Positions 1 through 64,000 of a DNA stretch of 64,000 bases are shown here, piece after piece. The stretch comes from Novipirellula aureliae (GTDB lineage: Bacteria; Planctomycetota; Planctomycetia; Pirellulales; Pirellulaceae). The translations under genes were made by a program, and so were the position numbers. The notes under the pieces were generated by a model that was not told the DNA's origin, searched no databases, and saw only the letters and a list, made by a program, of their open reading frames with translations. Every line of letters starts with the position of its first letter. Position 1 is the stretch's first letter. The DNA is taken from NCBI RefSeq assembly GCF_007860185.1, contig NZ_SJPY01000002.1:899775-963774 (forward strand), given 5' to 3'.

Positions 1-2
1 TT

Positions 3-776
3 TGCCGGAGTGACACAGGCTATTCGACTTGTAGCAGTGATGGTTACTACGGCCCAGGCCGAGCTTCCGGGAATTCAACTCATGCACTGTTGACAGGACA
101 CGAATTGACGGCTGACCGAAAGTATCTTGATCGCGCCGCTCTGCTAATGCGGCGCACTGTGCATCCAAAACAAGACCTCAAATCACTCGATTTGCTCAAC
201 GCCGAGCTGCGCTGGTTCTATACGATGTACCTGCAAGCACTCGGCCGCTACGTTGATTACAAAATGACGCTTGGTGAATTGGATGCTGATTTTCGATACG
301 GCGTCGCGACGCTGCGTCACTATGCACGATGGATGGCCAGAAACGAACGACCGATATTGTCCGATTCAGAGAAACTGCAGTACCCGACGGAAACATGGGC
401 TGCGCAAGATATGCGAAAATGGCACGTTCTGGAACATGCCGCTCGCTATGAATCCGATGATGATGAACGCAAACGCATGTGGGAAAAAGCCGACTATTTT
501 TTCAATTATGTGGTCGACTATTTGACTGATTCGCCGACTAAGTCGCTATGTCGACCCGTTGTGTTGTTGCTAAATTTTGGTTGGCAACGAGAGTGGTTGT
601 TGGAACATCGTGACGAACCGGCGTTCATCGAAAAAATTGATGACGAGTTTGGCGAACCACAATCCTTTGTGCCGCAGCGGACAATCGCTTTGCATCGATT
701 CAAGCGACTGGTTGTACTGGGAGCCGCAGCGGTGGTCAGTATGGTTGTACTGTTGATCATGTTTTTCATTCTTTAA
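3..776 (+). CDS. C-terminal part of an uncharacterised protein, cut by the left window edge
   Basis: The frame is open from the first bases of the window, so the true start lies to the left; 257 codons are visible. The visible part is rich in Trp, Tyr, Arg and Glu and looks helical. Near its beginning (LLTGHELTADRKYLDRA) it resembles the TG-D-x-x-YL repeat of (alpha/alpha)-toroid proteins, which is a weak hint only. It ends with one hydrophobic segment of about 20 residues directly at the C-terminus, suggesting a tail anchor. An internal TTG at 90 could be mistaken for a start but has no ribosome site. I do not recognise a family. It lies upstream of the glycosyltransferase group, separated from it by 206 bp holding four 25-bp repeats. 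Confidence 0.6.
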   Translation, partial: CRSDTGYSTCSSDGYYGPGRASGNSTHALLTGHELTADRKYLDRAALLMRRTVHPKQDLKSLDLLNAELRWFYTMYLQALGRYVDYKMTLGELDADFRYGVATLRHYARWMARNERPILSDSEKLQYPTETWAAQDMRKWHVLEHAARYESDDDERKRMWEKADYFFNYVVDYLTDSPTKSLCRPVVLLLNFGWQREWLLEHRDEPAFIEKIDDEFGEPQSFVPQRTIALHRFKRLVVLGAAAVVSMVVLLIMFFIL

Positions 777-786
777 TCCGCCCTCC

Positions 787-980
787 GTAGCGGAACTCGC
801 AGAGAGTTTCGACGGAATTTGTAGCGGAAGTCGCTGGGACTTTCGTGTCAAGCAGAACCACGTAGCGGAAGTCGCAGAGACTTTCGAACCGAGCAATCGA
901 AGCTCAACCGATAATGAAGACCATTCAGTGAGCCATCCATTCTAATCGTCGATGACGAAACTCTCTGCGACTTCCGCTAC
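787..980. repeat. Cluster of four 25-bp dispersed repeats
   Basis: Three direct copies start at 787, 821 and 862, and one inverted copy covers 956-980, ending 2 bp before the next start codon. The consensus begins GTAGCGGAAGTCGC and ends AGACTTTCG. Further copies occur at 4681, 6724, 6763 (inverted), 10840 and 12557. The direct and inverted copies could fold into a long hairpin ahead of the glycosyltransferase gene. Confidence 0.8.
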
Positions 981-982
981 TT

Positions 983-2140
983 ATGAATAATCGTTTACTT
1001 GTTTTCTCGGACGATTGGGGTCGGCACCCATCGAGTTGCCAGCACCTGATTGGGCAGCTGTTGCCAAATGCTCAGACGACTTGGGTCAATACGATCGGAA
1101 TGCGGCCTCCACGCTTTGATACCGTCACCCTTCGACGTGGATTTGAAAAGTTATCCGGTTGGGTCAAGCCAGCAAGCAAAAGGTCCGAAGCGATTCCACG
1201 ACCGCTGCCAGATGGCCTGACAGTGATCGATGCCAAGATGTGGCCTTGGATGTCGCATCGTTGGGACCGCTGGCTTAACGCTCGTCTACTGATTTCACAA
1301 TTGCACGACATAGCGGAGGGTGCGATTGCGGTCACAACGATTCCCATTGTTGCCGACTTGGTGGGCAAGCTACCGGTCGATCGCTGGATTTATTATTGTG
1401 TCGACGATTTTTCTGTTTGGCCGGGACTGGACGGACAAGCCATGGGTAAAATGGAATCCGAAATGCTGCCGCAGATCGACCGGATTATTGCAGCGAGTGA
1501 TACATTAGCCGCCGGGATCGCCGATCGTGGGCATCACGCCGAGGTATTGACTCACGGCGTGGATCTCGATTTTTGGCAATCCGATTCTGGTTGTAAGCTA
1601 GAAATCCTTGATGGTTTGCCGCGACCGATCGCTCTGTTTTGGGGGGTGATCGATCGACGGATGAATGCGGACTGGCTGCTAGCTTTGGCCAACCGGATCG
1701 ATCATGGGAAAATCGTGCTAGTGGGCCCTCTGCAGGATCCTGATCCTCGACTCGCCAACCACCCGAACATTTTGATGACTGGCCCCATGCCATTCGAAAG
1801 CTTGCCAAGCGTCGCTCGACAAGCGGCGGCGTTGATCATGCCCTATGCTGATTTGCCAGTCACTCGTGCGATGCAGCCACTCAAATTCAAAGAATACTTG
1901 GCCACGATGCGGCCGGTCGTGGCGTCGTCTCTACCCGCTGTCCATAACTACAGTGACTGCATCGAGATGGTCAGCACGAACGACGAGTTCGTTGCCAAGA
2001 CGATGGCGTTCATGCAAGGCGACGTGGATGCCAAGTCGCCATTCGCAGATAGAATTCAAAAACGTCTGGCGACGGAGAGTTGGAAAGCGAAGGCAGCGAC
2101 GTTTCAAGAAATGTTGTCATCATCACGGTTCATAAAATGA
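983..2140 (+). CDS. Glycosyltransferase, GT4-like
   Basis: A 385-residue soluble protein of usual GT-B length. The N-terminal half has a Rossmann-like start (LLVFSDDWGRHPSS). The C-terminal half carries the nucleotide-sugar-binding pattern of GT4-like enzymes: GLPRPIALFWGVIDRR, then GKIVLVGPLQDPD, then QPLKFKEYLATMRPVVAS near residue 300. The expected role is transfer of a sugar from a nucleotide donor during synthesis of a surface polysaccharide. Its stop overlaps the ATG of the next glycosyltransferase (ATGA at 2137-2140), so the two are probably translationally coupled. The start is directly preceded by an inverted 25-bp repeat and no clear Shine-Dalgarno is visible. The exact donor and acceptor cannot be read. 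Confidence 0.85.
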   Translation: MNNRLLVFSDDWGRHPSSCQHLIGQLLPNAQTTWVNTIGMRPPRFDTVTLRRGFEKLSGWVKPASKRSEAIPRPLPDGLTVIDAKMWPWMSHRWDRWLNARLLISQLHDIAEGAIAVTTIPIVADLVGKLPVDRWIYYCVDDFSVWPGLDGQAMGKMESEMLPQIDRIIAASDTLAAGIADRGHHAEVLTHGVDLDFWQSDSGCKLEILDGLPRPIALFWGVIDRRMNADWLLALANRIDHGKIVLVGPLQDPDPRLANHPNILMTGPMPFESLPSVARQAAALIMPYADLPVTRAMQPLKFKEYLATMRPVVASSLPAVHNYSDCIEMVSTNDEFVAKTMAFMQGDVDAKSPFADRIQKRLATESWKAKAATFQEMLSSSRFIK

Positions 2141-3312
2141 CATCCCATCGATTGGACATCCCATTCCACCCTCCGGCCTCGAAAGACGTGGTGCTACACA
2201 CGCGCGTCGTTTCGGATACCGGCGGCGGTCCCGAGAAGACAATCTTGCTATCGAGTCCGTTTCTGGCGGATTCAAATTACGCGTTGGCTGCAGCTTACAT
2301 GCATCCGCCGGACGATCCCGGCTTTGAAGTCATTCGCCAGCGAGCTGTGAATTGGAATAGCCCACTCATCAGCATTCCCGATCGCGGTGCCACCGATGTC
2401 CGAGTCCTTCGTGACCTACTTCGGCTATGTAAGCAATTCAATGTCAAGATTTGGCATGCCCACGACTACAAGTCAAACCTCTTCGGATTACTACTCCGTC
2501 CGTTTCACCGGATGAAGTTGGTCACAACCGTTCATGGTTGGGTGGTGCAAACCTCGAAAACTCCCTTGTATTACAAAGTAGATAAACTCTGTCTTCCGCG
2601 GTATCAGCATGTTATTTGTGTTTCAGATGATTTGTTGGACGAAGTGGCGAAGTTAAAGATTCGTTCCGATCGGTTGACGTACATTCCCAATGCGATTGAT
2701 GAGCTGTCGTTTAGTCGGCAAGGACCATCGTCAGCCGCAGCGATGCGTCGGCAGCGGGCGGTTCCCAACGACCGTGTCTTGGTCGGAGCGAGTGGTCGAT
2801 TGATGCCAGAGAAATCGTTTGATCTGCTGATTCGTGCGACCAAAACCCTGCTAAACGAGGGGCATCCAGTCGAACTATGGATCGCAGGCGAAGGATCGGC
2901 AAGGCAAGACTTAGAACGATTGATCGTTGAGTTGGATTTAGCCGACCATGTTAAACTGCTTGGATTCTGGTCGGACACCAAAGCGTTCTATGAATCGCTT
3001 GACCTATTCGTGCTATCGAGCCAACGCGAAGGGCTGCCGAATGTGATTTTAGAAGCCGCTGCGATGGGCGTCCCGATTGTCTCGACTCGGGTTGCAGGGG
3101 TGCCCAAAATGCTGACCGACGATCACGACGGCCTGCTTTGTGACATTGGGAATCAAAAGGGGCTCACCGATGCAATGCGTCGACTGGTCTGCGATCCAGT
3201 GAAGCGATCACAGATGGCCATCGCTGCACGAAAACTCGTAGAAGAACAATACAGTTTTCGCAAACGGATGGATCGAATTCAAACCATCTATGAGCGACTG
3301 CTCGGTAGGTGA
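2137..3312 (+). CDS. GT4 family glycosyltransferase
   Basis: A 391-residue retaining glycosyltransferase of the GT4 type. The N-terminal domain has the glycine-rich acceptor loop (SDTGGGPEKT) and the HAHDYKSNLFG segment. The C-terminal domain has VGASGRLMPEKSFDLLIRA and the E-x7-E nucleotide-sugar motif in EGLPNVILEAAAMG, followed by VPIVSTRVAGVP. The start chosen is the ATG overlapping the previous stop (ATGA); the frame extends upstream to 2080 but that part lies inside the previous gene. Its own stop overlaps the GTG of the next gene. With its neighbours it forms a coupled three-gene unit for polysaccharide assembly. Confidence 0.9.
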   Translation: MTSHRLDIPFHPPASKDVVLHTRVVSDTGGGPEKTILLSSPFLADSNYALAAAYMHPPDDPGFEVIRQRAVNWNSPLISIPDRGATDVRVLRDLLRLCKQFNVKIWHAHDYKSNLFGLLLRPFHRMKLVTTVHGWVVQTSKTPLYYKVDKLCLPRYQHVICVSDDLLDEVAKLKIRSDRLTYIPNAIDELSFSRQGPSSAAAMRRQRAVPNDRVLVGASGRLMPEKSFDLLIRATKTLLNEGHPVELWIAGEGSARQDLERLIVELDLADHVKLLGFWSDTKAFYESLDLFVLSSQREGLPNVILEAAAMGVPIVSTRVAGVPKMLTDDHDGLLCDIGNQKGLTDAMRRLVCDPVKRSQMAIAARKLVEEQYSFRKRMDRIQTIYERLLGR

Positions 3313-4712
3313 CCGTGAGCGTTCGTCGTCGGTATTGGTTGTTCCTCGCCTTCGCTTGGGCCGCGCTGATGGTGTTGGGGTCTTGGTATCCGTTTGATTT
3401 AAAAACGGGATCGCTCGCTGAGGCTTGGGCCGATTGGTCACACGTCACAGACTGGAGTCAGCAATCAAGAAGTGACCTGGCAATCAACATGATGCTCGGT
3501 ATCCCACTGGGGTTCTTATTGGTTTTAGTCGGTGGAGCGTCACCGCTGGCCCCCAGTCAATCGCCGCGTTATCACCGAAATTCAATCTCGGTAATTATCG
3601 CGGTTTGCCTGGTCGCGGCGGTTTCTCTGTTCGTCGAACTGGGGCAGCATTGGTATGGCCGGCGTGTGCCGTCGCGCAACGATACGATTTCACAGTTGCT
3701 CGGCGGCTTGGTTGGCGGCTTGCTCGCGTACGGTGGCGGATCATGGTTCAGCAGCCGAGTCGCTCGGTTCTGGTCAGGCCGATCCCATCAGTCACCCTTC
3801 AAAGCGTTGTTGGATCTGTACGTGGCGGGGTACCTGCTTTGGGCATGGATGCCGTTCATTCCCGCGGTCTCGCCGTCCGAACTGAAGGCGAAATGGCGAT
3901 CGGGGATGATCCAGCTTTCACCGTTTGAGAATTGGCATACCGATACTTGGCAATCGCTCTATACCGCAGCCGTCACGATTGCCACGGCATTGCCGATTGG
4001 CGTCTGGTTCGCCTATTGGTCGGGGACAGATGGACGGAATCCTCCACAACGCACGCGTGTCCATTGGATACAGTCCGCGATGTTTGCTGTTGGTGGTGTG
4101 GTGTGCTTAGAAGCTTGTCAAGCGTTCATCGAGACACGGACGGCAGCGGTCGACGATGCGATCGGGTCGGCCGTGGGCGCAGGTGTTGGAGCATGCTGGG
4201 CCGGTCGAATGTGGAGTTCGGACAGTCCATTTCCATTGCGAAGTTGGGCTACCGCACCGGTCTTGTTGATTGTGGCGATTCTTTATTCGCTCGGTTATTT
4301 GTTGGTTTCCTGGGCCCCTTTTGATTTTGCAGATTCGGGGCTGGAAATGAAACAGCGATTCGATCAATTCCGATCGATCGCGATGACAAATTGGTTTTCC
4401 GGGAATGACATGGCAATGGCCTCCAATCTGCTACGCTCCCTATGGTTTTCGATGCTCCTAGGATCACTCGCTGGAATGTCCGCGGCGTTTGCCGCCCCGT
4501 CTCGCCTTAAAAGGATAACCGTATTGCGTTGGCTTGCTGCGGTTGTCTTTTGTGTATCGGTGTGTCTGTTGGCCGAGGGCGGCCAAATCTTCGAACGATC
4601 CCGATCACCAAGTCTCATCGAGCTTGCCGTTCGCATCGTCGGAGTCGCGATCGGAATGGCTATCGCAATCGCGATCGCCCGTAGCGAAACTCGCGGAGAC
4701 CTTCAAATTTAG
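3309..4712 (+). CDS. VanZ-like integral membrane protein with three VanZ-type repeats
   Basis: A 467-residue, very hydrophobic protein with roughly ten membrane segments. The VanZ signature (E-x2-Q ... R ... D/N ... G-x3-G) appears three times: VELGQHWYGRRVPSRND, LEACQAFIETRTAAVDD and, weaker, AEGGQIFERSRSPSLIE. The matching WYPFDL and WAPFDF segments also repeat, so the gene probably arose by internal duplication. VanZ-like proteins often stand beside exosortase/EPS genes, but their biochemical role is not settled. The start is GTG inside a GTGA overlap with the preceding gene. The last codons (RSETRGDLQI) are encoded by a copy of the 25-bp dispersed repeat, which seems to have supplied the stop codon. 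Confidence 0.8.
   Translation: MTVSVRRRYWLFLAFAWAALMVLGSWYPFDLKTGSLAEAWADWSHVTDWSQQSRSDLAINMMLGIPLGFLLVLVGGASPLAPSQSPRYHRNSISVIIAVCLVAAVSLFVELGQHWYGRRVPSRNDTISQLLGGLVGGLLAYGGGSWFSSRVARFWSGRSHQSPFKALLDLYVAGYLLWAWMPFIPAVSPSELKAKWRSGMIQLSPFENWHTDTWQSLYTAAVTIATALPIGVWFAYWSGTDGRNPPQRTRVHWIQSAMFAVGGVVCLEACQAFIETRTAAVDDAIGSAVGAGVGACWAGRMWSSDSPFPLRSWATAPVLLIVAILYSLGYLLVSWAPFDFADSGLEMKQRFDQFRSIAMTNWFSGNDMAMASNLLRSLWFSMLLGSLAGMSAAFAAPSRLKRITVLRWLAAVVFCVSVCLLAEGGQIFERSRSPSLIELAVRIVGVAIGMAIAIAIARSETRGDLQI
4681..4704 (+). repeat. 25-bp dispersed repeat inside the end of the VanZ-like gene
   Basis: The bases GTAGCGAAACTCGCGGAGAC followed by CTTC match the dispersed family seen at 787-980. Here the repeat is translated and forms the C-terminal tail of the protein. 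Confidence 0.65.
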
Positions 4713-5342
4713 CTTGGGATGTAAGCCTGGACTGTTCAAATTCGGGGGATGTATCAGTTTTAGTCCGCGCAGGTTTTGTTCCTACCGATTGCCACGGACA
4801 CTCTCTGCTGCCCCTCAATCAAATGGCGTGGACTGTAAGTGAATTCGCGGCGTGAAACCTCCTTCCGTCGAGCTTGTCTCGGCGGAGGAAACAAGTGGCG
4901 GCTACAAACCGCACGCCCGAAAGAAATTCGCCCCACCCCCACGAATCGCCGGAGGCGATTCGTGGGGGTGGGGCGAGCATGGAATTTTGCGTTCATGGTA
5001 GCTGCCACCTGTTGCTCCGCCCGGACAAGCCGGACGGAAACAGGAAAAACACCCATGTGAAACTCACTCCGTTTTTCTTAAGAACACGCCATTCGAGCTT
5101 GTCGCGGGGGGGAAACCGTTGGTAGCGACCAACTGTTTCCCCCCGAAAATTTTGCCTCTCCTAACTCTTCAGCTTCGGCTGCCTTCTGACTAGCCAATTA
5201 ATCTTTGCACCAATCGACACCGGCAGGATGCCGATTTAAAGTAAAACGGAATCGATTACGTTATCGAATGCGCCCCCTTTTTTGAAAATTACGGAATAAG
5301 TTCCGGTCTACATTCGCATCGCGAAGTCTAAATCGACAACCT
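4713..5342. other. 630-bp gene-free stretch with two strong hairpins
   Basis: No credible gene was found. A perfect inverted repeat with 22-bp arms (4929-4950 and 4954-4975, loop GGA) sits in the middle. A second hairpin lies at about 5105-5145, with a G-run arm, a C-run arm and an inner GTTGGT/ACCAAC stem. Segments around 4881-4905 and 4997-5025 are partly inverted copies of each other. Together this looks like a decayed repeat element. Confidence 0.6.
4929..4975. repeat. Perfect 22-bp-arm hairpin
   Basis: Arms 4929-4950 and 4954-4975 are exact reverse complements around a 3-base loop. The arms are very GC-rich (CCCCACCCCC in the left arm). There is no T-run after it, so it is not a normal intrinsic terminator. 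Confidence 0.85.
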
Positions 5343-6422
5343 ATGAACACTCAAACTTCGGCGACTCTCATTGAAACGATAAAGTGGAGTTCGTCACCGA
5401 CGCGGCCTCGGCTGGATGTCGTTGACGATGACAGCGTCGTCCCCCGACTCAACGCTCATCGCGACGCCTGGGTCGCCAGCGTCGCCGCGGGGCTCGGGCA
5501 TCAAGCCTATCTGATTCGTGCGTGCAATGGACAGGAAACGACGGGTGTCCTACCGTTGATCCTCGTGTCAGGCCCGCTTTTCGGACGCTTTCTCGTCAGT
5601 TTACCCTACCTCAATACAGGTGGCGTTTGGGCACGCGATCAGGAAACCGCGATCGGATTGATCAATCATGCTTGTGTATTGGCAGACCAACTCGATGTGA
5701 AGCATTTGGAACTGCGACATGAGATTCCAGTCGATCATCCACGGCTGAACTTCTCACGCACCGATAAAGTTCATATGCGATTGCAATTACCGGATACAGC
5801 CGATGACTTAATGAAATCGTTCAAGAGCAAGGTGCGTAGTCAAGTTAAGAAGTCCACGACCGCTAAGTTGAGCGTCCACTTCGGCGGGGCCGAATGCTTA
5901 GACGACTTTTATCAGGTCTTTGCTCGAAATATGCGAGACCTGGGCACTCCAGTTTTCTCGCGGGCTTTATTTGATGCCAGCTTAAAATATTTTCACGGTA
6001 AAGACGGTCATGATTTTGCTGAATTGTGTATCGTTCGCAACGAAACACAGCCGGTCGCAGCAGCAATCCTCGTTCACGCGGGCGGCGTGACGGAAGTTCC
6101 TAGCGCGAGTAGTTTGCGTGAATTCAATCATACCAATGCGAACATGCTGATGTACTGGAGACTATTGGAACGGGCAATCGCGAATGGTAGCCATACGTTT
6201 GACTTTGGACGCAGCAGTCGAGACAGCGGCACCTACAAATTCAAGGCCCAATGGGGGGCCCACCCACACGACGCCGTCTGGCAATACTACGTTCGCAAAG
6301 GCGATCCCAACGCGATGCGAGCCGACGATGCTGGTAACCAGCGACTCGTCCGCATCTGGCAGCACTTACCCGTTTGGTTGACCAAACTTGTGGGGCCAAC
6401 GATCGTCCGAGGGATTCCATAA
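5343..6422 (+). CDS. FemAB-like GNAT acyltransferase, PEP-CTERM system-associated
   Basis: A 359-residue protein with the FemAB/GNAT-like fold. The most telling segments are FKSKVRSQVKKS near residue 160, then MRDLGTPVFSRALFDA, then the C-terminal FDFGRSSRDSGTYKFKAQWGA. These closely follow the PEP-CTERM/XrtA system-associated FemAB subfamily. Family members are thought to transfer an acyl or aminoacyl group during polysaccharide or surface-protein maturation, but the substrate is unknown. Two PEP-CTERM proteins encoded 6-8 kb downstream fit this. The gene stands alone between repeat-rich gaps. Confidence 0.82.
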   Translation: MNTQTSATLIETIKWSSSPTRPRLDVVDDDSVVPRLNAHRDAWVASVAAGLGHQAYLIRACNGQETTGVLPLILVSGPLFGRFLVSLPYLNTGGVWARDQETAIGLINHACVLADQLDVKHLELRHEIPVDHPRLNFSRTDKVHMRLQLPDTADDLMKSFKSKVRSQVKKSTTAKLSVHFGGAECLDDFYQVFARNMRDLGTPVFSRALFDASLKYFHGKDGHDFAELCIVRNETQPVAAAILVHAGGVTEVPSASSLREFNHTNANMLMYWRLLERAIANGSHTFDFGRSSRDSGTYKFKAQWGAHPHDAVWQYYVRKGDPNAMRADDAGNQRLVRIWQHLPVWLTKLVGPTIVRGIP

Positions 6423-6440
6423 TACGGCTTCGCCGCAATG

Positions 6441-6617
6441 GTAGTGGATCTTGTTAACGGGCTGTCGATTTAATCGGTTTGACTCGACTTATTGTTTAAC
6501 GCCAAGCCATAGGCGACCGCTTATGGAAAAGCTGACGCCTTCGGCTAAGCGTTAAACGATTAAATCGACAGCCCGTTAAAGATCCTACCACGCGGGATCT
6601 TTAACAAGATCCACTAC
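6441..6617. mobile_element. MITE-like nested inverted-repeat element
   Basis: The outer arms 6441-6457 and 6601-6617 are exact reverse complements (17 bp). Inside them, 6454-6476 and 6557-6579 are exact 23-bp reverse complements, and 6494-6502/6549-6557 pair again. A side hairpin occupies 6576-6604 (TTAAAGATCC with GGATCTTTAA). The 177-bp unit has no coding capacity and no target duplication is visible. This is the architecture of a non-autonomous element or a structured repeat. Confidence 0.7.
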
Positions 6618-6723
6618 AAAAAACCATCGCAAAGCCACATCAAACGGGGCGATAACTGATGTAGTGCGGCTTCGCCGCAAACCGTAGCAGCGTCCCCCCG
6701 AGACGTTCGATTGTATGACTGAG

Positions 6724-6787
6724 GTAGCGAAACTCGCCAAGAGTTTCGTCCACCCTGAAAAACGAAAGTCTTGGCGACTTCCGCTAC
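6724..6787. repeat. Facing pair of 25-bp dispersed repeats
   Basis: A direct copy at 6724-6748 and an inverted copy at 6763-6787 are separated by 14 bp, so they can form a large imperfect hairpin. Confidence 0.75.
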
Positions 6788-7002
6788 GAGCAAATCCGTC
6801 AGTAATTGAATCGACGTCCCCGAGACGCTGAATTTACGAGTCTCGGAGAGACTCGCCTACGTGAAGAATGCCCGCAGGCTTTTGCCTTACCCTCCCCAAA
6901 CGCGTTTGGGAAAGGTAAATTCATTGGACGTTCTTAATCGGATGCGTGCGTATCGCCTGGGACGACATCCATCCCAGGCTGGAAGCCTAGGCTACGTTAG
7001 AT

Positions 7003-7653
7003 ATGAATCATGAAAATATCCGTCCGAACTACTCGGCGGTGCGAAGATCGAATCCTTGGCGTCGACGATGTTTCCTCGTTCTGTTGTGTTGGATCGCTAC
7101 AACCGTTCTGATGTCGCTACCGGTGGTTCGCAGTATTGTCGCCTATCCTTTGCAAGTTCACAATGGTGACGCCTCAGGAGACGCGGCGTACGTGATGGCC
7201 GACAGGCATGCCTATTGGGAACGATTGCATGCTGCCTCCGACTTGTACCATCTGAAACGGATCCCCGAGATCATCCTGCTCAATGAAACCGAGACTTCCT
7301 CGTACAATTTTGTCGAGAATCAATCGGAAACCCGAGTCGAACGGGCGATCGGTTACTTAGGTTGGCTGGGGGTTCCTCCCGAAAAAATCTCCTTGATCGA
7401 GCCACAAGAAAACGCCTGGTTCGGTTCGCTCAGCGAAGCGAGAGCGGTCGCGGAAAAGTATCCCGACTTAGAACGAATCGTTGTCGTTACATCGGCCGCA
7501 CACACACGACGTAGCCAGCTATGCTTTCGCCGTGCCACAGGGAAAACGGATGTCCAGATCTACGCCGCTAGCCCCTTGAAAATGAGTGCTGAGATCGATG
7601 CACCGATTTGGATCGAGTACATTAAATTGATCGTCTATGCCGTGGTGGCGTAA
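7003..7653 (+). CDS. YdcF/SanA-like DUF218 protein
   Basis: A 216-residue protein with one N-terminal membrane segment (about residues 22-44) and a DUF218 domain. Recognisable family patterns are YVMADRHAYWERLHAA, LNETETSSYNFVENQSET, the GWLGVPPEKI segment, and VVTSAAHTRRS, which matches the Ts-x-x-H-x-x-R motif. DUF218 proteins are membrane-linked and are tied to envelope or polysaccharide metabolism; the reaction is not firmly known. Such genes are common in exosortase/EPS clusters, which fits the surrounding genes. There is no close neighbour on the same strand. Confidence 0.75.
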   Translation: MNHENIRPNYSAVRRSNPWRRRCFLVLLCWIATTVLMSLPVVRSIVAYPLQVHNGDASGDAAYVMADRHAYWERLHAASDLYHLKRIPEIILLNETETSSYNFVENQSETRVERAIGYLGWLGVPPEKISLIEPQENAWFGSLSEARAVAEKYPDLERIVVVTSAAHTRRSQLCFRRATGKTDVQIYAASPLKMSAEIDAPIWIEYIKLIVYAVVA

Positions 7654-8502
7654 ATCGTTCAGCCATGGTCGGGACAGAAAAAGCGACCACCGATTTACAC
7701 GGATCCGAAGATACCAGTGAAGATCCATGTTTGATCCGCGTCACTTGTCACTCTGCTCTCCGAGCGAACGGCGTCTTGTCGCGTAACCGTTCAAGGAATC
7801 TTTTCGGAGCGGCTATTGAACCGTCGGTTCGAACACCCTCGGACGTGAAGCCGCTTGGTTCGAGCCCTACACTTCTCCCGTACCGATGCGGAGCAAGTCA
7901 CAGTAGCAGCGTCTCTCCGAGACGCTAAACATCACAGTAGCAGCGTCTCTCCGAGACGCTGAACATCACAGTAGCAGCGTCTCTCCGAGACGCCGAACAG
8001 CACAGTAGTAGCGTCTCTCCGAGACGCTGAACATCACAGTAGCAGCGTCTCTCCGAGACGCTGAACAGCACAGTAGTAGCGTCTCTCCGAGACGCCGAAC
8101 AGCACAGTAGTAGCGTCTCTCCGAGACGCTGAACATCACAGTAGCAGCGTCTCTCCGAGACGCTGAACAGCACAGTAGCAGCGTCTCTCCGAGACGCTAA
8201 ACAGCACAGTAGCAGCGTCTCTCCGAGACGCTGAACATCACAGTAGCAGCGTCTCTCCGAGACGCTGACTCCACGAATCTCGCAGGGCATCACCTCCGCG
8301 AACAACCAACACAAATAGCAACAAGCGGATGGACAACGGATGTAACCGCATCACCAGGGTAGCGTACCCAAATCTGTATTGAAATTCGGTCACCGTCGAA
8401 CGGACGATGCGGAGGTGAGCCGACGGAGCCAAACCATGGGGGCTCGAGATTGGCAAAGCGGTTCCACAGATGTGGTTGGAACCGCGACTTCTCTCGGCCT
8501 GC
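7654..8502. other. Gap dominated by the 34-bp tandem array
   Basis: Apart from the array (7899-8269), the 245 bp before it and the 230 bp after it contain no gene I can support. Frames in the array cycle because 34 is not a multiple of three. Confidence 0.6.
7899..8269. repeat. 34-bp tandem repeat array, eleven copies
   Basis: Copies begin at 7899, 7933, 7967, 8001, 8035, 8069, 8103, 8137, 8171, 8205 and 8239, an exact 34-bp period. Each unit holds a perfect stem AGCGTCTC/GAGACGCT with loop TCC. Only a few positions vary: CAGTAGCAG versus CAGTAGTAG, GCT versus GCC after the stem, and AACAT versus AACAG in the linker. There are no unique spacers, so it is not a CRISPR array. Confidence 0.95.
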
Positions 8503-9897
8503 TTAGTTACTAAACAGTTCACGAATGCCGTAGGTGAAGAATGTGGCGATGCCGAAGTTCAACAACTCTTCATGCGGCTTGTTCCGTAGAATCAAGGTAT
8601 CGCCTGGTTGGACCAGGATGTTCTCGCTAGAGTTATTGACCGCCAATTGCAGGTCGACCGCGATATTGTACGTTCGCCCGCTTGGCAGCTTGCGGACGAT
8701 AAATAGCTGTGTCGGCTTGGCCCCACCGAGGCCGCCAATAATCCCACCGCCAGCTCCACCGCCACTGCCACCACGGCTCTGGTCGACCCCTGACCCGGCG
8801 ATCGCCATCGCCCCGAGGACGTCAAGATCGTAGTCGCGAGGTACCGCATGCTGGCCACCCGGCAACAATCCGCCCGTGTAAAAGAGTTCGCTTTCACGCG
8901 ATTCGACCAACACAATGTCGCCATTGATGAGTTCGATATCTTCGGGCCGGATCGACATCGTTTGGCCTGGCGGCATCCGCAACGGCACTTTGATCATGTA
9001 GGGTTCACTGGTCAACCCGTGAAACGTCAACCCCGCAGAGGCTTGGCAATCACTGATCATCGTCTCGAGGCAGGGGTATTCGCCGCTACCTGCCATTAGC
9101 TGCGACATGACTTCATCACGCATGTGGGCAGGAATACGAGAAGTTTTGAAGATCGTCACTTCGTTCTTTTCATTCACCCCCGGCATACCACCACTTTGCG
9201 TGAGTGCATGCAACAGATCGTTTTGGTAGGCCGGTAATTTCAGCGACACTCCACGGGCCGCCTGGTCGACCTCTTTTCCGGCGGGAACCGCGTTCTCACG
9301 TAACACGGTGACATTATAGGTTCGTTCACGAATCAAAGTCACGATCGGATTCGCCTTCCCCTCCTGTACGAATTCTTGGGCTTCATAGATCCTCTTGATC
9401 TTGACGCGAACTTCCTCCATCGTCAGCCCCTTGACGCTGATTGGGTCGAGTAGCGGCAATGAAATCAGCCCGTTGGCCTGGACCGGGATGGGATAGCCAA
9501 TCGAAGGCGGTAGTGCGCTGGCCGAATCTGGAAAGTTGACCGGTGGTGGCTCAGGCACGGATGTCGGCGAACTGAACGGCAAGACACCTTGAATGTAGAC
9601 ACCCAAAATGTCGCCTTCATCGAGCCGATATTCTTGGCCTGCCGGAATGGACAACATGACCACGGGTACCGGCACGTAGTCGCTACGGCGGATGCCCAGC
9701 AGCTCGGGCGGCAATCGAGAAACCGGAATCCCCTCGATTGGGGTTAGTAGTGATGTGCAGCCCGTCGATCCAAGCAAGACCAACATCGCGGTCAAGGCCG
9801 GCCAGTTCAGCCACCGAGTCGTGCGTTGGCGACGAGGCGCTGTGCTAGACGAATTGATAGCGGAAAAAAATGTTAATAGCTGTATTATAGATTGCAT
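8503..9897 (-). CDS. Polysaccharide export lipoprotein (Wza-like, SLBB domains)
   Basis: An outer-membrane polysaccharide export protein. From the ATG at 9897 it has a long basic N-terminus, a hydrophobic stretch and a lipobox (LLGSTGC), so it should be lipid-anchored. The poly-export domain begins at YRLDEGDILGVYIQGV and continues through NGLISLPLLDPISVKG. An SLBB-like part follows (NDLLHALTQSGGMPGVNEKN), and the C-terminus has VQPGDTLILRNKPHEELLNF. A glycine-rich insert (SGGGAGGGIIGGLGG) interrupts the last domain, a variation seen in planctomycetal homologues. A TTG at 9975 overlaps the stop of the upstream lipoprotein gene (TTGA) and could be an alternative start. It is probably co-transcribed with that gene. 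Confidence 0.88.
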   Translation of the reverse strand: MQSIIQLLTFFSAINSSSTAPRRQRTTRWLNWPALTAMLVLLGSTGCTSLLTPIEGIPVSRLPPELLGIRRSDYVPVPVVMLSIPAGQEYRLDEGDILGVYIQGVLPFSSPTSVPEPPPVNFPDSASALPPSIGYPIPVQANGLISLPLLDPISVKGLTMEEVRVKIKRIYEAQEFVQEGKANPIVTLIRERTYNVTVLRENAVPAGKEVDQAARGVSLKLPAYQNDLLHALTQSGGMPGVNEKNEVTIFKTSRIPAHMRDEVMSQLMAGSGEYPCLETMISDCQASAGLTFHGLTSEPYMIKVPLRMPPGQTMSIRPEDIELINGDIVLVESRESELFYTGGLLPGGQHAVPRDYDLDVLGAMAIAGSGVDQSRGGSGGGAGGGIIGGLGGAKPTQLFIVRKLPSGRTYNIAVDLQLAVNNSSENILVQPGDTLILRNKPHEELLNFGIATFFTYGIRELFSN

Positions 9898-9971
9898 CGC
9901 GCGGCTTCCCTGCCAAAAATTGTGAACGGCAACAAATAATTCGTTCGGAAACAAGAAGGTCCGACTCGAAG

Positions 9972-10652
9972 TCAAGACCGAAGAAAAAGGTTTGTCAGCT
10001 CAGGTACCATGTTGGTCTCCGTCGCTGGCTGACTCGGCAGCGAATCGGGTTCGCTACGAATCGCATCCGCGTCACCACCGTCATGCGGTTCGAGTAAGCT
10101 CTCTTCGATCGTGGTCTCATTTTCGATTGGAATCCCTTCATAAATGACCTGACCATCCACCACGCTTGAATTATCGTAGGGATTGGCAAATGTCTGATCG
10201 GGGCAGCACTCGGTAGGACAGATCAAACCTGGGTCGAGCGGGGCGAGTCGCCAGCGGTCGACACCTCGCGACAGTGCCGCAGCGCGGCCATGATGGTAGC
10301 CATCGTACCAAGCGTTGGCGTCGGGATAGGTGTGGGTAAGCGAGTGACGGCTGATGCAGGGACGCACTGGCACCGGCGGCGGCGCGTCAGGAGTTCCTAG
10401 TGCCGTCTCGACGTAGGCGGTTCGAAAACCATGCTCGGCGTCTGCTTCGCAATGCTTATCTTGATATTGATCCGCATAGCAATCTTCCCAGATCGCCTTC
10501 GCCTGTTTCGAAGCGGTGGCCTTGACGACGGCTCGCCGTTTCAGTTCCTCGTAGGGAGCACATGTTGCTCTCAAACCGGCCGCACAACCACTTACCATGA
10601 CGGTTGCCAGTGCGAGCAAGCAAAACCATTTGTGCGTTCTTTGCGTTACCAT
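9972..10652 (-). CDS. Cys-rich lipoprotein of unknown function, upstream of the export gene
   Basis: The start at 10652 gives a compact lipoprotein signal (MVTQRTHKWFCLLALATVMV, then SGC as lipobox); the frame continues upstream to 10727, but the extra residues would displace the signal. The mature protein of about 205 residues has several cysteines (YEELKRR, WEDCYADQYQDKHCEAD, LICPTECCPDQ), a GFRTAYVET segment and WYDGYHHGRAAA, and it ends in an acidic, Pro/Ser-rich tail. I know no function. Its stop overlaps a possible TTG start of the Wza-like gene, and the pairing suggests a partner in envelope polysaccharide export. Confidence 0.7.
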   Translation of the reverse strand: MVTQRTHKWFCLLALATVMVSGCAAGLRATCAPYEELKRRAVVKATASKQAKAIWEDCYADQYQDKHCEADAEHGFRTAYVETALGTPDAPPPVPVRPCISRHSLTHTYPDANAWYDGYHHGRAAALSRGVDRWRLAPLDPGLICPTECCPDQTFANPYDNSSVVDGQVIYEGIPIENETTIEESLLEPHDGGDADAIRSEPDSLPSQPATETNMVPELTNLFLRS

Positions 10653-11295
10653 AGCGTCTCGTCTCATGCCGATGGGATAGAACATTTGTGGATCCGCTTC
10701 GATTCGTTCTGGAATATTTCTTATCATGCCGCTTTCGCTCCTCTAGAGAGGTCTTTACATACGGCTAAAATCGTCCCCCCCGAAGAACAAAACCAATGTT
10801 TAAGGTATTGGCCAAAAAACCAGAATGATCGTTAAGACCGTAGCGGAAGTCGCCAAGACTTTCGGCCTCTTATTGCTTGCCCAAAACTCTAGGCGAGTTC
10901 CATGACTACAAAACGGACCAATACCGAGATACAAGCGGCTCACTTCTACCGCACCCGTCCACGGAGGGAGGCAAAAATTCCCAAATGAACACAAATGTAC
11001 TCCGATCCCCCCCCCCAAGCATCCTCCTGTGTTAATCACTGTCCATCTGTGGTTCTCACGTTCATTTTCGAAATATTGTGAACGTCTGCGATTTTTTAAG
11101 CTATTGAATTTGGTTTGGCGCGGGGCATTCGACGGTCTTGGATGGCCATGCTACACCCACATTCAGCTGAACACGATCAAACCACTCCTCTACTAGGGGG
11201 CAACTACTAGGGGGGCAACGATTTTGCAAATAAAAACAGAAAGCTTGAAAAAAACACTTGCTTTTCTGAAACGAGCCACCGACAATGGAGGGGTA
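10653..11295. other. 643-bp gap with one 25-bp repeat
   Basis: A copy of the dispersed repeat covers 10840-10864. Short homopolymer runs occur (C-run near 11010). The stretch separates a minus-strand unit from a plus-strand unit, so it must hold promoters for both, but none is clear enough to mark. Confidence 0.5.
10840..10864 (+). repeat. 25-bp dispersed repeat
   Basis: GTAGCGGAAGTCGCCAAGAC followed by TTTCG: this copy is the reverse complement of the one at 6763-6787, base for base. Confidence 0.85.
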
Positions 11296-11637
11296 ATGAA
11301 AAACATCATCCTCCTAATCGTCACAATCGCACTCACCGCTGGGGTTTCCCCCGTGGAAGCAGGGGTGATGGTTGGTGAGGAGGTAACGCTTAATACGGAA
11401 CATTTATATGCCGTAGCGAGCATGGAGCAGCCCACCAATTCGACCTACCATCAATGGACGGGTGAGGTTTCGGAGATGGCTGGAATCGCCGTCCAAAGTC
11501 AAAACGTCTTGTCGTCGCTCGCCATTTCGGCTTGTGGCATCTGCCTTGAACCGCTGGCATTAACCGAAATGTTGCGTAATCGCAACTCGATGTTACCCAG
11601 TGATCCGTCTCTCTTGGAACTGTTGAAACCTGCCTAG
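11296..11637 (+). CDS. Small secreted protein of unknown function
   Basis: 113 residues from the ATG at 11296, which has a strong Shine-Dalgarno (GGAGGGG, 11287-11293). The signal peptide MKNIILLIVTIALTAGVSPV ends near EAG. The mature part is about 90 residues and contains two cysteines (ISACGICLEPLAL) but no known motif. It lies 120 bp ahead of a PEP-CTERM protein gene on the same strand. It could belong to the same surface or matrix system, but nothing in the sequence proves that. Confidence 0.6.
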   Translation: MKNIILLIVTIALTAGVSPVEAGVMVGEEVTLNTEHLYAVASMEQPTNSTYHQWTGEVSEMAGIAVQSQNVLSSLAISACGICLEPLALTEMLRNRNSMLPSDPSLLELLKPA

Positions 11638-11760
11638 CTTGGCAGACCTGTTTCGTTTTCGTGCGCCTTGACGGATCGTTTCTGACAAGGTTTTACAACA
11701 AATGTTTCAACTATTTTTTCAATATCAATGATCGCCAATCATGGCGATGGAGAGACAACT

Positions 11761-12498
11761 ATGAAGTTTACACAAATTTTGAACACCTATCGTAAGCCAG
11801 CTTTCGCTGGTCTTCTAGCTTTGTTTGCCGTTATGGTAACGGCGCAGAATGCTTCGGCTGGACTGATGTTTTATGCAACCGGCCTTGGACCTCTGAGCGA
11901 CGAAACAGCCTTTGGTTCGGATGCTTCGACCAACGCGATTGACTTGTCGTCTGAAGATTTTTCGGGCTTTGCTGTAGGCCAGGATTTGCCCATAACAGCT
12001 CAAAATGTCAGCATCACGTCGAACAACGGGTCTAACACTGCCGAAATTGTCACAGATAGTAATGGAGGTCCTGGGAAGAGTATATTCTTTACCAGTCCTG
12101 GAAAGATCACCTTCGACTTCACCTCTTTGTTTGCTGGTGGTACCAGTGCGTTTGGGATTGACATTTTCGATGTTGGAACCATTCCTATGGATAGCACAAC
12201 ATTGACGTTCGAAACATCAGATGGGTCAGTAACTTATGGTATGATTGGTCCAGTGGGCCCGTTGCCTACCAAAGGGCTGAAAACGTTCGTTGGTGTTATT
12301 TCTGATAGTGGGCCGACGATCACGTCAGTAACGATCGAAGCAACGTCGGGAACATTTGGTGAAGATTGGATTTTCGTTGACAATTTGCAGTTTGAAACCC
12401 AGGTTCCAGAGCCAGGGTCGATTGCGATCTTTGGTTTGGCCGCTCTTGGTCTTGGTGCCGGTTCATTCCGCCGTCGCCGCAACGAAAAGAAAGCTTAG
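11761..12498 (+). CDS. PEP-CTERM sorted secreted protein A
   Basis: A 245-residue exported protein. The ATG at 11761 follows GGAGAG and begins a signal peptide ending ASAG; an upstream ATG at 11728 is less likely. The C-terminus has the full PEP-CTERM sorting signal: VPEPGS, a hydrophobic helix (IAIFGLAALGLGAGSF) and the basic tail RRRRNEKKA. An exosortase/archaeosortase-type enzyme should cut it and attach it to the surface. The body is rich in Ser, Thr, Asp and Gly with DLPITAQ, KSIFF and AFGIDIFDVGT segments shared with the next gene. A clear intrinsic terminator follows. Confidence 0.85.
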   Translation: MKFTQILNTYRKPAFAGLLALFAVMVTAQNASAGLMFYATGLGPLSDETAFGSDASTNAIDLSSEDFSGFAVGQDLPITAQNVSITSNNGSNTAEIVTDSNGGPGKSIFFTSPGKITFDFTSLFAGGTSAFGIDIFDVGTIPMDSTTLTFETSDGSVTYGMIGPVGPLPTKGLKTFVGVISDSGPTITSVTIEATSGTFGEDWIFVDNLQFETQVPEPGSIAIFGLAALGLGAGSFRRRRNEKKA

Positions 12499-12556
12499 TC
12501 ACTGTTTCGAAAGAACAGTGATCCATTACTAGGTTAGTCACTAGAGAGGAATACCC

Positions 12557-12581
12557 GTAGCGCAACTCGACAAGGGTTTCG
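12557..12581 (+). repeat. Diverged 25-bp dispersed repeat
   Basis: GTAGCGCAACTCGACAAGGG then TTTCG, between the PEP-CTERM gene and its terminator. It is the last copy noticed in the window; none was seen to the right. Confidence 0.6.
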
Positions 12582-12639
12582 GTCAGCATGACAACCTGCT
12601 ACCGCAGGCCTCATTACTACGGCCAATCGACTAAGTCGA

Positions 12640-12674
12640 AGCGGACGCTCTTCAACAGAGCGTCCGCTTTTTTA
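12640..12674 (+). terminator. Rho-independent terminator
   Basis: An 11-bp stem AGCGGACGCTC / GAGCGTCCGCT with loop TTCAACA is followed directly by a run of T. It ends transcription of the PEP-CTERM gene at 11761-12498. Confidence 0.88.
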
Positions 12675-12741
12675 TTGAAAATTCAAGATTCCGTATTGTG
12701 ATCGGGTCATCGGAATATAATGGTGCTTACAACGTAACTCG

Positions 12742-13590
12742 ATGCCTTCCCATTCTACTCCATTGCTAATCAACATGAATAATCTATCTAGCTCTCACTT
12801 TTCAACTCGCTCGCCGTCCTGTATTGGACTTCCGCCTGATTACTGGAGGGATTCGAATCGAGTAACGCGTATAGCCCGGAAGTGGCTCGCTCCTCAGAAT
12901 ATACGTTTCGCTATTACTGGGGTCATTTCTGCGGTTCTGCTGTCGCTCATGAATCCTGCATCCGCTGCGACCGCCTTGTATACGAACGAAGCCAGTTTTA
13001 TCAGCGCAGCGGAAACCATCTTGGACGATGCGAATATCCCTCTGCGGCTCGAAAACTTTGGCTCCTTCAGTATTGGCACCGATCTACCAATTACCGCCAG
13101 CGGAATCGTAATCTCGTCAACCCAAACGACACCCGGCCCAGCACAAATCCGCTCGACGGCCGAGTCGGGCGACTCGAAAAGTATCTACTCAAATAGTGCC
13201 AACAGTTTAATCACCTTCGATTTGAGCGGATTAGTTGGTGGCGGCGTCAATGCGTTTGGATTCGATCTTCGCGACTTCGGAACCGACTCGCCAACGGCGT
13301 TTTCGATGGTCGCTGGAAGCGGCCAGGTAATTCTCCATACGCGCATCCCGAATGCCTTACCAGCGGGTAATCTACTTTTTGCCGGAGCCATCGATCGCAC
13401 CAATTTGATCACCACGGTAACGGTTACGAATACGGCTAGTGACGACGTGATCTACATCGATAATCTTCGATTCGGATCCGTCACGGCCATCCCCGAGCCG
13501 AGTTCCGCTTCCACCTTTTTCATCGCGGGCCTAGCGTGGTGTGCGTGCTCCCGTCGCTGCCGCAAAAAGGGTAGCCCCGCACACGCTTGA
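12742..13590 (+). CDS. PEP-CTERM sorted secreted protein B, paralogue of A
   Basis: 282 residues with a long N-terminal region, then a signal-like helix (ITGVISAVLLSLMNPASAA, about residues 55-75). The sorting signal is IPEPSS followed by a hydrophobic stretch and a basic tail (RRCRKKGS). The body matches protein A in order: FGSFSIGTDLPITASGI, SKSIYSNS, LITFDLSGLVGGGVNAFGFD, LRDFGTDS, and YIDNLRFGS near the end. The two genes are therefore a tandem duplicate that has diverged. Unusually, the region just before the hydrophobic tail helix contains a Trp-Cys-x-Cys (WCACS). A second start at codon 12 is possible. Confidence 0.82.
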   Translation: MPSHSTPLLINMNNLSSSHFSTRSPSCIGLPPDYWRDSNRVTRIARKWLAPQNIRFAITGVISAVLLSLMNPASAATALYTNEASFISAAETILDDANIPLRLENFGSFSIGTDLPITASGIVISSTQTTPGPAQIRSTAESGDSKSIYSNSANSLITFDLSGLVGGGVNAFGFDLRDFGTDSPTAFSMVAGSGQVILHTRIPNALPAGNLLFAGAIDRTNLITTVTVTNTASDDVIYIDNLRFGSVTAIPEPSSASTFFIAGLAWCACSRRCRKKGSPAHA

Positions 13591-13771
13591 GGCAGCTCAC
13601 ATGCGAAGCAGCCGGTATTGTTTCCGCCGCGCCGCGGTTTGGACCAAGAAGTATTGGCGAGCCAATCGGTAGACGCCATTCGCGCGGAGTGCAGAGCGAT
13701 ATTAAATATCCCACTGATTTGAAGGTAAACAATTTGCAGTCTTTGACAGGCCAGTTTATCTCAAGGCCAGT

Positions 13772-14260
13772 CTATCTCACCGCGGACGCCTGCTCGAGAA
13801 TCTCGATACGGTTTTCCAGCTCATTGATCTTGATCGCCATCCGCAGAATCAATTGGCGCAGCTGCGGATCATTGAGCTCAAGAATCGTTGCTGCGGTTGG
13901 CCTTTCGAGCCCCGCCGCGTCGACTTGCCGATTCTTTGCTAGATCGCTCAATTGTTGTTCAATCAACGAGATCCGTGCCTGGACACTTTTCATGGAAGGA
14001 TGTTTCGTTCCAATCCGAGACGCCATATTTTGCAGACGTTGCAATTCTACAGCGAGTTTCTGCTCTTGGTCCGTCGGCTCCGACACAATCGGCTGAAAAT
14101 CTGGCTGGTCCCGACCCATTTCCGAATCCGCAATCTTTTGCGGTTCTGAAAATGGATTATCATTGGACTGTGCTGACCCGATCGCGCCTAACAAGAGCAC
14201 ACCGAGCATGCTGCTGCGTAGGAATGTAGATCGGCGACGTGGATGATTCGCAACACGCAT
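13772..14260 (-). CDS. Secreted coiled-coil protein of unknown function
   Basis: The start at 14260 gives a basic N-region and a signal-like helix (SSMLGVLLLGAIGSAQS); the frame runs upstream to 14314. The mature part of about 130 residues is heptad-rich (QKLAVELQRLQNM, VQARISLIEQQLSDLAK, LRQLILRMAIKINELENRIE), predicting two coiled coils. There is no enzymatic motif. It is convergent with the PEP-CTERM gene and separated from it by 181 bp. A role as a small periplasmic scaffold is a guess only. Confidence 0.6.
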   Translation of the reverse strand: MRVANHPRRRSTFLRSSMLGVLLLGAIGSAQSNDNPFSEPQKIADSEMGRDQPDFQPIVSEPTDQEQKLAVELQRLQNMASRIGTKHPSMKSVQARISLIEQQLSDLAKNRQVDAAGLERPTAATILELNDPQLRQLILRMAIKINELENRIEILEQASAVR

Positions 14261-14699
14261 CGTTTTTGACCCGTAACTCGAAGGATGAGAAATTTTCCGT
14301 ATCTGCCTCATCATTGTAGCATACCTACGCCCCCACGATCATCAAACCAATCGACCTGGCATACCACGACCAGATCTTCGCGCCCCCATCCCTTTGATTT
14401 CGCTCGTCCCCTTTGACTTCGCTCGCTATCAAATGTTCGTCCTCGTGAGTCTCGCGAACGCGTTTCACACCCATGACGAACAACGATTTCCGCTTAGCCA
14501 AGAGACCGGACACTGATTGAGTCCTTGCGGCTCAATTGGACAATGACTTTGTCGTGCAAGCTCAATGGGGGGGAGTGCTTGCTGGCAAGCCGGGCGACTA
14601 CCCCGTCAAATCCGCGGACGGCACAGACACCGAGTACCCCAGAGACATCGAGAGCGGCGTCAAGTCAATCCCCTCCCACCTTTCCCCTTTGGTCAGCCA
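14261..14699. other. 439-bp gap with a gene remnant
   Basis: Positions 14518 to about 14680 read, in one frame with no start, VLAAQLDNDFVVQAQWGGVL then AGKPGDYPVKSADG. This resembles a PGDYG-type domain and breaks off before the next gene. It also contains a direct repeat CCCTTTGATTTCGCTCG / CCCCTTTGACTTCGCTCG near 14390-14425. Confidence 0.35.
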
Positions 14700-16910
14700 A
14701 TGTTCAATCGCTCGCATCCCTTTTGGTTTATCACATTTGTCGCCCTGGTTTGCATTTCTGCCCACTCCCAAGACCACGCCCGGGTCGAAATCCATGTGTC
14801 GTCCGATGCGGATCCCGGCGGCGACGGTAGCGTCCGTGCACCGTTTCGTTCGCTCGTGGAAGCTCGTGACTGGATCCGCCAGAGCCGCGTATCCGGCGAT
14901 TTGCCAACCGGACAAGCTGTGACGGTGTTGGTTGGCAGTGGCGAATATGTGTTTGATTCCACTTTCGAATTGTCGTCCGAGGACAGCGGCAGTAGCGGAG
15001 CAGCCGTGATTTACCGCGCCGAAAAACGACTCGACGCGCGATTGCTTGGAGGCATCACCCTTTCGCCCAAATCGTTCGAACCAGTTTCTGACCCCGAGAT
15101 ACTCAACCGACTCGATCCGCAAATACGCCAAGAAATTCGAGTGATCTCGTTGCCTGGTCCGCGGGGCGAGTTCCAGCAGTTGGGTGACGCTTATCGAAGC
15201 GTGCCCACCGCGCCATGGTTGTACATCGATGGAATGCCAATGCAACTTGCACGTTGGCCCAATGCGAACGCGGACAACGAAGGTTGGGCGTCGTTTTCAA
15301 AAGTAATCGATACCGGCATGGCCAATCCTTTGGCAAAGAACAAAGAGCAACAGGAAAAGCACCCCGGTTCGTTTGTCTTCGACGACCCGCGACTGGAACG
15401 TTGGCAAGTGGACCAAGGCGTGTGGCTGCGCGGCTACTGGACTCATGACTGGGCGGACGAGGTGATCCGCGTGGCCAGCTACAACAGCGATGAAAAAATC
15501 ATCACGCTTGCCGCGCCCCATGCCTATGGAATCATGAGCGGTACGTGGGGCCAAGCGTCACGCCGTTTCTATGCTCTGAATGTTCTGGAAGAATTGGATC
15601 AGCCGGGCGAATGGTACCTTGATCGCAAACGGAATAAGCTCTATCTGTACCCAACCGACCAATTCAAATCCGCATCGATCGTTTTGGCGACGTTGTCCGA
15701 ACCGCTGATCCGAGTCAAGAATGCGAAGCATCTCCGGTTCGAAGGCTTGTCGATTGGCTACGGTCACGGCGATGGAATGGTGTTGCAAGCCACCGAGCAT
15801 GTTGAAGTCGCTGGGTGCGAGATCGCCAACCTGGCGCGAACCGGTATCCGAGTTTCCGGCGGCGAAAACACGGTTCGCTCTTGTCATCTGTTCAACCTGG
15901 GCACGTCCGGCATCTCGATCTCGGGTGGCGATCGTCACACGCTGACACCAGCCAACAACTTGGCTGTGAACAATCATATTCACCACTATGGACGGTTTCA
16001 GCGAACCTATGCTCCCGGCATTGGCGTCTCCGGATGTGGTCAAGTGGTTCGTAACAATTCGATCCACGACGCGCCTCATAACGCGGTTCTGTATGGCGGC
16101 AACGAGCACCTGTTTGAACGGAATGAGATTTATCGCGTCGTGATGGAGACCGGTGACGCAGGCGCGTTCTATAGCGGGCGAGATTGGACCAGCCAAGGAA
16201 ACACGTTACGGCATAATTACATTCACCACCTTGGCGCAGGCGACGCGAAGCATGTCAATACGATGGGCGTCTACTTGGATGACTGTGACTGCGGTGACAC
16301 GATCGAAGGCAATGTATTCTATCGAGCGGGCCGCGCTATCATGATTGGCGGCGGCAGAAGCAATCCGGTGATCAACAATTTGGTAGTGGATTGCCCGATT
16401 GGATTGCACATTGATTCGCGAGGCATGACTTGGGAGCACTGGAATAGTGCGAAGCACTCCGGTTGGAACTTGGAAGAAAAAGCACAAGCACTCAACTACC
16501 AGAAACCGCCTTGGAGTGATCGCTATCCACAACTGGCAATGATCATGAGCGATTCGCCACGAGAGCCTTTGTACAATCCGATTCATCGTAACGTCTTTGT
16601 CAACATCACATCGCAAGTTTGGAGCCGTGACAAGAATGTTGATGCGTTGATGGACAAATTCGAGATTGAGAACAATTTAGTCGTCAACACACGCGGCGAT
16701 GAAGCGGCTATCGCGATGGCAAAGGACCAGTGGGAGGGTTTCCGGAATCTCGCCGGCAGCCCGGCGGCTCCGATCGAGCTTGGCTTTGTCGATGCGGACA
16801 ATCAAGACTTCTCTCTTCGCGACGACGCCCGACTAAGAAAAGAACTGCCTGCGTTCGAGCCTATCCCAATGCATCAGATCGGCTTATACATTGATCCAGC
16901 GTTTCAGTAA
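14700..16910 (+). CDS. Secreted right-handed beta-helix glycan-active enzyme (GH141-like), distant
   Basis: 736 residues from the ATG at 14700, which starts a clean signal peptide (MFNRSHPFWFITFVALVCIS); the frame is open further upstream but those codons look non-coding. The layout is that of GH141-like and related parallel beta-helix proteins: VEIHVSSDADPGGDGS, FRSLVEARDWIRQ, a jelly-roll-like part with GEWYLDRKRNKLYLYP, then many helix rungs (GLSIGYGHGDGMVL, NNHIHHYGRF, NNSIHDAPHNAVLYGG, GVYLDDCDCGDTI). The expected role is hydrolysis or binding of a complex polysaccharide outside the cytoplasm. It resembles, at a distance, the three beta-helix enzymes at 28.6-50.9 kb. Confidence 0.8.
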   Translation: MFNRSHPFWFITFVALVCISAHSQDHARVEIHVSSDADPGGDGSVRAPFRSLVEARDWIRQSRVSGDLPTGQAVTVLVGSGEYVFDSTFELSSEDSGSSGAAVIYRAEKRLDARLLGGITLSPKSFEPVSDPEILNRLDPQIRQEIRVISLPGPRGEFQQLGDAYRSVPTAPWLYIDGMPMQLARWPNANADNEGWASFSKVIDTGMANPLAKNKEQQEKHPGSFVFDDPRLERWQVDQGVWLRGYWTHDWADEVIRVASYNSDEKIITLAAPHAYGIMSGTWGQASRRFYALNVLEELDQPGEWYLDRKRNKLYLYPTDQFKSASIVLATLSEPLIRVKNAKHLRFEGLSIGYGHGDGMVLQATEHVEVAGCEIANLARTGIRVSGGENTVRSCHLFNLGTSGISISGGDRHTLTPANNLAVNNHIHHYGRFQRTYAPGIGVSGCGQVVRNNSIHDAPHNAVLYGGNEHLFERNEIYRVVMETGDAGAFYSGRDWTSQGNTLRHNYIHHLGAGDAKHVNTMGVYLDDCDCGDTIEGNVFYRAGRAIMIGGGRSNPVINNLVVDCPIGLHIDSRGMTWEHWNSAKHSGWNLEEKAQALNYQKPPWSDRYPQLAMIMSDSPREPLYNPIHRNVFVNITSQVWSRDKNVDALMDKFEIENNLVVNTRGDEAAIAMAKDQWEGFRNLAGSPAAPIELGFVDADNQDFSLRDDARLRKELPAFEPIPMHQIGLYIDPAFQ

Positions 16911-17506
16911 ATCGAGCGAAATCAAGGGGGGGACGTTAAATCTGCACTTCAGAAGATTCGATTGCGGATCAGAACGTTGATGCTTCATAGGAGGTTAAAT
17001 CAATCTTCGAAGGGAAGTAGGATAGGATGTAAGAATTGCTTGTGTGTGGGAAGTCCGCATGCCAGCCAACGGACAGCGATCCTGATGTCGTTGGTGGGCA
17101 GTTGCATAGAGAACCACGTGGAACAGTGGGTCCGCCTTCGTTCGGTGATCGAGTCTTTAGCACATGTCTCGAAGCTCGAACCGTTGATCCCAGACCACTG
17201 GTTACGATCATCAATCAAAGCGAACGGCTCATTCCGGCCAGATCTACACGCCCCGCATGACGCAAATCAACTGGATGGACAATCGCTTTGGTTGCTACGA
17301 AAGTTGTCTCACTATCGTTGACACATTCCGGAGCGTCGGAGGAGTCATCAAGGCATCGGAAGAAACGCTCGAAAAACTTGGCCCAGATGCTTGACATTCG
17401 TCTCGATTTCATTCATACCATCTTCCCGAGATGGCCAATTCCGACCCCCGGCCCGCACTGGAATTCCTACTCGTTTTAACAACAGCTTAAGAAATGGAAA
17501 CAGGAC
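16911..17506. other. 596-bp gap without a confident gene
   Basis: Several short overlapping frames occur, none with known motifs. The most protein-like one is 17257-17394 on the plus strand (46 codons, MTQINWMDNRFGCYESC at its start), possibly a gene fragment. No promoter or terminator is obvious. Confidence 0.4.
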
Positions 17507-18061
17507 ATGAGGCAAACGATGACCAAGACGATTATTTCCTGCGTAGTATTGACGGCATTGGTGTTAACCATGAACGCCAACGCTGACAAGGGCACTGTCA
17601 ACAAAGACGCTGACGTTAGCATGAGTAGAAAGGATGAACTATTCAAAGTTGCATTTTCCGCCATGCAGGCCAAGGCAGATGAACTCGGAATCAAAGGTTT
17701 TGCGATGGTAGCTTTCCTTGAAGATAGCTCAACCCTTGATTGGAAAATGGCGGCTCAAACCATGGGAAAACTAGAAATCCCTCACGGGAAGAGGCCCGGT
17801 TGGAACATCATTGGCATGGTTGGGTCAAAAATCGGCGAAACGATGCTGACTCATGCTCCATCAGGGCATTGTCCACGTCCGCTGATGCATGGAGAGGTCG
17901 GCTTTGCCGATGCGGAAGATCCACTCAATGGTGAGGGAGCGGAGTTCCTCGATTTAGGCGGCGCCTATTGCGTATGCGCTTTCGGAGGAGGCCCGCATGA
18001 GAAGGACTACATCATAGCCTGCGCAGGCGCACAGGCCATGAAGAAGGCTTATGATCAATAG
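17507..18061 (+). CDS. Small secreted protein, possibly GlcG/HbpS-like
   Basis: 184 residues with a signal peptide (MTKTIISCVVLTALVLTMNA, cut near NADKG). The segment FKVAFSAMQAKADELGIKGF followed by AMVAFLED recalls the helix-strand start of GlcG/HbpS-like haem- or cofactor-binding domains, but the rest does not clearly match. The C-terminal half has Cys and Gly clusters (GHCPRP, GGAYCVCAFGGGPHE, IIACAGAQAM). No enzyme assignment is possible. It precedes the heparinase-like gene on the same strand by 132 bp with a small palindrome between them. Confidence 0.5.
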   Translation: MRQTMTKTIISCVVLTALVLTMNANADKGTVNKDADVSMSRKDELFKVAFSAMQAKADELGIKGFAMVAFLEDSSTLDWKMAAQTMGKLEIPHGKRPGWNIIGMVGSKIGETMLTHAPSGHCPRPLMHGEVGFADAEDPLNGEGAEFLDLGGAYCVCAFGGGPHEKDYIIACAGAQAMKKAYDQ

Positions 18062-18116
18062 CGAACGTTAGGGGCAACTGCAATACATGACACGACAAAA
18101 GCGGAATGCTTTTTTA

Positions 18117-18135
18117 GAAGACTTAGTAAGTCTTC
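18117..18135. repeat. Short palindrome before the heparinase-like gene
   Basis: GAAGACTT AGT AAGTCTTC is a perfect 8-bp-arm inverted repeat 58 bp before the start codon. It could be an operator or a weak terminator of the previous gene; T-runs lie before rather than after it. Confidence 0.45.
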
Positions 18136-18193
18136 CCGGCATAAAAGAGAAGACCAATAGAATCGTTAAAAACACCGACAGGAAACGACCACG

Positions 18194-20152
18194 ATGAAAC
18201 ACGCATTCGTTATTACCGTTCCTCTGCTATGCCTTGCCATCGCCTGTAGCTGCAGTGCCCAATCGACAACCACCTTGGATTTTAGCGCCTATTATGAACT
18301 GGGGCCCAAAGGTGGAGATGTCATGTACCCCACCGCTGAGCAACTGGAGATGCTCAAGGCCGTCATGCCTAAGGATGCCTATCAGCCAGCACCCCCGCTA
18401 ACTGACCGGATGTTTTGGGATGGAATTGCGTCCACGCCCTTGGGTAAAGAGTACTTAAAGAAGGCCAACTCTGAACTGGATAAGGCTCCCGAGGTCCCCA
18501 TTACCGACGAGATCTATCGGCGAGCTAACAAGGAAGGCAATCGCGGCATCTACAAACCCAGGTACTACCGGACCATTGAGCGTTTGGAAAACTTCATCCT
18601 AGCCGAATGCATGGAGAACCAAGGACGTTTCCTAGAACAGATCGAGGTCTACATCGATGCCATGATGGACATGAAATCTTGGCTGCATCCTAACCATGAT
18701 GGAGGCAACCGGGTGCTTGATGGCAAGAGTATGGGCATTGACCTTGGTTCACGCCGATTTGGTACAGATCTGGCCCTAGCCGAAGTCCTGCTGGGTGACA
18801 AACTTCCCACGCGGATGCGTCAGGAAATGTCGGAGAAACTTCGCCACCGTATCATCGATTGCTATTTACAGGGATGCAGCGGCGAGCAGCGACCTAGCCT
18901 GGGCTGGTTCAAAAGCACCAGCAACTGGAACTCCGTCTGCACCAGTGGTTCACTGTTTGTCGCCATTACTTCCGACAATGCCACCGAACGCATGGCTGCC
19001 ATCGGCTGTGCCCTGAATAGCATGAAAGCCTATCTCAGTGGCTTTGCTGCCGATGGCTACTGCTCTGAGGGAACCGGCTACTGGGATTATGGCTTTGGGC
19101 ATTATCTCTACCTCGCCCAAATGGTCTACGACTATACTGAAGGACGCATCAACCTTTTTAAAGCCCACAATCCCACCCAGCTACAAAACGTCGGCACCTT
19201 CCCGCAGCGTTATGAAATTCAATACGGCACTGCCGCTCCCTTTGCCGATGGCAGCTCGCGTGCCGGCAATCACGGTGGTTTCGCCAATTTCATGGCAGCC
19301 AAGTATTATGGTGCCAGGAAACCAACGAGCAAGGAAGAGGGCAAACTCTTCGTGTCGGACGAGGCGACCTATCAATTGATCGCTTGGTCCGATCCCGAGG
19401 CCTTTACACCTTCGAAGGATACGGGCGTAACGCCAGAGTTGCCCAACACCACTTATTTCGATAGCGCCGGCATGGTCATTTCGCGTGGCAAGCAGAAAGT
19501 CCCCTTCTCTATTGCTATTAAGGCAGGTCACAATTCAGAAAACCATAACCACAGCGACGTGGGCACCTATTCGATTGTCCTGGACCGAGACTTCATGACT
19601 GGTGACATCGGAGCCCCTTCCTACATTGCCGGTGCTTTCGCGAGCGATAACCCGGCTCGCAGCTCTTGGGGCCATCCCGTTCCTCGCATTGACAATATCC
19701 TTCAATCCAATGGCAGAGACTACGCTGGTAAGATTACGGATACAGATTTCACCAAGACCCGTGACCGAGTCGTCATGAATATCAAAGATGCTTACAAAAT
19801 CCCCCATCTGACCAGCTTGGTGCGTACCATGGAGAATGATCGTTCTGGGACAGGCACCATCACCGTTTCCGATGAGTTTAGCTCTAGTAGGCCCGTAACC
19901 TTCGGCACCGCCATTATGACCTTGGGCAGGGCCAAGTATGAGATCGTTGATGACAAAACCGTGATCATCACCAGCAAAAATCAGAAGATTAAAGCTGTCG
20001 TCTCAAGCACCGATGGCGAACTCAAGATTATCGGTGAGCTTGTTCCGGTCGAGCGTCTAAGAGAAGGTGCTCCCGCCCATAGGATCGGGGTTGATTTTAC
20101 CGAACCTGTTAGTGAAGGCGTGATTACAGTGCGATACACACCCGTATTCTAA
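18194..20152 (+). CDS. Heparinase II/III-like polysaccharide lyase
   Basis: 652 residues with a signal peptide ending near SCSAQ. The (alpha/alpha)-toroid domain covers roughly residues 60-330 (SRRFGTDLALAEVLLGDKLP, STSNWNSVCTSGSLFVAIT, DGYCSEGTGYWDYGFGHYLY). The beta-sandwich domain holds the family hallmark GHNSENHNHSDVGTYSIVLD near residue 450. Family enzymes cleave uronic-acid-containing or sulfated glycans by beta-elimination in the periplasm. The shortened C-terminus (VITVRYTPVF) looks complete. It is not in the large fucosidase cluster but may supply a side activity; the substrate is not readable. Confidence 0.85.
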   Translation: MKHAFVITVPLLCLAIACSCSAQSTTTLDFSAYYELGPKGGDVMYPTAEQLEMLKAVMPKDAYQPAPPLTDRMFWDGIASTPLGKEYLKKANSELDKAPEVPITDEIYRRANKEGNRGIYKPRYYRTIERLENFILAECMENQGRFLEQIEVYIDAMMDMKSWLHPNHDGGNRVLDGKSMGIDLGSRRFGTDLALAEVLLGDKLPTRMRQEMSEKLRHRIIDCYLQGCSGEQRPSLGWFKSTSNWNSVCTSGSLFVAITSDNATERMAAIGCALNSMKAYLSGFAADGYCSEGTGYWDYGFGHYLYLAQMVYDYTEGRINLFKAHNPTQLQNVGTFPQRYEIQYGTAAPFADGSSRAGNHGGFANFMAAKYYGARKPTSKEEGKLFVSDEATYQLIAWSDPEAFTPSKDTGVTPELPNTTYFDSAGMVISRGKQKVPFSIAIKAGHNSENHNHSDVGTYSIVLDRDFMTGDIGAPSYIAGAFASDNPARSSWGHPVPRIDNILQSNGRDYAGKITDTDFTKTRDRVVMNIKDAYKIPHLTSLVRTMENDRSGTGTITVSDEFSSSRPVTFGTAIMTLGRAKYEIVDDKTVIITSKNQKIKAVVSSTDGELKIIGELVPVERLREGAPAHRIGVDFTEPVSEGVITVRYTPVF

Positions 20153-20555
20153 GAATCTCTTGGGGGCGAAATAGCCGAACGAGTATTGCAGGTCGGTGAA
20201 ATCGGAGGTGAGTTTGTCCTAGAAGGTCGAACCTTGGGTCGAGCTCGAACGCAAATGGAGCGCTGCCTTCAAAAAAACCGGTTCAAAATGGCGGTACCGC
20301 GCAGCAGATATCAAGCCGATTGTTTTGAGACCGGAGTGGTGCGGAGCGAGTGAAGGCGCCGGAAGAGTCAAGCCACGCGTCGATACGATCGAAGCAAGCC
20401 AGCAAGGCGTTCGGTCGTTTCGATCTCAGTATCCACGCTTGGTTGTCGATTCATCGGCACGATCATTTCGTTGCTTAGCCCCTGATGATTCCATTCTGCG
20501 TGATCGTGATCAAGGAAGCACCGGGCGGCTTTTCGCGTCGCGTTCGCGGACGGGA
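20153..20555. other. 403-bp gap holding an integrase remnant
   Basis: The only recognisable content is the transposase/integrase C-terminal fragment on the minus strand. The 200 bp after the heparinase-like stop contain nothing I can name. Confidence 0.5.
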
Positions 20556-20565
20556 TCAAACCCAC
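20368..20565 (-). pseudogene. Integrase-core transposase C-terminal remnant
   Basis: The minus frame reads HDHAEWNHQGLSNEMI and ends ERLAGLLRSYRRVA. This is the usual end of rve-type integrases (N-H-Q-G-L followed about 30 residues later by RLGGLL-x-YY-R). The catalytic DDE part is missing, so this is a leftover of an IS insertion. Its 3' end lies between the heparinase-like and nitroreductase genes. Confidence 0.55.
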
Positions 20566-21224
20566 TCCGCGACATCCGCAAGCGGCTTTCGCTGCACATC
20601 TGGGACGAGACAGTTGCTGGCTGGGTAGCCTATCGGAATTAGCACATAAGGCTTTTCATTCTCTGGGCGTCCCAGGATATCGGACAAGAATCCCATCGGG
20701 CTGGGGGTATGCGTGAGTGCCGCGAGTCCCATGTTGTGGAGGGCGGCTATGAAGAACCCGCAAGCCATGCCGACACTTTCTTTAACGTAGTAGTTCTTGC
20801 GTCGACTGCCGTCGGTATCGATGCCGTACGATTCCTCAAAGATAACAACAAGCCAAGGGGCGACTTCCAAGAATGGCTTCTGCCAATCCGTACCAAGTGG
20901 AGCCAATGCGTCAATCCACTCGGGTGACATACGACCACCCAGGTAAGACTCTCGCTCTTCGGCTTCGGCGGCTACTCGGATTTGCCGCTTGGTGGTTGGG
21001 TTGCTGATTGCGACGAAATGCCATGGTTGACGATTGGCGCCCGATGGCGACGTTGAAGCCGCAGCAATCGCCAATTCGATCAATTCTTGTGGCACGTTGT
21101 CATCCGAAAAGTCTCGAACGCTACGCCTCTGCGACATGTGTTCATAGAACGCTCTGGCGCGTTGCCGCATTTCTGACCCCGAAAAAGACGGCGGCGTGTA
21201 TTCAATCGGTTTATATTCAGGCAT
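20556..21224 (-). CDS. Iodotyrosine deiodinase-like flavoprotein (nitroreductase fold)
   Basis: 222 residues with a GGGAGG ribosome site before the ATG at 21224. FMN-site features: RRSVRDFS (33-40) and SPSGANRQPW (59-68). The three residues that bind the zwitterion of halotyrosine in the animal enzyme are all present: Glu90 and Tyr94 (E-R-E-S-Y) and Lys116 (DWQK). The C-terminal half (KESVGMACGFFIAALHNMGL, GRPENEKPYVLIPIGYP, VPDVQRKPL) follows animal deiodinases segment by segment. It should remove iodine or bromine from halotyrosine with reduced FMN. It lacks the animal membrane anchor. It starts 18 bp after a gingipain-like peptidase gene, so the two are probably one operon. Confidence 0.85.
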   Translation of the reverse strand: MPEYKPIEYTPPSFSGSEMRQRARAFYEHMSQRRSVRDFSDDNVPQELIELAIAAASTSPSGANRQPWHFVAISNPTTKRQIRVAAEAEERESYLGGRMSPEWIDALAPLGTDWQKPFLEVAPWLVVIFEESYGIDTDGSRRKNYYVKESVGMACGFFIAALHNMGLAALTHTPSPMGFLSDILGRPENEKPYVLIPIGYPASNCLVPDVQRKPLADVAEWV

Positions 21225-21242
21225 GCTGATAGGACCTCCCGT

Positions 21243-23003
21243 TCATTGCCTCTGCTCGTTTACGGATATGCTCTTCATGACGGAGTTGAGATTTGTGCCG
21301 GAAACGGTAACGGACAAATTGCCCGCTGACGTGGGTTCGATGGAGCACTTGGCTTTGCCGTCCGCATCGGTCGTGGTGACGATGTATACCTCATTGCCCT
21401 TCCACAAACAGACGGTACTCCCAGGAGCATCGGTGATGACCTCAACCGATTGCTTGCCCGTGGCAATCGAAGACGGGCATTCAAGTTTCGGCGAACGAGG
21501 GATATTCGCACGCATATCGAGAGTGGGGTCTCCGAGAAGATTCAGCTCGCAAATGCATAGATGGTAACCCGCCGTTTTTTGGGCATCCACCACCATGTCA
21601 GCTTTGGCCTTCATCAATGCTTCGCCGGTCGTAAGCCCGCTGCCCAGACCGTTGGACCAGTATCGAGTCATCGTCTGGGTCGTGCCATCGAGCTTGCCCT
21701 CGCTAACCATCCGACGAAAATCGGAAGGTTGGTGGACGTGCGGTTTTCCTGTGCGGATCGGAGCGACGATCGCAACCGATCCGCCCTTGGGCTGACGAAT
21801 CATGGACTCAACAATCGAAGGATCCTCTTTGCCATCATACTGGCCCGTGAAGCACGAGACAGTGGTGATCAATGGGTAAGCGGTCTCGTTGCTGAGTTGG
21901 TTGACATGCTGGGCGGTAAACTTCGAGTCTTCGAGCGCCCAAAGCGGGAGAAGACCATGACCATGGATGTGTAGCTTTCCAGTGGTCTTGGCATTGATCA
22001 AGGCAACCAGATTATCGGCGCTCAGCTGATGGCTTCCCGGACTCCCCTGCTCGTCCCAGGGCGTTTCAGCCGAAAAGAAGCGTCCTGCTTGGCCACCTTC
22101 CCATACTTTCGAGACGTAGCCATCCCAGCTATTGCGGACTTTCGGATAGGCTGGACTATCCGTGCAGGTATAGATCATCTGCTTGGCAAAATCAGACGTT
22201 GGATAGTGGGACTCGTAGGCGATCACCTTGTCGGTGAAGGCTGCCACGTCCGCGGCTGAGCGTACTGGCACGCGACCAAGTCCAACCGTGCCGTCGGGGT
22301 AGGAGATCGCTTCGCGGTCCTCTTCCCACTCTCCATAGATTCCGTCCTCGTCCGCATCCCAATCGGTCTCGCTCAGGTAGACAATGTCGGTGGGGATGCC
22401 GGATCTCTCCTGAGCGTGGACCGTCGTGTGACCACCTGGAACCAAACCTTTTCCGTCAGGTTCGCAGTCACCGCCGAGAACCACCCACCGAGTTTTGTGG
22501 TTATCGATGTGATGGCGAACGCACAGCCGAATCTTTTCCTGGATACCATCGGCCTCGTACTGCTGCTGAATTTGGCCAATGGTGACGATCTTCGTTGCTT
22601 TGCCATTACGTGTCTTCCATATGGCAAACGGCTCCCAGGCAGCTGCCAGTTCGTCGCTTGTTATCAACAAGACAGTGGATGGCGACATTCCGGTTGCGGT
22701 CTCGGAAGTGGATTTGATTGGCTCGGGCTGGCTACTGCTTTGACTGAGTTTCTGCAAAGTGGCTAGTCGATCGTCGAATTCGACGTCAGAGATGACTCCG
22801 TCTCCGTCCTTGTCAACCATTCTGACAAATCTGTCGAGCGGAGTATCGCCAAGCTGAGGGAGTCGCTCCGCGGCATACGCCTTGAAATCGGAAAGCGTAC
22901 GCTCAGCGGCGATCAAATCGCTGGAATCGACGGAGGCAAGAAGCAGCGCAGCCAAACTGACCGCGACTGACGACATTGTCGATTTTGAATGCCAGTTCAT
23001 CAT
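21243..23003 (-). CDS. Gingipain-like cysteine peptidase (C25) with an EF-hand
   Basis: 586 residues from the ATG at 23003, with a signal peptide. One EF-hand calcium loop, DKDGDGVISDVEF, lies near residue 65. The C25 domain follows: TVLLITSDELAAAWEPF, VVLGGD, the catalytic His in KLHIHGHGLLPLW and the catalytic Cys in TTVSCFTGQYD. An Ig-like C-terminal domain ends the protein (CLWKGNEVYIVTTTDADGKA). No gingipain-type C-terminal sorting domain is evident. It should be an exported protease. The frame extends upstream through a TTG, but the ATG with AGAGGG upstream fits better. Confidence 0.85.
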   Translation of the reverse strand: MMNWHSKSTMSSVAVSLAALLLASVDSSDLIAAERTLSDFKAYAAERLPQLGDTPLDRFVRMVDKDGDGVISDVEFDDRLATLQKLSQSSSQPEPIKSTSETATGMSPSTVLLITSDELAAAWEPFAIWKTRNGKATKIVTIGQIQQQYEADGIQEKIRLCVRHHIDNHKTRWVVLGGDCEPDGKGLVPGGHTTVHAQERSGIPTDIVYLSETDWDADEDGIYGEWEEDREAISYPDGTVGLGRVPVRSAADVAAFTDKVIAYESHYPTSDFAKQMIYTCTDSPAYPKVRNSWDGYVSKVWEGGQAGRFFSAETPWDEQGSPGSHQLSADNLVALINAKTTGKLHIHGHGLLPLWALEDSKFTAQHVNQLSNETAYPLITTVSCFTGQYDGKEDPSIVESMIRQPKGGSVAIVAPIRTGKPHVHQPSDFRRMVSEGKLDGTTQTMTRYWSNGLGSGLTTGEALMKAKADMVVDAQKTAGYHLCICELNLLGDPTLDMRANIPRSPKLECPSSIATGKQSVEVITDAPGSTVCLWKGNEVYIVTTTDADGKAKCSIEPTSAGNLSVTVSGTNLNSVMKSISVNEQRQ

Positions 23004-23398
23004 TTTGTTCAAATCCCTCTAAAGAAACGGTTTCACGATCTCTGCTTTCCACCCGTCAACGCGTGAAAATATAAATGGGGCAACAGGTCCCATCTCCTCT
23101 CCAATTTCTGACACTTCTCGCTAATCGCCACCACTGTTGCAGCGGCCCCCAATGGGCTTGCCCCATTGGAGCCAACGATTGGCAGCTAAAAACAGCACCG
23201 TTGTCAAGTAAGACCCCAATGGGCTTGTCCCGTTGGTGAATCAGATCTCGCTCACCCAACGGGGCAAGCCCGTTGGGGTCGATCATGTGAAAAACACTAG
23301 GATTTAGCTAACAATCGTTCGCTCCAACGACGCAAGGTCGTTGGGGGCGGATAGTTTGATGGTGGCGATTAGCGAGAAGTGTCCAATTTCTGTACGAA
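23004..23398. other. 395-bp gap occupied by a MITE-like element
   Basis: Almost all of it is the inverted-repeat element at 23111-23382 with its flanking duplications. The rest holds the ribosome site of the peptidase gene. Confidence 0.7.
23111..23382. mobile_element. MITE-like element with 22-bp inverted ends and 10-bp target duplication
   Basis: The ends 23111-23132 (ACACTTCTCGCTAATCGCCA CC) and 23361-23382 are exact reverse complements. Outside them, CCAATTTCTG occurs directly repeated at 23101-23110 and 23383-23392, as expected of a target-site duplication. The interior has three near-palindromic CCAATGGGCTTG-type units (23149-23169, 23216-23236, 23256-23276 inverted). There is no transposase, so it must have been moved in trans. 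Confidence 0.85.
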
Positions 23399-24868
23399 TT
23401 AAAGAGTATCAGGACCCCACTCGGGAATGCCCTGATTCTTGAGTTGTTCATTGTAGCGGTCGACCAACGGCTTCTTTTTTGCTTGAGGCAGGCCTTCGTT
23501 GACCATCAGTGGAAGCACGGAGCTCCACCACTCGGCATAGGACTTACGCAGCCGCTCCACCACCTCGGGATGCGAGCCGGACACATCGGTTGTTTCGCCC
23601 GGATCTGTCAAAATATTGTAAAGCTCTTTATTGTTTACCAAGCGCCACTGCTTTGTGCGCACCGCACAGTTTCTAAACTTATAAGCGTCGCGTTGGCCAG
23701 TCGACCAGCGCCCGCAATGGAAAAACAGCTCGCGGTCGTCCCAGTCAGCATTCGGGTTTTTCAACAGCGGTAGCAGCGAACGTCCGTCGAGCGACTGCAT
23801 CTCCGTGGGAAGGTTGACGCCAGCCAGCTCGGAAAAGGTTTTGTAGATATCGATGTGCGCGGTGAGCGCATCCACGTCAACGCCTTCGCCCAAAACGCCC
23901 TTCCAATACCAAAATGCCGGCACATGTGTCCCCCCTTCATATGGCGAATTTTTTCCGGCGCGCAAGCCCGCATTATATTTCTGGACGGGCTTGCCATTCT
24001 TCTTAATCGCCCGCATCGACATCCCGTTATCTGTCATGAAAATCAACAAGGTATTCTCCAGCGCACCCCACTCATTGAGCTTTTCCCACAGCAGCCCAAA
24101 ATTATCGTCAATATTTTCAACCATTCCATAGCGAGCGGCCGTGTCTACATTGTACCCCTCATCAAGAAAGCGTTTTTTATATGCGTCTGGAGCAATGAAA
24201 GGACCGTGTGGCGCATTCAATGCGAGATAAGCGAAATAGGGCGTTCCAACCTCCTCCTGCTTTTTAATCCATGCCAGTCCCGCCTGAAAAAATAAATCGG
24301 TGCAGAACCCCTTGGTTTGAACAACCGTATCGTTGTGCAACAGTACGTTATCAAAATAACAGTTTTCCTTATTGACCATAAAATCGCCAAGGCCTGTCTG
24401 CCCAATGCCGCCGGCACCATGCATCAGCACCTCGTCGAACCCACGGTTACCAGGCAAATACTCATCCTCATCCCCGAGGTGCCACTTGCCGAACAGCCCC
24501 GTTGCATACCCTGCCGACTTCAACGCCTGAGGCAACGTAAAGGTATCGAGCGCCATCCGTTCGCGTTGCTGAATGGTATGCGTCACACCGTTTTTAAACG
24601 GTGCGCGCCCGCTCATCAGTGCGGAGCGTGTCGGTGCGCAGGTCGGGCTGACCTGAAAATCTGTAAAGCGGGTCGATCGTTCGTAGAACCGGTCCAAATT
24701 GGGTGTCTTAAGAATCGGATTGCCCATACACGCAAGATCACCCATTCCCTGGTCGTCGGTCATCACCAGAATAATATTCGGTCGACTGCCCTCCAACGGG
24801 TCCGCCACGGCACGCCCGGCACTCAACAGTGTTAGGAGGGCAACACTTATGCACAACAATCTACTCAT
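23399..24868 (-). CDS. S1 family sulfatase 1
   Basis: 489 residues from the ATG at 24868 (GGGAAAG upstream), with a signal peptide ending RAVA. Family S1 features: PNIILVMTDDQGMGD with the metal-binding Asp pair, then the formylglycine motif CAPTR with Cys about residue 77, followed by SALMSGR, then FGKWHLGDEDEYLPGNRGFD. The cysteine must be converted to formylglycine by an FGE, which is not encoded in this window. It should remove sulfate esters from a polysaccharide outside the cytoplasm. It is the last gene of the minus-strand cluster and is closely related to the next upstream gene. Confidence 0.93.
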   Translation of the reverse strand: MSRLLCISVALLTLLSAGRAVADPLEGSRPNIILVMTDDQGMGDLACMGNPILKTPNLDRFYERSTRFTDFQVSPTCAPTRSALMSGRAPFKNGVTHTIQQRERMALDTFTLPQALKSAGYATGLFGKWHLGDEDEYLPGNRGFDEVLMHGAGGIGQTGLGDFMVNKENCYFDNVLLHNDTVVQTKGFCTDLFFQAGLAWIKKQEEVGTPYFAYLALNAPHGPFIAPDAYKKRFLDEGYNVDTAARYGMVENIDDNFGLLWEKLNEWGALENTLLIFMTDNGMSMRAIKKNGKPVQKYNAGLRAGKNSPYEGGTHVPAFWYWKGVLGEGVDVDALTAHIDIYKTFSELAGVNLPTEMQSLDGRSLLPLLKNPNADWDDRELFFHCGRWSTGQRDAYKFRNCAVRTKQWRLVNNKELYNILTDPGETTDVSGSHPEVVERLRKSYAEWWSSVLPLMVNEGLPQAKKKPLVDRYNEQLKNQGIPEWGPDTL

Positions 24869-25020
24869 CGAACTTTCCCTTTCTTCGTTTACCACTTTAG
24901 GCTTTCGTTTATTTCTTTAGGCTGTTGTCAAAGCGGTACTGCAACGTGATATTTCCGTTTACCGCCTGCTACGGCAGAACCATAGCCAGCAACCTGATCA
25001 TTGATAGCGAGAGATATTTA

Positions 25021-26496
25021 TTACAGTGCTTCAGGCGACCACTCGGGAATGCCTTCTGCCTCGAGTTGCTGCTTGTAACGGATTGCAAAGGGCTGCTTGT
25101 TGGAGGGAACCGTTGGCAATCCTTCATTGACCATCAACGGCTTCACCGACTCCCACCACAGGTCATAGGATTTTCGCAGCTGAGCAACCACTTCCGGATG
25201 CTGGTCCGCCACATTATTCCGTTCCCCTGGATCGTTAGGGATGTCATACAGCTCTCTATTATTCACAAAACGCCAGCGCTGAGTGCGAACCGCACAATTC
25301 CTAAACTTGTACCTTTCCATCCGGCCAGTCTCCCAGCGCCCACAGTGGATGAAAATCTCACGGTCCGGCCAGTCCGCTTCCGGATTTTCAAGCAGTGGCA
25401 ACAGCGAACGTCCATCCAACTCCTGCATCTGTTTTGGCAGTGTCGCCCCGACCAATTCGCTGAACGTTTTATACAAGTCAAGATGCGCCGCCAGTCCGTC
25501 AATATCGACCCCGGCACCGAGCACACCTTTCCACTGCATAAAAAACGGCACATGGTTTCCGCCCTCATTCGGCGAATTCTTCCCCTTTTTGAGTCCGGCG
25601 TTGAAATAGGGATGGTCCTTCGTACTTCCCTTTCTCGCCGCTCCGTTGTCCGTCATGAAAATAACCAGCGTATTGTCCAGCGCGTTCCATTCTTCAAGCT
25701 TCGCCATCAAACGCCCAAAATTGTCGTCAATATTTTCGACCATTCCCAATCGCGCAGCCGAATCCTCGTCGCAACCCAGCTCGAGTAAACGGTTCTTATA
25801 CTCGTCCGGAGCAACAAACGGCCCATGCGGCGCATTCACGGAGAGATAAGCAAAATACGGTTTATTGGCTTCATGCTGTTTCTTAATCCAAGCCATGCCC
25901 GCATCAAAAAATAGATCCGTGCAGAATCCCTTGGTTTTCACAATCGTATCGTTGTGCAGGAGCACGTTGTCAAAATAAACATTCTCTGAGTTCACCGGGA
26001 AATCACCGTGCGCTGTCTGTCCGATTCCGCCGGCGCCATGCATCAGCACCTCGTCAAACCCGCGGTTCTGTGGCAGATACTCCTCCTCGTCACCCAGATG
26101 CCATTTACCAAACAAACCTGTCGTGTACCCCGCACTCTGCAAAACCTGCGGCATCGTAAAAGCATCCAACGCCATCCGCTCGCGCTGCATAATCGTATGC
26201 GTCACCCCGCACTTAAACGGCGCCCGCCCACTCATCATCGCCGCGCGCGTCGGCGCACAGGTGGGGCTCACCATAAACTCCGTAAAACGAGTCGCCCCTT
26301 CGTAAAACCGGTCAATATGCGGCGTCTTTACCAGCTGATTTCCCATGCAGGAAAGGTCACCCATTCCCTGATCATCCGTCATCACCAAAATAATATTCGG
26401 GCGTGAGCCCTTCAGCTCTTTTCCACTGGCCTCAACCAAACCCACACCAACCCCAAAAGCCAGCGTCACAGCCATGATCATGAATTTATGTTTCAT
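25021..26496 (-). CDS. S1 family sulfatase 2, tandem paralogue
   Basis: 491 residues from the ATG at 26496 with AGGAG upstream, and a signal peptide ending VEASG. It carries the same chain of motifs as sulfatase 1: NIILVMTDDQGMGDLSCMGN, CAPTRAAMMSGR with the formylglycine Cys near residue 80, and FGKWHLGDEEEYLPQNRGFD. The two proteins share order and length throughout, so this is a gene duplication. Differences lie in the middle (KGSTKDHPYFNAGLKKGKNS versus MRAIKKNGKPVQKYNAGLRAGKN without the first part), which may reflect different sulfate positions. The gene is followed by sulfatase 1 after 152 bp. Confidence 0.93.
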   Translation of the reverse strand: MKHKFMIMAVTLAFGVGVGLVEASGKELKGSRPNIILVMTDDQGMGDLSCMGNQLVKTPHIDRFYEGATRFTEFMVSPTCAPTRAAMMSGRAPFKCGVTHTIMQRERMALDAFTMPQVLQSAGYTTGLFGKWHLGDEEEYLPQNRGFDEVLMHGAGGIGQTAHGDFPVNSENVYFDNVLLHNDTIVKTKGFCTDLFFDAGMAWIKKQHEANKPYFAYLSVNAPHGPFVAPDEYKNRLLELGCDEDSAARLGMVENIDDNFGRLMAKLEEWNALDNTLVIFMTDNGAARKGSTKDHPYFNAGLKKGKNSPNEGGNHVPFFMQWKGVLGAGVDIDGLAAHLDLYKTFSELVGATLPKQMQELDGRSLLPLLENPEADWPDREIFIHCGRWETGRMERYKFRNCAVRTQRWRFVNNRELYDIPNDPGERNNVADQHPEVVAQLRKSYDLWWESVKPLMVNEGLPTVPSNKQPFAIRYKQQLEAEGIPEWSPEAL

Positions 26497-26773
26497 CAAT
26501 AATTCTCCTAAAATTCTCTAGTAGCCTAATTTGACAGCATGTCACCTGCAAGAGTTTCTTATAGCACGCAACGCGTCCCCTTCTTGTCCCTTCTTGTGCT
26601 CGGCACGGCCTCGTGATAGCAACGCAAAAGAAGGAACCACTACCGAAATGAACAACGCCTATCCGCAAAGTCAGCCGTGCGGTCAAACCAATCGAACAGA
26701 TGAAGGACATTGGGATCTGTTTTTTCTTCCAACGATCTGCCGGCATCGGCCACCCAGCAGGACAGATCCAAAT

Positions 26774-28603
26774 CTAGCGAACGGGAACCAGTTCCAGTCC
26801 TTTGAATTTATAATCACTCATCACTTCAAATCCCGCCATGGGATGGATGGCGATTTTTTGTACTCCGGGCTTCGCGATCACAATCGTTCCATCGTGAGAC
26901 TTCCGAGTCAGCGTCCCCGTCCTAGGCTTTGCATCAAGCACGAGGGAATCATCGACGGTCGTTAATTCGTATTGATAGGTACGACTTCCGGTATCTTCAC
27001 TCATAACCTTAAAATCTCCAGGGTGAGTGACATTCACCGTCCAGATCAAACCCTGTTTGGAGTTCTCGCCCCAGCGAGAAGTCAGTTGCGTTTCGTAATC
27101 ATAACTAATGCGGCGTATCTCAAACTCGCACCTCGAAACCGGCAATTTGATCACGCCATCCTCCTGCTGCTGCAACGTCTCATCGACCACATTCGCCACT
27201 TGATCCGCCAGTTCTAGGACCACGACAGTGATTCGGGGCTGCCTCAATTTTTCGGGGACACTCACGCGAATGCGGGCCCCCTCTTGGCTCACCGTCAAGG
27301 AGGTCTTCCTAGGATCAGCTAGGCAATACGCATTCGTCACTCGGGACAAAACTCCCGTCAGTTCAACCTGTTCATCGGACAACTCCTTCATATGTAAATA
27401 GAGCTTCCCTGGCTTGCTAGTGATCGCATAGGGCGGAAATTTTAGCGGACTCGGATCCGCGCCGTAAATCGATTCGCCATTGATCTCCAACCACTCCCCG
27501 ATCGCCTGGACACTCTTCACCTGCGACTCCGGGATGGTGCCATCCGGGCGTGGGCCAACATTCAACAGATAAACGCCCCCGTAGCAGACGATTCGGCTGA
27601 GGCTGTAAACAAAATCCGTATAACTTTCAGAACGGTCATTTTCACCACCAGCACGGGTGTACCCCCACCCTCCTTGCGTCACGGACTCATGCGTTTGCCA
27701 GGGAACCTTCAGGTCTGGCAACCACGTCGCCTTGCTCACGCTGGGAGTGTTTCCGTTATCGATCGAAACATCGAAATGCCCGAAGCCCTGACCCAGCCTG
27801 GAATTGACCAAGGCACTCGGTTGGTTCGCCTTCACGATATCCATCATTTGTTGGCACTTGGCATCATCCATCTGAACTGGCGTGTCAAACCAAATCATGA
27901 AGATATCGCCATAGTTTTGGGTCAGTTCCTTCACTTGCATGACGGCCTTTTCCTGAAAATAGGCATCAAAATCTGCTTGCGGTTTTATTCTGGCGGGAAA
28001 ATCCCAGCCGTTGCCAAAGCCGCCCTTTTCGTGCCAGTCCTGGCTTTGCGAATAGTAGAAACCCAAATTCATGCCACGCTTCGCACATTCGTCCGAAAGC
28101 TCCTTGAGAATATCGCGGCCGAAGCCAGCGAAATCGACGAGGTTATATGGATGCTTGGAATCATACATGGCAAATCCGTCATGATGTTTCGACGTAACAA
28201 CAATGAACTTCATCCCAGCACTTTCGGCGATATCGACCCACTGTTTGGCATTAAATTTATCCGGTTTGAACTGGGCTGCGGCATGCTGTTCATACTCTTT
28301 GATGGAAATGCGGCCCCTATTCATGATCCATTCGGCCGCGATGTTTTTGCCGCCCCAAACCCCTTCCAATTGGGCATAGGGCCCCCAATGCACAAACAAG
28401 CCAATCTTGTCCTGGTAGAGCTGCTTCATATTGGCTCGGATCTCGGGTGTATAGGCCGACAGATCCGTTTTTCCAAAATCAACCTTGCTCCCCGTTTTTG
28501 TGATGTAGTCAACCGACGCACGACTTTCTGATTCCTGCGCATTCACCTGCATCAAACAAGCCAAGGCTAGATGTATAAAAACAAAACACACATTTTTTTG
28601 CAT
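26774..28603 (-). CDS. Alpha-L-fucosidase GH29 with C-terminal beta domain
   Basis: 609 residues from the ATG at 28603 (a TTG further out is weaker), signal peptide ending VNAQ. GH29 catalytic TIM barrel with GLFVHWGPYAQLEG, KHHDGFAMYDSKH, LGFYYSQSQDWHEKGG and the nucleophile Asp about residue 240 in MIWFDTPVQ. Inert-looking C-terminal domains (about 350-609) probably bind carbohydrate; the last part begins near ISYDYETQLTSRWGENSKQG. It should release L-fucose from the non-reducing end of a fucose-rich glycan. It lies 44 bp after the beta-helix/TIM fusion gene and upstream of the sulfatases. Confidence 0.92.
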   Translation of the reverse strand: MQKNVCFVFIHLALACLMQVNAQESESRASVDYITKTGSKVDFGKTDLSAYTPEIRANMKQLYQDKIGLFVHWGPYAQLEGVWGGKNIAAEWIMNRGRISIKEYEQHAAAQFKPDKFNAKQWVDIAESAGMKFIVVTSKHHDGFAMYDSKHPYNLVDFAGFGRDILKELSDECAKRGMNLGFYYSQSQDWHEKGGFGNGWDFPARIKPQADFDAYFQEKAVMQVKELTQNYGDIFMIWFDTPVQMDDAKCQQMMDIVKANQPSALVNSRLGQGFGHFDVSIDNGNTPSVSKATWLPDLKVPWQTHESVTQGGWGYTRAGGENDRSESYTDFVYSLSRIVCYGGVYLLNVGPRPDGTIPESQVKSVQAIGEWLEINGESIYGADPSPLKFPPYAITSKPGKLYLHMKELSDEQVELTGVLSRVTNAYCLADPRKTSLTVSQEGARIRVSVPEKLRQPRITVVVLELADQVANVVDETLQQQEDGVIKLPVSRCEFEIRRISYDYETQLTSRWGENSKQGLIWTVNVTHPGDFKVMSEDTGSRTYQYELTTVDDSLVLDAKPRTGTLTRKSHDGTIVIAKPGVQKIAIHPMAGFEVMSDYKFKGLELVPVR

Positions 28604-28647
28604 CCAATGAACGTTCAATTTCCAAATTCCCTATCGAGTTCCAGTTA

Positions 28648-31600
28648 TTATTTCCAGACAATCTTGCCTTCTCCGCTTTCGGTGTTCACCCATACGCTGG
28701 CATGCTCAAATTCACGGGTGAATTCCCAGCCTTCCGGAGTCGTTCGCTCGTAAGCACCTTTGGGCGCGCCCAGCGGTTTACTCAGTTCCGGGTAGTCATG
28801 CAGGGATCCGGACGAAAGTGTCCAGCCCCATCCGTATTGAAAATAGGAATAGGGCTGTGCGCCGATCAGGTAACAGGCGAGGTAGTATTCCACTCGTTCC
28901 TTAGCCAAGGCTACTGTCCCTTGGGACCGACCACTTCGTGGGTCGCCCTGCCGGTTCTGGGGGCGGTCCTGTTCAACACCAATGCGAAAGATCGACATCT
29001 TTCCCGCCTGGGCGATACGCAACATATCGTCCCAGTCCCGCAGCAGCCCCTCCTTGCTCAGAAGTTCTTGTCGATAGTGCTCAAACATGCTGGCGTCCAT
29101 CACAGGGAAAACATGATCGGCGATGGTCTGATGAGCGTTGTTGGCAAGCAGGATTTTATCCGGCCCCATTTTTTCTTTCAACGCAGCCATCATCTGCCCC
29201 ATCGCCTTTTCAACCTCGGCGCTCCTGTCCTGGCGTAGCCAGAAGAAACCATGCATTTGATCAATGAAGACTCCATCGCAGCCAGAGTCAGCCACGCCCT
29301 TGGCCACGGTGCCGGACCACCACTCGCGAAACTCTGGGTTGAGCACGTCAAAAAAGAAGGTGTTGTTTCGATGAGCAAGCTTGCCCGTTTCAGGATCGAC
29401 TAACAGAAACTTCTTCAATTCCGGGTATTTGTCGATTTGCCCCGGCCTAAATGCTTGGTTGTAAGAGGTAAAAGGCCAGGCATAGGCCGAGTTGAAATAA
29501 AATAGCACCTTCATCTCGGGTTTGATCTTTTTAAAGGCCGCCGCCTCGTGCTTGGCCCCCAACTCAGCAGCACCGAGTTCTTTATAGCCATGCGATTTTT
29601 CAATACAGAGATAATCGGTGCGCGCCGCAATAAATTCCACTTCCTCTGGAGTCAGTGTCCGTGTCGTGTCCCCAAACATATAGTACATCGGCACCGTGTC
29701 CCAACGGAACTCGGGATAATAGTCTTGAGGCACAAAGACACTCCCATCGCTGATGCGGTATGGATTCTTTTCCAGCCGCCCCATCTTTGATACATCCAAC
29801 GCTTCGATGCCCAAGGCCAAGGCAGGACTGCCGGGCCGGAAACTAAAATCACCACTGGCAGGATCCGTAAACAAAGGGTCACCAAAAAGACTGTCCTTTT
29901 CTTTCCCTACCGCCCGCATCTTAGAAAAATGCTCATCCATCCAGTGCGAATCTGTTGGATGGTAGTAAAGATTCGACTCCATATCGGTGTCCACGATCTT
30001 AGGTCCACCCGCAGGGTTGGTGTTTCTAATTCCATTCTTAAGTCTTTCGACATAAGCACTGCCACCATCGGGATGAGACATCACAATATTGCGTTGCACT
30101 TTTGACCCTGTAACGGGCACCCATTCAAAACTAAGGTAGCCATAGATGGGTGCCGCAACGGGCGCAACAACAAAATTGTTGATGATATCATTCACGCCTT
30201 TTGAAGCGATTGCCGCAGCAAACCCAAAGTTTTTATAGAGGACATTTCCATAAATCAACGTCTCGTGCTGATCATCATCGCAGCGAATCGCTGCTGGCAG
30301 AGAATGCGCCGCATTGTCATGCACGAAGTTGTAACGAATAATATTGCCCGTCCCCGTTCCGGAAATATAGATGGCATTTCCATCGGATAGCAGTTGAACG
30401 GCATGGCTGATCTCGTTGCTTTCCAACAAATTGTGCCGAGCATGAAGGTATTTCTCGCGATTCTTCCAGTTCTCATAGCCATTGCGCGCGGTATTAACCT
30501 CATCCGCAATCTCGTGACTTCGTACCGTCCGGGCCCCTTCTCCGTTTAAGTTACCGCCGCCCCGACGAGGATTTACCCTCGTCGTGATGAGCACCGCCGC
30601 ATAGCCACTATGGTGCAATTCATTATGAACCATCCGGTTATGTCCACTTTGCCAGGCCCATATCCCCGGTGAATGCCACGTGATTTCACTAAAGTGATGG
30701 ATGAGATTATTGACAATATCATTGTGATGGTTGACGTCTTTGGTCCCGGGACCATACCCTACCAACAGAATCCCGGCCTCGCCCAGATGAGCAAATTCAC
30801 AATTCTCGATACGATTGCGTTGAGCATACAGATCCAAACGCACTCCTGTTCCGCCTGAATCAATAAAACGGCAAGCTGTCACGCGACAATCTTCAGCACC
30901 GCGAAAACGAAGCATCGCCGTGGGCCGATCAAACATGTCCCAGTCGTGTTGCAATCCCCAGCCCAACCGCGTCTCATCGGTCGTCCAGGTCCAACGGTCC
31001 GCATGGCTAAAGGTCAGTCTAGAGAAGGCAATACCACAAACAGGTTTGTCCTTCGGCCCATCGTAATCAATGTCGCCTTCCACACGAATCAACTCACTGG
31101 TGCACGGTGCCAAAATTCCACGGGGCGATCCATCCGGAGCTGGATCAGAGGGCCACAAATAGATCTTTCGAGTTTGGGTATTGACCACCCATTCCCCGGG
31201 TTCATTCAACGCCTCAAGAATATTTTCAACCCACACCGTTGAGCCGGAAGGATTATGAACCCAACCCGGTAATGGCCCCATTCGATAGGTTGCGGAAACA
31301 CCTGTTTTCGCCACCCCCGAGGCTATATCGACGGAGGCGAGCGGAAGCATGTTGATCACCCAGGGGTGCGAAGGTCTCACCTGAACTTCGACGTCCCCAA
31401 TATTATCCCAAGACTTCAACGCCCCTTCTGGAAAGTGCAACGTTCGCTGATCGCCCGATTTTGTATAAGCAAAGCCAGCATTTCTGGCACGCCGCAGACG
31501 ACCCTGTCGATCGTAAAGGGTGTAGAATCGGTCCATACCTACGGGCATATCGGCCACCCACACGTTGCCAGCTGCCTCAGCGGGCAATTCAGGAGACGCG

Positions 31601-32025
31601 GATTCCAATCGCGTCCAACCCGTGACGGGCACCCCTGCGCTAAGCACCGGCTTCTCGCCAGGATAGGCGGCGAAGGTCAGATGAGCGGGCCCCGTCAAAT
31701 CTCCGGCGCCATACAACTCGAGAGGGGCCGCATCCGTTGACACGGGAGCCCCATCTTCCATTCCCAATACCAACGTTTGGTTAAGTTGATGGCGACCCTC
31801 TCGAAGATAGATAACCGCGGGCTCTTGATCACCCGATTTGCGCAATGCTCTCACCGCATCCACCGCTGCGGGGAGCGAGCCAAAAGGCTTCGCTATACTC
31901 CCGTCGGCCCGCTTCGCTCCATCAACCGACACATAGAATTCCGCAGTAAAACTCTCTCTCGGTATAAGAACGGCCAGTCCCCATAGCAGGAACAAGGCAA
32001 ACACTCGCCTAAATTGAATTTTCAT
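28648..32025 (-). CDS. Two-part enzyme: GH141-like beta-helix fused to a GHL15-like TIM barrel
   Basis: 1125 residues, signal peptide at the N-terminus. Residues about 25-750 form a GH141-like right-handed beta-helix protein (FYVSVDGAKRADGS, SLPAAVDAVRALRK, GEWVVNTQTRKIYLWPSD, NNLIHHFSEITWHSPGIWAW). Residues about 780-1125 form a second catalytic-type module: FRWDTVPMYYMFG, TDYLCIEKSHGYKE, MKVLFYFNSAY, NPEFREWWSGTV, CDGVFIDQMHGF, LLANNAHQT, and the ending EFTREFEHASVWV. This module looks like hypothetical glycosyl hydrolase family GHL15 (inference). The start overlaps the stop of the esterase gene (ATGA). The whole protein is a close paralogue of 47626-50931. Confidence 0.85.
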   Translation of the reverse strand: MKIQFRRVFALFLLWGLAVLIPRESFTAEFYVSVDGAKRADGSIAKPFGSLPAAVDAVRALRKSGDQEPAVIYLREGRHQLNQTLVLGMEDGAPVSTDAAPLELYGAGDLTGPAHLTFAAYPGEKPVLSAGVPVTGWTRLESASPELPAEAAGNVWVADMPVGMDRFYTLYDRQGRLRRARNAGFAYTKSGDQRTLHFPEGALKSWDNIGDVEVQVRPSHPWVINMLPLASVDIASGVAKTGVSATYRMGPLPGWVHNPSGSTVWVENILEALNEPGEWVVNTQTRKIYLWPSDPAPDGSPRGILAPCTSELIRVEGDIDYDGPKDKPVCGIAFSRLTFSHADRWTWTTDETRLGWGLQHDWDMFDRPTAMLRFRGAEDCRVTACRFIDSGGTGVRLDLYAQRNRIENCEFAHLGEAGILLVGYGPGTKDVNHHNDIVNNLIHHFSEITWHSPGIWAWQSGHNRMVHNELHHSGYAAVLITTRVNPRRGGGNLNGEGARTVRSHEIADEVNTARNGYENWKNREKYLHARHNLLESNEISHAVQLLSDGNAIYISGTGTGNIIRYNFVHDNAAHSLPAAIRCDDDQHETLIYGNVLYKNFGFAAAIASKGVNDIINNFVVAPVAAPIYGYLSFEWVPVTGSKVQRNIVMSHPDGGSAYVERLKNGIRNTNPAGGPKIVDTDMESNLYYHPTDSHWMDEHFSKMRAVGKEKDSLFGDPLFTDPASGDFSFRPGSPALALGIEALDVSKMGRLEKNPYRISDGSVFVPQDYYPEFRWDTVPMYYMFGDTTRTLTPEEVEFIAARTDYLCIEKSHGYKELGAAELGAKHEAAAFKKIKPEMKVLFYFNSAYAWPFTSYNQAFRPGQIDKYPELKKFLLVDPETGKLAHRNNTFFFDVLNPEFREWWSGTVAKGVADSGCDGVFIDQMHGFFWLRQDRSAEVEKAMGQMMAALKEKMGPDKILLANNAHQTIADHVFPVMDASMFEHYRQELLSKEGLLRDWDDMLRIAQAGKMSIFRIGVEQDRPQNRQGDPRSGRSQGTVALAKERVEYYLACYLIGAQPYSYFQYGWGWTLSSGSLHDYPELSKPLGAPKGAYERTTPEGWEFTREFEHASVWVNTESGEGKIVWK

Positions 32026-33053
32026 TTTCTTTTCCCTTTATCCACCATGTTGCTATTCGTCGGGCTCCCACTCAGAGATCCCCCCTTTTTGTTCTTCTCT
32101 TCCTTAGGTAAATGTTCAGCGAGGAAGGCCACTGTGCGTGTGTAGATCGCATCGACCGAGGGTTCAATCGGCGTGGTTCCATCGGCTTTTCGCCAATTGT
32201 GCCCCGCGTTTTTGATGATCATGATCTGAACGGGAGCCGTTAGAGCCTCCGCTTTTTCCTGCATATAATAGGCATGCTTTACCGGAATGGTGGTATCGCC
32301 GTCGCCTTGAATCATCAGCAAAGGAGGACTGTCCTTTCTCAAATAGTTGACCGGGCTCATTTCCCGGTAAAGCGCCAGCTTCTCTTCAGGTTTTGAATCC
32401 GCTTTGAGAATGCGTGGTCCGAAGCGATCTCGAAAATCAGCCCGATCATCATGGTTAAAGAGTTCCGTTTTTTCAAAGTCGCACGGTCCATACCAGGAAA
32501 CCCCCGCGATCATCTTGTACGAATAGTGCGCCAACTCTTTCGCCCCAGGCAAGTCATCCGGTGACGCCAGCAACAGCATCTGGGCAATCTGCCCACCAGA
32601 CGAATCGCCGAAAGTAAATACCCGGTCTGTATCGACGGACAGCGAGACGCTATTTTTGGAGAGATAACGAATAGCGTCTTTTGAATCGATGACGCAGTCG
32701 CGCATTGAAACAGTACCGCCCTTTTCCCACAACCGATAATCGACTGAAGCCACGCAGAACCCTTCTTCGGTGAGTTGATGCACGACTTTAGACATATGGG
32801 TTCCGCTGGCCGCACCGCCCTTACTGCCAACTGCCCACCCGCCGCCGTGCGTGTAGATAACGACGGGATATTTGCCGGGCTGCTCAATCGCGGGATAATA
32901 GAGATCCAAATGCAAGGCCGTTTCCGGAGTGGTCTTGTAGAGGATGTCTCTCTTCACGGTCTGCGCCTCGGCCAAAAATGGCAGCAGAACACCCGTCAGC
33001 CAAACAACGGTCAATAAAACTCGTTTATCTAGATGCCTTACGCTTTGCAACAT
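32022..33053 (-). CDS. Secreted alpha/beta-hydrolase (carbohydrate esterase-like)
   Basis: 343 residues from the ATG at 33053, which has AGGA at good spacing; the frame goes further upstream but without signal. The signal peptide ends AEAQ. Alpha/beta-hydrolase features: oxyanion motif HGGGWAVGS, nucleophile elbow FGDSSGGQIAQ, acid near QGDGDTTIPVKH and the catalytic His in IKNAGHNWRK. This is the hormone-sensitive-lipase/BD-FAE-type fold often used to remove acetyl or other esters from glycans. Its stop overlaps the start of the fusion enzyme downstream, so the two are coupled. The basic tail (KEEKNKKGG) is unusual. Confidence 0.85.
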   Translation of the reverse strand: MLQSVRHLDKRVLLTVVWLTGVLLPFLAEAQTVKRDILYKTTPETALHLDLYYPAIEQPGKYPVVIYTHGGGWAVGSKGGAASGTHMSKVVHQLTEEGFCVASVDYRLWEKGGTVSMRDCVIDSKDAIRYLSKNSVSLSVDTDRVFTFGDSSGGQIAQMLLLASPDDLPGAKELAHYSYKMIAGVSWYGPCDFEKTELFNHDDRADFRDRFGPRILKADSKPEEKLALYREMSPVNYLRKDSPPLLMIQGDGDTTIPVKHAYYMQEKAEALTAPVQIMIIKNAGHNWRKADGTTPIEPSVDAIYTRTVAFLAEHLPKEEKNKKGGSLSGSPTNSNMVDKGKRK

Positions 33054-33346
33054 ATCAGTCCTTTCATAACTCCAACGATTATTTTTTTCTTCACAACATC
33101 CGCCCTCAAAATGGTACGAACTCTTTGTATGGCTACGAGTCTTGGTTACACGCCTCTCCGCCCATCGATCTTTCAAATAAAGCCAACAGTCGAATTACCG
33201 ACAGTGACAAACCAGGAACAAACATTCAAGCTTTCCATTTTTCTTTAAGTGACCCGGATGCCCGCCGCAGGCCACTTATGACTACAACTGAATTCATAGC
33301 ATCGTGACTTCAGCCGCCGTCTCCTTTGACGTAGCCCAGGAAGCGA

Positions 33347-34831
33347 TCACGGCTCTTCGGCGAATACAATCTTCACCATATCTGGCAAATCGGTTTGCAT
33401 GATCTTGGGGACGACTAGCCGCAAAGAACCGTCGCGATATTCGTAATCCATTGCCACCCCGGTTCTCAACAACGTAACGGAGGTGGGGCGATCAAGCTCA
33501 TGGATAAATACCGTATTCTCTTCGTTGGGCATGGCATACCAGATACGGCCTCGAACCGTTGTGTAGTTCTGCGTCTTGTCGAGGGTGGGCAAGGGAGCAT
33601 CTAAATCAATGTCATAAATCGCTTCGCGAGAATGCTTCATCCAACCCGCCATCTCATCACACACGTCGTAAAACCAGTCCATCATTTCACCGTTGCCGCG
33701 CGGAGGAACATTGACCAACAGATTGCCTCCCAATGAACGACAGCGAATCAGTTCGGCTAACAGGGTATTCGTATCCCAATGATTCCGTTCGCACTCGATT
33801 CCATAATGCCAATTCGGTGTAAAGCTATTTTCCGATTTGCGACACTCTTCCCACCACCAGCCGCATTCATTAGCGACTTTGACATTTTCGCTGGCGCCCT
33901 GATGCTCACCCTCTGGAGTGGCAATATTACCGCGTGCAACCAAAACCGTCGGTTGCATGGTCGCCAGCTCTTCGTCCTTCATGGCAACACTTCCGTCCCA
34001 CCACATGACGTCGATGGGCCCGTAGTTTTGCATAAGTTCCCGTACCTGCCCCTGCGCTTCTTGTTTCTCAGCAGCCGCCATTGCTGCCGTCACCGTTGGC
34101 CTACCGATCACTTTCTCCATTTTATGATTATAGTACGCGCCAGACCCCGCTTCGCCAAAGCTCTTCTGTTCATGGGCAAAATGCCAACTTGGACCCGAAT
34201 AATAGAAACCCACCTTGATCCTATTCTTCCTGCAGGCCTCCACATAGTCCTTTATCAAATCACGCCCGCCCATATATTCTCCTGTATGCCAAGACCCATA
34301 CTGACTAGGCCAAAGCGCGTAGCCATCGTGGTGGCGCGCCGTTAGTACCGCATAACCGAACCCGGCCTTCGACGCAGCCGCCATCCATTTATTGGGATCA
34401 TATTTGTCCGGGTTCCACGTTTCAGCCACGGCAAACATCTTGGTCGCGGGCTCCATATAGCGTCCGCTTCTTGCTTTGGCGGCATTCCACTGTATGGCCC
34501 AAGCATCCCCCGTATCGGGATTGGCGCTGGGTAGCCCCCAGTGCAGAAAGATTCCCAGCCCAGACTTGCGAAACCATTCCCACTCGGGGTGTTCGTTTGC
34601 ATCAATGACCTTTCTAGCGATCAGCTTTCGGTGCAGATTTTCTCGCGCCCACTGCTGAAGTTCTTCCGGTGAGCGATCGGCCCACGGTCGATCGGCCAGT
34701 GTCTTCACATGCTTACCTTGCTCCAGAGCAAAGGGATCTTCAGCATAATTGACTTCCGATGCGCTCAAGGTTGCTACCATCAAGACACAGGCAAGGCTGA
34801 GTCTAATTCTAATCGTTGAAATCATGGTCAT
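33347..34831 (-). CDS. Alpha-L-fucosidase GH29
   Basis: 494 residues. A start at the third codon (ATG at 34825) has better spacing to GAAAGGA. Signal peptide ends near TLSAS. After a short helical N-domain the GH29 barrel begins with LGIFLHWGLPSANPDTGDAW. It continues with LTARHHDGYALWPSQYGS, KVGFYYSGPSWHF and the nucleophile Asp279 in DVMWWDGSVA. ARHHDGY is a small change from the usual KHHDGF. It lies on the minus strand between the beta-helix gene and the esterase gene. Exo-fucosidase activity is expected; linkage cannot be read. Confidence 0.88.
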   Translation of the reverse strand: MTMISTIRIRLSLACVLMVATLSASEVNYAEDPFALEQGKHVKTLADRPWADRSPEELQQWARENLHRKLIARKVIDANEHPEWEWFRKSGLGIFLHWGLPSANPDTGDAWAIQWNAAKARSGRYMEPATKMFAVAETWNPDKYDPNKWMAAASKAGFGYAVLTARHHDGYALWPSQYGSWHTGEYMGGRDLIKDYVEACRKNRIKVGFYYSGPSWHFAHEQKSFGEAGSGAYYNHKMEKVIGRPTVTAAMAAAEKQEAQGQVRELMQNYGPIDVMWWDGSVAMKDEELATMQPTVLVARGNIATPEGEHQGASENVKVANECGWWWEECRKSENSFTPNWHYGIECERNHWDTNTLLAELIRCRSLGGNLLVNVPPRGNGEMMDWFYDVCDEMAGWMKHSREAIYDIDLDAPLPTLDKTQNYTTVRGRIWYAMPNEENTVFIHELDRPTSVTLLRTGVAMDYEYRDGSLRLVVPKIMQTDLPDMVKIVFAEEP

Positions 34832-35015
34832 GATCCTTTCGGGTACTCATCTAATCATTATCGCCAGCTAAACTTGGATAAAACTCTTACGACACAAAAG
34901 TAGCCCCATCGTCATCCATTGCAAAACAACGCTCTGACACGAGGAAAAGAGCCAATCGTCCCATCCGGCTCATTGCTTGGGCATTTTTAATTTGCAATTC
35001 TCTTTTCAAATCCCT

Positions 35016-37223
35016 CTATTTCTTTTTGTTTCGTAAGCCCACCTCAGACATATCAAAAGGAACGATCCCTATGTTCAGCGCGGGTGAGTTCGGCCTGAAC
35101 CGGAAGTCTCCATTTTCCGGATCGACGAATAACGGGTCGACCGCAAGACTGTGCTGGTCCACACCGTCCTCCTGATTTCCAACCAGCACCATCCGGCCCG
35201 CTTCAGGGTTTTCGGCGCAAAAATAGATGTTGTAATCGGTATCGGCTTCTTTTGCCCAAGCAAGAGCAAGCGGGTCTCGGCCAGCCCCCTGATCATAGAA
35301 CTCGACAGGTCCCCGGGTATGATAAAGTACATTTCTCTGGATCGAGCCGCCCGTCAACGGTCCCGACTTCAGCTTTAAGTACGCCGGCAGAAAGATCTTT
35401 CCTTTGTGAACCGATTCGATGATGTCGACGATGAGGTTGTTCTCTACACGGTTATTATTCTTTAGGTGAATGCCATGAGAGACGCACTGATAAAGCAAGT
35501 TGCCGGTAATAAGAGTCCCCTTTTGCAACCCGTCGGTTCGAATGGCACTCTGCATAACGATTTCCTGGGCAATGAAATGATGGATATAGTTTTGGCGAAT
35601 AACATTTCCAATCCCCGCACCGCGAAGATAGATCCCGTTCCCATCCCCCATCACCTCCATTCCATGGTGAATTTCGTTATATTCAACCAGGTTATTGCAG
35701 GAAAAGTGGTTCGATTCATCGGCCTCCACACGGTTTTCATAAGGATCGGACAGATCCTTTTCTTTGTACACAGACCGACGTTCGAAACGGTCGAGAAGCC
35801 CAGAAATGATCACGCCCGCATACGGGGTGTTATGGATTAAATTATTAGCAATCCGATTCTGCCCGCTCTGCCAGATGAATACCGCCGGAGAGTGCCAATA
35901 AATTTCGCCCACATTTTGAATATGATTATTATAAACGAGATTGTGTTTATTCACGTCCTTGGCGCCAGGGCTATATCCACAGAAAAGAATGCCGGTGCCC
36001 CCCATGTATTCAATATGGTTGTTCTGAATGGTGAGGTTCTGTCCATACAAGTCTGACCGAATCGCAGTTCCGCCGCTATGAACAAAGTGACACCCATCAA
36101 CAGTACACGCTGCGGCAAATCGAAAACGCATCAGCGCATTGGCCTTATCGAACATTTCCCAGTCGTGTTGAATGCCTTTATCGTCCGGAGCCCATGAATA
36201 TCGCTCCCCATGCATAAACGTTAACCCTTTAAAGCATAGATTGCGCACCGGGATGTCGGCGGCGCCCGCTTGCCCCTCCTGTCCCTGGACAAGGATAGAT
36301 TCCTTCAACAAAGGTGCCACAACTCCTTTTGGTTTTTCGCCATTCCGCGCCCACAGGTACAGTTTGCCTTCCCGAGTATTCAATACCCACTCACCCGGCG
36401 CATCGAGGGCCTCTAGAACGTTCTCAACCCAGGCGCAGTCAACACCGGGAATTAAATGGAGCTCCTCCATCAGGTAGGTTGCAGTAAAAACCGTTGTGGC
36501 AATCTTCGCCTTTTCATCCACCGACTCGAGCGGAAGAATATTCATCACCCATCCTTGTCGAGGGCGCACGATGACCTCCACATCCTCCAGATTCGCCCAA
36601 TTCTTAAGGGCTCCTGCCGGGAAGTGTAATAGATCCCTGTCGTAAACAGCTGATAACGTTCCCGGTTTTACGGTGGGGATAAACCCCTCTGACCGAGCCC
36701 GTGGCAACCGTCCGTCCGCATCATACAAGGTATAAAAACGCCACCGCGCATCCTTTAGGTTTGGAACATCAGCAACCCAAACCTTTCCAGCGGCAGCCGC
36801 CGGCAATGAGGAAGGCGCGGTCTCTAGCTTCTTCCACCCCTCGATTTCACGACCGGAACTGAATACCGGCGTCTCGTCTGGATAGGCAGCATAGGTGATC
36901 GTCGAATCGCCCACGCCGGAATCTTCCAAACCGAACACCACGGTTTTTTCAAGCGGATAGGTTCCGCCACGAATCAAAACAACACGATCATGATCCCCTG
37001 ACCTTGTCTTTTTTAATTCACGCACCGCATTTCGTGCGCGTTCCAGCGTTGCGAACGGCCCATCTTTTCCTTGAGCATCCGGAGCCGACAACGTGCCGGA
37101 CCATTGATCGGAACCTTCGGTAGACACATAAAAGTCAGCAGGAACCGCTGAATCCGCCGCAACCGCACCGAATACACTTCCCGCCATCAGAGCCAACGTC
37201 GCAATCCAATTTTTCTTCCTCAT
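35016..37223 (-). CDS. GH141-like secreted beta-helix enzyme
   Basis: 735 residues from the ATG at 37223, chosen because it overlaps the stop of the upstream gene (ATGA). Signal peptide ends AVAAD. It has the same build as the N-terminal part of the two fusion proteins: FYVSTEGSDQWSGTLSAPDA, RARNAVRELKKTR, GEWVLNTREGKLYLWARNG, then helix rungs such as NNHIEYMGGTGILFCGYSPG and NNHIQNVGEIYWHSPAVFIW, ending DPENGDFRFRPNSPALNIG. It has no added TIM module. GH141 members act on fucose- or xylose-containing glycans. It is translationally coupled to the GH29-TIM fusion. Confidence 0.85.
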   Translation of the reverse strand: MRKKNWIATLALMAGSVFGAVAADSAVPADFYVSTEGSDQWSGTLSAPDAQGKDGPFATLERARNAVRELKKTRSGDHDRVVLIRGGTYPLEKTVVFGLEDSGVGDSTITYAAYPDETPVFSSGREIEGWKKLETAPSSLPAAAAGKVWVADVPNLKDARWRFYTLYDADGRLPRARSEGFIPTVKPGTLSAVYDRDLLHFPAGALKNWANLEDVEVIVRPRQGWVMNILPLESVDEKAKIATTVFTATYLMEELHLIPGVDCAWVENVLEALDAPGEWVLNTREGKLYLWARNGEKPKGVVAPLLKESILVQGQEGQAGAADIPVRNLCFKGLTFMHGERYSWAPDDKGIQHDWEMFDKANALMRFRFAAACTVDGCHFVHSGGTAIRSDLYGQNLTIQNNHIEYMGGTGILFCGYSPGAKDVNKHNLVYNNHIQNVGEIYWHSPAVFIWQSGQNRIANNLIHNTPYAGVIISGLLDRFERRSVYKEKDLSDPYENRVEADESNHFSCNNLVEYNEIHHGMEVMGDGNGIYLRGAGIGNVIRQNYIHHFIAQEIVMQSAIRTDGLQKGTLITGNLLYQCVSHGIHLKNNNRVENNLIVDIIESVHKGKIFLPAYLKLKSGPLTGGSIQRNVLYHTRGPVEFYDQGAGRDPLALAWAKEADTDYNIYFCAENPEAGRMVLVGNQEDGVDQHSLAVDPLFVDPENGDFRFRPNSPALNIGIVPFDMSEVGLRNKKK

Positions 37224-39826
37224 TTTCCGCCCCTTTGTTTTTGCCAAATGATCTTGGCATCTTTCGATTCAAGATCCACCCAAACCGAGGCATGTTCGAA
37301 CTCTCGGCGCAACGTCCAGCCCTCCCGCACCATATCCCCAAGGGGCTCTCCCAACGGCTTGTCAAATTCGGGATACCACTCCAGACAGCCCATCTCCATC
37401 CGATAGCCCCAGTTATAGATGAAGTAGGAGTTTTCCTGGGCGCCAACTAAGAAAGCGGCGAGAGGAAAGGTGATACTCTTTCGAGCGATCTCCTGTTTTT
37501 CAGCTAGGGATTTTCTCATGAAGGCCCCGTCGATAAACGTGAACCCGGACCACCCTTTAAACACAACAATGCGTCCATTTTTACAGGCCCGCTCCATCTC
37601 GAGGATATCCTTGAGCATGCACTCCTTTGAACCGCTGTTAAAATGGCCGAAGTGCTCGATCATTGCAGCATCGGTATGCTCCGGGTAGTCGTACCCCACC
37701 TGCCAGGTCGGCGTGGAACGAATCCCGTTGTATACAATCAACTTGTCCTCACCAATCTTTTGGCGGGTTTCCCAAATGATCTCCTTGAGCCCCTGCTGAA
37801 TGGCATCATATTTTTCCTGCCCCCAAAGAGGGATATTGTCTGGACTCGCCACCTGAGGAAAGGCATCCATAAACACGCCGTCGCAACTCCCCTCAACGAC
37901 CGCCTTGCGGGCCACACCCGCCCACCAGTCTCTAAACTCGGGATTCGACAAGTCATACCGCTTCATTTCCAAGCGAGTATTCGGCTTAATATCTACCTGC
38001 CCATCGACGGTCTTCAGCCACCATTCGGGATGCTGTTGATACTCCTGATGCGCCTGAAACATCGGGTAATCCAAAAAGGCGTTCCAATAAAAGATCACCT
38101 TCATATCCGGATTCAGTGCTTTGAGTTGCCGAGCCTCCATCTCGATCCCTGTTTCGGTGTCCTTAAATTGGCCGGACGCATGTCCTTTTTCCAAACAGAT
38201 GAAATTTGATCGGGTGGCAACAAACTTCGCCTCCGCCTCGGTCAACAACGCCGGACTGTTGCCAAAATGAAAGGCCACCGGGACGGTGTCCCAACTGAAC
38301 GCGGGATACCGAGCCGCTCTCTTTTGCGCTCGCACCGAGGTAATGCGAAAGCCGATTACCAGATCATCTGGCAGCGTTTTCGGCAAGGAGATCGTCAACG
38401 CTTCTGCCGAACGCGTCCATGCCAGGGTCTCATCGCTGCCCAAGAGCTCAACCGCCCCGACCTCGTCCGCATACACCCCGCCCTTTGCCAGCGTCTTGAT
38501 GACGATATCTTCCGTCGGTCGGGCCAGAACGAATGCATACAGAGCGTCTCCCTTGACGGTAAAGCGAATGTCCTGTGGCACAAAGTTCTCGAGATTTTCC
38601 TGTTGGCGGCCCTCATTGATGACAGTCGGCCCTTCTCCAAATACCGTCCAAGGGCGCGTGCCATAGATTCCCTCACCACTGGTTTTCAGAAAGTCGCCAA
38701 AGGCGGTCAAATAAGCCGCCTGATTCGCGGGAATTGTCCCATCGCCTTTCAACGCAATATTGAGCATGACCACCCCGTTTTTGCTGATGGCATCCACCGC
38801 ATTGCCCACCATCACCGGAATGCTCATCTTGTTGACCGCATCTTTGCGATAGAACCAGTTGCCGGAAAGGTCCGTCGCCCACATCCAAGGTTGGGCTTGA
38901 ATGTCTGCCGAACCGCCACGTTCCACATTCGGGGTATACGCTCGCTTATCCTTCCCCCCTTTCGCGGAGAACACCACCGTTTGTGAACCGCCATTTTCTG
39001 CGCGGTCACGATTCAAATAGGAAGAGAACAGCTGAAGTCCCAGAGATTTCCCGGTCCTTTCATTGGGATACGGGCAATCATTATTGAACCAATCGGGATC
39101 ATACTTTTCAATGATCTCCCAACAGCGTTTGTACCAATGCTCATTCCAACGGTCCTGGCTTGCATACTTCGCCGGATCGTAGTCCATATTAAAAAATTCC
39201 CACCCGGGCGTACCCCGTTTCTGGTATTTACGAGCGGCGGAAAAAAACTTCGGAGACCAATACAAATGCGTCGAAACACCAAACTTCAGTCCATGCTTCT
39301 GCGCAGCCGCCTTCCATTCCTTCAACGTATCGCGTTTCGGTCCCATATCCACCGAGTTCCAGGAATGGGACGAATCATACATATCGAAATTATCATGATG
39401 ACAAGCCACCGGCATAATGAAATGCGCACCGTTGTCCTTGCAGAACTTCACCAGTGCATCCGGATCCCATTTTTCCGCCTTAAACATCGGAATCAACTTT
39501 TCATATCCGAACTCCGACGGATGCCCATACCGTTCGGTATGCCACTGCGTGAGGGCGGCAGTCCTATCCAAATCTTCCTTAGCTCCCTTGGGCGACCAAT
39601 ACTCTTTAAGCCCATACATGCGGCGACCGTAATGTGAGTCATCATTCGGGCGATCTTCATCGATCGCCGAGGGGATCCCCCAGTGAAACCAAACTCCAAG
39701 CTTCCCATCTAAGAACCATTCTGGAACCTCATAGTTATCTGCCATCGATTCCCATGTTGGCTCAACCTGCGCGACAGCAGACTGCCCAACCCACAATGCC
39801 ATCGCCAATATAACCATCCGCTTCAT
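37220..39826 (-). CDS. GH29 fucosidase fused to the GHL15-like TIM module
   Basis: 868 residues from the ATG at 39826 with GGAGG upstream. Signal peptide ends QSAVAQ. The N-terminal GH29 barrel (about 40-420) has VWFHWGIPSAIDED, CHHDNFDMYDSSHSWNSVDM and PDWFNNDCPYP; the last aligns without gaps to PDVLWNDMGWP of the Thermotoga enzyme, placing the nucleophile at about Asp250. From about residue 510 the second module begins: YPAFSWDTVPVAFHFG, SNFICLEKGHAS, MKVIFYWNAFLDYP, LSNPEFRDWWAGVA, CDGVFMDAFP, LIVYNGIR, LRREFEHASVWVD. Two glycosidase-type barrels in one chain suggest sequential cleavage. It is coupled by ATGA to the beta-helix gene. Confidence 0.87.
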   Translation of the reverse strand: MKRMVILAMALWVGQSAVAQVEPTWESMADNYEVPEWFLDGKLGVWFHWGIPSAIDEDRPNDDSHYGRRMYGLKEYWSPKGAKEDLDRTAALTQWHTERYGHPSEFGYEKLIPMFKAEKWDPDALVKFCKDNGAHFIMPVACHHDNFDMYDSSHSWNSVDMGPKRDTLKEWKAAAQKHGLKFGVSTHLYWSPKFFSAARKYQKRGTPGWEFFNMDYDPAKYASQDRWNEHWYKRCWEIIEKYDPDWFNNDCPYPNERTGKSLGLQLFSSYLNRDRAENGGSQTVVFSAKGGKDKRAYTPNVERGGSADIQAQPWMWATDLSGNWFYRKDAVNKMSIPVMVGNAVDAISKNGVVMLNIALKGDGTIPANQAAYLTAFGDFLKTSGEGIYGTRPWTVFGEGPTVINEGRQQENLENFVPQDIRFTVKGDALYAFVLARPTEDIVIKTLAKGGVYADEVGAVELLGSDETLAWTRSAEALTISLPKTLPDDLVIGFRITSVRAQKRAARYPAFSWDTVPVAFHFGNSPALLTEAEAKFVATRSNFICLEKGHASGQFKDTETGIEMEARQLKALNPDMKVIFYWNAFLDYPMFQAHQEYQQHPEWWLKTVDGQVDIKPNTRLEMKRYDLSNPEFRDWWAGVARKAVVEGSCDGVFMDAFPQVASPDNIPLWGQEKYDAIQQGLKEIIWETRQKIGEDKLIVYNGIRSTPTWQVGYDYPEHTDAAMIEHFGHFNSGSKECMLKDILEMERACKNGRIVVFKGWSGFTFIDGAFMRKSLAEKQEIARKSITFPLAAFLVGAQENSYFIYNWGYRMEMGCLEWYPEFDKPLGEPLGDMVREGWTLRREFEHASVWVDLESKDAKIIWQKQRGGK

Positions 39827-40162
39827 CTCATCCTCCATCCATTTCATAGCTCGGATCAACCACACGACCCAACTCGGCTTCACGCGTTCTCACCGTATTC
39901 GGGTTGTACTGCTCAGCCACCGCAATATCGCGAGACTTCTTTCGACAAACCCTCTCAGGAGAAACCCTGTTTCTCATCTAAATCGTCTTCACCGGCTGGT
40001 GCTAGGGTTGGGTCACCGCCAAACGTCTGGGCGAATGATTCTTCATCCAGCTTGCAATGAAAGGCCAGCAATTTAGAGCCCGGCAAAGGACCCTAGAATC
40101 ATTTTCATCCTCTTCTCCTTCAGCATAGAAGGTTCTATTCCGGGAGGTTCAATCTTCGGGTC
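39827..40162. other. 336-bp gap inside the cluster
   Basis: The gap is occupied by the possible remnant described at 39828-40130. No repeat or mobile element is seen. Confidence 0.4.
39828..40130 (-). pseudogene. Possible gene remnant in the gap between esterase and GH29 fusion
   Basis: A strong ribosome site is followed by ATG and MKMILGSFAGL, like a signal peptide start, but a stop follows. In another frame the text continues GSKLLAFHCKLDEESFAQTF, GGDPTLAPAGEDDL, and a third frame (39828-39977, 49 codons) reads CRKKSRDIAVAEQYNP, REAELGRVVDPSYEM and stops one base before the next start codon. This is what a frameshifted and shortened gene would leave. I do not recognise the family. Confidence 0.35.
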
Positions 40163-41374
40163 TTAATCCAACTCCACCAAAACGGATGAGATTAGATGTC
40201 CTCGGGTGTCTTTCAAATTCACGTAATACGTCTGGCAACTCTTCGGAAGCTGAGCCACCACCGTTCCCGCCTCGGCGTTCACCAATGCCTTCCGCTCGAT
40301 CCAGGGCCCCGGCCGAGAATGTTTTGCCCCCGGATCACCCGCCGGTTTGCGATAGGTAAGCGGTTCGTTTAAATAATAAACCGTCGCGCTTTCCAGCGGC
40401 ACATCCGATTTGTACATAAGCTTCACATCTCGCCCCGACGGCTGCTTTACGATACGTCCAAGCGCCGCGCCTTGCCCCTTGAGAATATGGTCTGCAAAGG
40501 CATAAATTTCAGGAACCCGTTTCTTATCCCACCCAGGACCGTGTCCGTGCGCCAACCCGGGGTGAATATTCAAAAATGCATGGTCGTCTGTCGTCTCAAA
40601 GCAGTGCGAGGTTGTGTTGACGGAAAAGTGGCCGTCGCTATCGCTGTTGACCCAGAGGGTTGGAACGGACCCTTCCACGATATAGCGAGACGGATCCCAG
40701 AACTTCTGCGCATCGGTTTTCACACTGGCAAAATGGCCGAGTGAATCGAAGAGGTACCCACAACCATATACCGGCATCGCGCACTTATAGCGCGAATCGA
40801 TTCCAGAGACCAGACTGCTCAAAATGCCGCCCCAGGAAATACCGGTCACACCGATCCGATCCGCATCCACGCCCGGCTGCGCTGCCAGAAGCGAATTTGC
40901 GATGAAAATATCGGACACCGCATGATACATCCACTGCTCATTGAGCGGCAGTTCTGCATCATCAAATCGGCCGACTCGAGAGGGACCACTAAACTCATGT
41001 CGAATTTTCCCGGCACCCTTCTCGTTCGGCATATGCCCTTCCAGACTCATCGAGATGGCCGCATACCCGCGATCGTTCCAAATCTTAACCCAATTGTAAA
41101 AAGCGGTTCCACCGCCCCCGTGAACCAGTACCATGGCTGGCACCGGCTCATCGCTCTGCGGAATGCCAATGTAGGCAAACGCCCGTGTGGGTTTCCCTTT
41201 GTAGTCGAGCGTGTCATAAAAGATCGCTTGAATATCGCCTTGGTCCTGCTCCGGAACACGATGAATGTCTGGAACCTCATAGACCTTATCGTCCAATAGC
41301 AGGGAATCACCCGCAACCGCTGACACACTCAACGATACGAGCACCAACAAGCACCAACCTGTTCTTTTTAACAT
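40163..41374 (-). CDS. Secreted acetyl-esterase-like alpha/beta-hydrolase
   Basis: 403 residues from the ATG at 41374 (a TTG at 41407 is possible). Signal peptide ends SAVAG. The fold and motifs fit the acetyl xylan esterase/dienelactone hydrolase type: VHGGGGTAFYNWV, the nucleophile elbow GISWGGILSSL and the late His in HPGLAHGHGPGW. The N-terminal strand part has IQAIFYDTLDYKGKPTRAFA. It should remove acetyl groups or similar esters so that glycosidases can act. It lies between the TIM protein gene and the remnant, all on the minus strand. Confidence 0.8.
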   Translation of the reverse strand: MLKRTGWCLLVLVSLSVSAVAGDSLLLDDKVYEVPDIHRVPEQDQGDIQAIFYDTLDYKGKPTRAFAYIGIPQSDEPVPAMVLVHGGGGTAFYNWVKIWNDRGYAAISMSLEGHMPNEKGAGKIRHEFSGPSRVGRFDDAELPLNEQWMYHAVSDIFIANSLLAAQPGVDADRIGVTGISWGGILSSLVSGIDSRYKCAMPVYGCGYLFDSLGHFASVKTDAQKFWDPSRYIVEGSVPTLWVNSDSDGHFSVNTTSHCFETTDDHAFLNIHPGLAHGHGPGWDKKRVPEIYAFADHILKGQGAALGRIVKQPSGRDVKLMYKSDVPLESATVYYLNEPLTYRKPAGDPGAKHSRPGPWIERKALVNAEAGTVVAQLPKSCQTYYVNLKDTRGHLISSVLVELD

Positions 41375-41470
41375 AGCAATCTCATTACAATTCTGGATGT
41401 TTTCCAACCTCTAGAAAATCACAGTTTCTTTTTCCAGAGTTTGGGATTCTTTTTTTTCCATTAGAAAGCG

Positions 41471-43633
41471 TCACTGCTGGGTAGCCGACGAGGATTCGAC
41501 CCGTGAAAACTCACTCAACGTCGCGTTCGTCAGAGCGTCAGGATCGCCGGAACAAACGGCCATTCCTGCCTCAACCCGCTCGGGCAACGCGAGGGCAACC
41601 TGCCCAATCTCTGTCCAGGTCTTTTCGTCAACAGAACAGGAACCGGTAAAAACATCCCCATTTCGGACCAGCTTTACATACGGACCTTTCGCGGCATCTG
41701 CCTGCCCAATAAGACTCAAACCCTCTCCCCTGCTGTTCCGGCAGACCATAACCATTTCTCCCGAAGGATCACGGAGTACCGCGATGGTTCTAGCGTCTGA
41801 AACAATGACGGTTCCGTCTTTGTATGCGGCCACATAGTTCTCTACATACTGATCGTCCGCATAATCTTCGAGAGGGGTTTCTACCGGTTCCACGCGTTCA
41901 CGGAACATGATTCCTGCGCGAGCATTGGCATGGGTGTTTTCCAACGCAGAGAGTTTTGCCTTTAGTTCTCCATTGCCGTAATGGAGATCGGACAGAAAGA
42001 AGAAATTATCTCCGGTGCCGGATATATTCCCGCCGCCTTGTAACGAATAGGTATAGTCACTGTGTGATGTCCCGTCGCCCTTCAACGCCGGATTCCCTAC
42101 ATTGTTTTTCCACAATACACGGTGCACTGCTTTGCCCGATTTTGATTTCAAATCGTAAAACAGATCGCAGTGCTCGAAGCTGCGGGTGATGACATGCCCA
42201 TCCCACAGGGCCTGACTATACGGCGCACCCAGTGGACGCAGGCCTTGGTCTACCCAGTCGGCCAACCATTTGTACTGTTCATCGACGGCATCGACCGATG
42301 CTTGATAGAATAAATAGGAATAGGGTTCCACATAGCCCAGGTAGAAGGCCAGGACAGGATCGAACCGATCTTCTATCTCACGGAGGGTTCGATGACCTAA
42401 CCCGCTTCGAATCATTGTTAGTCTCTTTTTTCGTGCCGCTTCCTGTTGAAACCTAAGGCTGAAAGGGATGTTCCTATAGGCGGGGCCTTCCCTATAGAGT
42501 CCATCTGCAAAGGCAATCCGTTCGCGATACTCAATATCGTTGCCATTGTTAACGATATGAAGCTTGTTATCCGGCAGTTTTTCATAGAGCGGCATATACA
42601 AAAATGCGGGGTAATCTCTTCGGTCAATAAAGGTGCCGTCCACAACCTCATTTTTATTATCCGTAATGAAGGGCTCACCATTTTCAGCGAAGCCTTCTTC
42701 CAGCCCCAACATCTTGTAAATGCTCCCCCGCCACCATTCCTGGAACCGTGGGTTCATCCGGCTATATTGACGAACTCTGTTCCGGACCAGAGGTCGAACA
42801 TTTACGAACTCGTCCTTTTCTTCTTGCGTTAAAGGATCGATTCCATAATCGCCAAAGTCGAGTTCATGATTCCAATAGAAGATTGATTTTAAGTCCGGGT
42901 TGACCTCTTTCAGCCTCCGGGTGGTCTTTCGGTATCCAGCAAACCCGCCATTGGCTTTTTCGAGAACAATCACCGGGTAGGACTTGGCCATCCTCTCAAT
43001 CTGCCTATCGGTATAGCCGGCTCTGCCGTGGCGAATCAGCATGGTTCTTTGCAGCCGATCCCAGGAAAACGTTGGAAACGCGTTGTCCAATTTCGCCTGC
43101 GTCATCGACTCATAGGGGGTAGGACCATAGGTGTGGCCATTCGGCAAATCACCATACACATGATCCGGGTCTTCAACCAACAAAGAAGGATTTCTTACAA
43201 TAAAGTTCAACTGCAGATTTCCGTCCGAAAAATGCGACTCAAAATCGTGCAACTCTAAGCCATTGGCTGATAGATCAGCGCCGCCTATGGTGACGTTTTC
43301 CATGGAAAAGGTTTTCGCATCGTAATTGACCAGGAGATCAAACCGCAGCACATCGGCTCGATCGTCACCGATAAAACTATTTCCAGTCCAGATAACGGTA
43401 AAAGCCGTCGTCGATTCTTCATTCACTCGTGTACAGGCAAGATCTGGATGATAGAGGTCCACGTTACGGTATCCGTTTGCCAGCACCATGTCGTCCCAGA
43501 TTTCAGTATCATTTCCAGCCAAAGGCTTAATGGTTAGCCAAAAATGACTGTTCCGGCCTGAGTTGTCCGCCGCTTGGGCCCATCCAACGATCAACATACT
43601 AATGCATATCGCGAAACCTATTTTATTCTTCAT
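41471..43633 (-). CDS. GHL15-like TIM barrel protein with N- and C-terminal beta domains
   Basis: 720 residues with AAGGACG before the ATG; signal peptide ends AQAAD. About residues 25-185 are a beta domain (FWLTIKPLAGNDTEIWDDM). About 187-520 are a diverged copy of the recurrent TIM module: FPTFSWDRLQRTMLIRHG, YPVIVLEKANGGF, LKSIFYWNHELDF, NPRFQEWWRGSIYK, VDGTFIDRRDYP, LHIVNNGNDIE, LGYVEPYSYLFYQ, and the ending ITRSFEHCDLFYD. About 540-710 form a DUF1349/LamG-like beta sandwich (ARAGIMFRERVEP, WTEIGQVALALPERVEAGMA). Here the module is not fused to a known glycosidase, which supports it being an enzyme by itself. Confidence 0.72.
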   Translation of the reverse strand: MKNKIGFAICISMLIVGWAQAADNSGRNSHFWLTIKPLAGNDTEIWDDMVLANGYRNVDLYHPDLACTRVNEESTTAFTVIWTGNSFIGDDRADVLRFDLLVNYDAKTFSMENVTIGGADLSANGLELHDFESHFSDGNLQLNFIVRNPSLLVEDPDHVYGDLPNGHTYGPTPYESMTQAKLDNAFPTFSWDRLQRTMLIRHGRAGYTDRQIERMAKSYPVIVLEKANGGFAGYRKTTRRLKEVNPDLKSIFYWNHELDFGDYGIDPLTQEEKDEFVNVRPLVRNRVRQYSRMNPRFQEWWRGSIYKMLGLEEGFAENGEPFITDNKNEVVDGTFIDRRDYPAFLYMPLYEKLPDNKLHIVNNGNDIEYRERIAFADGLYREGPAYRNIPFSLRFQQEAARKKRLTMIRSGLGHRTLREIEDRFDPVLAFYLGYVEPYSYLFYQASVDAVDEQYKWLADWVDQGLRPLGAPYSQALWDGHVITRSFEHCDLFYDLKSKSGKAVHRVLWKNNVGNPALKGDGTSHSDYTYSLQGGGNISGTGDNFFFLSDLHYGNGELKAKLSALENTHANARAGIMFRERVEPVETPLEDYADDQYVENYVAAYKDGTVIVSDARTIAVLRDPSGEMVMVCRNSRGEGLSLIGQADAAKGPYVKLVRNGDVFTGSCSVDEKTWTEIGQVALALPERVEAGMAVCSGDPDALTNATLSEFSRVESSSATQQ

Positions 43634-43714
43634 ACGTCCTTATCCTTCTACTGATTAAGTGCCCTCACGCGAGAGAGCGTCATTTTTATACAAACACGTT
43701 CACGTCCACTCAAT

Positions 43715-45481
43715 TCACTCCGCAATAGGCAACAGCTCTACGCTTCGAAGCTGCGGAGCGGGCCCAGCAGAATCGGGTGCCACGTCCAGTGTCAGCGTCT
43801 GCATGCCGGGCGCCGAGAGGGTTACCGTTCCGAGAACCGCAATCGACTCCTGAATTTTGTCGGTGGGCAATTCAATCGTTTTGCGCTTCTCAAATTCGTT
43901 CAAGTCATTCACCACGGATTGACCATCCACCGTCGCCCGCAGGCGGCAGCCTTTGCTCGGCCCAATACTCGCCACAACCACCTGATAGGTCCCCGGTTCC
44001 ACCAATCGGAAATCCCAGCTCAACGCCTGCCCCGGCGTCCTGAGGCCCGCGACGCTCAACATTCGTGCAGGGACAATCCCTTGTCCGCCCAACGGCACCG
44101 TAAACTCTTTAAAGTCCATTGCACGGCGAGGCTTATTGGCCATAAACTCGGTGTCATGAATGATGCCGGTGTAGGCATCCAGAACGACGGATCCATCATT
44201 TTGCTGCATGTGGACCTGCTCCATCGAAGCCTCACCTTCCACCGTCAATGCGATCACCGAAACACATGCATCGGGTGCCGTCTGAGGCACATTGATTTTG
44301 TGGCGTCGAAGACCAGCTGCGGGATCAAAGGTCGACGTGTACGTCAACGCCGCGCCGCCATCCAACAACGTGGCACTTACGATTTTATTATTGAGGCCAT
44401 CGAGTTCAAAACTGCCGTCTGCGGGCCAATCCACCACGTTCAGATAGAGAATGGTGTTCTTCCCATCCTTGCGTTGCGTCATGGATCCCCAGTTCAGTCC
44501 GAACGGATACGGCCCGGCTTCCGTTCCATAAATCGCCTCGCCGTTTATCGCAAGCCAATCGCCCATTCCCTTAAATCGCGCAATGGCCGCCTCATGAAAA
44601 ACGCCCTGTGAATTGGGAGCAACATTCAGCAAAAAGTTCCCTCCCTTGCCGACGATTTTCACCAACCGCTCCAGCAGATCCTCAACAGATTTATACTCAT
44701 CCGCGTTTGCGCTGTAGCCCCAGCCATTATTCATACAGATCGCCGACTCAAAAGTTTGTCCAATGTTTACAGGCGGCGTCTGGTTGTCACCCATGCTCAT
44801 ATAATCGACATACCGCAAGCTGTCGTCGTCGCCGAGTCGACTGTTGCTAATCGCTCCATAGGAGTGAAGAAGGTCCACCATGTCCTGCTGACCCAACATG
44901 CGTTTGCGCTCCGGCGGTCGGAACCCGCTTCCCCCGTCAAACCAGAACAGGAAGGGATCATACTTCACACACAGTTCCTCAATCTGTTCATACATATAAA
45001 TCATGTACTGAGAAATATCCGCATCCGGAACAATGGCATTTCGCAGCGGAGCCCGATTTTGATATTTGGGGTCATACAAGGGATGGTTGTAGTCCGCGAT
45101 GGAATAATAGCAGCCCAAGCGAATATCATTCGCCTGGCAAGCCTCGGACAGCTCCCCGACAATATCCCGTTTGAACGGCGCCGCGTCCATCACATCGTAT
45201 TCCGTCAAAGCCGAATCAAAAATACAGAACCCTGCGTGATGCTTCGTCGTGATAACGATGTATTTTACGCCACCGTCTTTGGCAACTTGCAGCCACTGGT
45301 TCGCATCAAAATCAACCGGATTAAACTCATTGACATCACGATGGGCCTGGAAATGAACAAACATCCCAAACTTCGCATCGCGAAACCACTCCAATTGCTC
45401 TTCCGCTGTCTGCGCACCAACCACACGGGTGCTTGCCAACAACGCAGCCACAACGAACACAGATAATTTCCCAAACTTCAT
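43715..45481 (-). CDS. Alpha-L-fucosidase GH29, variant active-site neighbours
   Basis: 588 residues with AGGAGA before the ATG; signal peptide ends RVVGAQ. GH29 barrel with the nucleophile Asp182 in PFLFWFDGGSGF. Two normally conserved spots differ: the usual HWG is HFQ (MFVHFQAHRDV) and KHHDGF is KHHAGF. The substrate pocket is therefore probably changed compared with classical enzymes. The C-terminal third (about 400-588) is a beta-rich, probably carbohydrate-binding part (FTVPLGGQGIVPARMLSVAG). Expected role is release of fucose or a substituted fucose. Confidence 0.87.
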   Translation of the reverse strand: MKFGKLSVFVVAALLASTRVVGAQTAEEQLEWFRDAKFGMFVHFQAHRDVNEFNPVDFDANQWLQVAKDGGVKYIVITTKHHAGFCIFDSALTEYDVMDAAPFKRDIVGELSEACQANDIRLGCYYSIADYNHPLYDPKYQNRAPLRNAIVPDADISQYMIYMYEQIEELCVKYDPFLFWFDGGSGFRPPERKRMLGQQDMVDLLHSYGAISNSRLGDDDSLRYVDYMSMGDNQTPPVNIGQTFESAICMNNGWGYSANADEYKSVEDLLERLVKIVGKGGNFLLNVAPNSQGVFHEAAIARFKGMGDWLAINGEAIYGTEAGPYPFGLNWGSMTQRKDGKNTILYLNVVDWPADGSFELDGLNNKIVSATLLDGGAALTYTSTFDPAAGLRRHKINVPQTAPDACVSVIALTVEGEASMEQVHMQQNDGSVVLDAYTGIIHDTEFMANKPRRAMDFKEFTVPLGGQGIVPARMLSVAGLRTPGQALSWDFRLVEPGTYQVVVASIGPSKGCRLRATVDGQSVVNDLNEFEKRKTIELPTDKIQESIAVLGTVTLSAPGMQTLTLDVAPDSAGPAPQLRSVELLPIAE

Positions 45482-45536
45482 ACTTCACGTCTCCTTTTTA
45501 TTAAATTCAGATCCTCAACGCACAACGATAACTCTT

Positions 45537-47072
45537 CTATTTCCCGCGAATCGCCTTACGGACTTCCTCCATCACCGCCATGCATTTGGGGTTAAAAATG
45601 GGATGCTCATCCGTTACATCAGCGGTCATAATCAGATTGATGGTGACGGGAACCTTCTCCGTGGCCATGCGTTTGAAAAAGGCAACGTATTCTTCGGTGG
45701 AATGAGAAGGCCCTTTGCCGAACTCACCATTCATCGGCTTGTTGGAGAACCACCCCTCCTGATCCATCAGACACCACCACGCGGAGGTCACATCGCCGAG
45801 CTGTTTGCCCGGACCAATAATTGCGGGATCAGGCTGCAGCAATTCCTTGCCGCCGTCGGTCACCGTTAACTCACTAAACGGACTGACCCTCGGCCCCCGG
45901 TTCGAACTGAACCCTGCCACCGCATTGGGATTGCCTGCCTTGATTGCGCGGGCCCAGTCTTCCCACGACACATCGAGCGGGTAATCGTTCATCAAGGAGC
46001 CGTCAATGTAGCCGAAACCCATCAGCTTCTCGCCATATCGCAAACTGGCATATCGCAAGATGGAAGCGATATTATCGCTGAAACGGGTTTTATCGTCATC
46101 AAGCGCACCCGCCGCCGGACGAAACGTCGTTTCATATCCGTTGTAGGCAGTGTGCATATAAAACAATGTGCGAATCCCCCGACGATCCAGCTCGGTGATG
46201 ATTTCCCCCAGCAGGTCGCGTTCGGCAGTGCGGCCCGGCATAATTTTATCCAAAGCGGCATTCGGTGCCGGCCAAAAGAAACCCTTGTGCGTAGAGGTAA
46301 AGACAATCCACGCTGCCCCGGTACGCTCAATGGCATCCGCAAACACGTTTACATCGAACATTTTAACGGCGTCTTGAAACCAATCCGCGCGCGGAGTATT
46401 CCCCGTAAACCCATGACTAAGCGCCGACCAATGAACAAAGATGCCATATTTTCCGTCAACCATCCATGATGCATCACCCCGAATCGCTTGGGCCCGCTCC
46501 ACTTGCGCCTTGCGTGCAGTCGCGGTTCCAATTTCAATCGACCACAGATGAAGGCCTTGTGTGATGCCATAACCAAATCGATCGGCAGCCACGACTTTCG
46601 GTTGCGTGTCAGGCAAACGCACGGTGATTTGATTCTCACCTGCTTTCAAACGAAGCGTGCCGGGAAGCTCTTGCCTCCAGAAAAAGGGTCGATTTTCCCA
46701 GGTACAGGTAATCGATGGCGCAACAAGAACGGAGTCTCCGCAACTCACTTCAATGTTATGCTGATCCCGCATGCTGTACAGCAAACTGATGACATAATCC
46801 CCGTCTTCTGGCGCAGCCACCGTCCAGCGGATCGTGTCCTGCGGCGTCTCAAAGCCGTAGATCGCACGATTCACTTCCTGCTTCACATTCGCAGAGAGCT
46901 CTCCACGCGAGCCGGTAATGACAGTCACATCGTCTGCCTTCAACGGAACGACTCCCTTGATTAAGCGAACCTCCGCTCTCTTCTCTGCCGCGCTCACAGT
47001 GGACGCCATCATCAACATCCACACCGCGGCGATGCAAACCGATAGGCTCGTCATTCCGGTTCGAACTCTCAT
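45537..47072 (-). CDS. Divergent GH29-like fucosidase with N-terminal CBM-like domain
   Basis: 511 residues from the ATG at 47072 (AGGGA upstream); the frame extends to 47117 without signal. Signal peptide ends STVSAA. About 25-190 are a beta-sandwich like sugar-binding or malectin-type domains (RWTVAAPEDGDYVISLLYSM, GTLRLKAGENQITVRLPD). The barrel follows: KYGIFVHWSALSHGFTG, IVFTSTHKGFFWPAP, IRTLFYMHTAYNGYE, MGFGYIDGSLMNDYP. The usual KHHDGF is reduced to THKGF and the nucleophile region is altered, so activity could differ from standard fucosidase. Confidence 0.72.
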   Translation of the reverse strand: MRVRTGMTSLSVCIAAVWMLMMASTVSAAEKRAEVRLIKGVVPLKADDVTVITGSRGELSANVKQEVNRAIYGFETPQDTIRWTVAAPEDGDYVISLLYSMRDQHNIEVSCGDSVLVAPSITCTWENRPFFWRQELPGTLRLKAGENQITVRLPDTQPKVVAADRFGYGITQGLHLWSIEIGTATARKAQVERAQAIRGDASWMVDGKYGIFVHWSALSHGFTGNTPRADWFQDAVKMFDVNVFADAIERTGAAWIVFTSTHKGFFWPAPNAALDKIMPGRTAERDLLGEIITELDRRGIRTLFYMHTAYNGYETTFRPAAGALDDDKTRFSDNIASILRYASLRYGEKLMGFGYIDGSLMNDYPLDVSWEDWARAIKAGNPNAVAGFSSNRGPRVSPFSELTVTDGGKELLQPDPAIIGPGKQLGDVTSAWWCLMDQEGWFSNKPMNGEFGKGPSHSTEEYVAFFKRMATEKVPVTINLIMTADVTDEHPIFNPKCMAVMEEVRKAIRGK

Positions 47073-47134
47073 AAAGATCCCTTTTGTCAGCAAGATAATT
47101 CTCCAAACAGGACACACCGATTTCCAGGTGATCC

Positions 47135-47224
47135 TTACGTCATTTTTTTAATATCTAGTAACACACTCGCATGTTCAAATTCGCGGGTCTAGACATATCC
47201 ATCCTTCACTGCTGGCCCTTTAGG
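47135..47224 (-). pseudogene. Decayed C-terminus of the GHL15-like TIM module
   Basis: The minus frame reads PKGPAVKDGYV, a TAG stop, then TREFEHASVLLDIKKMT and a TAA. It lines up with the ending of the intact modules (KAVRDGWVYTREFENLSV and FTREFEHASVWV), with the stop replacing the Tyr codon. No upstream part of the gene remains. Confidence 0.75.
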
Positions 47225-47404
47225 AGACTGCTGAGACAGCAGCAACCAACCTATGCCGGAGGCCGAAACACAACCTAGGCCGGAGGCCGAAACATCCGCT
47301 GCCGGTGGCGTGAGCCACCGGAATGGATGACAACCGAGCCGCTAGCCCGGAGGGCGACACACCAGCGATGGTGTGTCGGCCTCTGGCCTGAAAACAATGC
47401 TACG

Positions 47405-47547
47405 ACTTCAGTAGTCTCCTTCGGCGGCCCCAGCCGCTTCCGGTACTCTTCAAACTCTTTCAGCCAGACCAAACTGTCATTCCCATTCACGCTGTATCCA
47501 TCATGCGGGCAGACAAACACATTCACCTTCATGCCTGACCCCTTCAT
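47405..47547 (-). pseudogene. Protein-like fragment, family not recognised
   Basis: The minus frame begins MKGSGMKVNVFVCPHDGYS and continues NGNDSLVWLKEFEEYRKRLG, PPKETT, then dissolves into repeat sequence. It looks like a real C-terminal or internal piece of a gene broken by the repeats beside it. Confidence 0.35.
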
Positions 47548-47603
47548 GATCGAGGCCCTTCATGATCGAGGCCCTTCATGATCGAGGCCCTTCATGATCG
47601 AGG
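47540..47603. repeat. 16-bp tandem repeat, four exact copies
   Basis: CCCTTCATGATCGAGG is repeated at 47540, 47556, 47572 and 47588, followed by a partial copy. It ends 23 bp before the stop of the beta-helix/TIM gene. The centre TCATGA is palindromic. Confidence 0.92.
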
Positions 47604-47625
47604 CCCTTCACATTGCAAACCGAAC

Positions 47626-50600
47626 CTACCTCGATCGCCGCCCCGTTGCCTGCTGGTCCGCGGCTCGCGCTTCGGAGGTGAAGAGAACATCCGAAGCGGC
47701 CCCCTTCCCCTGGATCGTTGCCGTCTTATTCTCCAAATCAACCCGCACGCTTAGGTTCTCGAACTCACGTGTATACACCCACCCATCGCGAACCGCTTTG
47801 TCCAGTGGCTTGCCGGGAACTAGATCATATTCTGGAAAGTCAGAGAGCATGCCCTTGGTCTTCGCGTAGCCCGAGTTCATGATGAAGTAACTGTCGGGAC
47901 CATACAACAACAGAAACGCAGCAAAGGAAAACGTAATGTTACTGCGGGAATCGCCCCAACCGGAGCTACAGCGTGGCACGATTAACTTGCCGCTGTCGAC
48001 TTCCAACAACGCATCCAACATCGTTGCCGCAGCCTCCTTTGTATTTTGCGGACTGGTCAGAAAGAGCTCCACAAAAACCCCACTTGCATGCTCCAACACC
48101 TCCGCGCCGCCCTGAAGAACACCTTCAGAGGGTGCCCTGTATCCATTGTAGAGAACAATCTTTTCGTCGCCGATCTTTGCCCGCAGTTCATCCAAAGCCT
48201 TGCACAATCCATCCATTAAACCAGACACATCTGCTTTCGGAACCGCATCGATAAAGACACCATCCAAGTCACCTCGCTGAATACAGTCGGCAATGGAATC
48301 GACCCACCACTTTCGGCAATTCGGATTATTTAGGTCGTAGATTTCATATTTCGTGCCGCTTCCAACCGTCCAGATCCTGTGCACCCACTCCGGATGTTGG
48401 TTAAACTCCTGATTGGATTCATAGAAGGCGTCGTAGTTCATGACGGCGTTCCAGTACAGCAGCACCTTCATATCCGGATTAATGGCCTTTAACTTTTTCG
48501 CCGTTCCGATCGTCGCCGCCTCCGTATTGGGCTTAGGGCCATACTCCGCATAGGCATGCCTCTTTTCGACCGTAAATATGGAGTAGTTGTTTGCGATATA
48601 CTCATACTCCTCCGCCGTGAAATCATGCGGCTCGCTATAGCCATGCCCATACCGCTGAATGCGTTCGGTGTATCCATCGCCGCCCGACGTGGATGCCTCG
48701 GAATCGACTCTCCCCATCTTTGACGTATCGAGGGGTTCAATGCCTAGCTTCGAAGCTGGACTGCCGGGCTTAAAGCGAAAGTCTCCATTCGCCGGGTCCA
48801 CAAACATAGGGTCCCCAACCAGGCTGGACTTCTCTAATCCTGCCGCCCGCATCTTCGCAAAATGCTCATCCATCCATTTCGGGTCTGTCGGATGATAATA
48901 CAGATTCGAATCCATATCCGTATCAACAAGCTTCGGCACCGGCTTCCCTAAATTGTCCGGGATACGAACCCGCTCGTTATGCGCCTTTCCACCCTCTGGA
49001 TGGGACACAATAATATTGCGATGCACTTTGGAGCCCGGCACGGGAACCCATTCATAACTGAGGTATCCACTCGATGGCACAACCGCGGGCGCGACAATAA
49101 AATTATTGACGATATCATTGACACCCTTCGAAGCGATTCCCGCGGAAAACCCGCCATTATTATAGAGGACATTTCCGTAGATCAGCGTCTCATACTGATC
49201 ATCATCGCATCGGATCGCTGCCGGTAACGACAACGCACGATTATCATGCAGATAGTTGTAGCGGAGAATATTGCCTGTCCCGGTTCCCGACACATAAATG
49301 CCGTTCCCGTCGGAAAGCAACTCAACGGAGTGCGAAATTTCGTTGTATTCAAACAGATTGTGCCGGGCATGATTGTATTTTTCGCGTGCCTTCCAACTCT
49401 CATAGCCATCGCGTTTTACGGTTTTGTCCGCCTCCGCGATCTCATGCTGGCGAACGGTGCGTCCGCCCTCCCCGTTCAAACTCCGGGTCGGCTCCACACG
49501 CGTCGTAATCAACACCGCCGCATAACCGCTATGCGATAGCTCGTTATGCACCATCCGGTTATGACCACTTTGCCAGGCCCAAATCCCTGGCGAATGCCAA
49601 GTAATCTCACTGAAATGATGGATATAGTTATTGACAACATCATTGTGATGGTTGACATCTTTCGTACCCGGGCCATACCCCGCCAAAAGAATGCCCGCCT
49701 CACCTAAATGCGCCAGCTCACAGTTAGCAATGCGGTTGCGTTGCGCATGTAAATCCAACCGCACCCCGGAACCACCCGAATGCATAAACGAACAATCAAC
49801 CACCTGGCACGATTCGGCTCCGCGGAAACGGAGCATCGCTGTCGGCCGGTCGAACAGATCCCAATCGTGCTGCATTCCCCACCCAAGGCGGGTGTCATCG
49901 GTCGTCCATGCCCAACGATCCGCATGCGTAAACGTCAGCCCCTCAAAAGCAATGCCCCGCACCGGAATATCGGTGGAGCCCTCATAATCAATCTGTCCTT
50001 CCACCCGGATTAACTCACTAACACTTGGCGCAAGAATCCCTCGCGGCGAACCATCTCCAGCCGGATCGGACGGCCACAAATAGATCTTTCGTGTCTGGGT
50101 ATTCACCACCCATTCACCGGGCTCGTCCAACGCTTCCAAAATATTCTCAACCCATACGGTTGACCCAGAAGGATTGTGAACCCACTTGGGAAGCGGCCCC
50201 ATCCCATAGGTTGCCGAAACGCCCGTCGTCGCAACCCCCGAAGCGGGATCCACCGAAGCCAGCGGCAGCATATTGATCACCCAGGGACGGGATGGGCGAA
50301 CCTGAACCTCCACATCCTCAAGATTCTCCCAGTTCTTCAATGCCCCTTCCGGGAAATGCAACGTGCGATGATCGCCGGCCTTTGTGTAATCAAACCCTGA
50401 ATTCCGAGCACGATTCAAACGGCCCGTTCCATCATACAGCGTATAAAACCGATCCAGCCCCTGGGGCAGGTCAGCAACCCAAACCTTGCCAGCCGCTTTC
50501 GCTGGCAGACCCACAGGCGCCGATGCCAATCGTGTCCAGCCCGTTACTGGAACCCCTCCGCTCACAACCGGGTGCTCCCCAGGATACGCCGCAAACGTCA

Positions 50601-50931
50601 AATAAGGATCCATGATATCGCCAGCACCATACTGCTCGAGAGCACTGCTGCTCAAGGAAGCAGGAGCCCCATCTTCAAGCCCCAACACCAAGGTTTGGTT
50701 CAGTTGATGCCGTCCTTCGCGCAAAACAATCCTCACAGGATCGGCATACCCCGACTGACGCAATTCCCTCACTGCTTTTAGAGCATCCGGCAACGATCCA
50801 TACGGAGCCTCCAGGCTGCCATTTGCACCCACATTTTCCAAAGTGGACACATACAATTCTTTCGCGATTCCTTGCTGGCCTCCCAAAAGAAGCAACAAAA
50901 CAATCACCACATAAAGCACTCGATTTCTCAT
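47626..50931 (-). CDS. GH141-like beta-helix fused to a GHL15-like TIM barrel, paralogue 2
   Basis: 1101 residues with AAGAGAA before the ATG; signal peptide ends QGIAK. The N-terminal 730 residues follow the 28648-32025 protein closely (LREGRHQLNQTLVLGLEDGA, GEWVVNTQTRKIYLWPSD, FSEITWHSPGIWAWQSGH, LPAAIRCDDDQYETLIYGN). After a linker of about 20 residues (SEASTSGGDGY) comes the TIM module: NNYSIFTVEKRHAYAEYG, MKVLLYWNAVMNYD, NNPNCRKWWVDSI, LDGVFIDAVPK, KIVLYNGYR, VYTREFENLSVRVD. The module is more diverged than the helix part, so the two halves evolved at different speeds. It is the first enzyme gene after the sigma/FecR pair. Confidence 0.86.
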   Translation of the reverse strand: MRNRVLYVVIVLLLLLGGQQGIAKELYVSTLENVGANGSLEAPYGSLPDALKAVRELRQSGYADPVRIVLREGRHQLNQTLVLGLEDGAPASLSSSALEQYGAGDIMDPYLTFAAYPGEHPVVSGGVPVTGWTRLASAPVGLPAKAAGKVWVADLPQGLDRFYTLYDGTGRLNRARNSGFDYTKAGDHRTLHFPEGALKNWENLEDVEVQVRPSRPWVINMLPLASVDPASGVATTGVSATYGMGPLPKWVHNPSGSTVWVENILEALDEPGEWVVNTQTRKIYLWPSDPAGDGSPRGILAPSVSELIRVEGQIDYEGSTDIPVRGIAFEGLTFTHADRWAWTTDDTRLGWGMQHDWDLFDRPTAMLRFRGAESCQVVDCSFMHSGGSGVRLDLHAQRNRIANCELAHLGEAGILLAGYGPGTKDVNHHNDVVNNYIHHFSEITWHSPGIWAWQSGHNRMVHNELSHSGYAAVLITTRVEPTRSLNGEGGRTVRQHEIAEADKTVKRDGYESWKAREKYNHARHNLFEYNEISHSVELLSDGNGIYVSGTGTGNILRYNYLHDNRALSLPAAIRCDDDQYETLIYGNVLYNNGGFSAGIASKGVNDIVNNFIVAPAVVPSSGYLSYEWVPVPGSKVHRNIIVSHPEGGKAHNERVRIPDNLGKPVPKLVDTDMDSNLYYHPTDPKWMDEHFAKMRAAGLEKSSLVGDPMFVDPANGDFRFKPGSPASKLGIEPLDTSKMGRVDSEASTSGGDGYTERIQRYGHGYSEPHDFTAEEYEYIANNYSIFTVEKRHAYAEYGPKPNTEAATIGTAKKLKAINPDMKVLLYWNAVMNYDAFYESNQEFNQHPEWVHRIWTVGSGTKYEIYDLNNPNCRKWWVDSIADCIQRGDLDGVFIDAVPKADVSGLMDGLCKALDELRAKIGDEKIVLYNGYRAPSEGVLQGGAEVLEHASGVFVELFLTSPQNTKEAAATMLDALLEVDSGKLIVPRCSSGWGDSRSNITFSFAAFLLLYGPDSYFIMNSGYAKTKGMLSDFPEYDLVPGKPLDKAVRDGWVYTREFENLSVRVDLENKTATIQGKGAASDVLFTSEARAADQQATGRRSR

Positions 50932-51191
50932 TCTAATTCTCTTGATTTCATGCGACGTAGCCTAAATGGGTTCAAATCTCCTCATCGGTGAACGCGGTGT
51001 CCCTGCGGATACGCACACACAAGGGGAACCGTACTCCAATTGAACGCAGGAACATGGTAGGCACGCAACTAGATCAACACTTCAAAGCGAAATTTGGAAA
51101 AAAATCTGTAGAATTTCTTGAATCTGTTTAGACATTTTCGGAAAGAACGCACTAGGCCGAGCTCCCTGTACCGGATGAAGGTAGTGTCAGG

Positions 51192-52808
51192 CTATAGTCG
51201 CGAGTCTCTGTACAATTCAGAAATCTGCTCTGCATCGAGCGCAACTTTCCAGACCGTCATTTCGTCGATCCGGCCACAAAAATTACGCACCGGCCTAGAG
51301 CGATTCAGTTGATCGGGAACCCCCATCCAATTGCCAATGTCCCCCAAACCAATCTTCACGGTTTGGTGTTCCTTGATGGTGTGCCTTGAAATCTCATCGC
51401 CATCAAGGTAGTGACGCACCTCACGGCCAGGGCCGTCGTAGACGCTGCAAACGAAACTCCAGGCCCCAATTCGGCGCGGATTCAAAAACGGTGGTGACGA
51501 ACAACTAATCGCGTTTTCACCATAGGACTCCGAAGTCCGAACACTCAATCGAAGTGCACCGTCCCTTCTGATCTGCCAATGCAATCGCCCCAGTTCATGC
51601 CCATCGGTGAGCAACAGCGATTGCTGACGATCGGGCGCCGCATCGACTCGAATCCAGGCCATTATGGTCAGCGAATCGAATTCACCTGGAATGTTGACGC
51701 GAACACGATCACCTGGCCGAGTGAATGCCAACGCCCCCTTGCCCACCCAACGCCCATCAGCCCGCTTAGCGCCAACGATGGTTCCGTCACCTTGCTGTTG
51801 CTTCGAACCAATGAGCTTGTCGGGCGAGTCGGATTCAAAATCAAAACGCGCCGCAATACGAGGATCATTCACCAGTGACTGATTCAACATTTTCCACCGG
51901 GCGTATCGCTTTTGCGAAGCGGATTCGTTCCGCAGACGGAATTCTTCAAATGACGGGAAGCTGTGGGGATCAGCTGCAATCGCCGAAGTTTCACCCGCCG
52001 CTGACTTAGATAGACCACTGCCGCCGTGCAGCGGTTGCCGTTGTTTTAGCCAGCGTTTACCGTCGGGCGGATACAGCTCCACCTTACCGTCGAACACTTG
52101 CACCTCCGATCGCCCATCCTTACCAACTTCCAGTCCGAACTCCGTTCCGAGGTCTACCAACTCGAACTGGGGCGATATCACACTAAAACCTTCTGCGTGT
52201 GGCGGAACGAACGCTCTCAACTTTCCACTGTGGAAAATCGCTTGGTTGGAAGAAACAATCTCCAGTGATACCGAACCTTCGGTAATCAACCTCGCACCAC
52301 TGTAAAATTCAATCAAGACCATGCCACTATCTATCTTCAGTTGCCCCGGCGACAAGATACTTCCCGACGATGGCGGATCGCTCATCGCCCACTCTGCATC
52401 CACCGCGTGAACAAGGACAGCAACGCCATCATCCATAAGCTCACTCGCCGCAGCAGCGACCTCGCCCATCTCAAGCCCGGTGGCCGTTCCGCTCGCGATC
52501 AGCGCGAGTGATTTGCGTCCCAACAGAGCCCCAAACGCAATGAGTAGTATAGCTGCGGCCAGCGCCAGCAAAGTCGCCGCCCGACGCTCCAACAGCCCCG
52601 CAAACACGCCGGATTTTTGTTGGATACTCACCTCACTGCGCAGGGCCAGCTCATCGTGCAGATCCAAATAGTGCACGTATCGCCTACGAGCGTTCGCGTC
52701 GGATTTCAAAACTTGATCCAGCGCCAATTTTTCATCAGCGGAAACGTCGCCTTCTACCAACTTCGATAGCAATCGATCCAAGTCTCGGTTCAATTTAGGA
52801 TCAGCCAT
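51192..52808 (-). CDS. FecR-like membrane protein with C-terminal LamG domain
   Basis: 538 residues. The N-terminal cytoplasmic part (about 1-70, LNRDLDRLLSKLVEGDVSAD) resembles anti-sigma regions. One membrane helix follows (about 75-95). A FecR-like domain covers roughly 150-260 (FYSGARLITEGSVSLEIVSS, FELVDLGTEFGLEVGKDGRS, VQVFDGKVELYPPDGK). From about 330 a LamG/concanavalin-like domain makes up the C-terminus (GKGALAFTRPGDRVRV, SLTIMAWIRVDA, RHYLDGDEI, CGRIDEMTVWKVALDAEQ). The protein should hold its sigma factor inactive until the outer domain meets a glycan. It overlaps the sigma gene by 8 bp and precedes the enzyme cluster. Confidence 0.85.
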   Translation of the reverse strand: MADPKLNRDLDRLLSKLVEGDVSADEKLALDQVLKSDANARRRYVHYLDLHDELALRSEVSIQQKSGVFAGLLERRAATLLALAAAILLIAFGALLGRKSLALIASGTATGLEMGEVAAAASELMDDGVAVLVHAVDAEWAMSDPPSSGSILSPGQLKIDSGMVLIEFYSGARLITEGSVSLEIVSSNQAIFHSGKLRAFVPPHAEGFSVISPQFELVDLGTEFGLEVGKDGRSEVQVFDGKVELYPPDGKRWLKQRQPLHGGSGLSKSAAGETSAIAADPHSFPSFEEFRLRNESASQKRYARWKMLNQSLVNDPRIAARFDFESDSPDKLIGSKQQQGDGTIVGAKRADGRWVGKGALAFTRPGDRVRVNIPGEFDSLTIMAWIRVDAAPDRQQSLLLTDGHELGRLHWQIRRDGALRLSVRTSESYGENAISCSSPPFLNPRRIGAWSFVCSVYDGPGREVRHYLDGDEISRHTIKEHQTVKIGLGDIGNWMGVPDQLNRSRPVRNFCGRIDEMTVWKVALDAEQISELYRDSRL

Positions 52809-53328
52809 TTTGCCACCCTTGGTTTGCTATTGAGCGTTCGATGCAATCCATCAGCATTCCACGCAGCTTTTCAATACGATAATACAACTTGTGTCCACTA
52901 ACGCCTTGGTCTTCGGCTAGTTGTTTGACCGAAGCTTGCTGGCGATAACGACTGTAAATCAGATTGCGATCCTTCAGCGGCAATTTCTCTAAGCAGCGAT
53001 CCAAACTCATCCGGCGAAGTTCCATCACTGGCATTTCTTCGGCGATCGTGTCGGCAACCAACGCCAGCGTTTCATCAGAAAAGACTAAGCGATCACGCAT
53101 TTGTCGCTGACGCCACGCCAGCACTTCGATGTACGCAAAGCGAATGGCCCAACCGATGAAAGGCCGCTGGCGATCGTACTGGTCAAACTTTCGCCACAAA
53201 CCTGTCGCCGTCAGCTGCAAAATATCATCCACATCTGCCGTGCAGGGCACCAGCTTAAATACATACCGCTGCACATCCGCCTGATGCTGGGTCCAATAGC
53301 CGACAAATTCTTCCGTAACATCTACCAT
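52801..53328 (-). CDS. ECF sigma factor, Rhodopirellula/Verrucomicrobium family
   Basis: 175 residues from the ATG at 53328 with GGAG upstream. Region 2: RYVFKLVPCTADVDDILQLT then FIGWAIRFAYIEVLAWRQRQ. Region 4: LPLKDRNLIYSRYRQQASVK then QLAEDQGVSGHKLYYRIEKL. This arrangement fits the ECF family described from Rhodopirellula and Verrucomicrobium. It heads a 30-kb run of same-strand genes and overlaps the FecR-LamG gene, so the pair is the likely switch of the fucan-degradation cluster. Confidence 0.88.
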   Translation of the reverse strand: MVDVTEEFVGYWTQHQADVQRYVFKLVPCTADVDDILQLTATGLWRKFDQYDRQRPFIGWAIRFAYIEVLAWRQRQMRDRLVFSDETLALVADTIAEEMPVMELRRMSLDRCLEKLPLKDRNLIYSRYRQQASVKQLAEDQGVSGHKLYYRIEKLRGMLMDCIERSIANQGWQNG

Positions 53329-53974
53329 CAATGACTCCGGGAGCTACTCCTATTCACTTCTATTCAAACACTGGCGGGCCAATTCAGACGGCAAAACTGA
53401 AAATTTCTTGAAAAACGGACCAGTCTGTTGACCGTGAAGTTGGTAAAGCCTACTTCCTCGTTCGCCATGCGGTCGATCGAAAGCGTCTGGCAAAACTAAC
53501 TTCCGTAGAAACTCTGCTCTTTATAATTCAGCAAAGGTGTTAGTGACAAATGGTGCTGTTCACGTAATTTCACGTAATTTCACGACATTTCACGTAAATT
53601 CACGTAATTTCCGAAAATGTGGCGAGCGCCGCTTGGTGCCGCTTTCAAGCCGCTTCGCCCAAAGAGCAAGGCCATTTTGAGGAGCCACAAAGCATTTTGA
53701 CAAAGTCTGTTATTCGACTGAAGAAGACGAACCAGGACTGACAAAAACGTTCCATCGCCAGTCCTAATGGCTTAAACCTTTCGAGGCGATCACACCACTG
53801 CTCGGCGGTGGTTGAATCGGGGAACACGTTTCACCTGAGTTTCTCCTGAAAGCGGACAGTTGATCGAAACTCACCACGCTAACGTGATCGTCAACGTGGG
53901 CAAATAGAACGCTTACCTCATGCGGGAACTCCAGTTTTTCCGGACCATTTTAGCCTGTCCCCTCATTGCTCCAC
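53329..53974. other. 646-bp gap upstream of the sigma gene
   Basis: It holds the 10-bp repeat array at 53561-53610. A minus-strand frame at 53645-53827 (FPDSTTAEQW at its start) faintly resembles the N-terminus of IS1595-type transposases but lacks the zinc-binding cysteines. Nothing else is recognised. Confidence 0.5.
53561..53610. promoter_or_regulatory. Five 10-bp repeats, possible protein-binding array
   Basis: CACGTAATTT at 53561, 53571 and 53601, CACGACATTT at 53581 and CACGTAAATT at 53591, head to tail with no spacer. The period equals about one helix turn, so a regulator could bind on one face. The array lies 233 bp upstream of the sigma factor start. Confidence 0.5.
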
Positions 53975-55360
53975 CTAATTGCTCCACCGACTACCAAAGG
54001 ATGCCGCTTCTTGGACTATTTCAGTATCCGACAAAGATCCATCGTAAATAACCACATCATCCACCAGTCCGTCGAGTGTTTCTGAGGTACTATGATTCGT
54101 AAAGTGGAAATTTTTATCCCGCTCTATCGCTTGTGAAGCAATCACATCCAGTATGAAATCTTCCGGAATCTTGACTTCCGGCAGCAGCTTGCCATTAAAC
54201 CAGATTTTAACGACTCCCTCATACAGATCGACCGAGGTCAGAACACGGTTCCATTCGTTTAAGGAGACTTCGGCACCCGATAGAGTGTGAGCAAAACGAC
54301 CGTTGTTCAGAAACAGTTCTATTTTCCCGTCCTGATTGCACCTAAGACCGAACCAGCGAAAGCTTCTGCCACCGACAACGATTGTCGTTGATTTACTGGC
54401 AACATCGGCGTGTTCACGTATTAAAAATTCCTGTCCAATACTGAACTGGGTGTACAGCAAATCCGCTAAGGAGAGGCTTGCTCGATACCCACCGTCCCTG
54501 GGGAAATAATGGCCGTTGAGGTTTAACGCTCCGTCTTCGTAAGTCGTGTTCTCCAGAGTAAAGGCAGGACTCTCCTCGAGCGAATCATCCGCTGTAGAAT
54601 CAAATGTATAGTGAGCAATTTGGGTCGTTTTGTGACCTTCATCAAGAGGGGGAAATTTTTCCTGAAGAGCCCTGGTGTATGTTTGGATTTTGTTTTGAAG
54701 TTCTATTTGGGCTTCATTGGCTTGCTTTGCCAATATCTTGGCGTTCGCTGCCACCAACTCGTCCAGCTTTCGTTTGTTTGTAAATAACTCAGCAACATCC
54801 TCCGGTGTCGATTGGATGGCCTCGCGAGCATTATCGATGACAAGCTGGCCTTCCGAAGAGAGGATGACTAAACGCGGTATGCTTGTTGCCTTATACTTGT
54901 CCTTTAGATTGTTGGATTGAGTATTCTTGCCGTTGGCCCATTTCGTTGTCGGAAAGGGCATGTCGTATTCTTTCATATATTCCAACTGTTTTTCTTTCAC
55001 ACCATCTCTGCCAACCAAGACCACTTCGAAATGCTCCTTATATTGATCTTGAAATTCAATCAGATGGGGTGAGAAAAGATGGCAGGGAGCGCACCATGAA
55101 GCCGAGAAATACAATCCAACAAGTTTACCTTCCAGGCGTTCCAAAGGAACATCAACACCATCGGAGTCCATCAAACCATCTGGAAAGAAAGAAGCCCAAT
55201 CTGAAATCGTTTTGTCAGAGGTTTGAATTGTAACATCAGGTTTTTCCAGAGCTCTTTCGCTTTCATTCTTCTTGCATGAACTGGCCGCAAAAACAATGAG
55301 TCCACAACTGAAAAGGATCGGAAGGATTTTAGTTACTGAATTATACTGAGCTTTTTTCAT
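53975..55360 (-). CDS. Thioredoxin-like lipoprotein with C-terminal LamG domain
   Basis: 461 residues from the ATG at 55360. A lipobox (FAASSC) after a hydrophobic stretch predicts membrane anchoring. The TlpA/tryparedoxin-like domain (about 45-195) contains the redox site FSASWCAPCHLFSPHL and the cis-Pro in KATSIPRLVILSSEG. A Lys/Glu-rich helical linker follows (NAKILAKQANEAQIELQNKI). The C-terminal LamG-like domain is IAHYTFDSTADDSL, LNEWNRVLTSVDLYEGVV, LDGLVDDVVIYDGSLSD. The combination of thiol-redox and LamG domains is uncommon and suggests redox service of a glycan-bound partner. It sits upstream of the sigma gene, same strand, 646 bp apart. Confidence 0.85.
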   Translation of the reverse strand: MKKAQYNSVTKILPILFSCGLIVFAASSCKKNESERALEKPDVTIQTSDKTISDWASFFPDGLMDSDGVDVPLERLEGKLVGLYFSASWCAPCHLFSPHLIEFQDQYKEHFEVVLVGRDGVKEKQLEYMKEYDMPFPTTKWANGKNTQSNNLKDKYKATSIPRLVILSSEGQLVIDNAREAIQSTPEDVAELFTNKRKLDELVAANAKILAKQANEAQIELQNKIQTYTRALQEKFPPLDEGHKTTQIAHYTFDSTADDSLEESPAFTLENTTYEDGALNLNGHYFPRDGGYRASLSLADLLYTQFSIGQEFLIREHADVASKSTTIVVGGRSFRWFGLRCNQDGKIELFLNNGRFAHTLSGAEVSLNEWNRVLTSVDLYEGVVKIWFNGKLLPEVKIPEDFILDVIASQAIERDKNFHFTNHSTSETLDGLVDDVVIYDGSLSDTEIVQEAASFGSRWSN

Positions 55361-55940
55361 AACAAAGATTCCCAAAAATCAAACCTGAATGGCTACTTAG
55401 TGCAAAATACAATAAACGTCCACGCCCTGAGGACATGGACATTGAGTTTATCTCTATAGCCCCTTTCTTGATAGCTGTTCAAACTCTGAAATCGGCTGTT
55501 TTGGAAAAAGGGGGGGGAAAATGGTGTGAATCGTAGAATTGAATCACCCTCACTCCATCCAGTATTTCGGATGGCCTAAGGCTTTTGAGCAGCGAACGGT
55601 TCCCTTGCAATTCTCGATCGTTCCGGGCATCCGTTCCGTCACCATCCATGCGACTGCGTTTTATGTGGGATCGGGTAGCAGAGGATGTGGAAGGGACTGA
55701 CGTCGTCGGCCCCAACGAGATCGTATTCGGAATCCGAAAAGCGGTGATTTTTGAACGTTCGGGCAAGCCAAAACATGCAGGCGGCCGACGTTCACTTCAT
55801 GATGTCTCCTGCGTCCGCGAAACGGAAAAGAAATCCCGTCGGAGGCGAAAAAAAATAGATGAGGACGAATCCGGTTTGGGACAGTCCCGGGATTTTTGAA
55901 AGGCCAAAGTCAGATCGTAGCAAGGACTCCAGCGCAGTCA

Positions 55941-56216
55941 GGGCAAAGGCCGTGTAGCTGGTTGCGAATTCTTGTAGCCGATCCCATCGACCCAGACACC
56001 ATCGGGCCAGACACCATCGGGCCAGACACCATCGGGCCAGACACCATCGGGCCAGACACCATCGGGCCAGACACCATCGGGCCCATAGGAACCAATCGCT
56101 GTCGGTAAGTGCTTAAGGGCATGGGGCACGACGAACCTCGCCGTCTCGTGCTCGGCAACGGCCAGCGCGCCGATCAGGAGCCCCCCGACACAGACAGGAT
56201 TCCAGTCATAGGCGTA
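55941..56216 (-). pseudogene. Heparinase II/III-like fragment with repeat expansion
   Basis: The minus frame reads YDWNPVCVGGLLIGALAVAE, then HALKHLPTAIGSYGPDGVW, the usual sequence of the toroid domain of heparinase II/III-like lyases (compare NWNSVCTSGSLF in the intact gene at 18194). After that PDGVW is repeated six times before VDGIGYKNS, where an intact gene would continue with a single P-E-G-x-GYWxY. The rest is gone. Confidence 0.7.
55993..56082. repeat. 15-bp tandem repeat, six exact copies
   Basis: CAGACACCATCGGGC starts at 55993, 56008, 56023, 56038, 56053 and 56068 without a single difference. It keeps the reading frame of the lyase fragment and encodes Pro-Asp-Gly-Val-Trp on the minus strand. 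Confidence 0.95.
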
Positions 56217-56259
56217 CGTGAAGTGTCCCACATCCACACCATGCTTATTGCAGGCACCG

Positions 56260-57834
56260 CTATCGGCTCGTACTCGAAGTGTCAGCGAGGAAAGGAACGG
56301 CCGGCAATCCTTCGGAGTTGAATACATTGGTTATTGGAGCGGATTGCCAAGCATACCGAATTTTAATGGGCTCCGTCACGCTATTGCTCGAAACAATGGC
56401 CTTGTGACCTTCCAAGGCTGCAATAGCGGGGTGGAATACGCCATCGGGGCCGGCCAGTTCGAACCATTTGGCAGCACCGTCTTTGGCCACTAAGCCTTGG
56501 GCAGTATGATCAAATTCGACCGTCACTTTATCGCCCGTCACGGAACAGCGTTTGAACGTCGGTCCCGAATATTCAATGGTATTAAAACCATAGGTTTTGG
56601 CCAAGGCAATGAGCGCTAATCGTTCTCCGATAGGTTTTTTTATGATGGGGTGTACATTGTCCGGGTCCCCGATATCCATCGTGCATACCATGCCGGTGTT
56701 TGGAAGCGCTTGGGCACGGTTTTGTCCTTCGCGAAGAATAGGGGCTTGAAGGCGTCTGTCCTTGCCAAAACGGTCCGAGTAATTGTACGGTGGGATTTGC
56801 ACGAAAAAGAAGGGAAAATCTCCTTGTCCCCAAGCGTTACGCCAAGCGCTGATGAGACTCGTAAAAAGATGCTCATACTCGTTGCCCCACTCCACATTGC
56901 CTTCGCCCTGATACCAAATAACGCCTTTGATGGCGAAGGGAATAAAGGGCTTTACTTTATCTTTGAACAAGATACCACGCTGGTGATGGTAGCGTTTGAT
57001 GGAGTAAACAGAACGCGGCATCGGGGGTTCGATGCCTCGCTTTCCGTTTGCCTCCCACTGCTTCAAAGCCGAGTTATAGGCAGACGCGTCAGTGGCATTG
57101 TAGTCGGCTAGCCATCGATCCCAGCGATCAACAACCACTTTCAGAGCAGGATCGTTTTGTAGGGTCTCAAGGGGAGTCCAGGCCTCTGCCGGACTGCCGC
57201 CCACCGTAGACTGAATCAAGCCCACCGGAACGTTTAGCTTTTGGTGCAGAGATAAACCAAAGTAAAATCCTACCGCTGAAAAATCCTTTGCAATGTCATA
57301 CGTACTGACTTGCCACCCTGTTTTACCGCTTTGAAAAAAACGTATCTGTGGATTGTTGGCAAGCATCGTGTCTTGCTTTACCCCTTTACTCCTTCTGAGT
57401 TGAAAATTCATATTGGATTGTCCAGAGCAAAACCAAACTTCGCCAGTGACCACATTGTTCAGACGCACGGTGGCTTCGTCGCTCACAATGGACAGCTCAT
57501 ACGAATCCGGCCCGGCTTTGGGGGTGGTCAGGGTGGCTTCCCATTGCCCCTTATCATTGGTGCTGGTGGAGACCGATTCGTTCCAGCTTGCTTTCACAGT
57601 CACAAGATTTCCTGCAGGAGCCGTCCCCCAAATCTTTACCTGCTGGTCCTGCTGCAACACCATGTTGTCTGAAAAAATACTAGCAAGCTTGACCTGTGCC
57701 TGAAGACTTGTGTTTGCAGAAAAAAGCATAGCAAGCATGCTAAATCTCAGCCCCCATCCCCAAACATCGCTCGCCTGTGATCGAGTGAAAATTCTATGGG
57801 TCGGTATTGATATGTATTCTAATAATCGTTTCAT
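56260..57834 (-). CDS. Sialate O-acetylesterase-like (SASA) enzyme
   Basis: 524 residues; AAGGATAC precedes the ATG at 57834. Signal peptide ends SLQAQ after a long basic N-region. SASA-family features: NMVLQQDQQVKIWGTA, the nucleophile serine in GEVWFCSGQSNMNFQL, GVIWYQGEGNVEWGNEYEHL, and DPDNVHPIIKKPIGERLAL with the catalytic Asp/His. It should deacetylate an acetylated sugar polymer; the family is not limited to sialic acid. The C-terminal beta part ends just before the lyase remnant (44 bp). It is on the minus strand, separated from the fucosidase cluster by the redox lipoprotein. Confidence 0.9.
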   Translation of the reverse strand: MKRLLEYISIPTHRIFTRSQASDVWGWGLRFSMLAMLFSANTSLQAQVKLASIFSDNMVLQQDQQVKIWGTAPAGNLVTVKASWNESVSTSTNDKGQWEATLTTPKAGPDSYELSIVSDEATVRLNNVVTGEVWFCSGQSNMNFQLRRSKGVKQDTMLANNPQIRFFQSGKTGWQVSTYDIAKDFSAVGFYFGLSLHQKLNVPVGLIQSTVGGSPAEAWTPLETLQNDPALKVVVDRWDRWLADYNATDASAYNSALKQWEANGKRGIEPPMPRSVYSIKRYHHQRGILFKDKVKPFIPFAIKGVIWYQGEGNVEWGNEYEHLFTSLISAWRNAWGQGDFPFFFVQIPPYNYSDRFGKDRRLQAPILREGQNRAQALPNTGMVCTMDIGDPDNVHPIIKKPIGERLALIALAKTYGFNTIEYSGPTFKRCSVTGDKVTVEFDHTAQGLVAKDGAAKWFELAGPDGVFHPAIAALEGHKAIVSSNSVTEPIKIRYAWQSAPITNVFNSEGLPAVPFLADTSSTSR

Positions 57835-57995
57835 CCTTGTATCCTTATTTCAAACAGAGTTTTTGTCATACCACAAGCAGACACAACGCCCCGCCTTTCG
57901 CTAGTGGCTCACCACATTTTTAGTTCGCATCTCTCCTTCGTTTCTCCGCCAACTCAGTAAATACCGATCGCGACAAACACAAATCTTTCACTTGC

Positions 57996-60900
57996 CTACA
58001 ACCTGGGGCTCACTGGAGGGCCGGGTTCGAGCGTCTTGCTTGCCATTGGCTTTTGGTTCGGGGTCAGCATAAACTTATCGAACTCGAAACCATCCTCTCG
58101 CATCGAGAACATGATCGTGTGCAGGCCTGGTTCGTCGATATCGAGCCAGATTTGCCCCAACACGCCTGTATGAACCTTGTCGGTTCGTTGCCGAGAATCC
58201 CACTGCCACTTGCCGTGTTGGCCGGTGAATTGCATTCGGGCACCTGACTCGGGCCACACGCCATCGATTCCAACGTGCAGTCCGTTGTCTTCGGCTCCCG
58301 TACAGCAAATGCGTGCCCAAACGTAATAGCGTCCCGGCTTCTCGATCATGACGGGGTAGTACAGCACGCTGCACTCGCCAGGCGTATTCGAGAAACTAAC
58401 ACCTCTGACCAGCGGATCTGCGTGCGTGACTCGGGTATCAGGCAAGATCTCCAGATACGCGCCGCCGCTAGCACCATCGGCGTGATTCGGATCGGGGTCC
58501 GGTTTCACGTTCGGCATTGTATCGGCAGTCGTCAGGTACCATTTTCGGTGATGCTGGCGATCGACCGAGTCAAAATCCTCGGCTTCGACAACGACGATTC
58601 CGTTGCTCTGTTTGTGCACTTTCTTCGCTTGATTTTGGTCGTAGGTGTAGTCGAACGGTTTGCTGCTCGCTTCAGCGGAAGCCGGCGGCTTGGCTGCCTT
58701 TGCGGGTTGCTTAAACGCAGCACCATGATCAAGAATCGTTACCGATTCCCATCGTCCACGAGAGAAAGCAAAGGCGTCGCCTTCGGGAATCTTACCGTTC
58801 GAGGCAGAGCTAAACTCGATGCGGATCGTGTCACCGGGCATGAGCGAAACTTCGCTGAAACGATGTGGGGTCGTCTCATAATCACGCTTGGCTACCGGGT
58901 TTTGCACCTCACCGACCTTTTCTCCAGCTACCAATAGTCGGTAGGAGGATTCGCCGTCGGTTTCGGTGAGCGTTGTCAGCACGAGATCGTATACCCCCGC
59001 TTCGCCTTTGAACGTGGTCTCGGCTGCGGCAAACTTGCCTTGATACTGAGCCGCATCGATCGCCATCGCCTTTCGGGCACCGTCCTTGTAGCCCGGCACA
59101 AAGGGGCCCGAAACGACGAACTCGAAATCGGTCATGGCTTGCAAGACCAAAGCGTCACCAGCATCCGCTTCGGCAGACTGGCCGAACGTGGCGTAGCGTC
59201 CGTCTGGATCTTCGAACGTGATCAAAAGCTCGGGCCCCTCCTCGCTTCCCGACGCGACAAACCAAATGTCATTACCGCCCTCGTCAAGCGTCACGACCAA
59301 CGTGTAAGTGCCGTCACCTTTTATCATCGACGTGACGGGAATGGTCACCGATTCGCCCTGACCAACATTTCCAGTCAACTCGCCGACTAGCTCGTTCGGT
59401 TTGGGGGCCGATTCCTTCGTCAACGTGTTACTATTCCAATCCGAATGCGCCCCACGAAAAACGCGAAGCGTTCCGCCGCCAGCATCACCACCGCCGGTCA
59501 AACGGAGTTTGGCATCAAGGATGTTTGGCGGAAGTCCCTGAAGATCGAATTGAATCAAGCTCGTACGACGCTTTCCTTCGACCTTCAGATGCTGATCGTT
59601 AATCACTTTGGTTCCCTCAATGCAGACATCGTCGATCGGGAACACACTTCGCGTCACTCTCGACTGGAAAGGTTCCACGGTGATTGTCTGGCTCGACGCG
59701 GCAGTCTGCTTTCCATCGCTCGCCGTCAGTTTCAAGACATATTTACCAGCACCGTTGAGGGTGACGTTCGTCTCTTGAGCGGTCGCGTCCGCAAACGTTG
59801 CAGCTCCGGGGCCACTGGTTTTGGTCCACTGCGACGTTAACGCGCCACCTGGTTTTCCGTCATCGCTAATCTTGCCTTTGAGATCGACCGTGACGGAGTT
59901 TGCCGAGCGTGGCAGCATGATTGTCAGATCTGCTCCCGCACTGACGCCGGGAGGATAGTCGTGATTGGCATCGCCAGGCCGAACGACGGCCAACCAATCT
60001 TGCCCCGAATCGCTGGGCGGATCGCCGATCATGACCTTGCCGCCCCCGCTCACCACCTGCGTCGATCCAGTCTGCAAGGGTCCACCGCTGCGTGGATTGA
60101 ACCACAGGACTTCAAAGACGCCCTCTGCGTCAGAAAGATCAAGTGCCGCTTGCTCGGCTTGCTTACAGAACACCAAATACAACTTTCCTGGCTCCATCAG
60201 ACAATAAGCATTCTTGCTGGCAAACTTCTCATCCGCATTTTTCATGTTCCAGAATGGGATCTTGTTGTCCGCAAAAAACTCGAGAGCGATTCGGCATTGT
60301 TCCCACATCTTCTGACGCACGCGATAGTCTTGACAGGTCAGATCGCTGTGCGGGTGCTTGTAGCCAAAGTACCACTCGACGCCAGCGCCGCCAGCCATGA
60401 GGTTTCCCCACAGCGCATTCTTTCGTGCATTGTCTCGCGTCGGGTCCTCGGCGTCGGTGATCAGTGCATGCGTCGCATCGCCAGGCTCATCGCAAGCCAC
60501 CACCCAGGGCTTTCCCGCCTCGACAGAACGACGGATGTAATTGAGCGTGGCGTCATGCACACGGCTGAAGTCGGCTTGATTGGTCTGTAGCGAGAACCCT
60601 GTCAGCGCAGAGGCGTCTCCGAGCAGGTCGAAGTGGTTGTTGCCGTTGTGGATCACGATGTGGTGCTGGTAAGGATCGTGCGTCCAGAAGTATTCCGCCC
60701 AATCCTGCTTTTTTTGCGTGCTGACTTTGTGTCCCAAGCCAACCTCTTCACCCAGATTCCAGTTGAGTGCTAAATGGTGAGCGAAACGGGCAATCAGCTC
60801 GCGATAGTACAACTTTCGCTGTTTTCCCAAGTCACCGTCATCGAGCAAATTGACATTTTCCGCTTCTTGTGTTTTGAAGTGCAGGTACATGCCGAGATGG

Positions 60901-61805
60901 GTACCGTGCGCGAAAACCGTTTCCCATTGATCCATACGCGAGCAGTCGATTCGGTCTCGCTCGCCATAGGTCGTATAAGGGAACACATTTCGATCGTCGC
61001 CGTCGATGTTGAGAGTCAGGAACGAGAATGAGTTCAGCCCTTGCGAGGCGAGATAGTTGACCGCTCCGATGATCCCCTTTCCTTTCCCGTCCTGCCACGT
61101 CGGATCACCGGGCTTCCAGTCCTGAACGTGTGGCGTCCAATCCTTGATCAGGTTATCTTTATGCCCGTCGGTTTTGAAATCGCCATCAAAGTCTCGGTAA
61201 GCGAGGAAGTTCTCAGGGGCATCCGCTCCAGCTTTGAGGAAGAACTCACCGCTTCCGGCAAATTGCAAGTGATGCTTGCCGACATAGTTAAGTCGTCCCT
61301 TGCTTCGAAAGTCACGACCTGTCTTGTCGGTTTTTAGAATCATCATGCTCCCGCTCAATCCATCGACGCTGTCGACGGGCGTTCCCGCATCGGGGGCATC
61401 GGAAACCGCAACATTTTGGCCTTGTCGGAACGAGACGTTGTAAGTCCACTCGCCCGGGTGATCCGGGGCCAAGTGAGCTCGCCATTTGTTTCCCGATGTC
61501 GCCGACGTATTGGCGGCATCGCCATCGGCAGCAAAATAACCGGGGACGACATAGGTCTGTCCCGACTCGGGGTGGCAAAACGTGACCTGCATTCGATAAT
61601 CGAGAAACGGGTTCGGAGTTCCATCTTCCGAAGCTTGCGGCCCGTCAAGCGTCAATGTGACTTTATGCCACTGTCGCAATTCTCCACTGATCGTCGCATC
61701 GGCCGCGTTCGCCGCACTCGCCAACAGCAAAGCAAGCCCAAAACAGCAAACGCCGAGCCCAGCAAGACGCGCCATTTCCCTCTTCATTTCAAACATTTTG
61801 ATCAT
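57996..61805 (-). CDS. Large DUF5060-type glycan-active protein with several beta domains
   Basis: 1269 residues from the ATG at 61805 (AGGGA upstream). Signal peptide ends ANAAD. About 35-140: DUF5060 domain (QWHKVTLTLDGPQAS, HPGEWTYNVSF). About 170-600: TIM-barrel part like DUF4038/putative collagen-binding glycosidases (FFLKAGADAPENFLAYRDFD, LNWNLGEEVG, WVVACDEPGDATHAL, GGAGVEWYFGY). About 620-715: PKD-like domain. About 720-870: CBM96-like domain (CIEGTKVINDQHLKVEGKRR, SDWNSNTLTKES). About 870-1040 and 1070-1260: further carbohydrate-binding-like beta domains (VVEAEDFDSVDRQHHRKWYL). It is divergent from a sigma/FecR pair whose FecR protein carries the same CBM96-like domain. Confidence 0.85.
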   Translation of the reverse strand: MIKMFEMKREMARLAGLGVCCFGLALLLASAANAADATISGELRQWHKVTLTLDGPQASEDGTPNPFLDYRMQVTFCHPESGQTYVVPGYFAADGDAANTSATSGNKWRAHLAPDHPGEWTYNVSFRQGQNVAVSDAPDAGTPVDSVDGLSGSMMILKTDKTGRDFRSKGRLNYVGKHHLQFAGSGEFFLKAGADAPENFLAYRDFDGDFKTDGHKDNLIKDWTPHVQDWKPGDPTWQDGKGKGIIGAVNYLASQGLNSFSFLTLNIDGDDRNVFPYTTYGERDRIDCSRMDQWETVFAHGTHLGMYLHFKTQEAENVNLLDDGDLGKQRKLYYRELIARFAHHLALNWNLGEEVGLGHKVSTQKKQDWAEYFWTHDPYQHHIVIHNGNNHFDLLGDASALTGFSLQTNQADFSRVHDATLNYIRRSVEAGKPWVVACDEPGDATHALITDAEDPTRDNARKNALWGNLMAGGAGVEWYFGYKHPHSDLTCQDYRVRQKMWEQCRIALEFFADNKIPFWNMKNADEKFASKNAYCLMEPGKLYLVFCKQAEQAALDLSDAEGVFEVLWFNPRSGGPLQTGSTQVVSGGGKVMIGDPPSDSGQDWLAVVRPGDANHDYPPGVSAGADLTIMLPRSANSVTVDLKGKISDDGKPGGALTSQWTKTSGPGAATFADATAQETNVTLNGAGKYVLKLTASDGKQTAASSQTITVEPFQSRVTRSVFPIDDVCIEGTKVINDQHLKVEGKRRTSLIQFDLQGLPPNILDAKLRLTGGGDAGGGTLRVFRGAHSDWNSNTLTKESAPKPNELVGELTGNVGQGESVTIPVTSMIKGDGTYTLVVTLDEGGNDIWFVASGSEEGPELLITFEDPDGRYATFGQSAEADAGDALVLQAMTDFEFVVSGPFVPGYKDGARKAMAIDAAQYQGKFAAAETTFKGEAGVYDLVLTTLTETDGESSYRLLVAGEKVGEVQNPVAKRDYETTPHRFSEVSLMPGDTIRIEFSSASNGKIPEGDAFAFSRGRWESVTILDHGAAFKQPAKAAKPPASAEASSKPFDYTYDQNQAKKVHKQSNGIVVVEAEDFDSVDRQHHRKWYLTTADTMPNVKPDPDPNHADGASGGAYLEILPDTRVTHADPLVRGVSFSNTPGECSVLYYPVMIEKPGRYYVWARICCTGAEDNGLHVGIDGVWPESGARMQFTGQHGKWQWDSRQRTDKVHTGVLGQIWLDIDEPGLHTIMFSMREDGFEFDKFMLTPNQKPMASKTLEPGPPVSPRL

Positions 61806-62021
61806 CACGGATCCCTGTCGTTACCTTCATTGATGTAAAACCATTCATCCCGTTACGGACTATTGACGGAAATTGCCAACCGTGCACAAAAAAAATGCAA
61901 AATATCGGGGAAAACCCGAGTGATTGTTGTGTACGATCTTCCATCCTTTGTGAATAACAGGCAGGATGCGAGTGCAAGTCGCAACCAAGGGACAGTTGCC
62001 CCTATCAATGCCCCATCAACA

Positions 62022-62546
62022 ATGGAAGCTATGGACAATCGCTCGTTTCAATCGTTTCTAAACATCACGGAGAACCGATCTCGGATTCTGGCCATGATTG
62101 TGACCATGGTGCGTGACTTCGACGTGGCCGAGGACCTTTTCCAGGAAACCGTGCTCGAGATTCTTCATAGCGAAGAGCAGTTTGATCCGACGCGGAGCTT
62201 TACGCCTTGGGCCTGCGGGATCGCTAAGAACGTGGTGCATCAGTATTGGAGACGTCAAAAGCAATCCCCCGCAAATGGGCTAGGCGAGATGATCGCCGAT
62301 TTAGCAATGATTAGTGCTGAGGGGGACGACGAGATGTGGCACCGTGAACGAAAGGCACTTCGAAGCTGTTTTCAGAAACTGCCCAGCCGAATGCAGCGAC
62401 TTCTACTGTTGCGTTACGGCCACAACATCAAAGGCCCAGAATTGGCCGAATCCGCAGCCTGTCGGCTCGGGTCGATCCGTACGACGTTAGCGCGATTGCG
62501 ATTCCAACTGCGTCAATGTATTCAGGCAAAAACGGCCGAGAGCTGA
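62022..62546 (+). CDS. ECF sigma factor 2, Rhodopirellula/Verrucomicrobium family
   Basis: 174 residues from the ATG at 62022; the frame is open up to 61863 but starts there with TTG, and those 53 codons look non-coding. A second ATG at 62031 is possible. Region 2: RDFDVAEDLFQETVLEILHS, then FTPWACGIAKNVVHQYWRRQ. Region 4: LPSRMQRLLLLRYGHNIKGP then ELAESAACRLGSIRTTLARL. It is divergently oriented to the 1269-residue DUF5060-type gene, with 216 bp between starts, and followed by its FecR partner. Confidence 0.87.
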   Translation: MEAMDNRSFQSFLNITENRSRILAMIVTMVRDFDVAEDLFQETVLEILHSEEQFDPTRSFTPWACGIAKNVVHQYWRRQKQSPANGLGEMIADLAMISAEGDDEMWHRERKALRSCFQKLPSRMQRLLLLRYGHNIKGPELAESAACRLGSIRTTLARLRFQLRQCIQAKTAES

Positions 62547-62563
62547 AGAAAGACGAACACGCA

Positions 62564-63877
62564 ATGAACGATAAACATTTTGATGACCTGTTGGCCGCCT
62601 ATCTGGAAGGCGATATCTCTGCCGAGCAACTGAGCGAGTTACACAGGATTGTGCAGTCATCGGAACCATGGAAACAACGATTCCAAGAGGCGACTCGTGT
62701 GCATGTTCTGCTGCGTGAGACCCTCGTCGAACAAGTCGAACTTCAAGCGATTCAGCAGTCGCCAACTCAAAACGAAGTAAGACCGTCGCGGCATTGGACT
62801 TACGCGGCAATCGCAGTTGCTGCGATTCTGCTGGTCTCTGCCACAATTGGCTACAATGCGTATCACCCCCATCTCGATTCAACACTCGAAATTGGGGTCT
62901 GCATGAGTGTTTCTGGGAGCGGCGAAACGTTGGTCGAACGAGGCGAGCGGCTTTATCAAGCGATCCCCAATCTCCCTCTTCAAACCGGGGACCAGGTCAT
63001 TTGCGACGCGAATGCTCAGGCAATGGTTCGTCTCGCTGATGGCTCGATACTCTCGATGGAACCCGGCGCACGGCTCACACTCGTTTCGGATTCGCCAGAG
63101 GTAATACTCCAGCAGGGTGAGGCATTTTTTGAGATTGCACCACGCCGCCCAGGGATGCCTGCCTTTCAGATTCGGACGGGGCACTCTACCGTGGCGGTGA
63201 TGGGCACGGTTTTCTCGCTGGTGGCAAATGACCATACGGAACTTAAAGTGTATGAGGGCAGCGTCAAACTGACTCGAAATAGCGACAAAGCCTCCGTCGA
63301 GGTCGGCTCTCAGCAAATGGCTTCCACCGGGATGGCAAGCTTTGCAGCCGAGAAACTGTCGCATCCACCGATGGAGATTCTGACACTGACACCAACCGAC
63401 GACGTAACCCTCGATCGTGGCAAGCCAGAGCACAATCAGCAGCTAAAGGTGGAAGGTCAGCGTCGCATTGTCTACCTGCGCTTCGAAATCCCCGACAGAG
63501 ATGGAATTCGCTCAGCTCGACTTCGCTTGACACAAAATATCGACTCTGGCACCGGGACGCTCCGGTATTTCCTAGGTGACCATGCCGATTGGAGCGAAGA
63601 CAACCTGACCGAAGTGGGACCCCCTAAACGGTTGACCAAGGTCGCTGAACGCAAGGGAGTGGTCCAACGGGGTCAGATCATCGAGGTCGATGTCTCCGAT
63701 GCGACACGACACCCCGGACCGATCACCATCATAATGACGTTGGACAAAGCACATGAAGACGACATCTGGTTTGGTTCGAGGGAAAGCGACACCCCTCCGC
63801 AGTTGATTCTACGTTACCTGCCTGGACCGCTTGAAAAGTCATACCCCCCCCCAAAACTCAGCGATCCGCCTGTCTGA
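62564..63877 (+). CDS. FecR-like membrane protein with C-terminal CBM96-like domain
   Basis: 437 residues from the ATG at 62564; an earlier ATG at 62516 overlaps the sigma gene. Cytoplasmic N-terminus FDDLLAAYLEGDISAEQLSE, a membrane helix at about residues 78-98 (YAAIAVAAILLVSATIGY), then a FecR domain (MVRLADGSILSMEPGARLTL, FQIRTGHSTVAVMGTVFSLV, TELKVYEGSVKLTRNSDKAS). From about residue 285 the C-terminus reads DDVTLDRGKPEHNQQLKVEG, GTLRYFLGDHADWSEDNLTE, IIMTLDKAHEDDIWFG. That order is the same as in the neighbouring enzyme (CIEGTKVINDQHLKVEGKRR, SDWNSNTLTKES, DIWFVASGSE). It should act as anti-sigma factor and sensor. Confidence 0.85.
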   Translation: MNDKHFDDLLAAYLEGDISAEQLSELHRIVQSSEPWKQRFQEATRVHVLLRETLVEQVELQAIQQSPTQNEVRPSRHWTYAAIAVAAILLVSATIGYNAYHPHLDSTLEIGVCMSVSGSGETLVERGERLYQAIPNLPLQTGDQVICDANAQAMVRLADGSILSMEPGARLTLVSDSPEVILQQGEAFFEIAPRRPGMPAFQIRTGHSTVAVMGTVFSLVANDHTELKVYEGSVKLTRNSDKASVEVGSQQMASTGMASFAAEKLSHPPMEILTLTPTDDVTLDRGKPEHNQQLKVEGQRRIVYLRFEIPDRDGIRSARLRLTQNIDSGTGTLRYFLGDHADWSEDNLTEVGPPKRLTKVAERKGVVQRGQIIEVDVSDATRHPGPITIIMTLDKAHEDDIWFGSRESDTPPQLILRYLPGPLEKSYPPPKLSDPPV

Positions 63878-64000
63878 GTAGGTGGACGACTGACGCGACG
63901 CTGGTGACCAGCGTGTTGCGTATTTCACCGAGTTGCAGCTTGGCATCTTACTTAACGGTTAAAGCAATCCGCTGCGTGAGATAACGGAAGGGACATGAGC

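Follow-up and report, generated by a model that had tools for sequence, protein, structure and literature searches.

The window, a stretch of 64,000 nucleotides of the Novipirellula aureliae genome (contig NZ_SJPY01000002.1), encodes four proteins, here named A to D, that carry a module of the GHL15 type (Table 1). The Pfam profile of GHL15, PF14885, matches A (E-value 6e-48, 164.6 bits), B (1.1e-51, 176.8 bits) and D (9.6e-29, 101.6 bits) above its curated cut-off of 27 bits and C below it (1.9e-5, 25.2 bits). These matches are far beyond chance. They bear out the original prediction, made from the DNA letters, in placing the domain at the C-terminus of A, B and D and in the interior of C, and a search of the four proteins against NCBIfam gave no match near any cut-off. 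The ordered motif blocks by which the module had been recognized recur across the copies, except that W-D-x-V-P is missing from the copy at 47626. At E≤0.001, PF14885 matches the source genome 12 times; the copy in protein C brings the total to 13, seven of them stand-alone genes and six multi-domain. Besides the four proteins, the window encodes a further four that match GH29, another two of GH141 type, two sulfatases and esterase-type proteins, so that a setting of fucan degradation is a fair reading.

Table 1 Proteins with GH168-type modules and associated features in the window
Feature	Coordinates	Strand	Description
Protein A, 1125 aa	28648..32025	-	GH141-type beta-helix, ~aa 1-759, and GH168 module, ~aa 764-1125
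GH141-type protein without GH168 module	35016..37247	-	GH141_M 31.5 bits, above cut-off
Protein B, 868 aa	37220..39826	-	GH29, ~aa 1-490, and GH168 module, ~aa 498-863
Protein C, 720 aa	41471..43633	-	Very divergent GH168 module, ~aa 176-510, between beta-rich N-terminal and weakly DUF1349-like C-terminal parts
Remnant piece 2	47144..47224	-	Residues 332-358 of an L057-type module; tblastn 77.8% over 27 aa, 1e-8
Dispersed-repeat stretch, 194 bases	47225..47418	.	Separates the two remnant pieces
Remnant piece 1	47419..47517	-	Residues 301-333 of an L057-type module; tblastn 72.7% over 33 aa, 8e-11
Protein D, 1101 aa	47626..50931	-	GH141-type beta-helix and GH168 module, ~aa 756-1076

A decayed fragment of the module had also been proposed at 47135-47224. 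It is a genuine remnant, but a bigger one than described, in two pieces split by a dispersed repeat for which at least 91 matches in the genome were listed, itself included (40 of 78 candidates scored). Both pieces match the module of L057, a second GH29-GH168 protein at C2:848968-851541, 48 kb from the window (which starts at C2:899775).

The assignment to GHL15 and to a TIM barrel agrees with the Pfam matches and with solved relatives, all of which belong to GH168. In sequence searches of the PDB, the top rows for A, B, C and D are all GH168 proteins, with E-values ranging from 2.4e-179 to 7.4e-14: A matches 9jos (2.4e-179) and 8ya6 (Fun168A, 2.8e-146); B matches 8rg5 (6.9e-153), 9nhf (MeGH168, 3.1e-140) and 9jom (Fun168E, 2.2e-132); D matches 8rg5 (2.8e-45); and the best match of C is 9joc (Fun168D, 7.4e-14). 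The module of A is 77.8% identical to the protein of a congener (genome G002) that contains the 9jos stretch, named Poly41_55130 in a published table (PMC11943901), and that of B is 70% identical to a gene of strain K23_9 (L075) containing the 8rg5 stretch. Judged by these similarities, the modules are GH168, a family whose characterized members are endo-fucanases. GH168 was founded in 2020 on FunA, reported as an endo-1,3-fucanase (PMC7401878), and has since been treated in further papers (PMC12210190, PMC11943901); FWf5 is reported as a GH168 endo-1,4-fucanase (PMC10778895). The original prediction had seen in GHL15 a family without known activity and in the module a candidate for an undescribed one, to be given up if the modules matched a family of known function. 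This is what was found, since the relatives in the PDB are, for each of the four copies, endo-fucanases of GH168 or else members of this family, described in 2020. According to the founding paper, as far as its text was available, 8 of 13 soluble homologs were inactive on the fucans tried (PMC7401878), which makes any assignment of substrate tentative, that of C above all.

The catalytic residues could be placed by alignment. In FunA, D206 and E264 are reported to be critical, and D206E and E264Q to be inactive (PMC7401878); the equivalents in MeGH168 are given as D167 and E237 (PMC12210190). By a manual count on the alignment of A, the chain numbers of 8ya6 equal FunA numbers plus 15, so that D206 falls in DGVFID and E264 in FEHY. 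A, B and D hold both the Asp and the Glu, and the aligned nucleophile and acid/base pairs are D922/E982 in A, D654/E724 in B, D337/E382 in C and D895/E955 in D. The nucleophile would therefore be the Asp of DG(V/T)F(I/M)D, as had been suggested for the DGVF block and as its alignment with D206 of FunA supports, and the acid/base a Glu 45-70 residues further on. The glutamate of the LEK block had been put forward as a catalytic candidate; we discarded it as the acid/base, which is another Glu, at the position of E264 of FunA and E237 of MeGH168. The LEK position holds Glu in 113 of 119 modules, Thr in four and a gap in two, and this Glu may matter in some other way. Across the same 119 modules the nucleophile Asp is invariant and the acid/base Glu is present in 114, the other five (L013, L017, L041, L068, and L061) having Asp in its place. 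On this pattern the modules are predicted to be retaining alpha-L-fucan hydrolases.

Such modules might have given up catalysis when fused and merely bind fucan or place the carrier on it, which we regard as quite improbable. It is true that they are appended to complete enzymes, and that the subgroup with Asp for the catalytic Glu, found elsewhere, includes one of the 18 multi-domain rows (L068). Nevertheless, these rows keep the Asp in 18 of 18 cases and the Glu in 17, all four window copies among them, and the modules of A and B are 78% and 70% identical to crystallized family members. We set a binding-only role aside on the strength of the retained catalytic pair. We consider it highly probable, instead, that the GH168 modules are catalytic domains of predicted fucan hydrolases joined to other secreted fucan-degrading enzymes.

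The partners named in the original prediction, a beta-helix of GH141 type in two proteins and GH29 in one, were recovered by Pfam, with GH141_M just under its cut-off. The carriers of A and D, 75% identical to each other, score 48.3 and 51.2 bits for the beta-helix, above cut-off, and 22.4 and 24.5 bits for GH141_M, below 27; the beta-helix together with the Asp pair of BT1002 (D523, D564) served as the criterion of GH141 membership. The GH141-type protein without a GH168 module that lies between A and B is about 41-42% identical to these two carriers. The PDB matches of the carrier of A include 9rx2 (4.4e-153), a beta-helix protein whose function is not named, and 5mqp (1.5e-8), the latter over aa 122-345 only. 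Four GH141 enzymes have been reported as endo-fucanases, and the available text on these Wf141 enzymes mentions no GH168 partner (PMC12786026). By analogy, the carrier of A and D may be an endo-fucanase or a BT1002-like exo-fucosidase. The carrier of B matches PF01120 with 233.9 bits (E 4.6e-69), above cut-off, and 7lnp at 1.1e-66. In the GH29 clade of this type the nucleophile strand YDPDxFNNDxPxP occurs in five of five rows, two of which carry a GH168 module; by manual count the nucleophile Asp stands at Y+8 in all five, and since the gapped alignment with 7lnp puts an Asn there, the register is slightly unsure.

The original prediction pictured one module shuffled through the cluster. The four modules instead fall into four separate groups in trees of 119 and of 53 rows, the exact positions of C and D being unsure because of their long branches. 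In a 28-row alignment, identity to the module of B is 35% for A, 37% for D and 24% for C. The closest relatives lie elsewhere. For the module of A these are stand-alone genes, L058 in the source genome and L067 in a congener, with 77.7-77.8% identity. The module of B shares 68.5% with L055 from the source genome and 70-71% with stand-alone genes from K23_9 and from other phyla, and the best identity of D is about 38% (L060). Past residue 759, identity between A and D drops to about 20-35% per 40-column block, and between L057 and B it is 68.6% in the GH29 part and 28.4% in the module. AU tests on pairs chosen from their architecture reject a single clade of the A and D modules (p 7.3e-6) and of the B and L057 modules (p 2.6e-33).

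Copying of one module through the cluster with fast divergence afterwards would still account for the same ordered blocks in all copies and for the C-terminal position of all except C, and the 119-row tree shows some clustering of the fused or stand-alone label, which changes 14 times where shuffled labels change 17.1 times on average. Given the rejected clades, and a module in A that shares 78% identity with stand-alone genes in the source genome and in a congener but 35% with the module of B, we hold this account to be very improbable and abandoned it. On the starred branches of the 53-row tree, at least ten changes between stand-alone and fused are required. Modules entered the 119-row set if they scored 150 bits or more and spanned 260 or more, with exact or contained duplicates removed, which excluded weak copies such as L063, L069 and L071; for the 53-row set, 36 stand-alone rows were picked by hand and L064 and L061 were omitted for their long branches, and L181-L185 are in neither tree. 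Members of different GH168 lineages became attached to carriers in separate events, or one took the place of another. One clade of the modules of A, L151 and L076 is compatible with the data (AU test, p 0.155), which would allow these three GH141 fusions a single origin followed by later transfer.

Unfused counterparts of both parts exist in the congener G002. Its GH141 gene, unfused, shares 73-75% identity with the carriers of A and D. The GH168 genes of A type in this genome are likewise unfused, as are two GH29 genes of B type (68-69% identical), one of which adjoins a GH168 gene 50% identical to the module of L057, in reversed order. The unfused GH141 protein of G002 ends in DVSKMGRLGD, and A continues from DVSKMGRL into GH168-like sequence that matches the beginning of a stand-alone GH168 once its signal peptide is removed. 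The junction of the GH141-GH168 protein of a Pontiellaceae strain (L151) is shorter than that of A, and a separate fusion or a later deletion is therefore possible there. Genes that lie side by side occur in other genomes: in Pelagicoccus (L143) an unfused GH141 gene stops 12 bases ahead of a GH168 gene, and in three loci of Bacteroidota (L134, L144, L152) GH168 is followed by GH141, overlapping or with no gap. Very probably, four or more GH168 lineages of the source genome (A, B, D, and L057) were each joined to their carriers separately or replaced an earlier module, a history that we propose as one explanation together with the family and the predicted activity. The tree of the seven close GH141 carriers does not fix their order and so is compatible with separate joining and with module replacement alike.

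Among 146 frames matching the profile, repeats of one place included, 31 are multi-domain and 115 are not, under a rule that asks for over 150 aa ahead of the module or over 100 aa behind it. Pfam names the partner in ten fusions, and the GH168 part is C-terminal in all of them: GH141-GH168 in A, D, L076 (Pelagicoccus) and L151; GH29-GH168 in B and L057; GH95-GH168 (L133) and sulfatase-GH168 (L136), both in the same Mariniblastus MAG; and an AXE1-like esterase joined to GH168 in L099 and L102. The remaining partners are unnamed or Ig-type; for the other parts of L103, L137, L068, L088 and L181, Pfam gave only sorting or weak repeats. The original view of a module fused again and again to partners of fucosidase type, and probably active on the same class of polymer, is supported. 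In the best 80 of 147 GH168 loci, relatives of the window's sulfatases occur in 47, of GH29 in 35 and of GH141 in 11, and none of these in 24. PF14885 scores above its cut-off in 12 of 392 sampled genomes of the phylum, and in these 392 genomes no full-length match to B was found outside the source genome (E≤1e-30, at most two candidates scored in each). No published GH168 fusion was found in the literature searched, although work on fucoidan in Planctomycetota (Perez-Cruz 2024) may describe them. Sequence comparison would thus place a known family, GH168, in a recurrent and exchangeable fusion architecture for which that literature gave no description.

Protein C stands apart. Its module shares with GH168 sequence similarity, a (beta/alpha)8 fold in the model and the catalytic pair. 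The model of C has a mean pLDDT of 64, with blocks of the barrel at 57-94; D337 and E382 are modeled at the ends of strands 333-337 and 378-382, and the 17 top Foldseek matches are all GH168 (2.7e-19 to 7.7e-16), the next one following at 1.9e-6. A paralog 51% identical to C lies in the same genome (L055:12229-14418), like C among GH29-like genes. It is possible, if rather unlikely, that this pair forms a GH168-like branch with another substrate or linkage. In an alignment with its paralog and 15 other modules, C shares 22-28% identity with those 15, the stem to the pair measures 2.13 changes per column in the 53-row tree, the protein has extra N- and C-terminal parts, and the C type was found at E≤1e-15 in one of the 392 genomes of the phylum, the source genome (two candidates scored per genome). 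Agreement of the modeled fold and of both catalytic positions with GH168, and the GH29-like surroundings of the paralog, speak against such a shift.

On the preferred reading, A, B and D would be active retaining fucan hydrolases, each with a second enzyme for the same polymer. Most likely, the GH168 half would cut the chain internally and the carrier would work on chain ends or on another linkage. We propose more tentatively, and with slightly less than even confidence, that GH168 is a recruitable cassette, the same carrier, a GH141 or a B-type GH29 enzyme, having received modules of different branches that pair one scaffold with different fucan specificities. If so, these proteins and the GH95, sulfatase and esterase fusions would make up a combinatorial set of two-enzyme fucan degraders, and the C type and the clade with Asp for Glu may have new specificity. 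Fucoidan is a slowly degraded, carbon-storing polymer. The GH141-GH168, GH29-GH168, GH95-GH168 and sulfatase-GH168 proteins are natural two-enzyme proteins on which coupling could be tested with fucoidan, and proteins whose annotation goes no further than GHL15 or "GH114 TIM-barrel" become candidate GH168 fucanases.

Several characterized or crystallized proteins resemble parts of this system. The carriers of A and D are of GH141 type, as are the Wf141 endo-fucanases and the fucosidase BT1002 (5mqp). That of B is like the GH29 exo-alpha-L-galactosidase/fucosidase (7lnp, 7snk); as its nearest solved relative is an exo-alpha-L-galactosidase, its target may be other than fucose, e.g., L-galactose. 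Fun168D (9joc, 9jof) is the best PDB match of C and among its top fold matches, at about 22% identity, and C differs from it in its additional N- and C-terminal parts. MeGH168 (9nhf), whose activity had not yet been tested according to the available text of its own paper (PMC12210190), resembles the module of B. So does PbFucA of Planctomycetes bacterium K23_9 (8rg3, 8rg5), a name under which the literature search found no paper; the K23_9 gene is a frame of 392 aa, whereas the module of B is fused to GH29. FunA/Fun168A (8ya6, 8ya7) and Poly41_55130 (9jos, 9jp2, 9jp3) are like the module of A, with the same Asp and Glu. However, FunA and FWf5 are reported, in the text available, as a catalytic domain with a signal peptide only (PMC10778895), whereas in A this domain is the C-terminal half of a GH141 fusion of 1125 aa.

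In the alignment of 119 GH168 modules, those of loci L013, L017, L041 and L068 carry a VDDF motif, which places Asp at the acid/base position (FunA E264), and the same four rows have Thr instead of the LEK Glu, the other conserved Glu. They also cluster together in the GH168 tree of the 119 rows. L061 has the acid/base Asp, yet retains the LEK Glu. The coupled change in the four modules may mark another activity.

Positions of features in the window or, where a locus is named, in that locus
Feature	Position	Remark
GH168, acid/base Glu to Asp	L013:1447-2619	Residue counts, tree
GH168, acid/base Glu to Asp	L017:720-1796	Residue counts, tree
GH168, acid/base Glu to Asp	L041:670-1791	Residue counts, tree
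GH168, acid/base Glu to Asp	L068:8371-10719	Residue counts, tree
Peptidase family C25 (gingipain-type)	21243-23012	Adjoins the window's two sulfatases
Sigma-70-type gene with FecR-containing protein	51192-53331	
Sigma-70-type gene with FecR-containing protein	61863-63877	
Dispersed repeat	47225-47418	Inside GH168 remnant
Tandem repeat	47540-47610	Shortly past the end of protein D (GH141-type carrier with GH168 module)
Unfused GH168 and GH29 genes	L065:9920-12842	Congener
GH29 carriers	37220-39826; L057:8929-11559	

The two sigma-70/FecR pairs are possibly regulators of the fucan-degradation cluster; one FecR-containing protein has a Laminin_G_3 domain and the other CBM96. The dispersed repeat has 91 matches listed across the genome, itself counted, and the tandem repeat comprises 4.4 copies of a 16-base unit with zero mismatches.

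At L065, an unfused GH168 gene adjoins an unfused GH29 gene of the type in protein B (37220-39826) on the same strand, with GH168 preceding GH29, the reverse of the order in the fusions. The GH29 carrier clade has FNND in place of the usual xWFD strand, and its closest solved relative is an exo-alpha-L-galactosidase.
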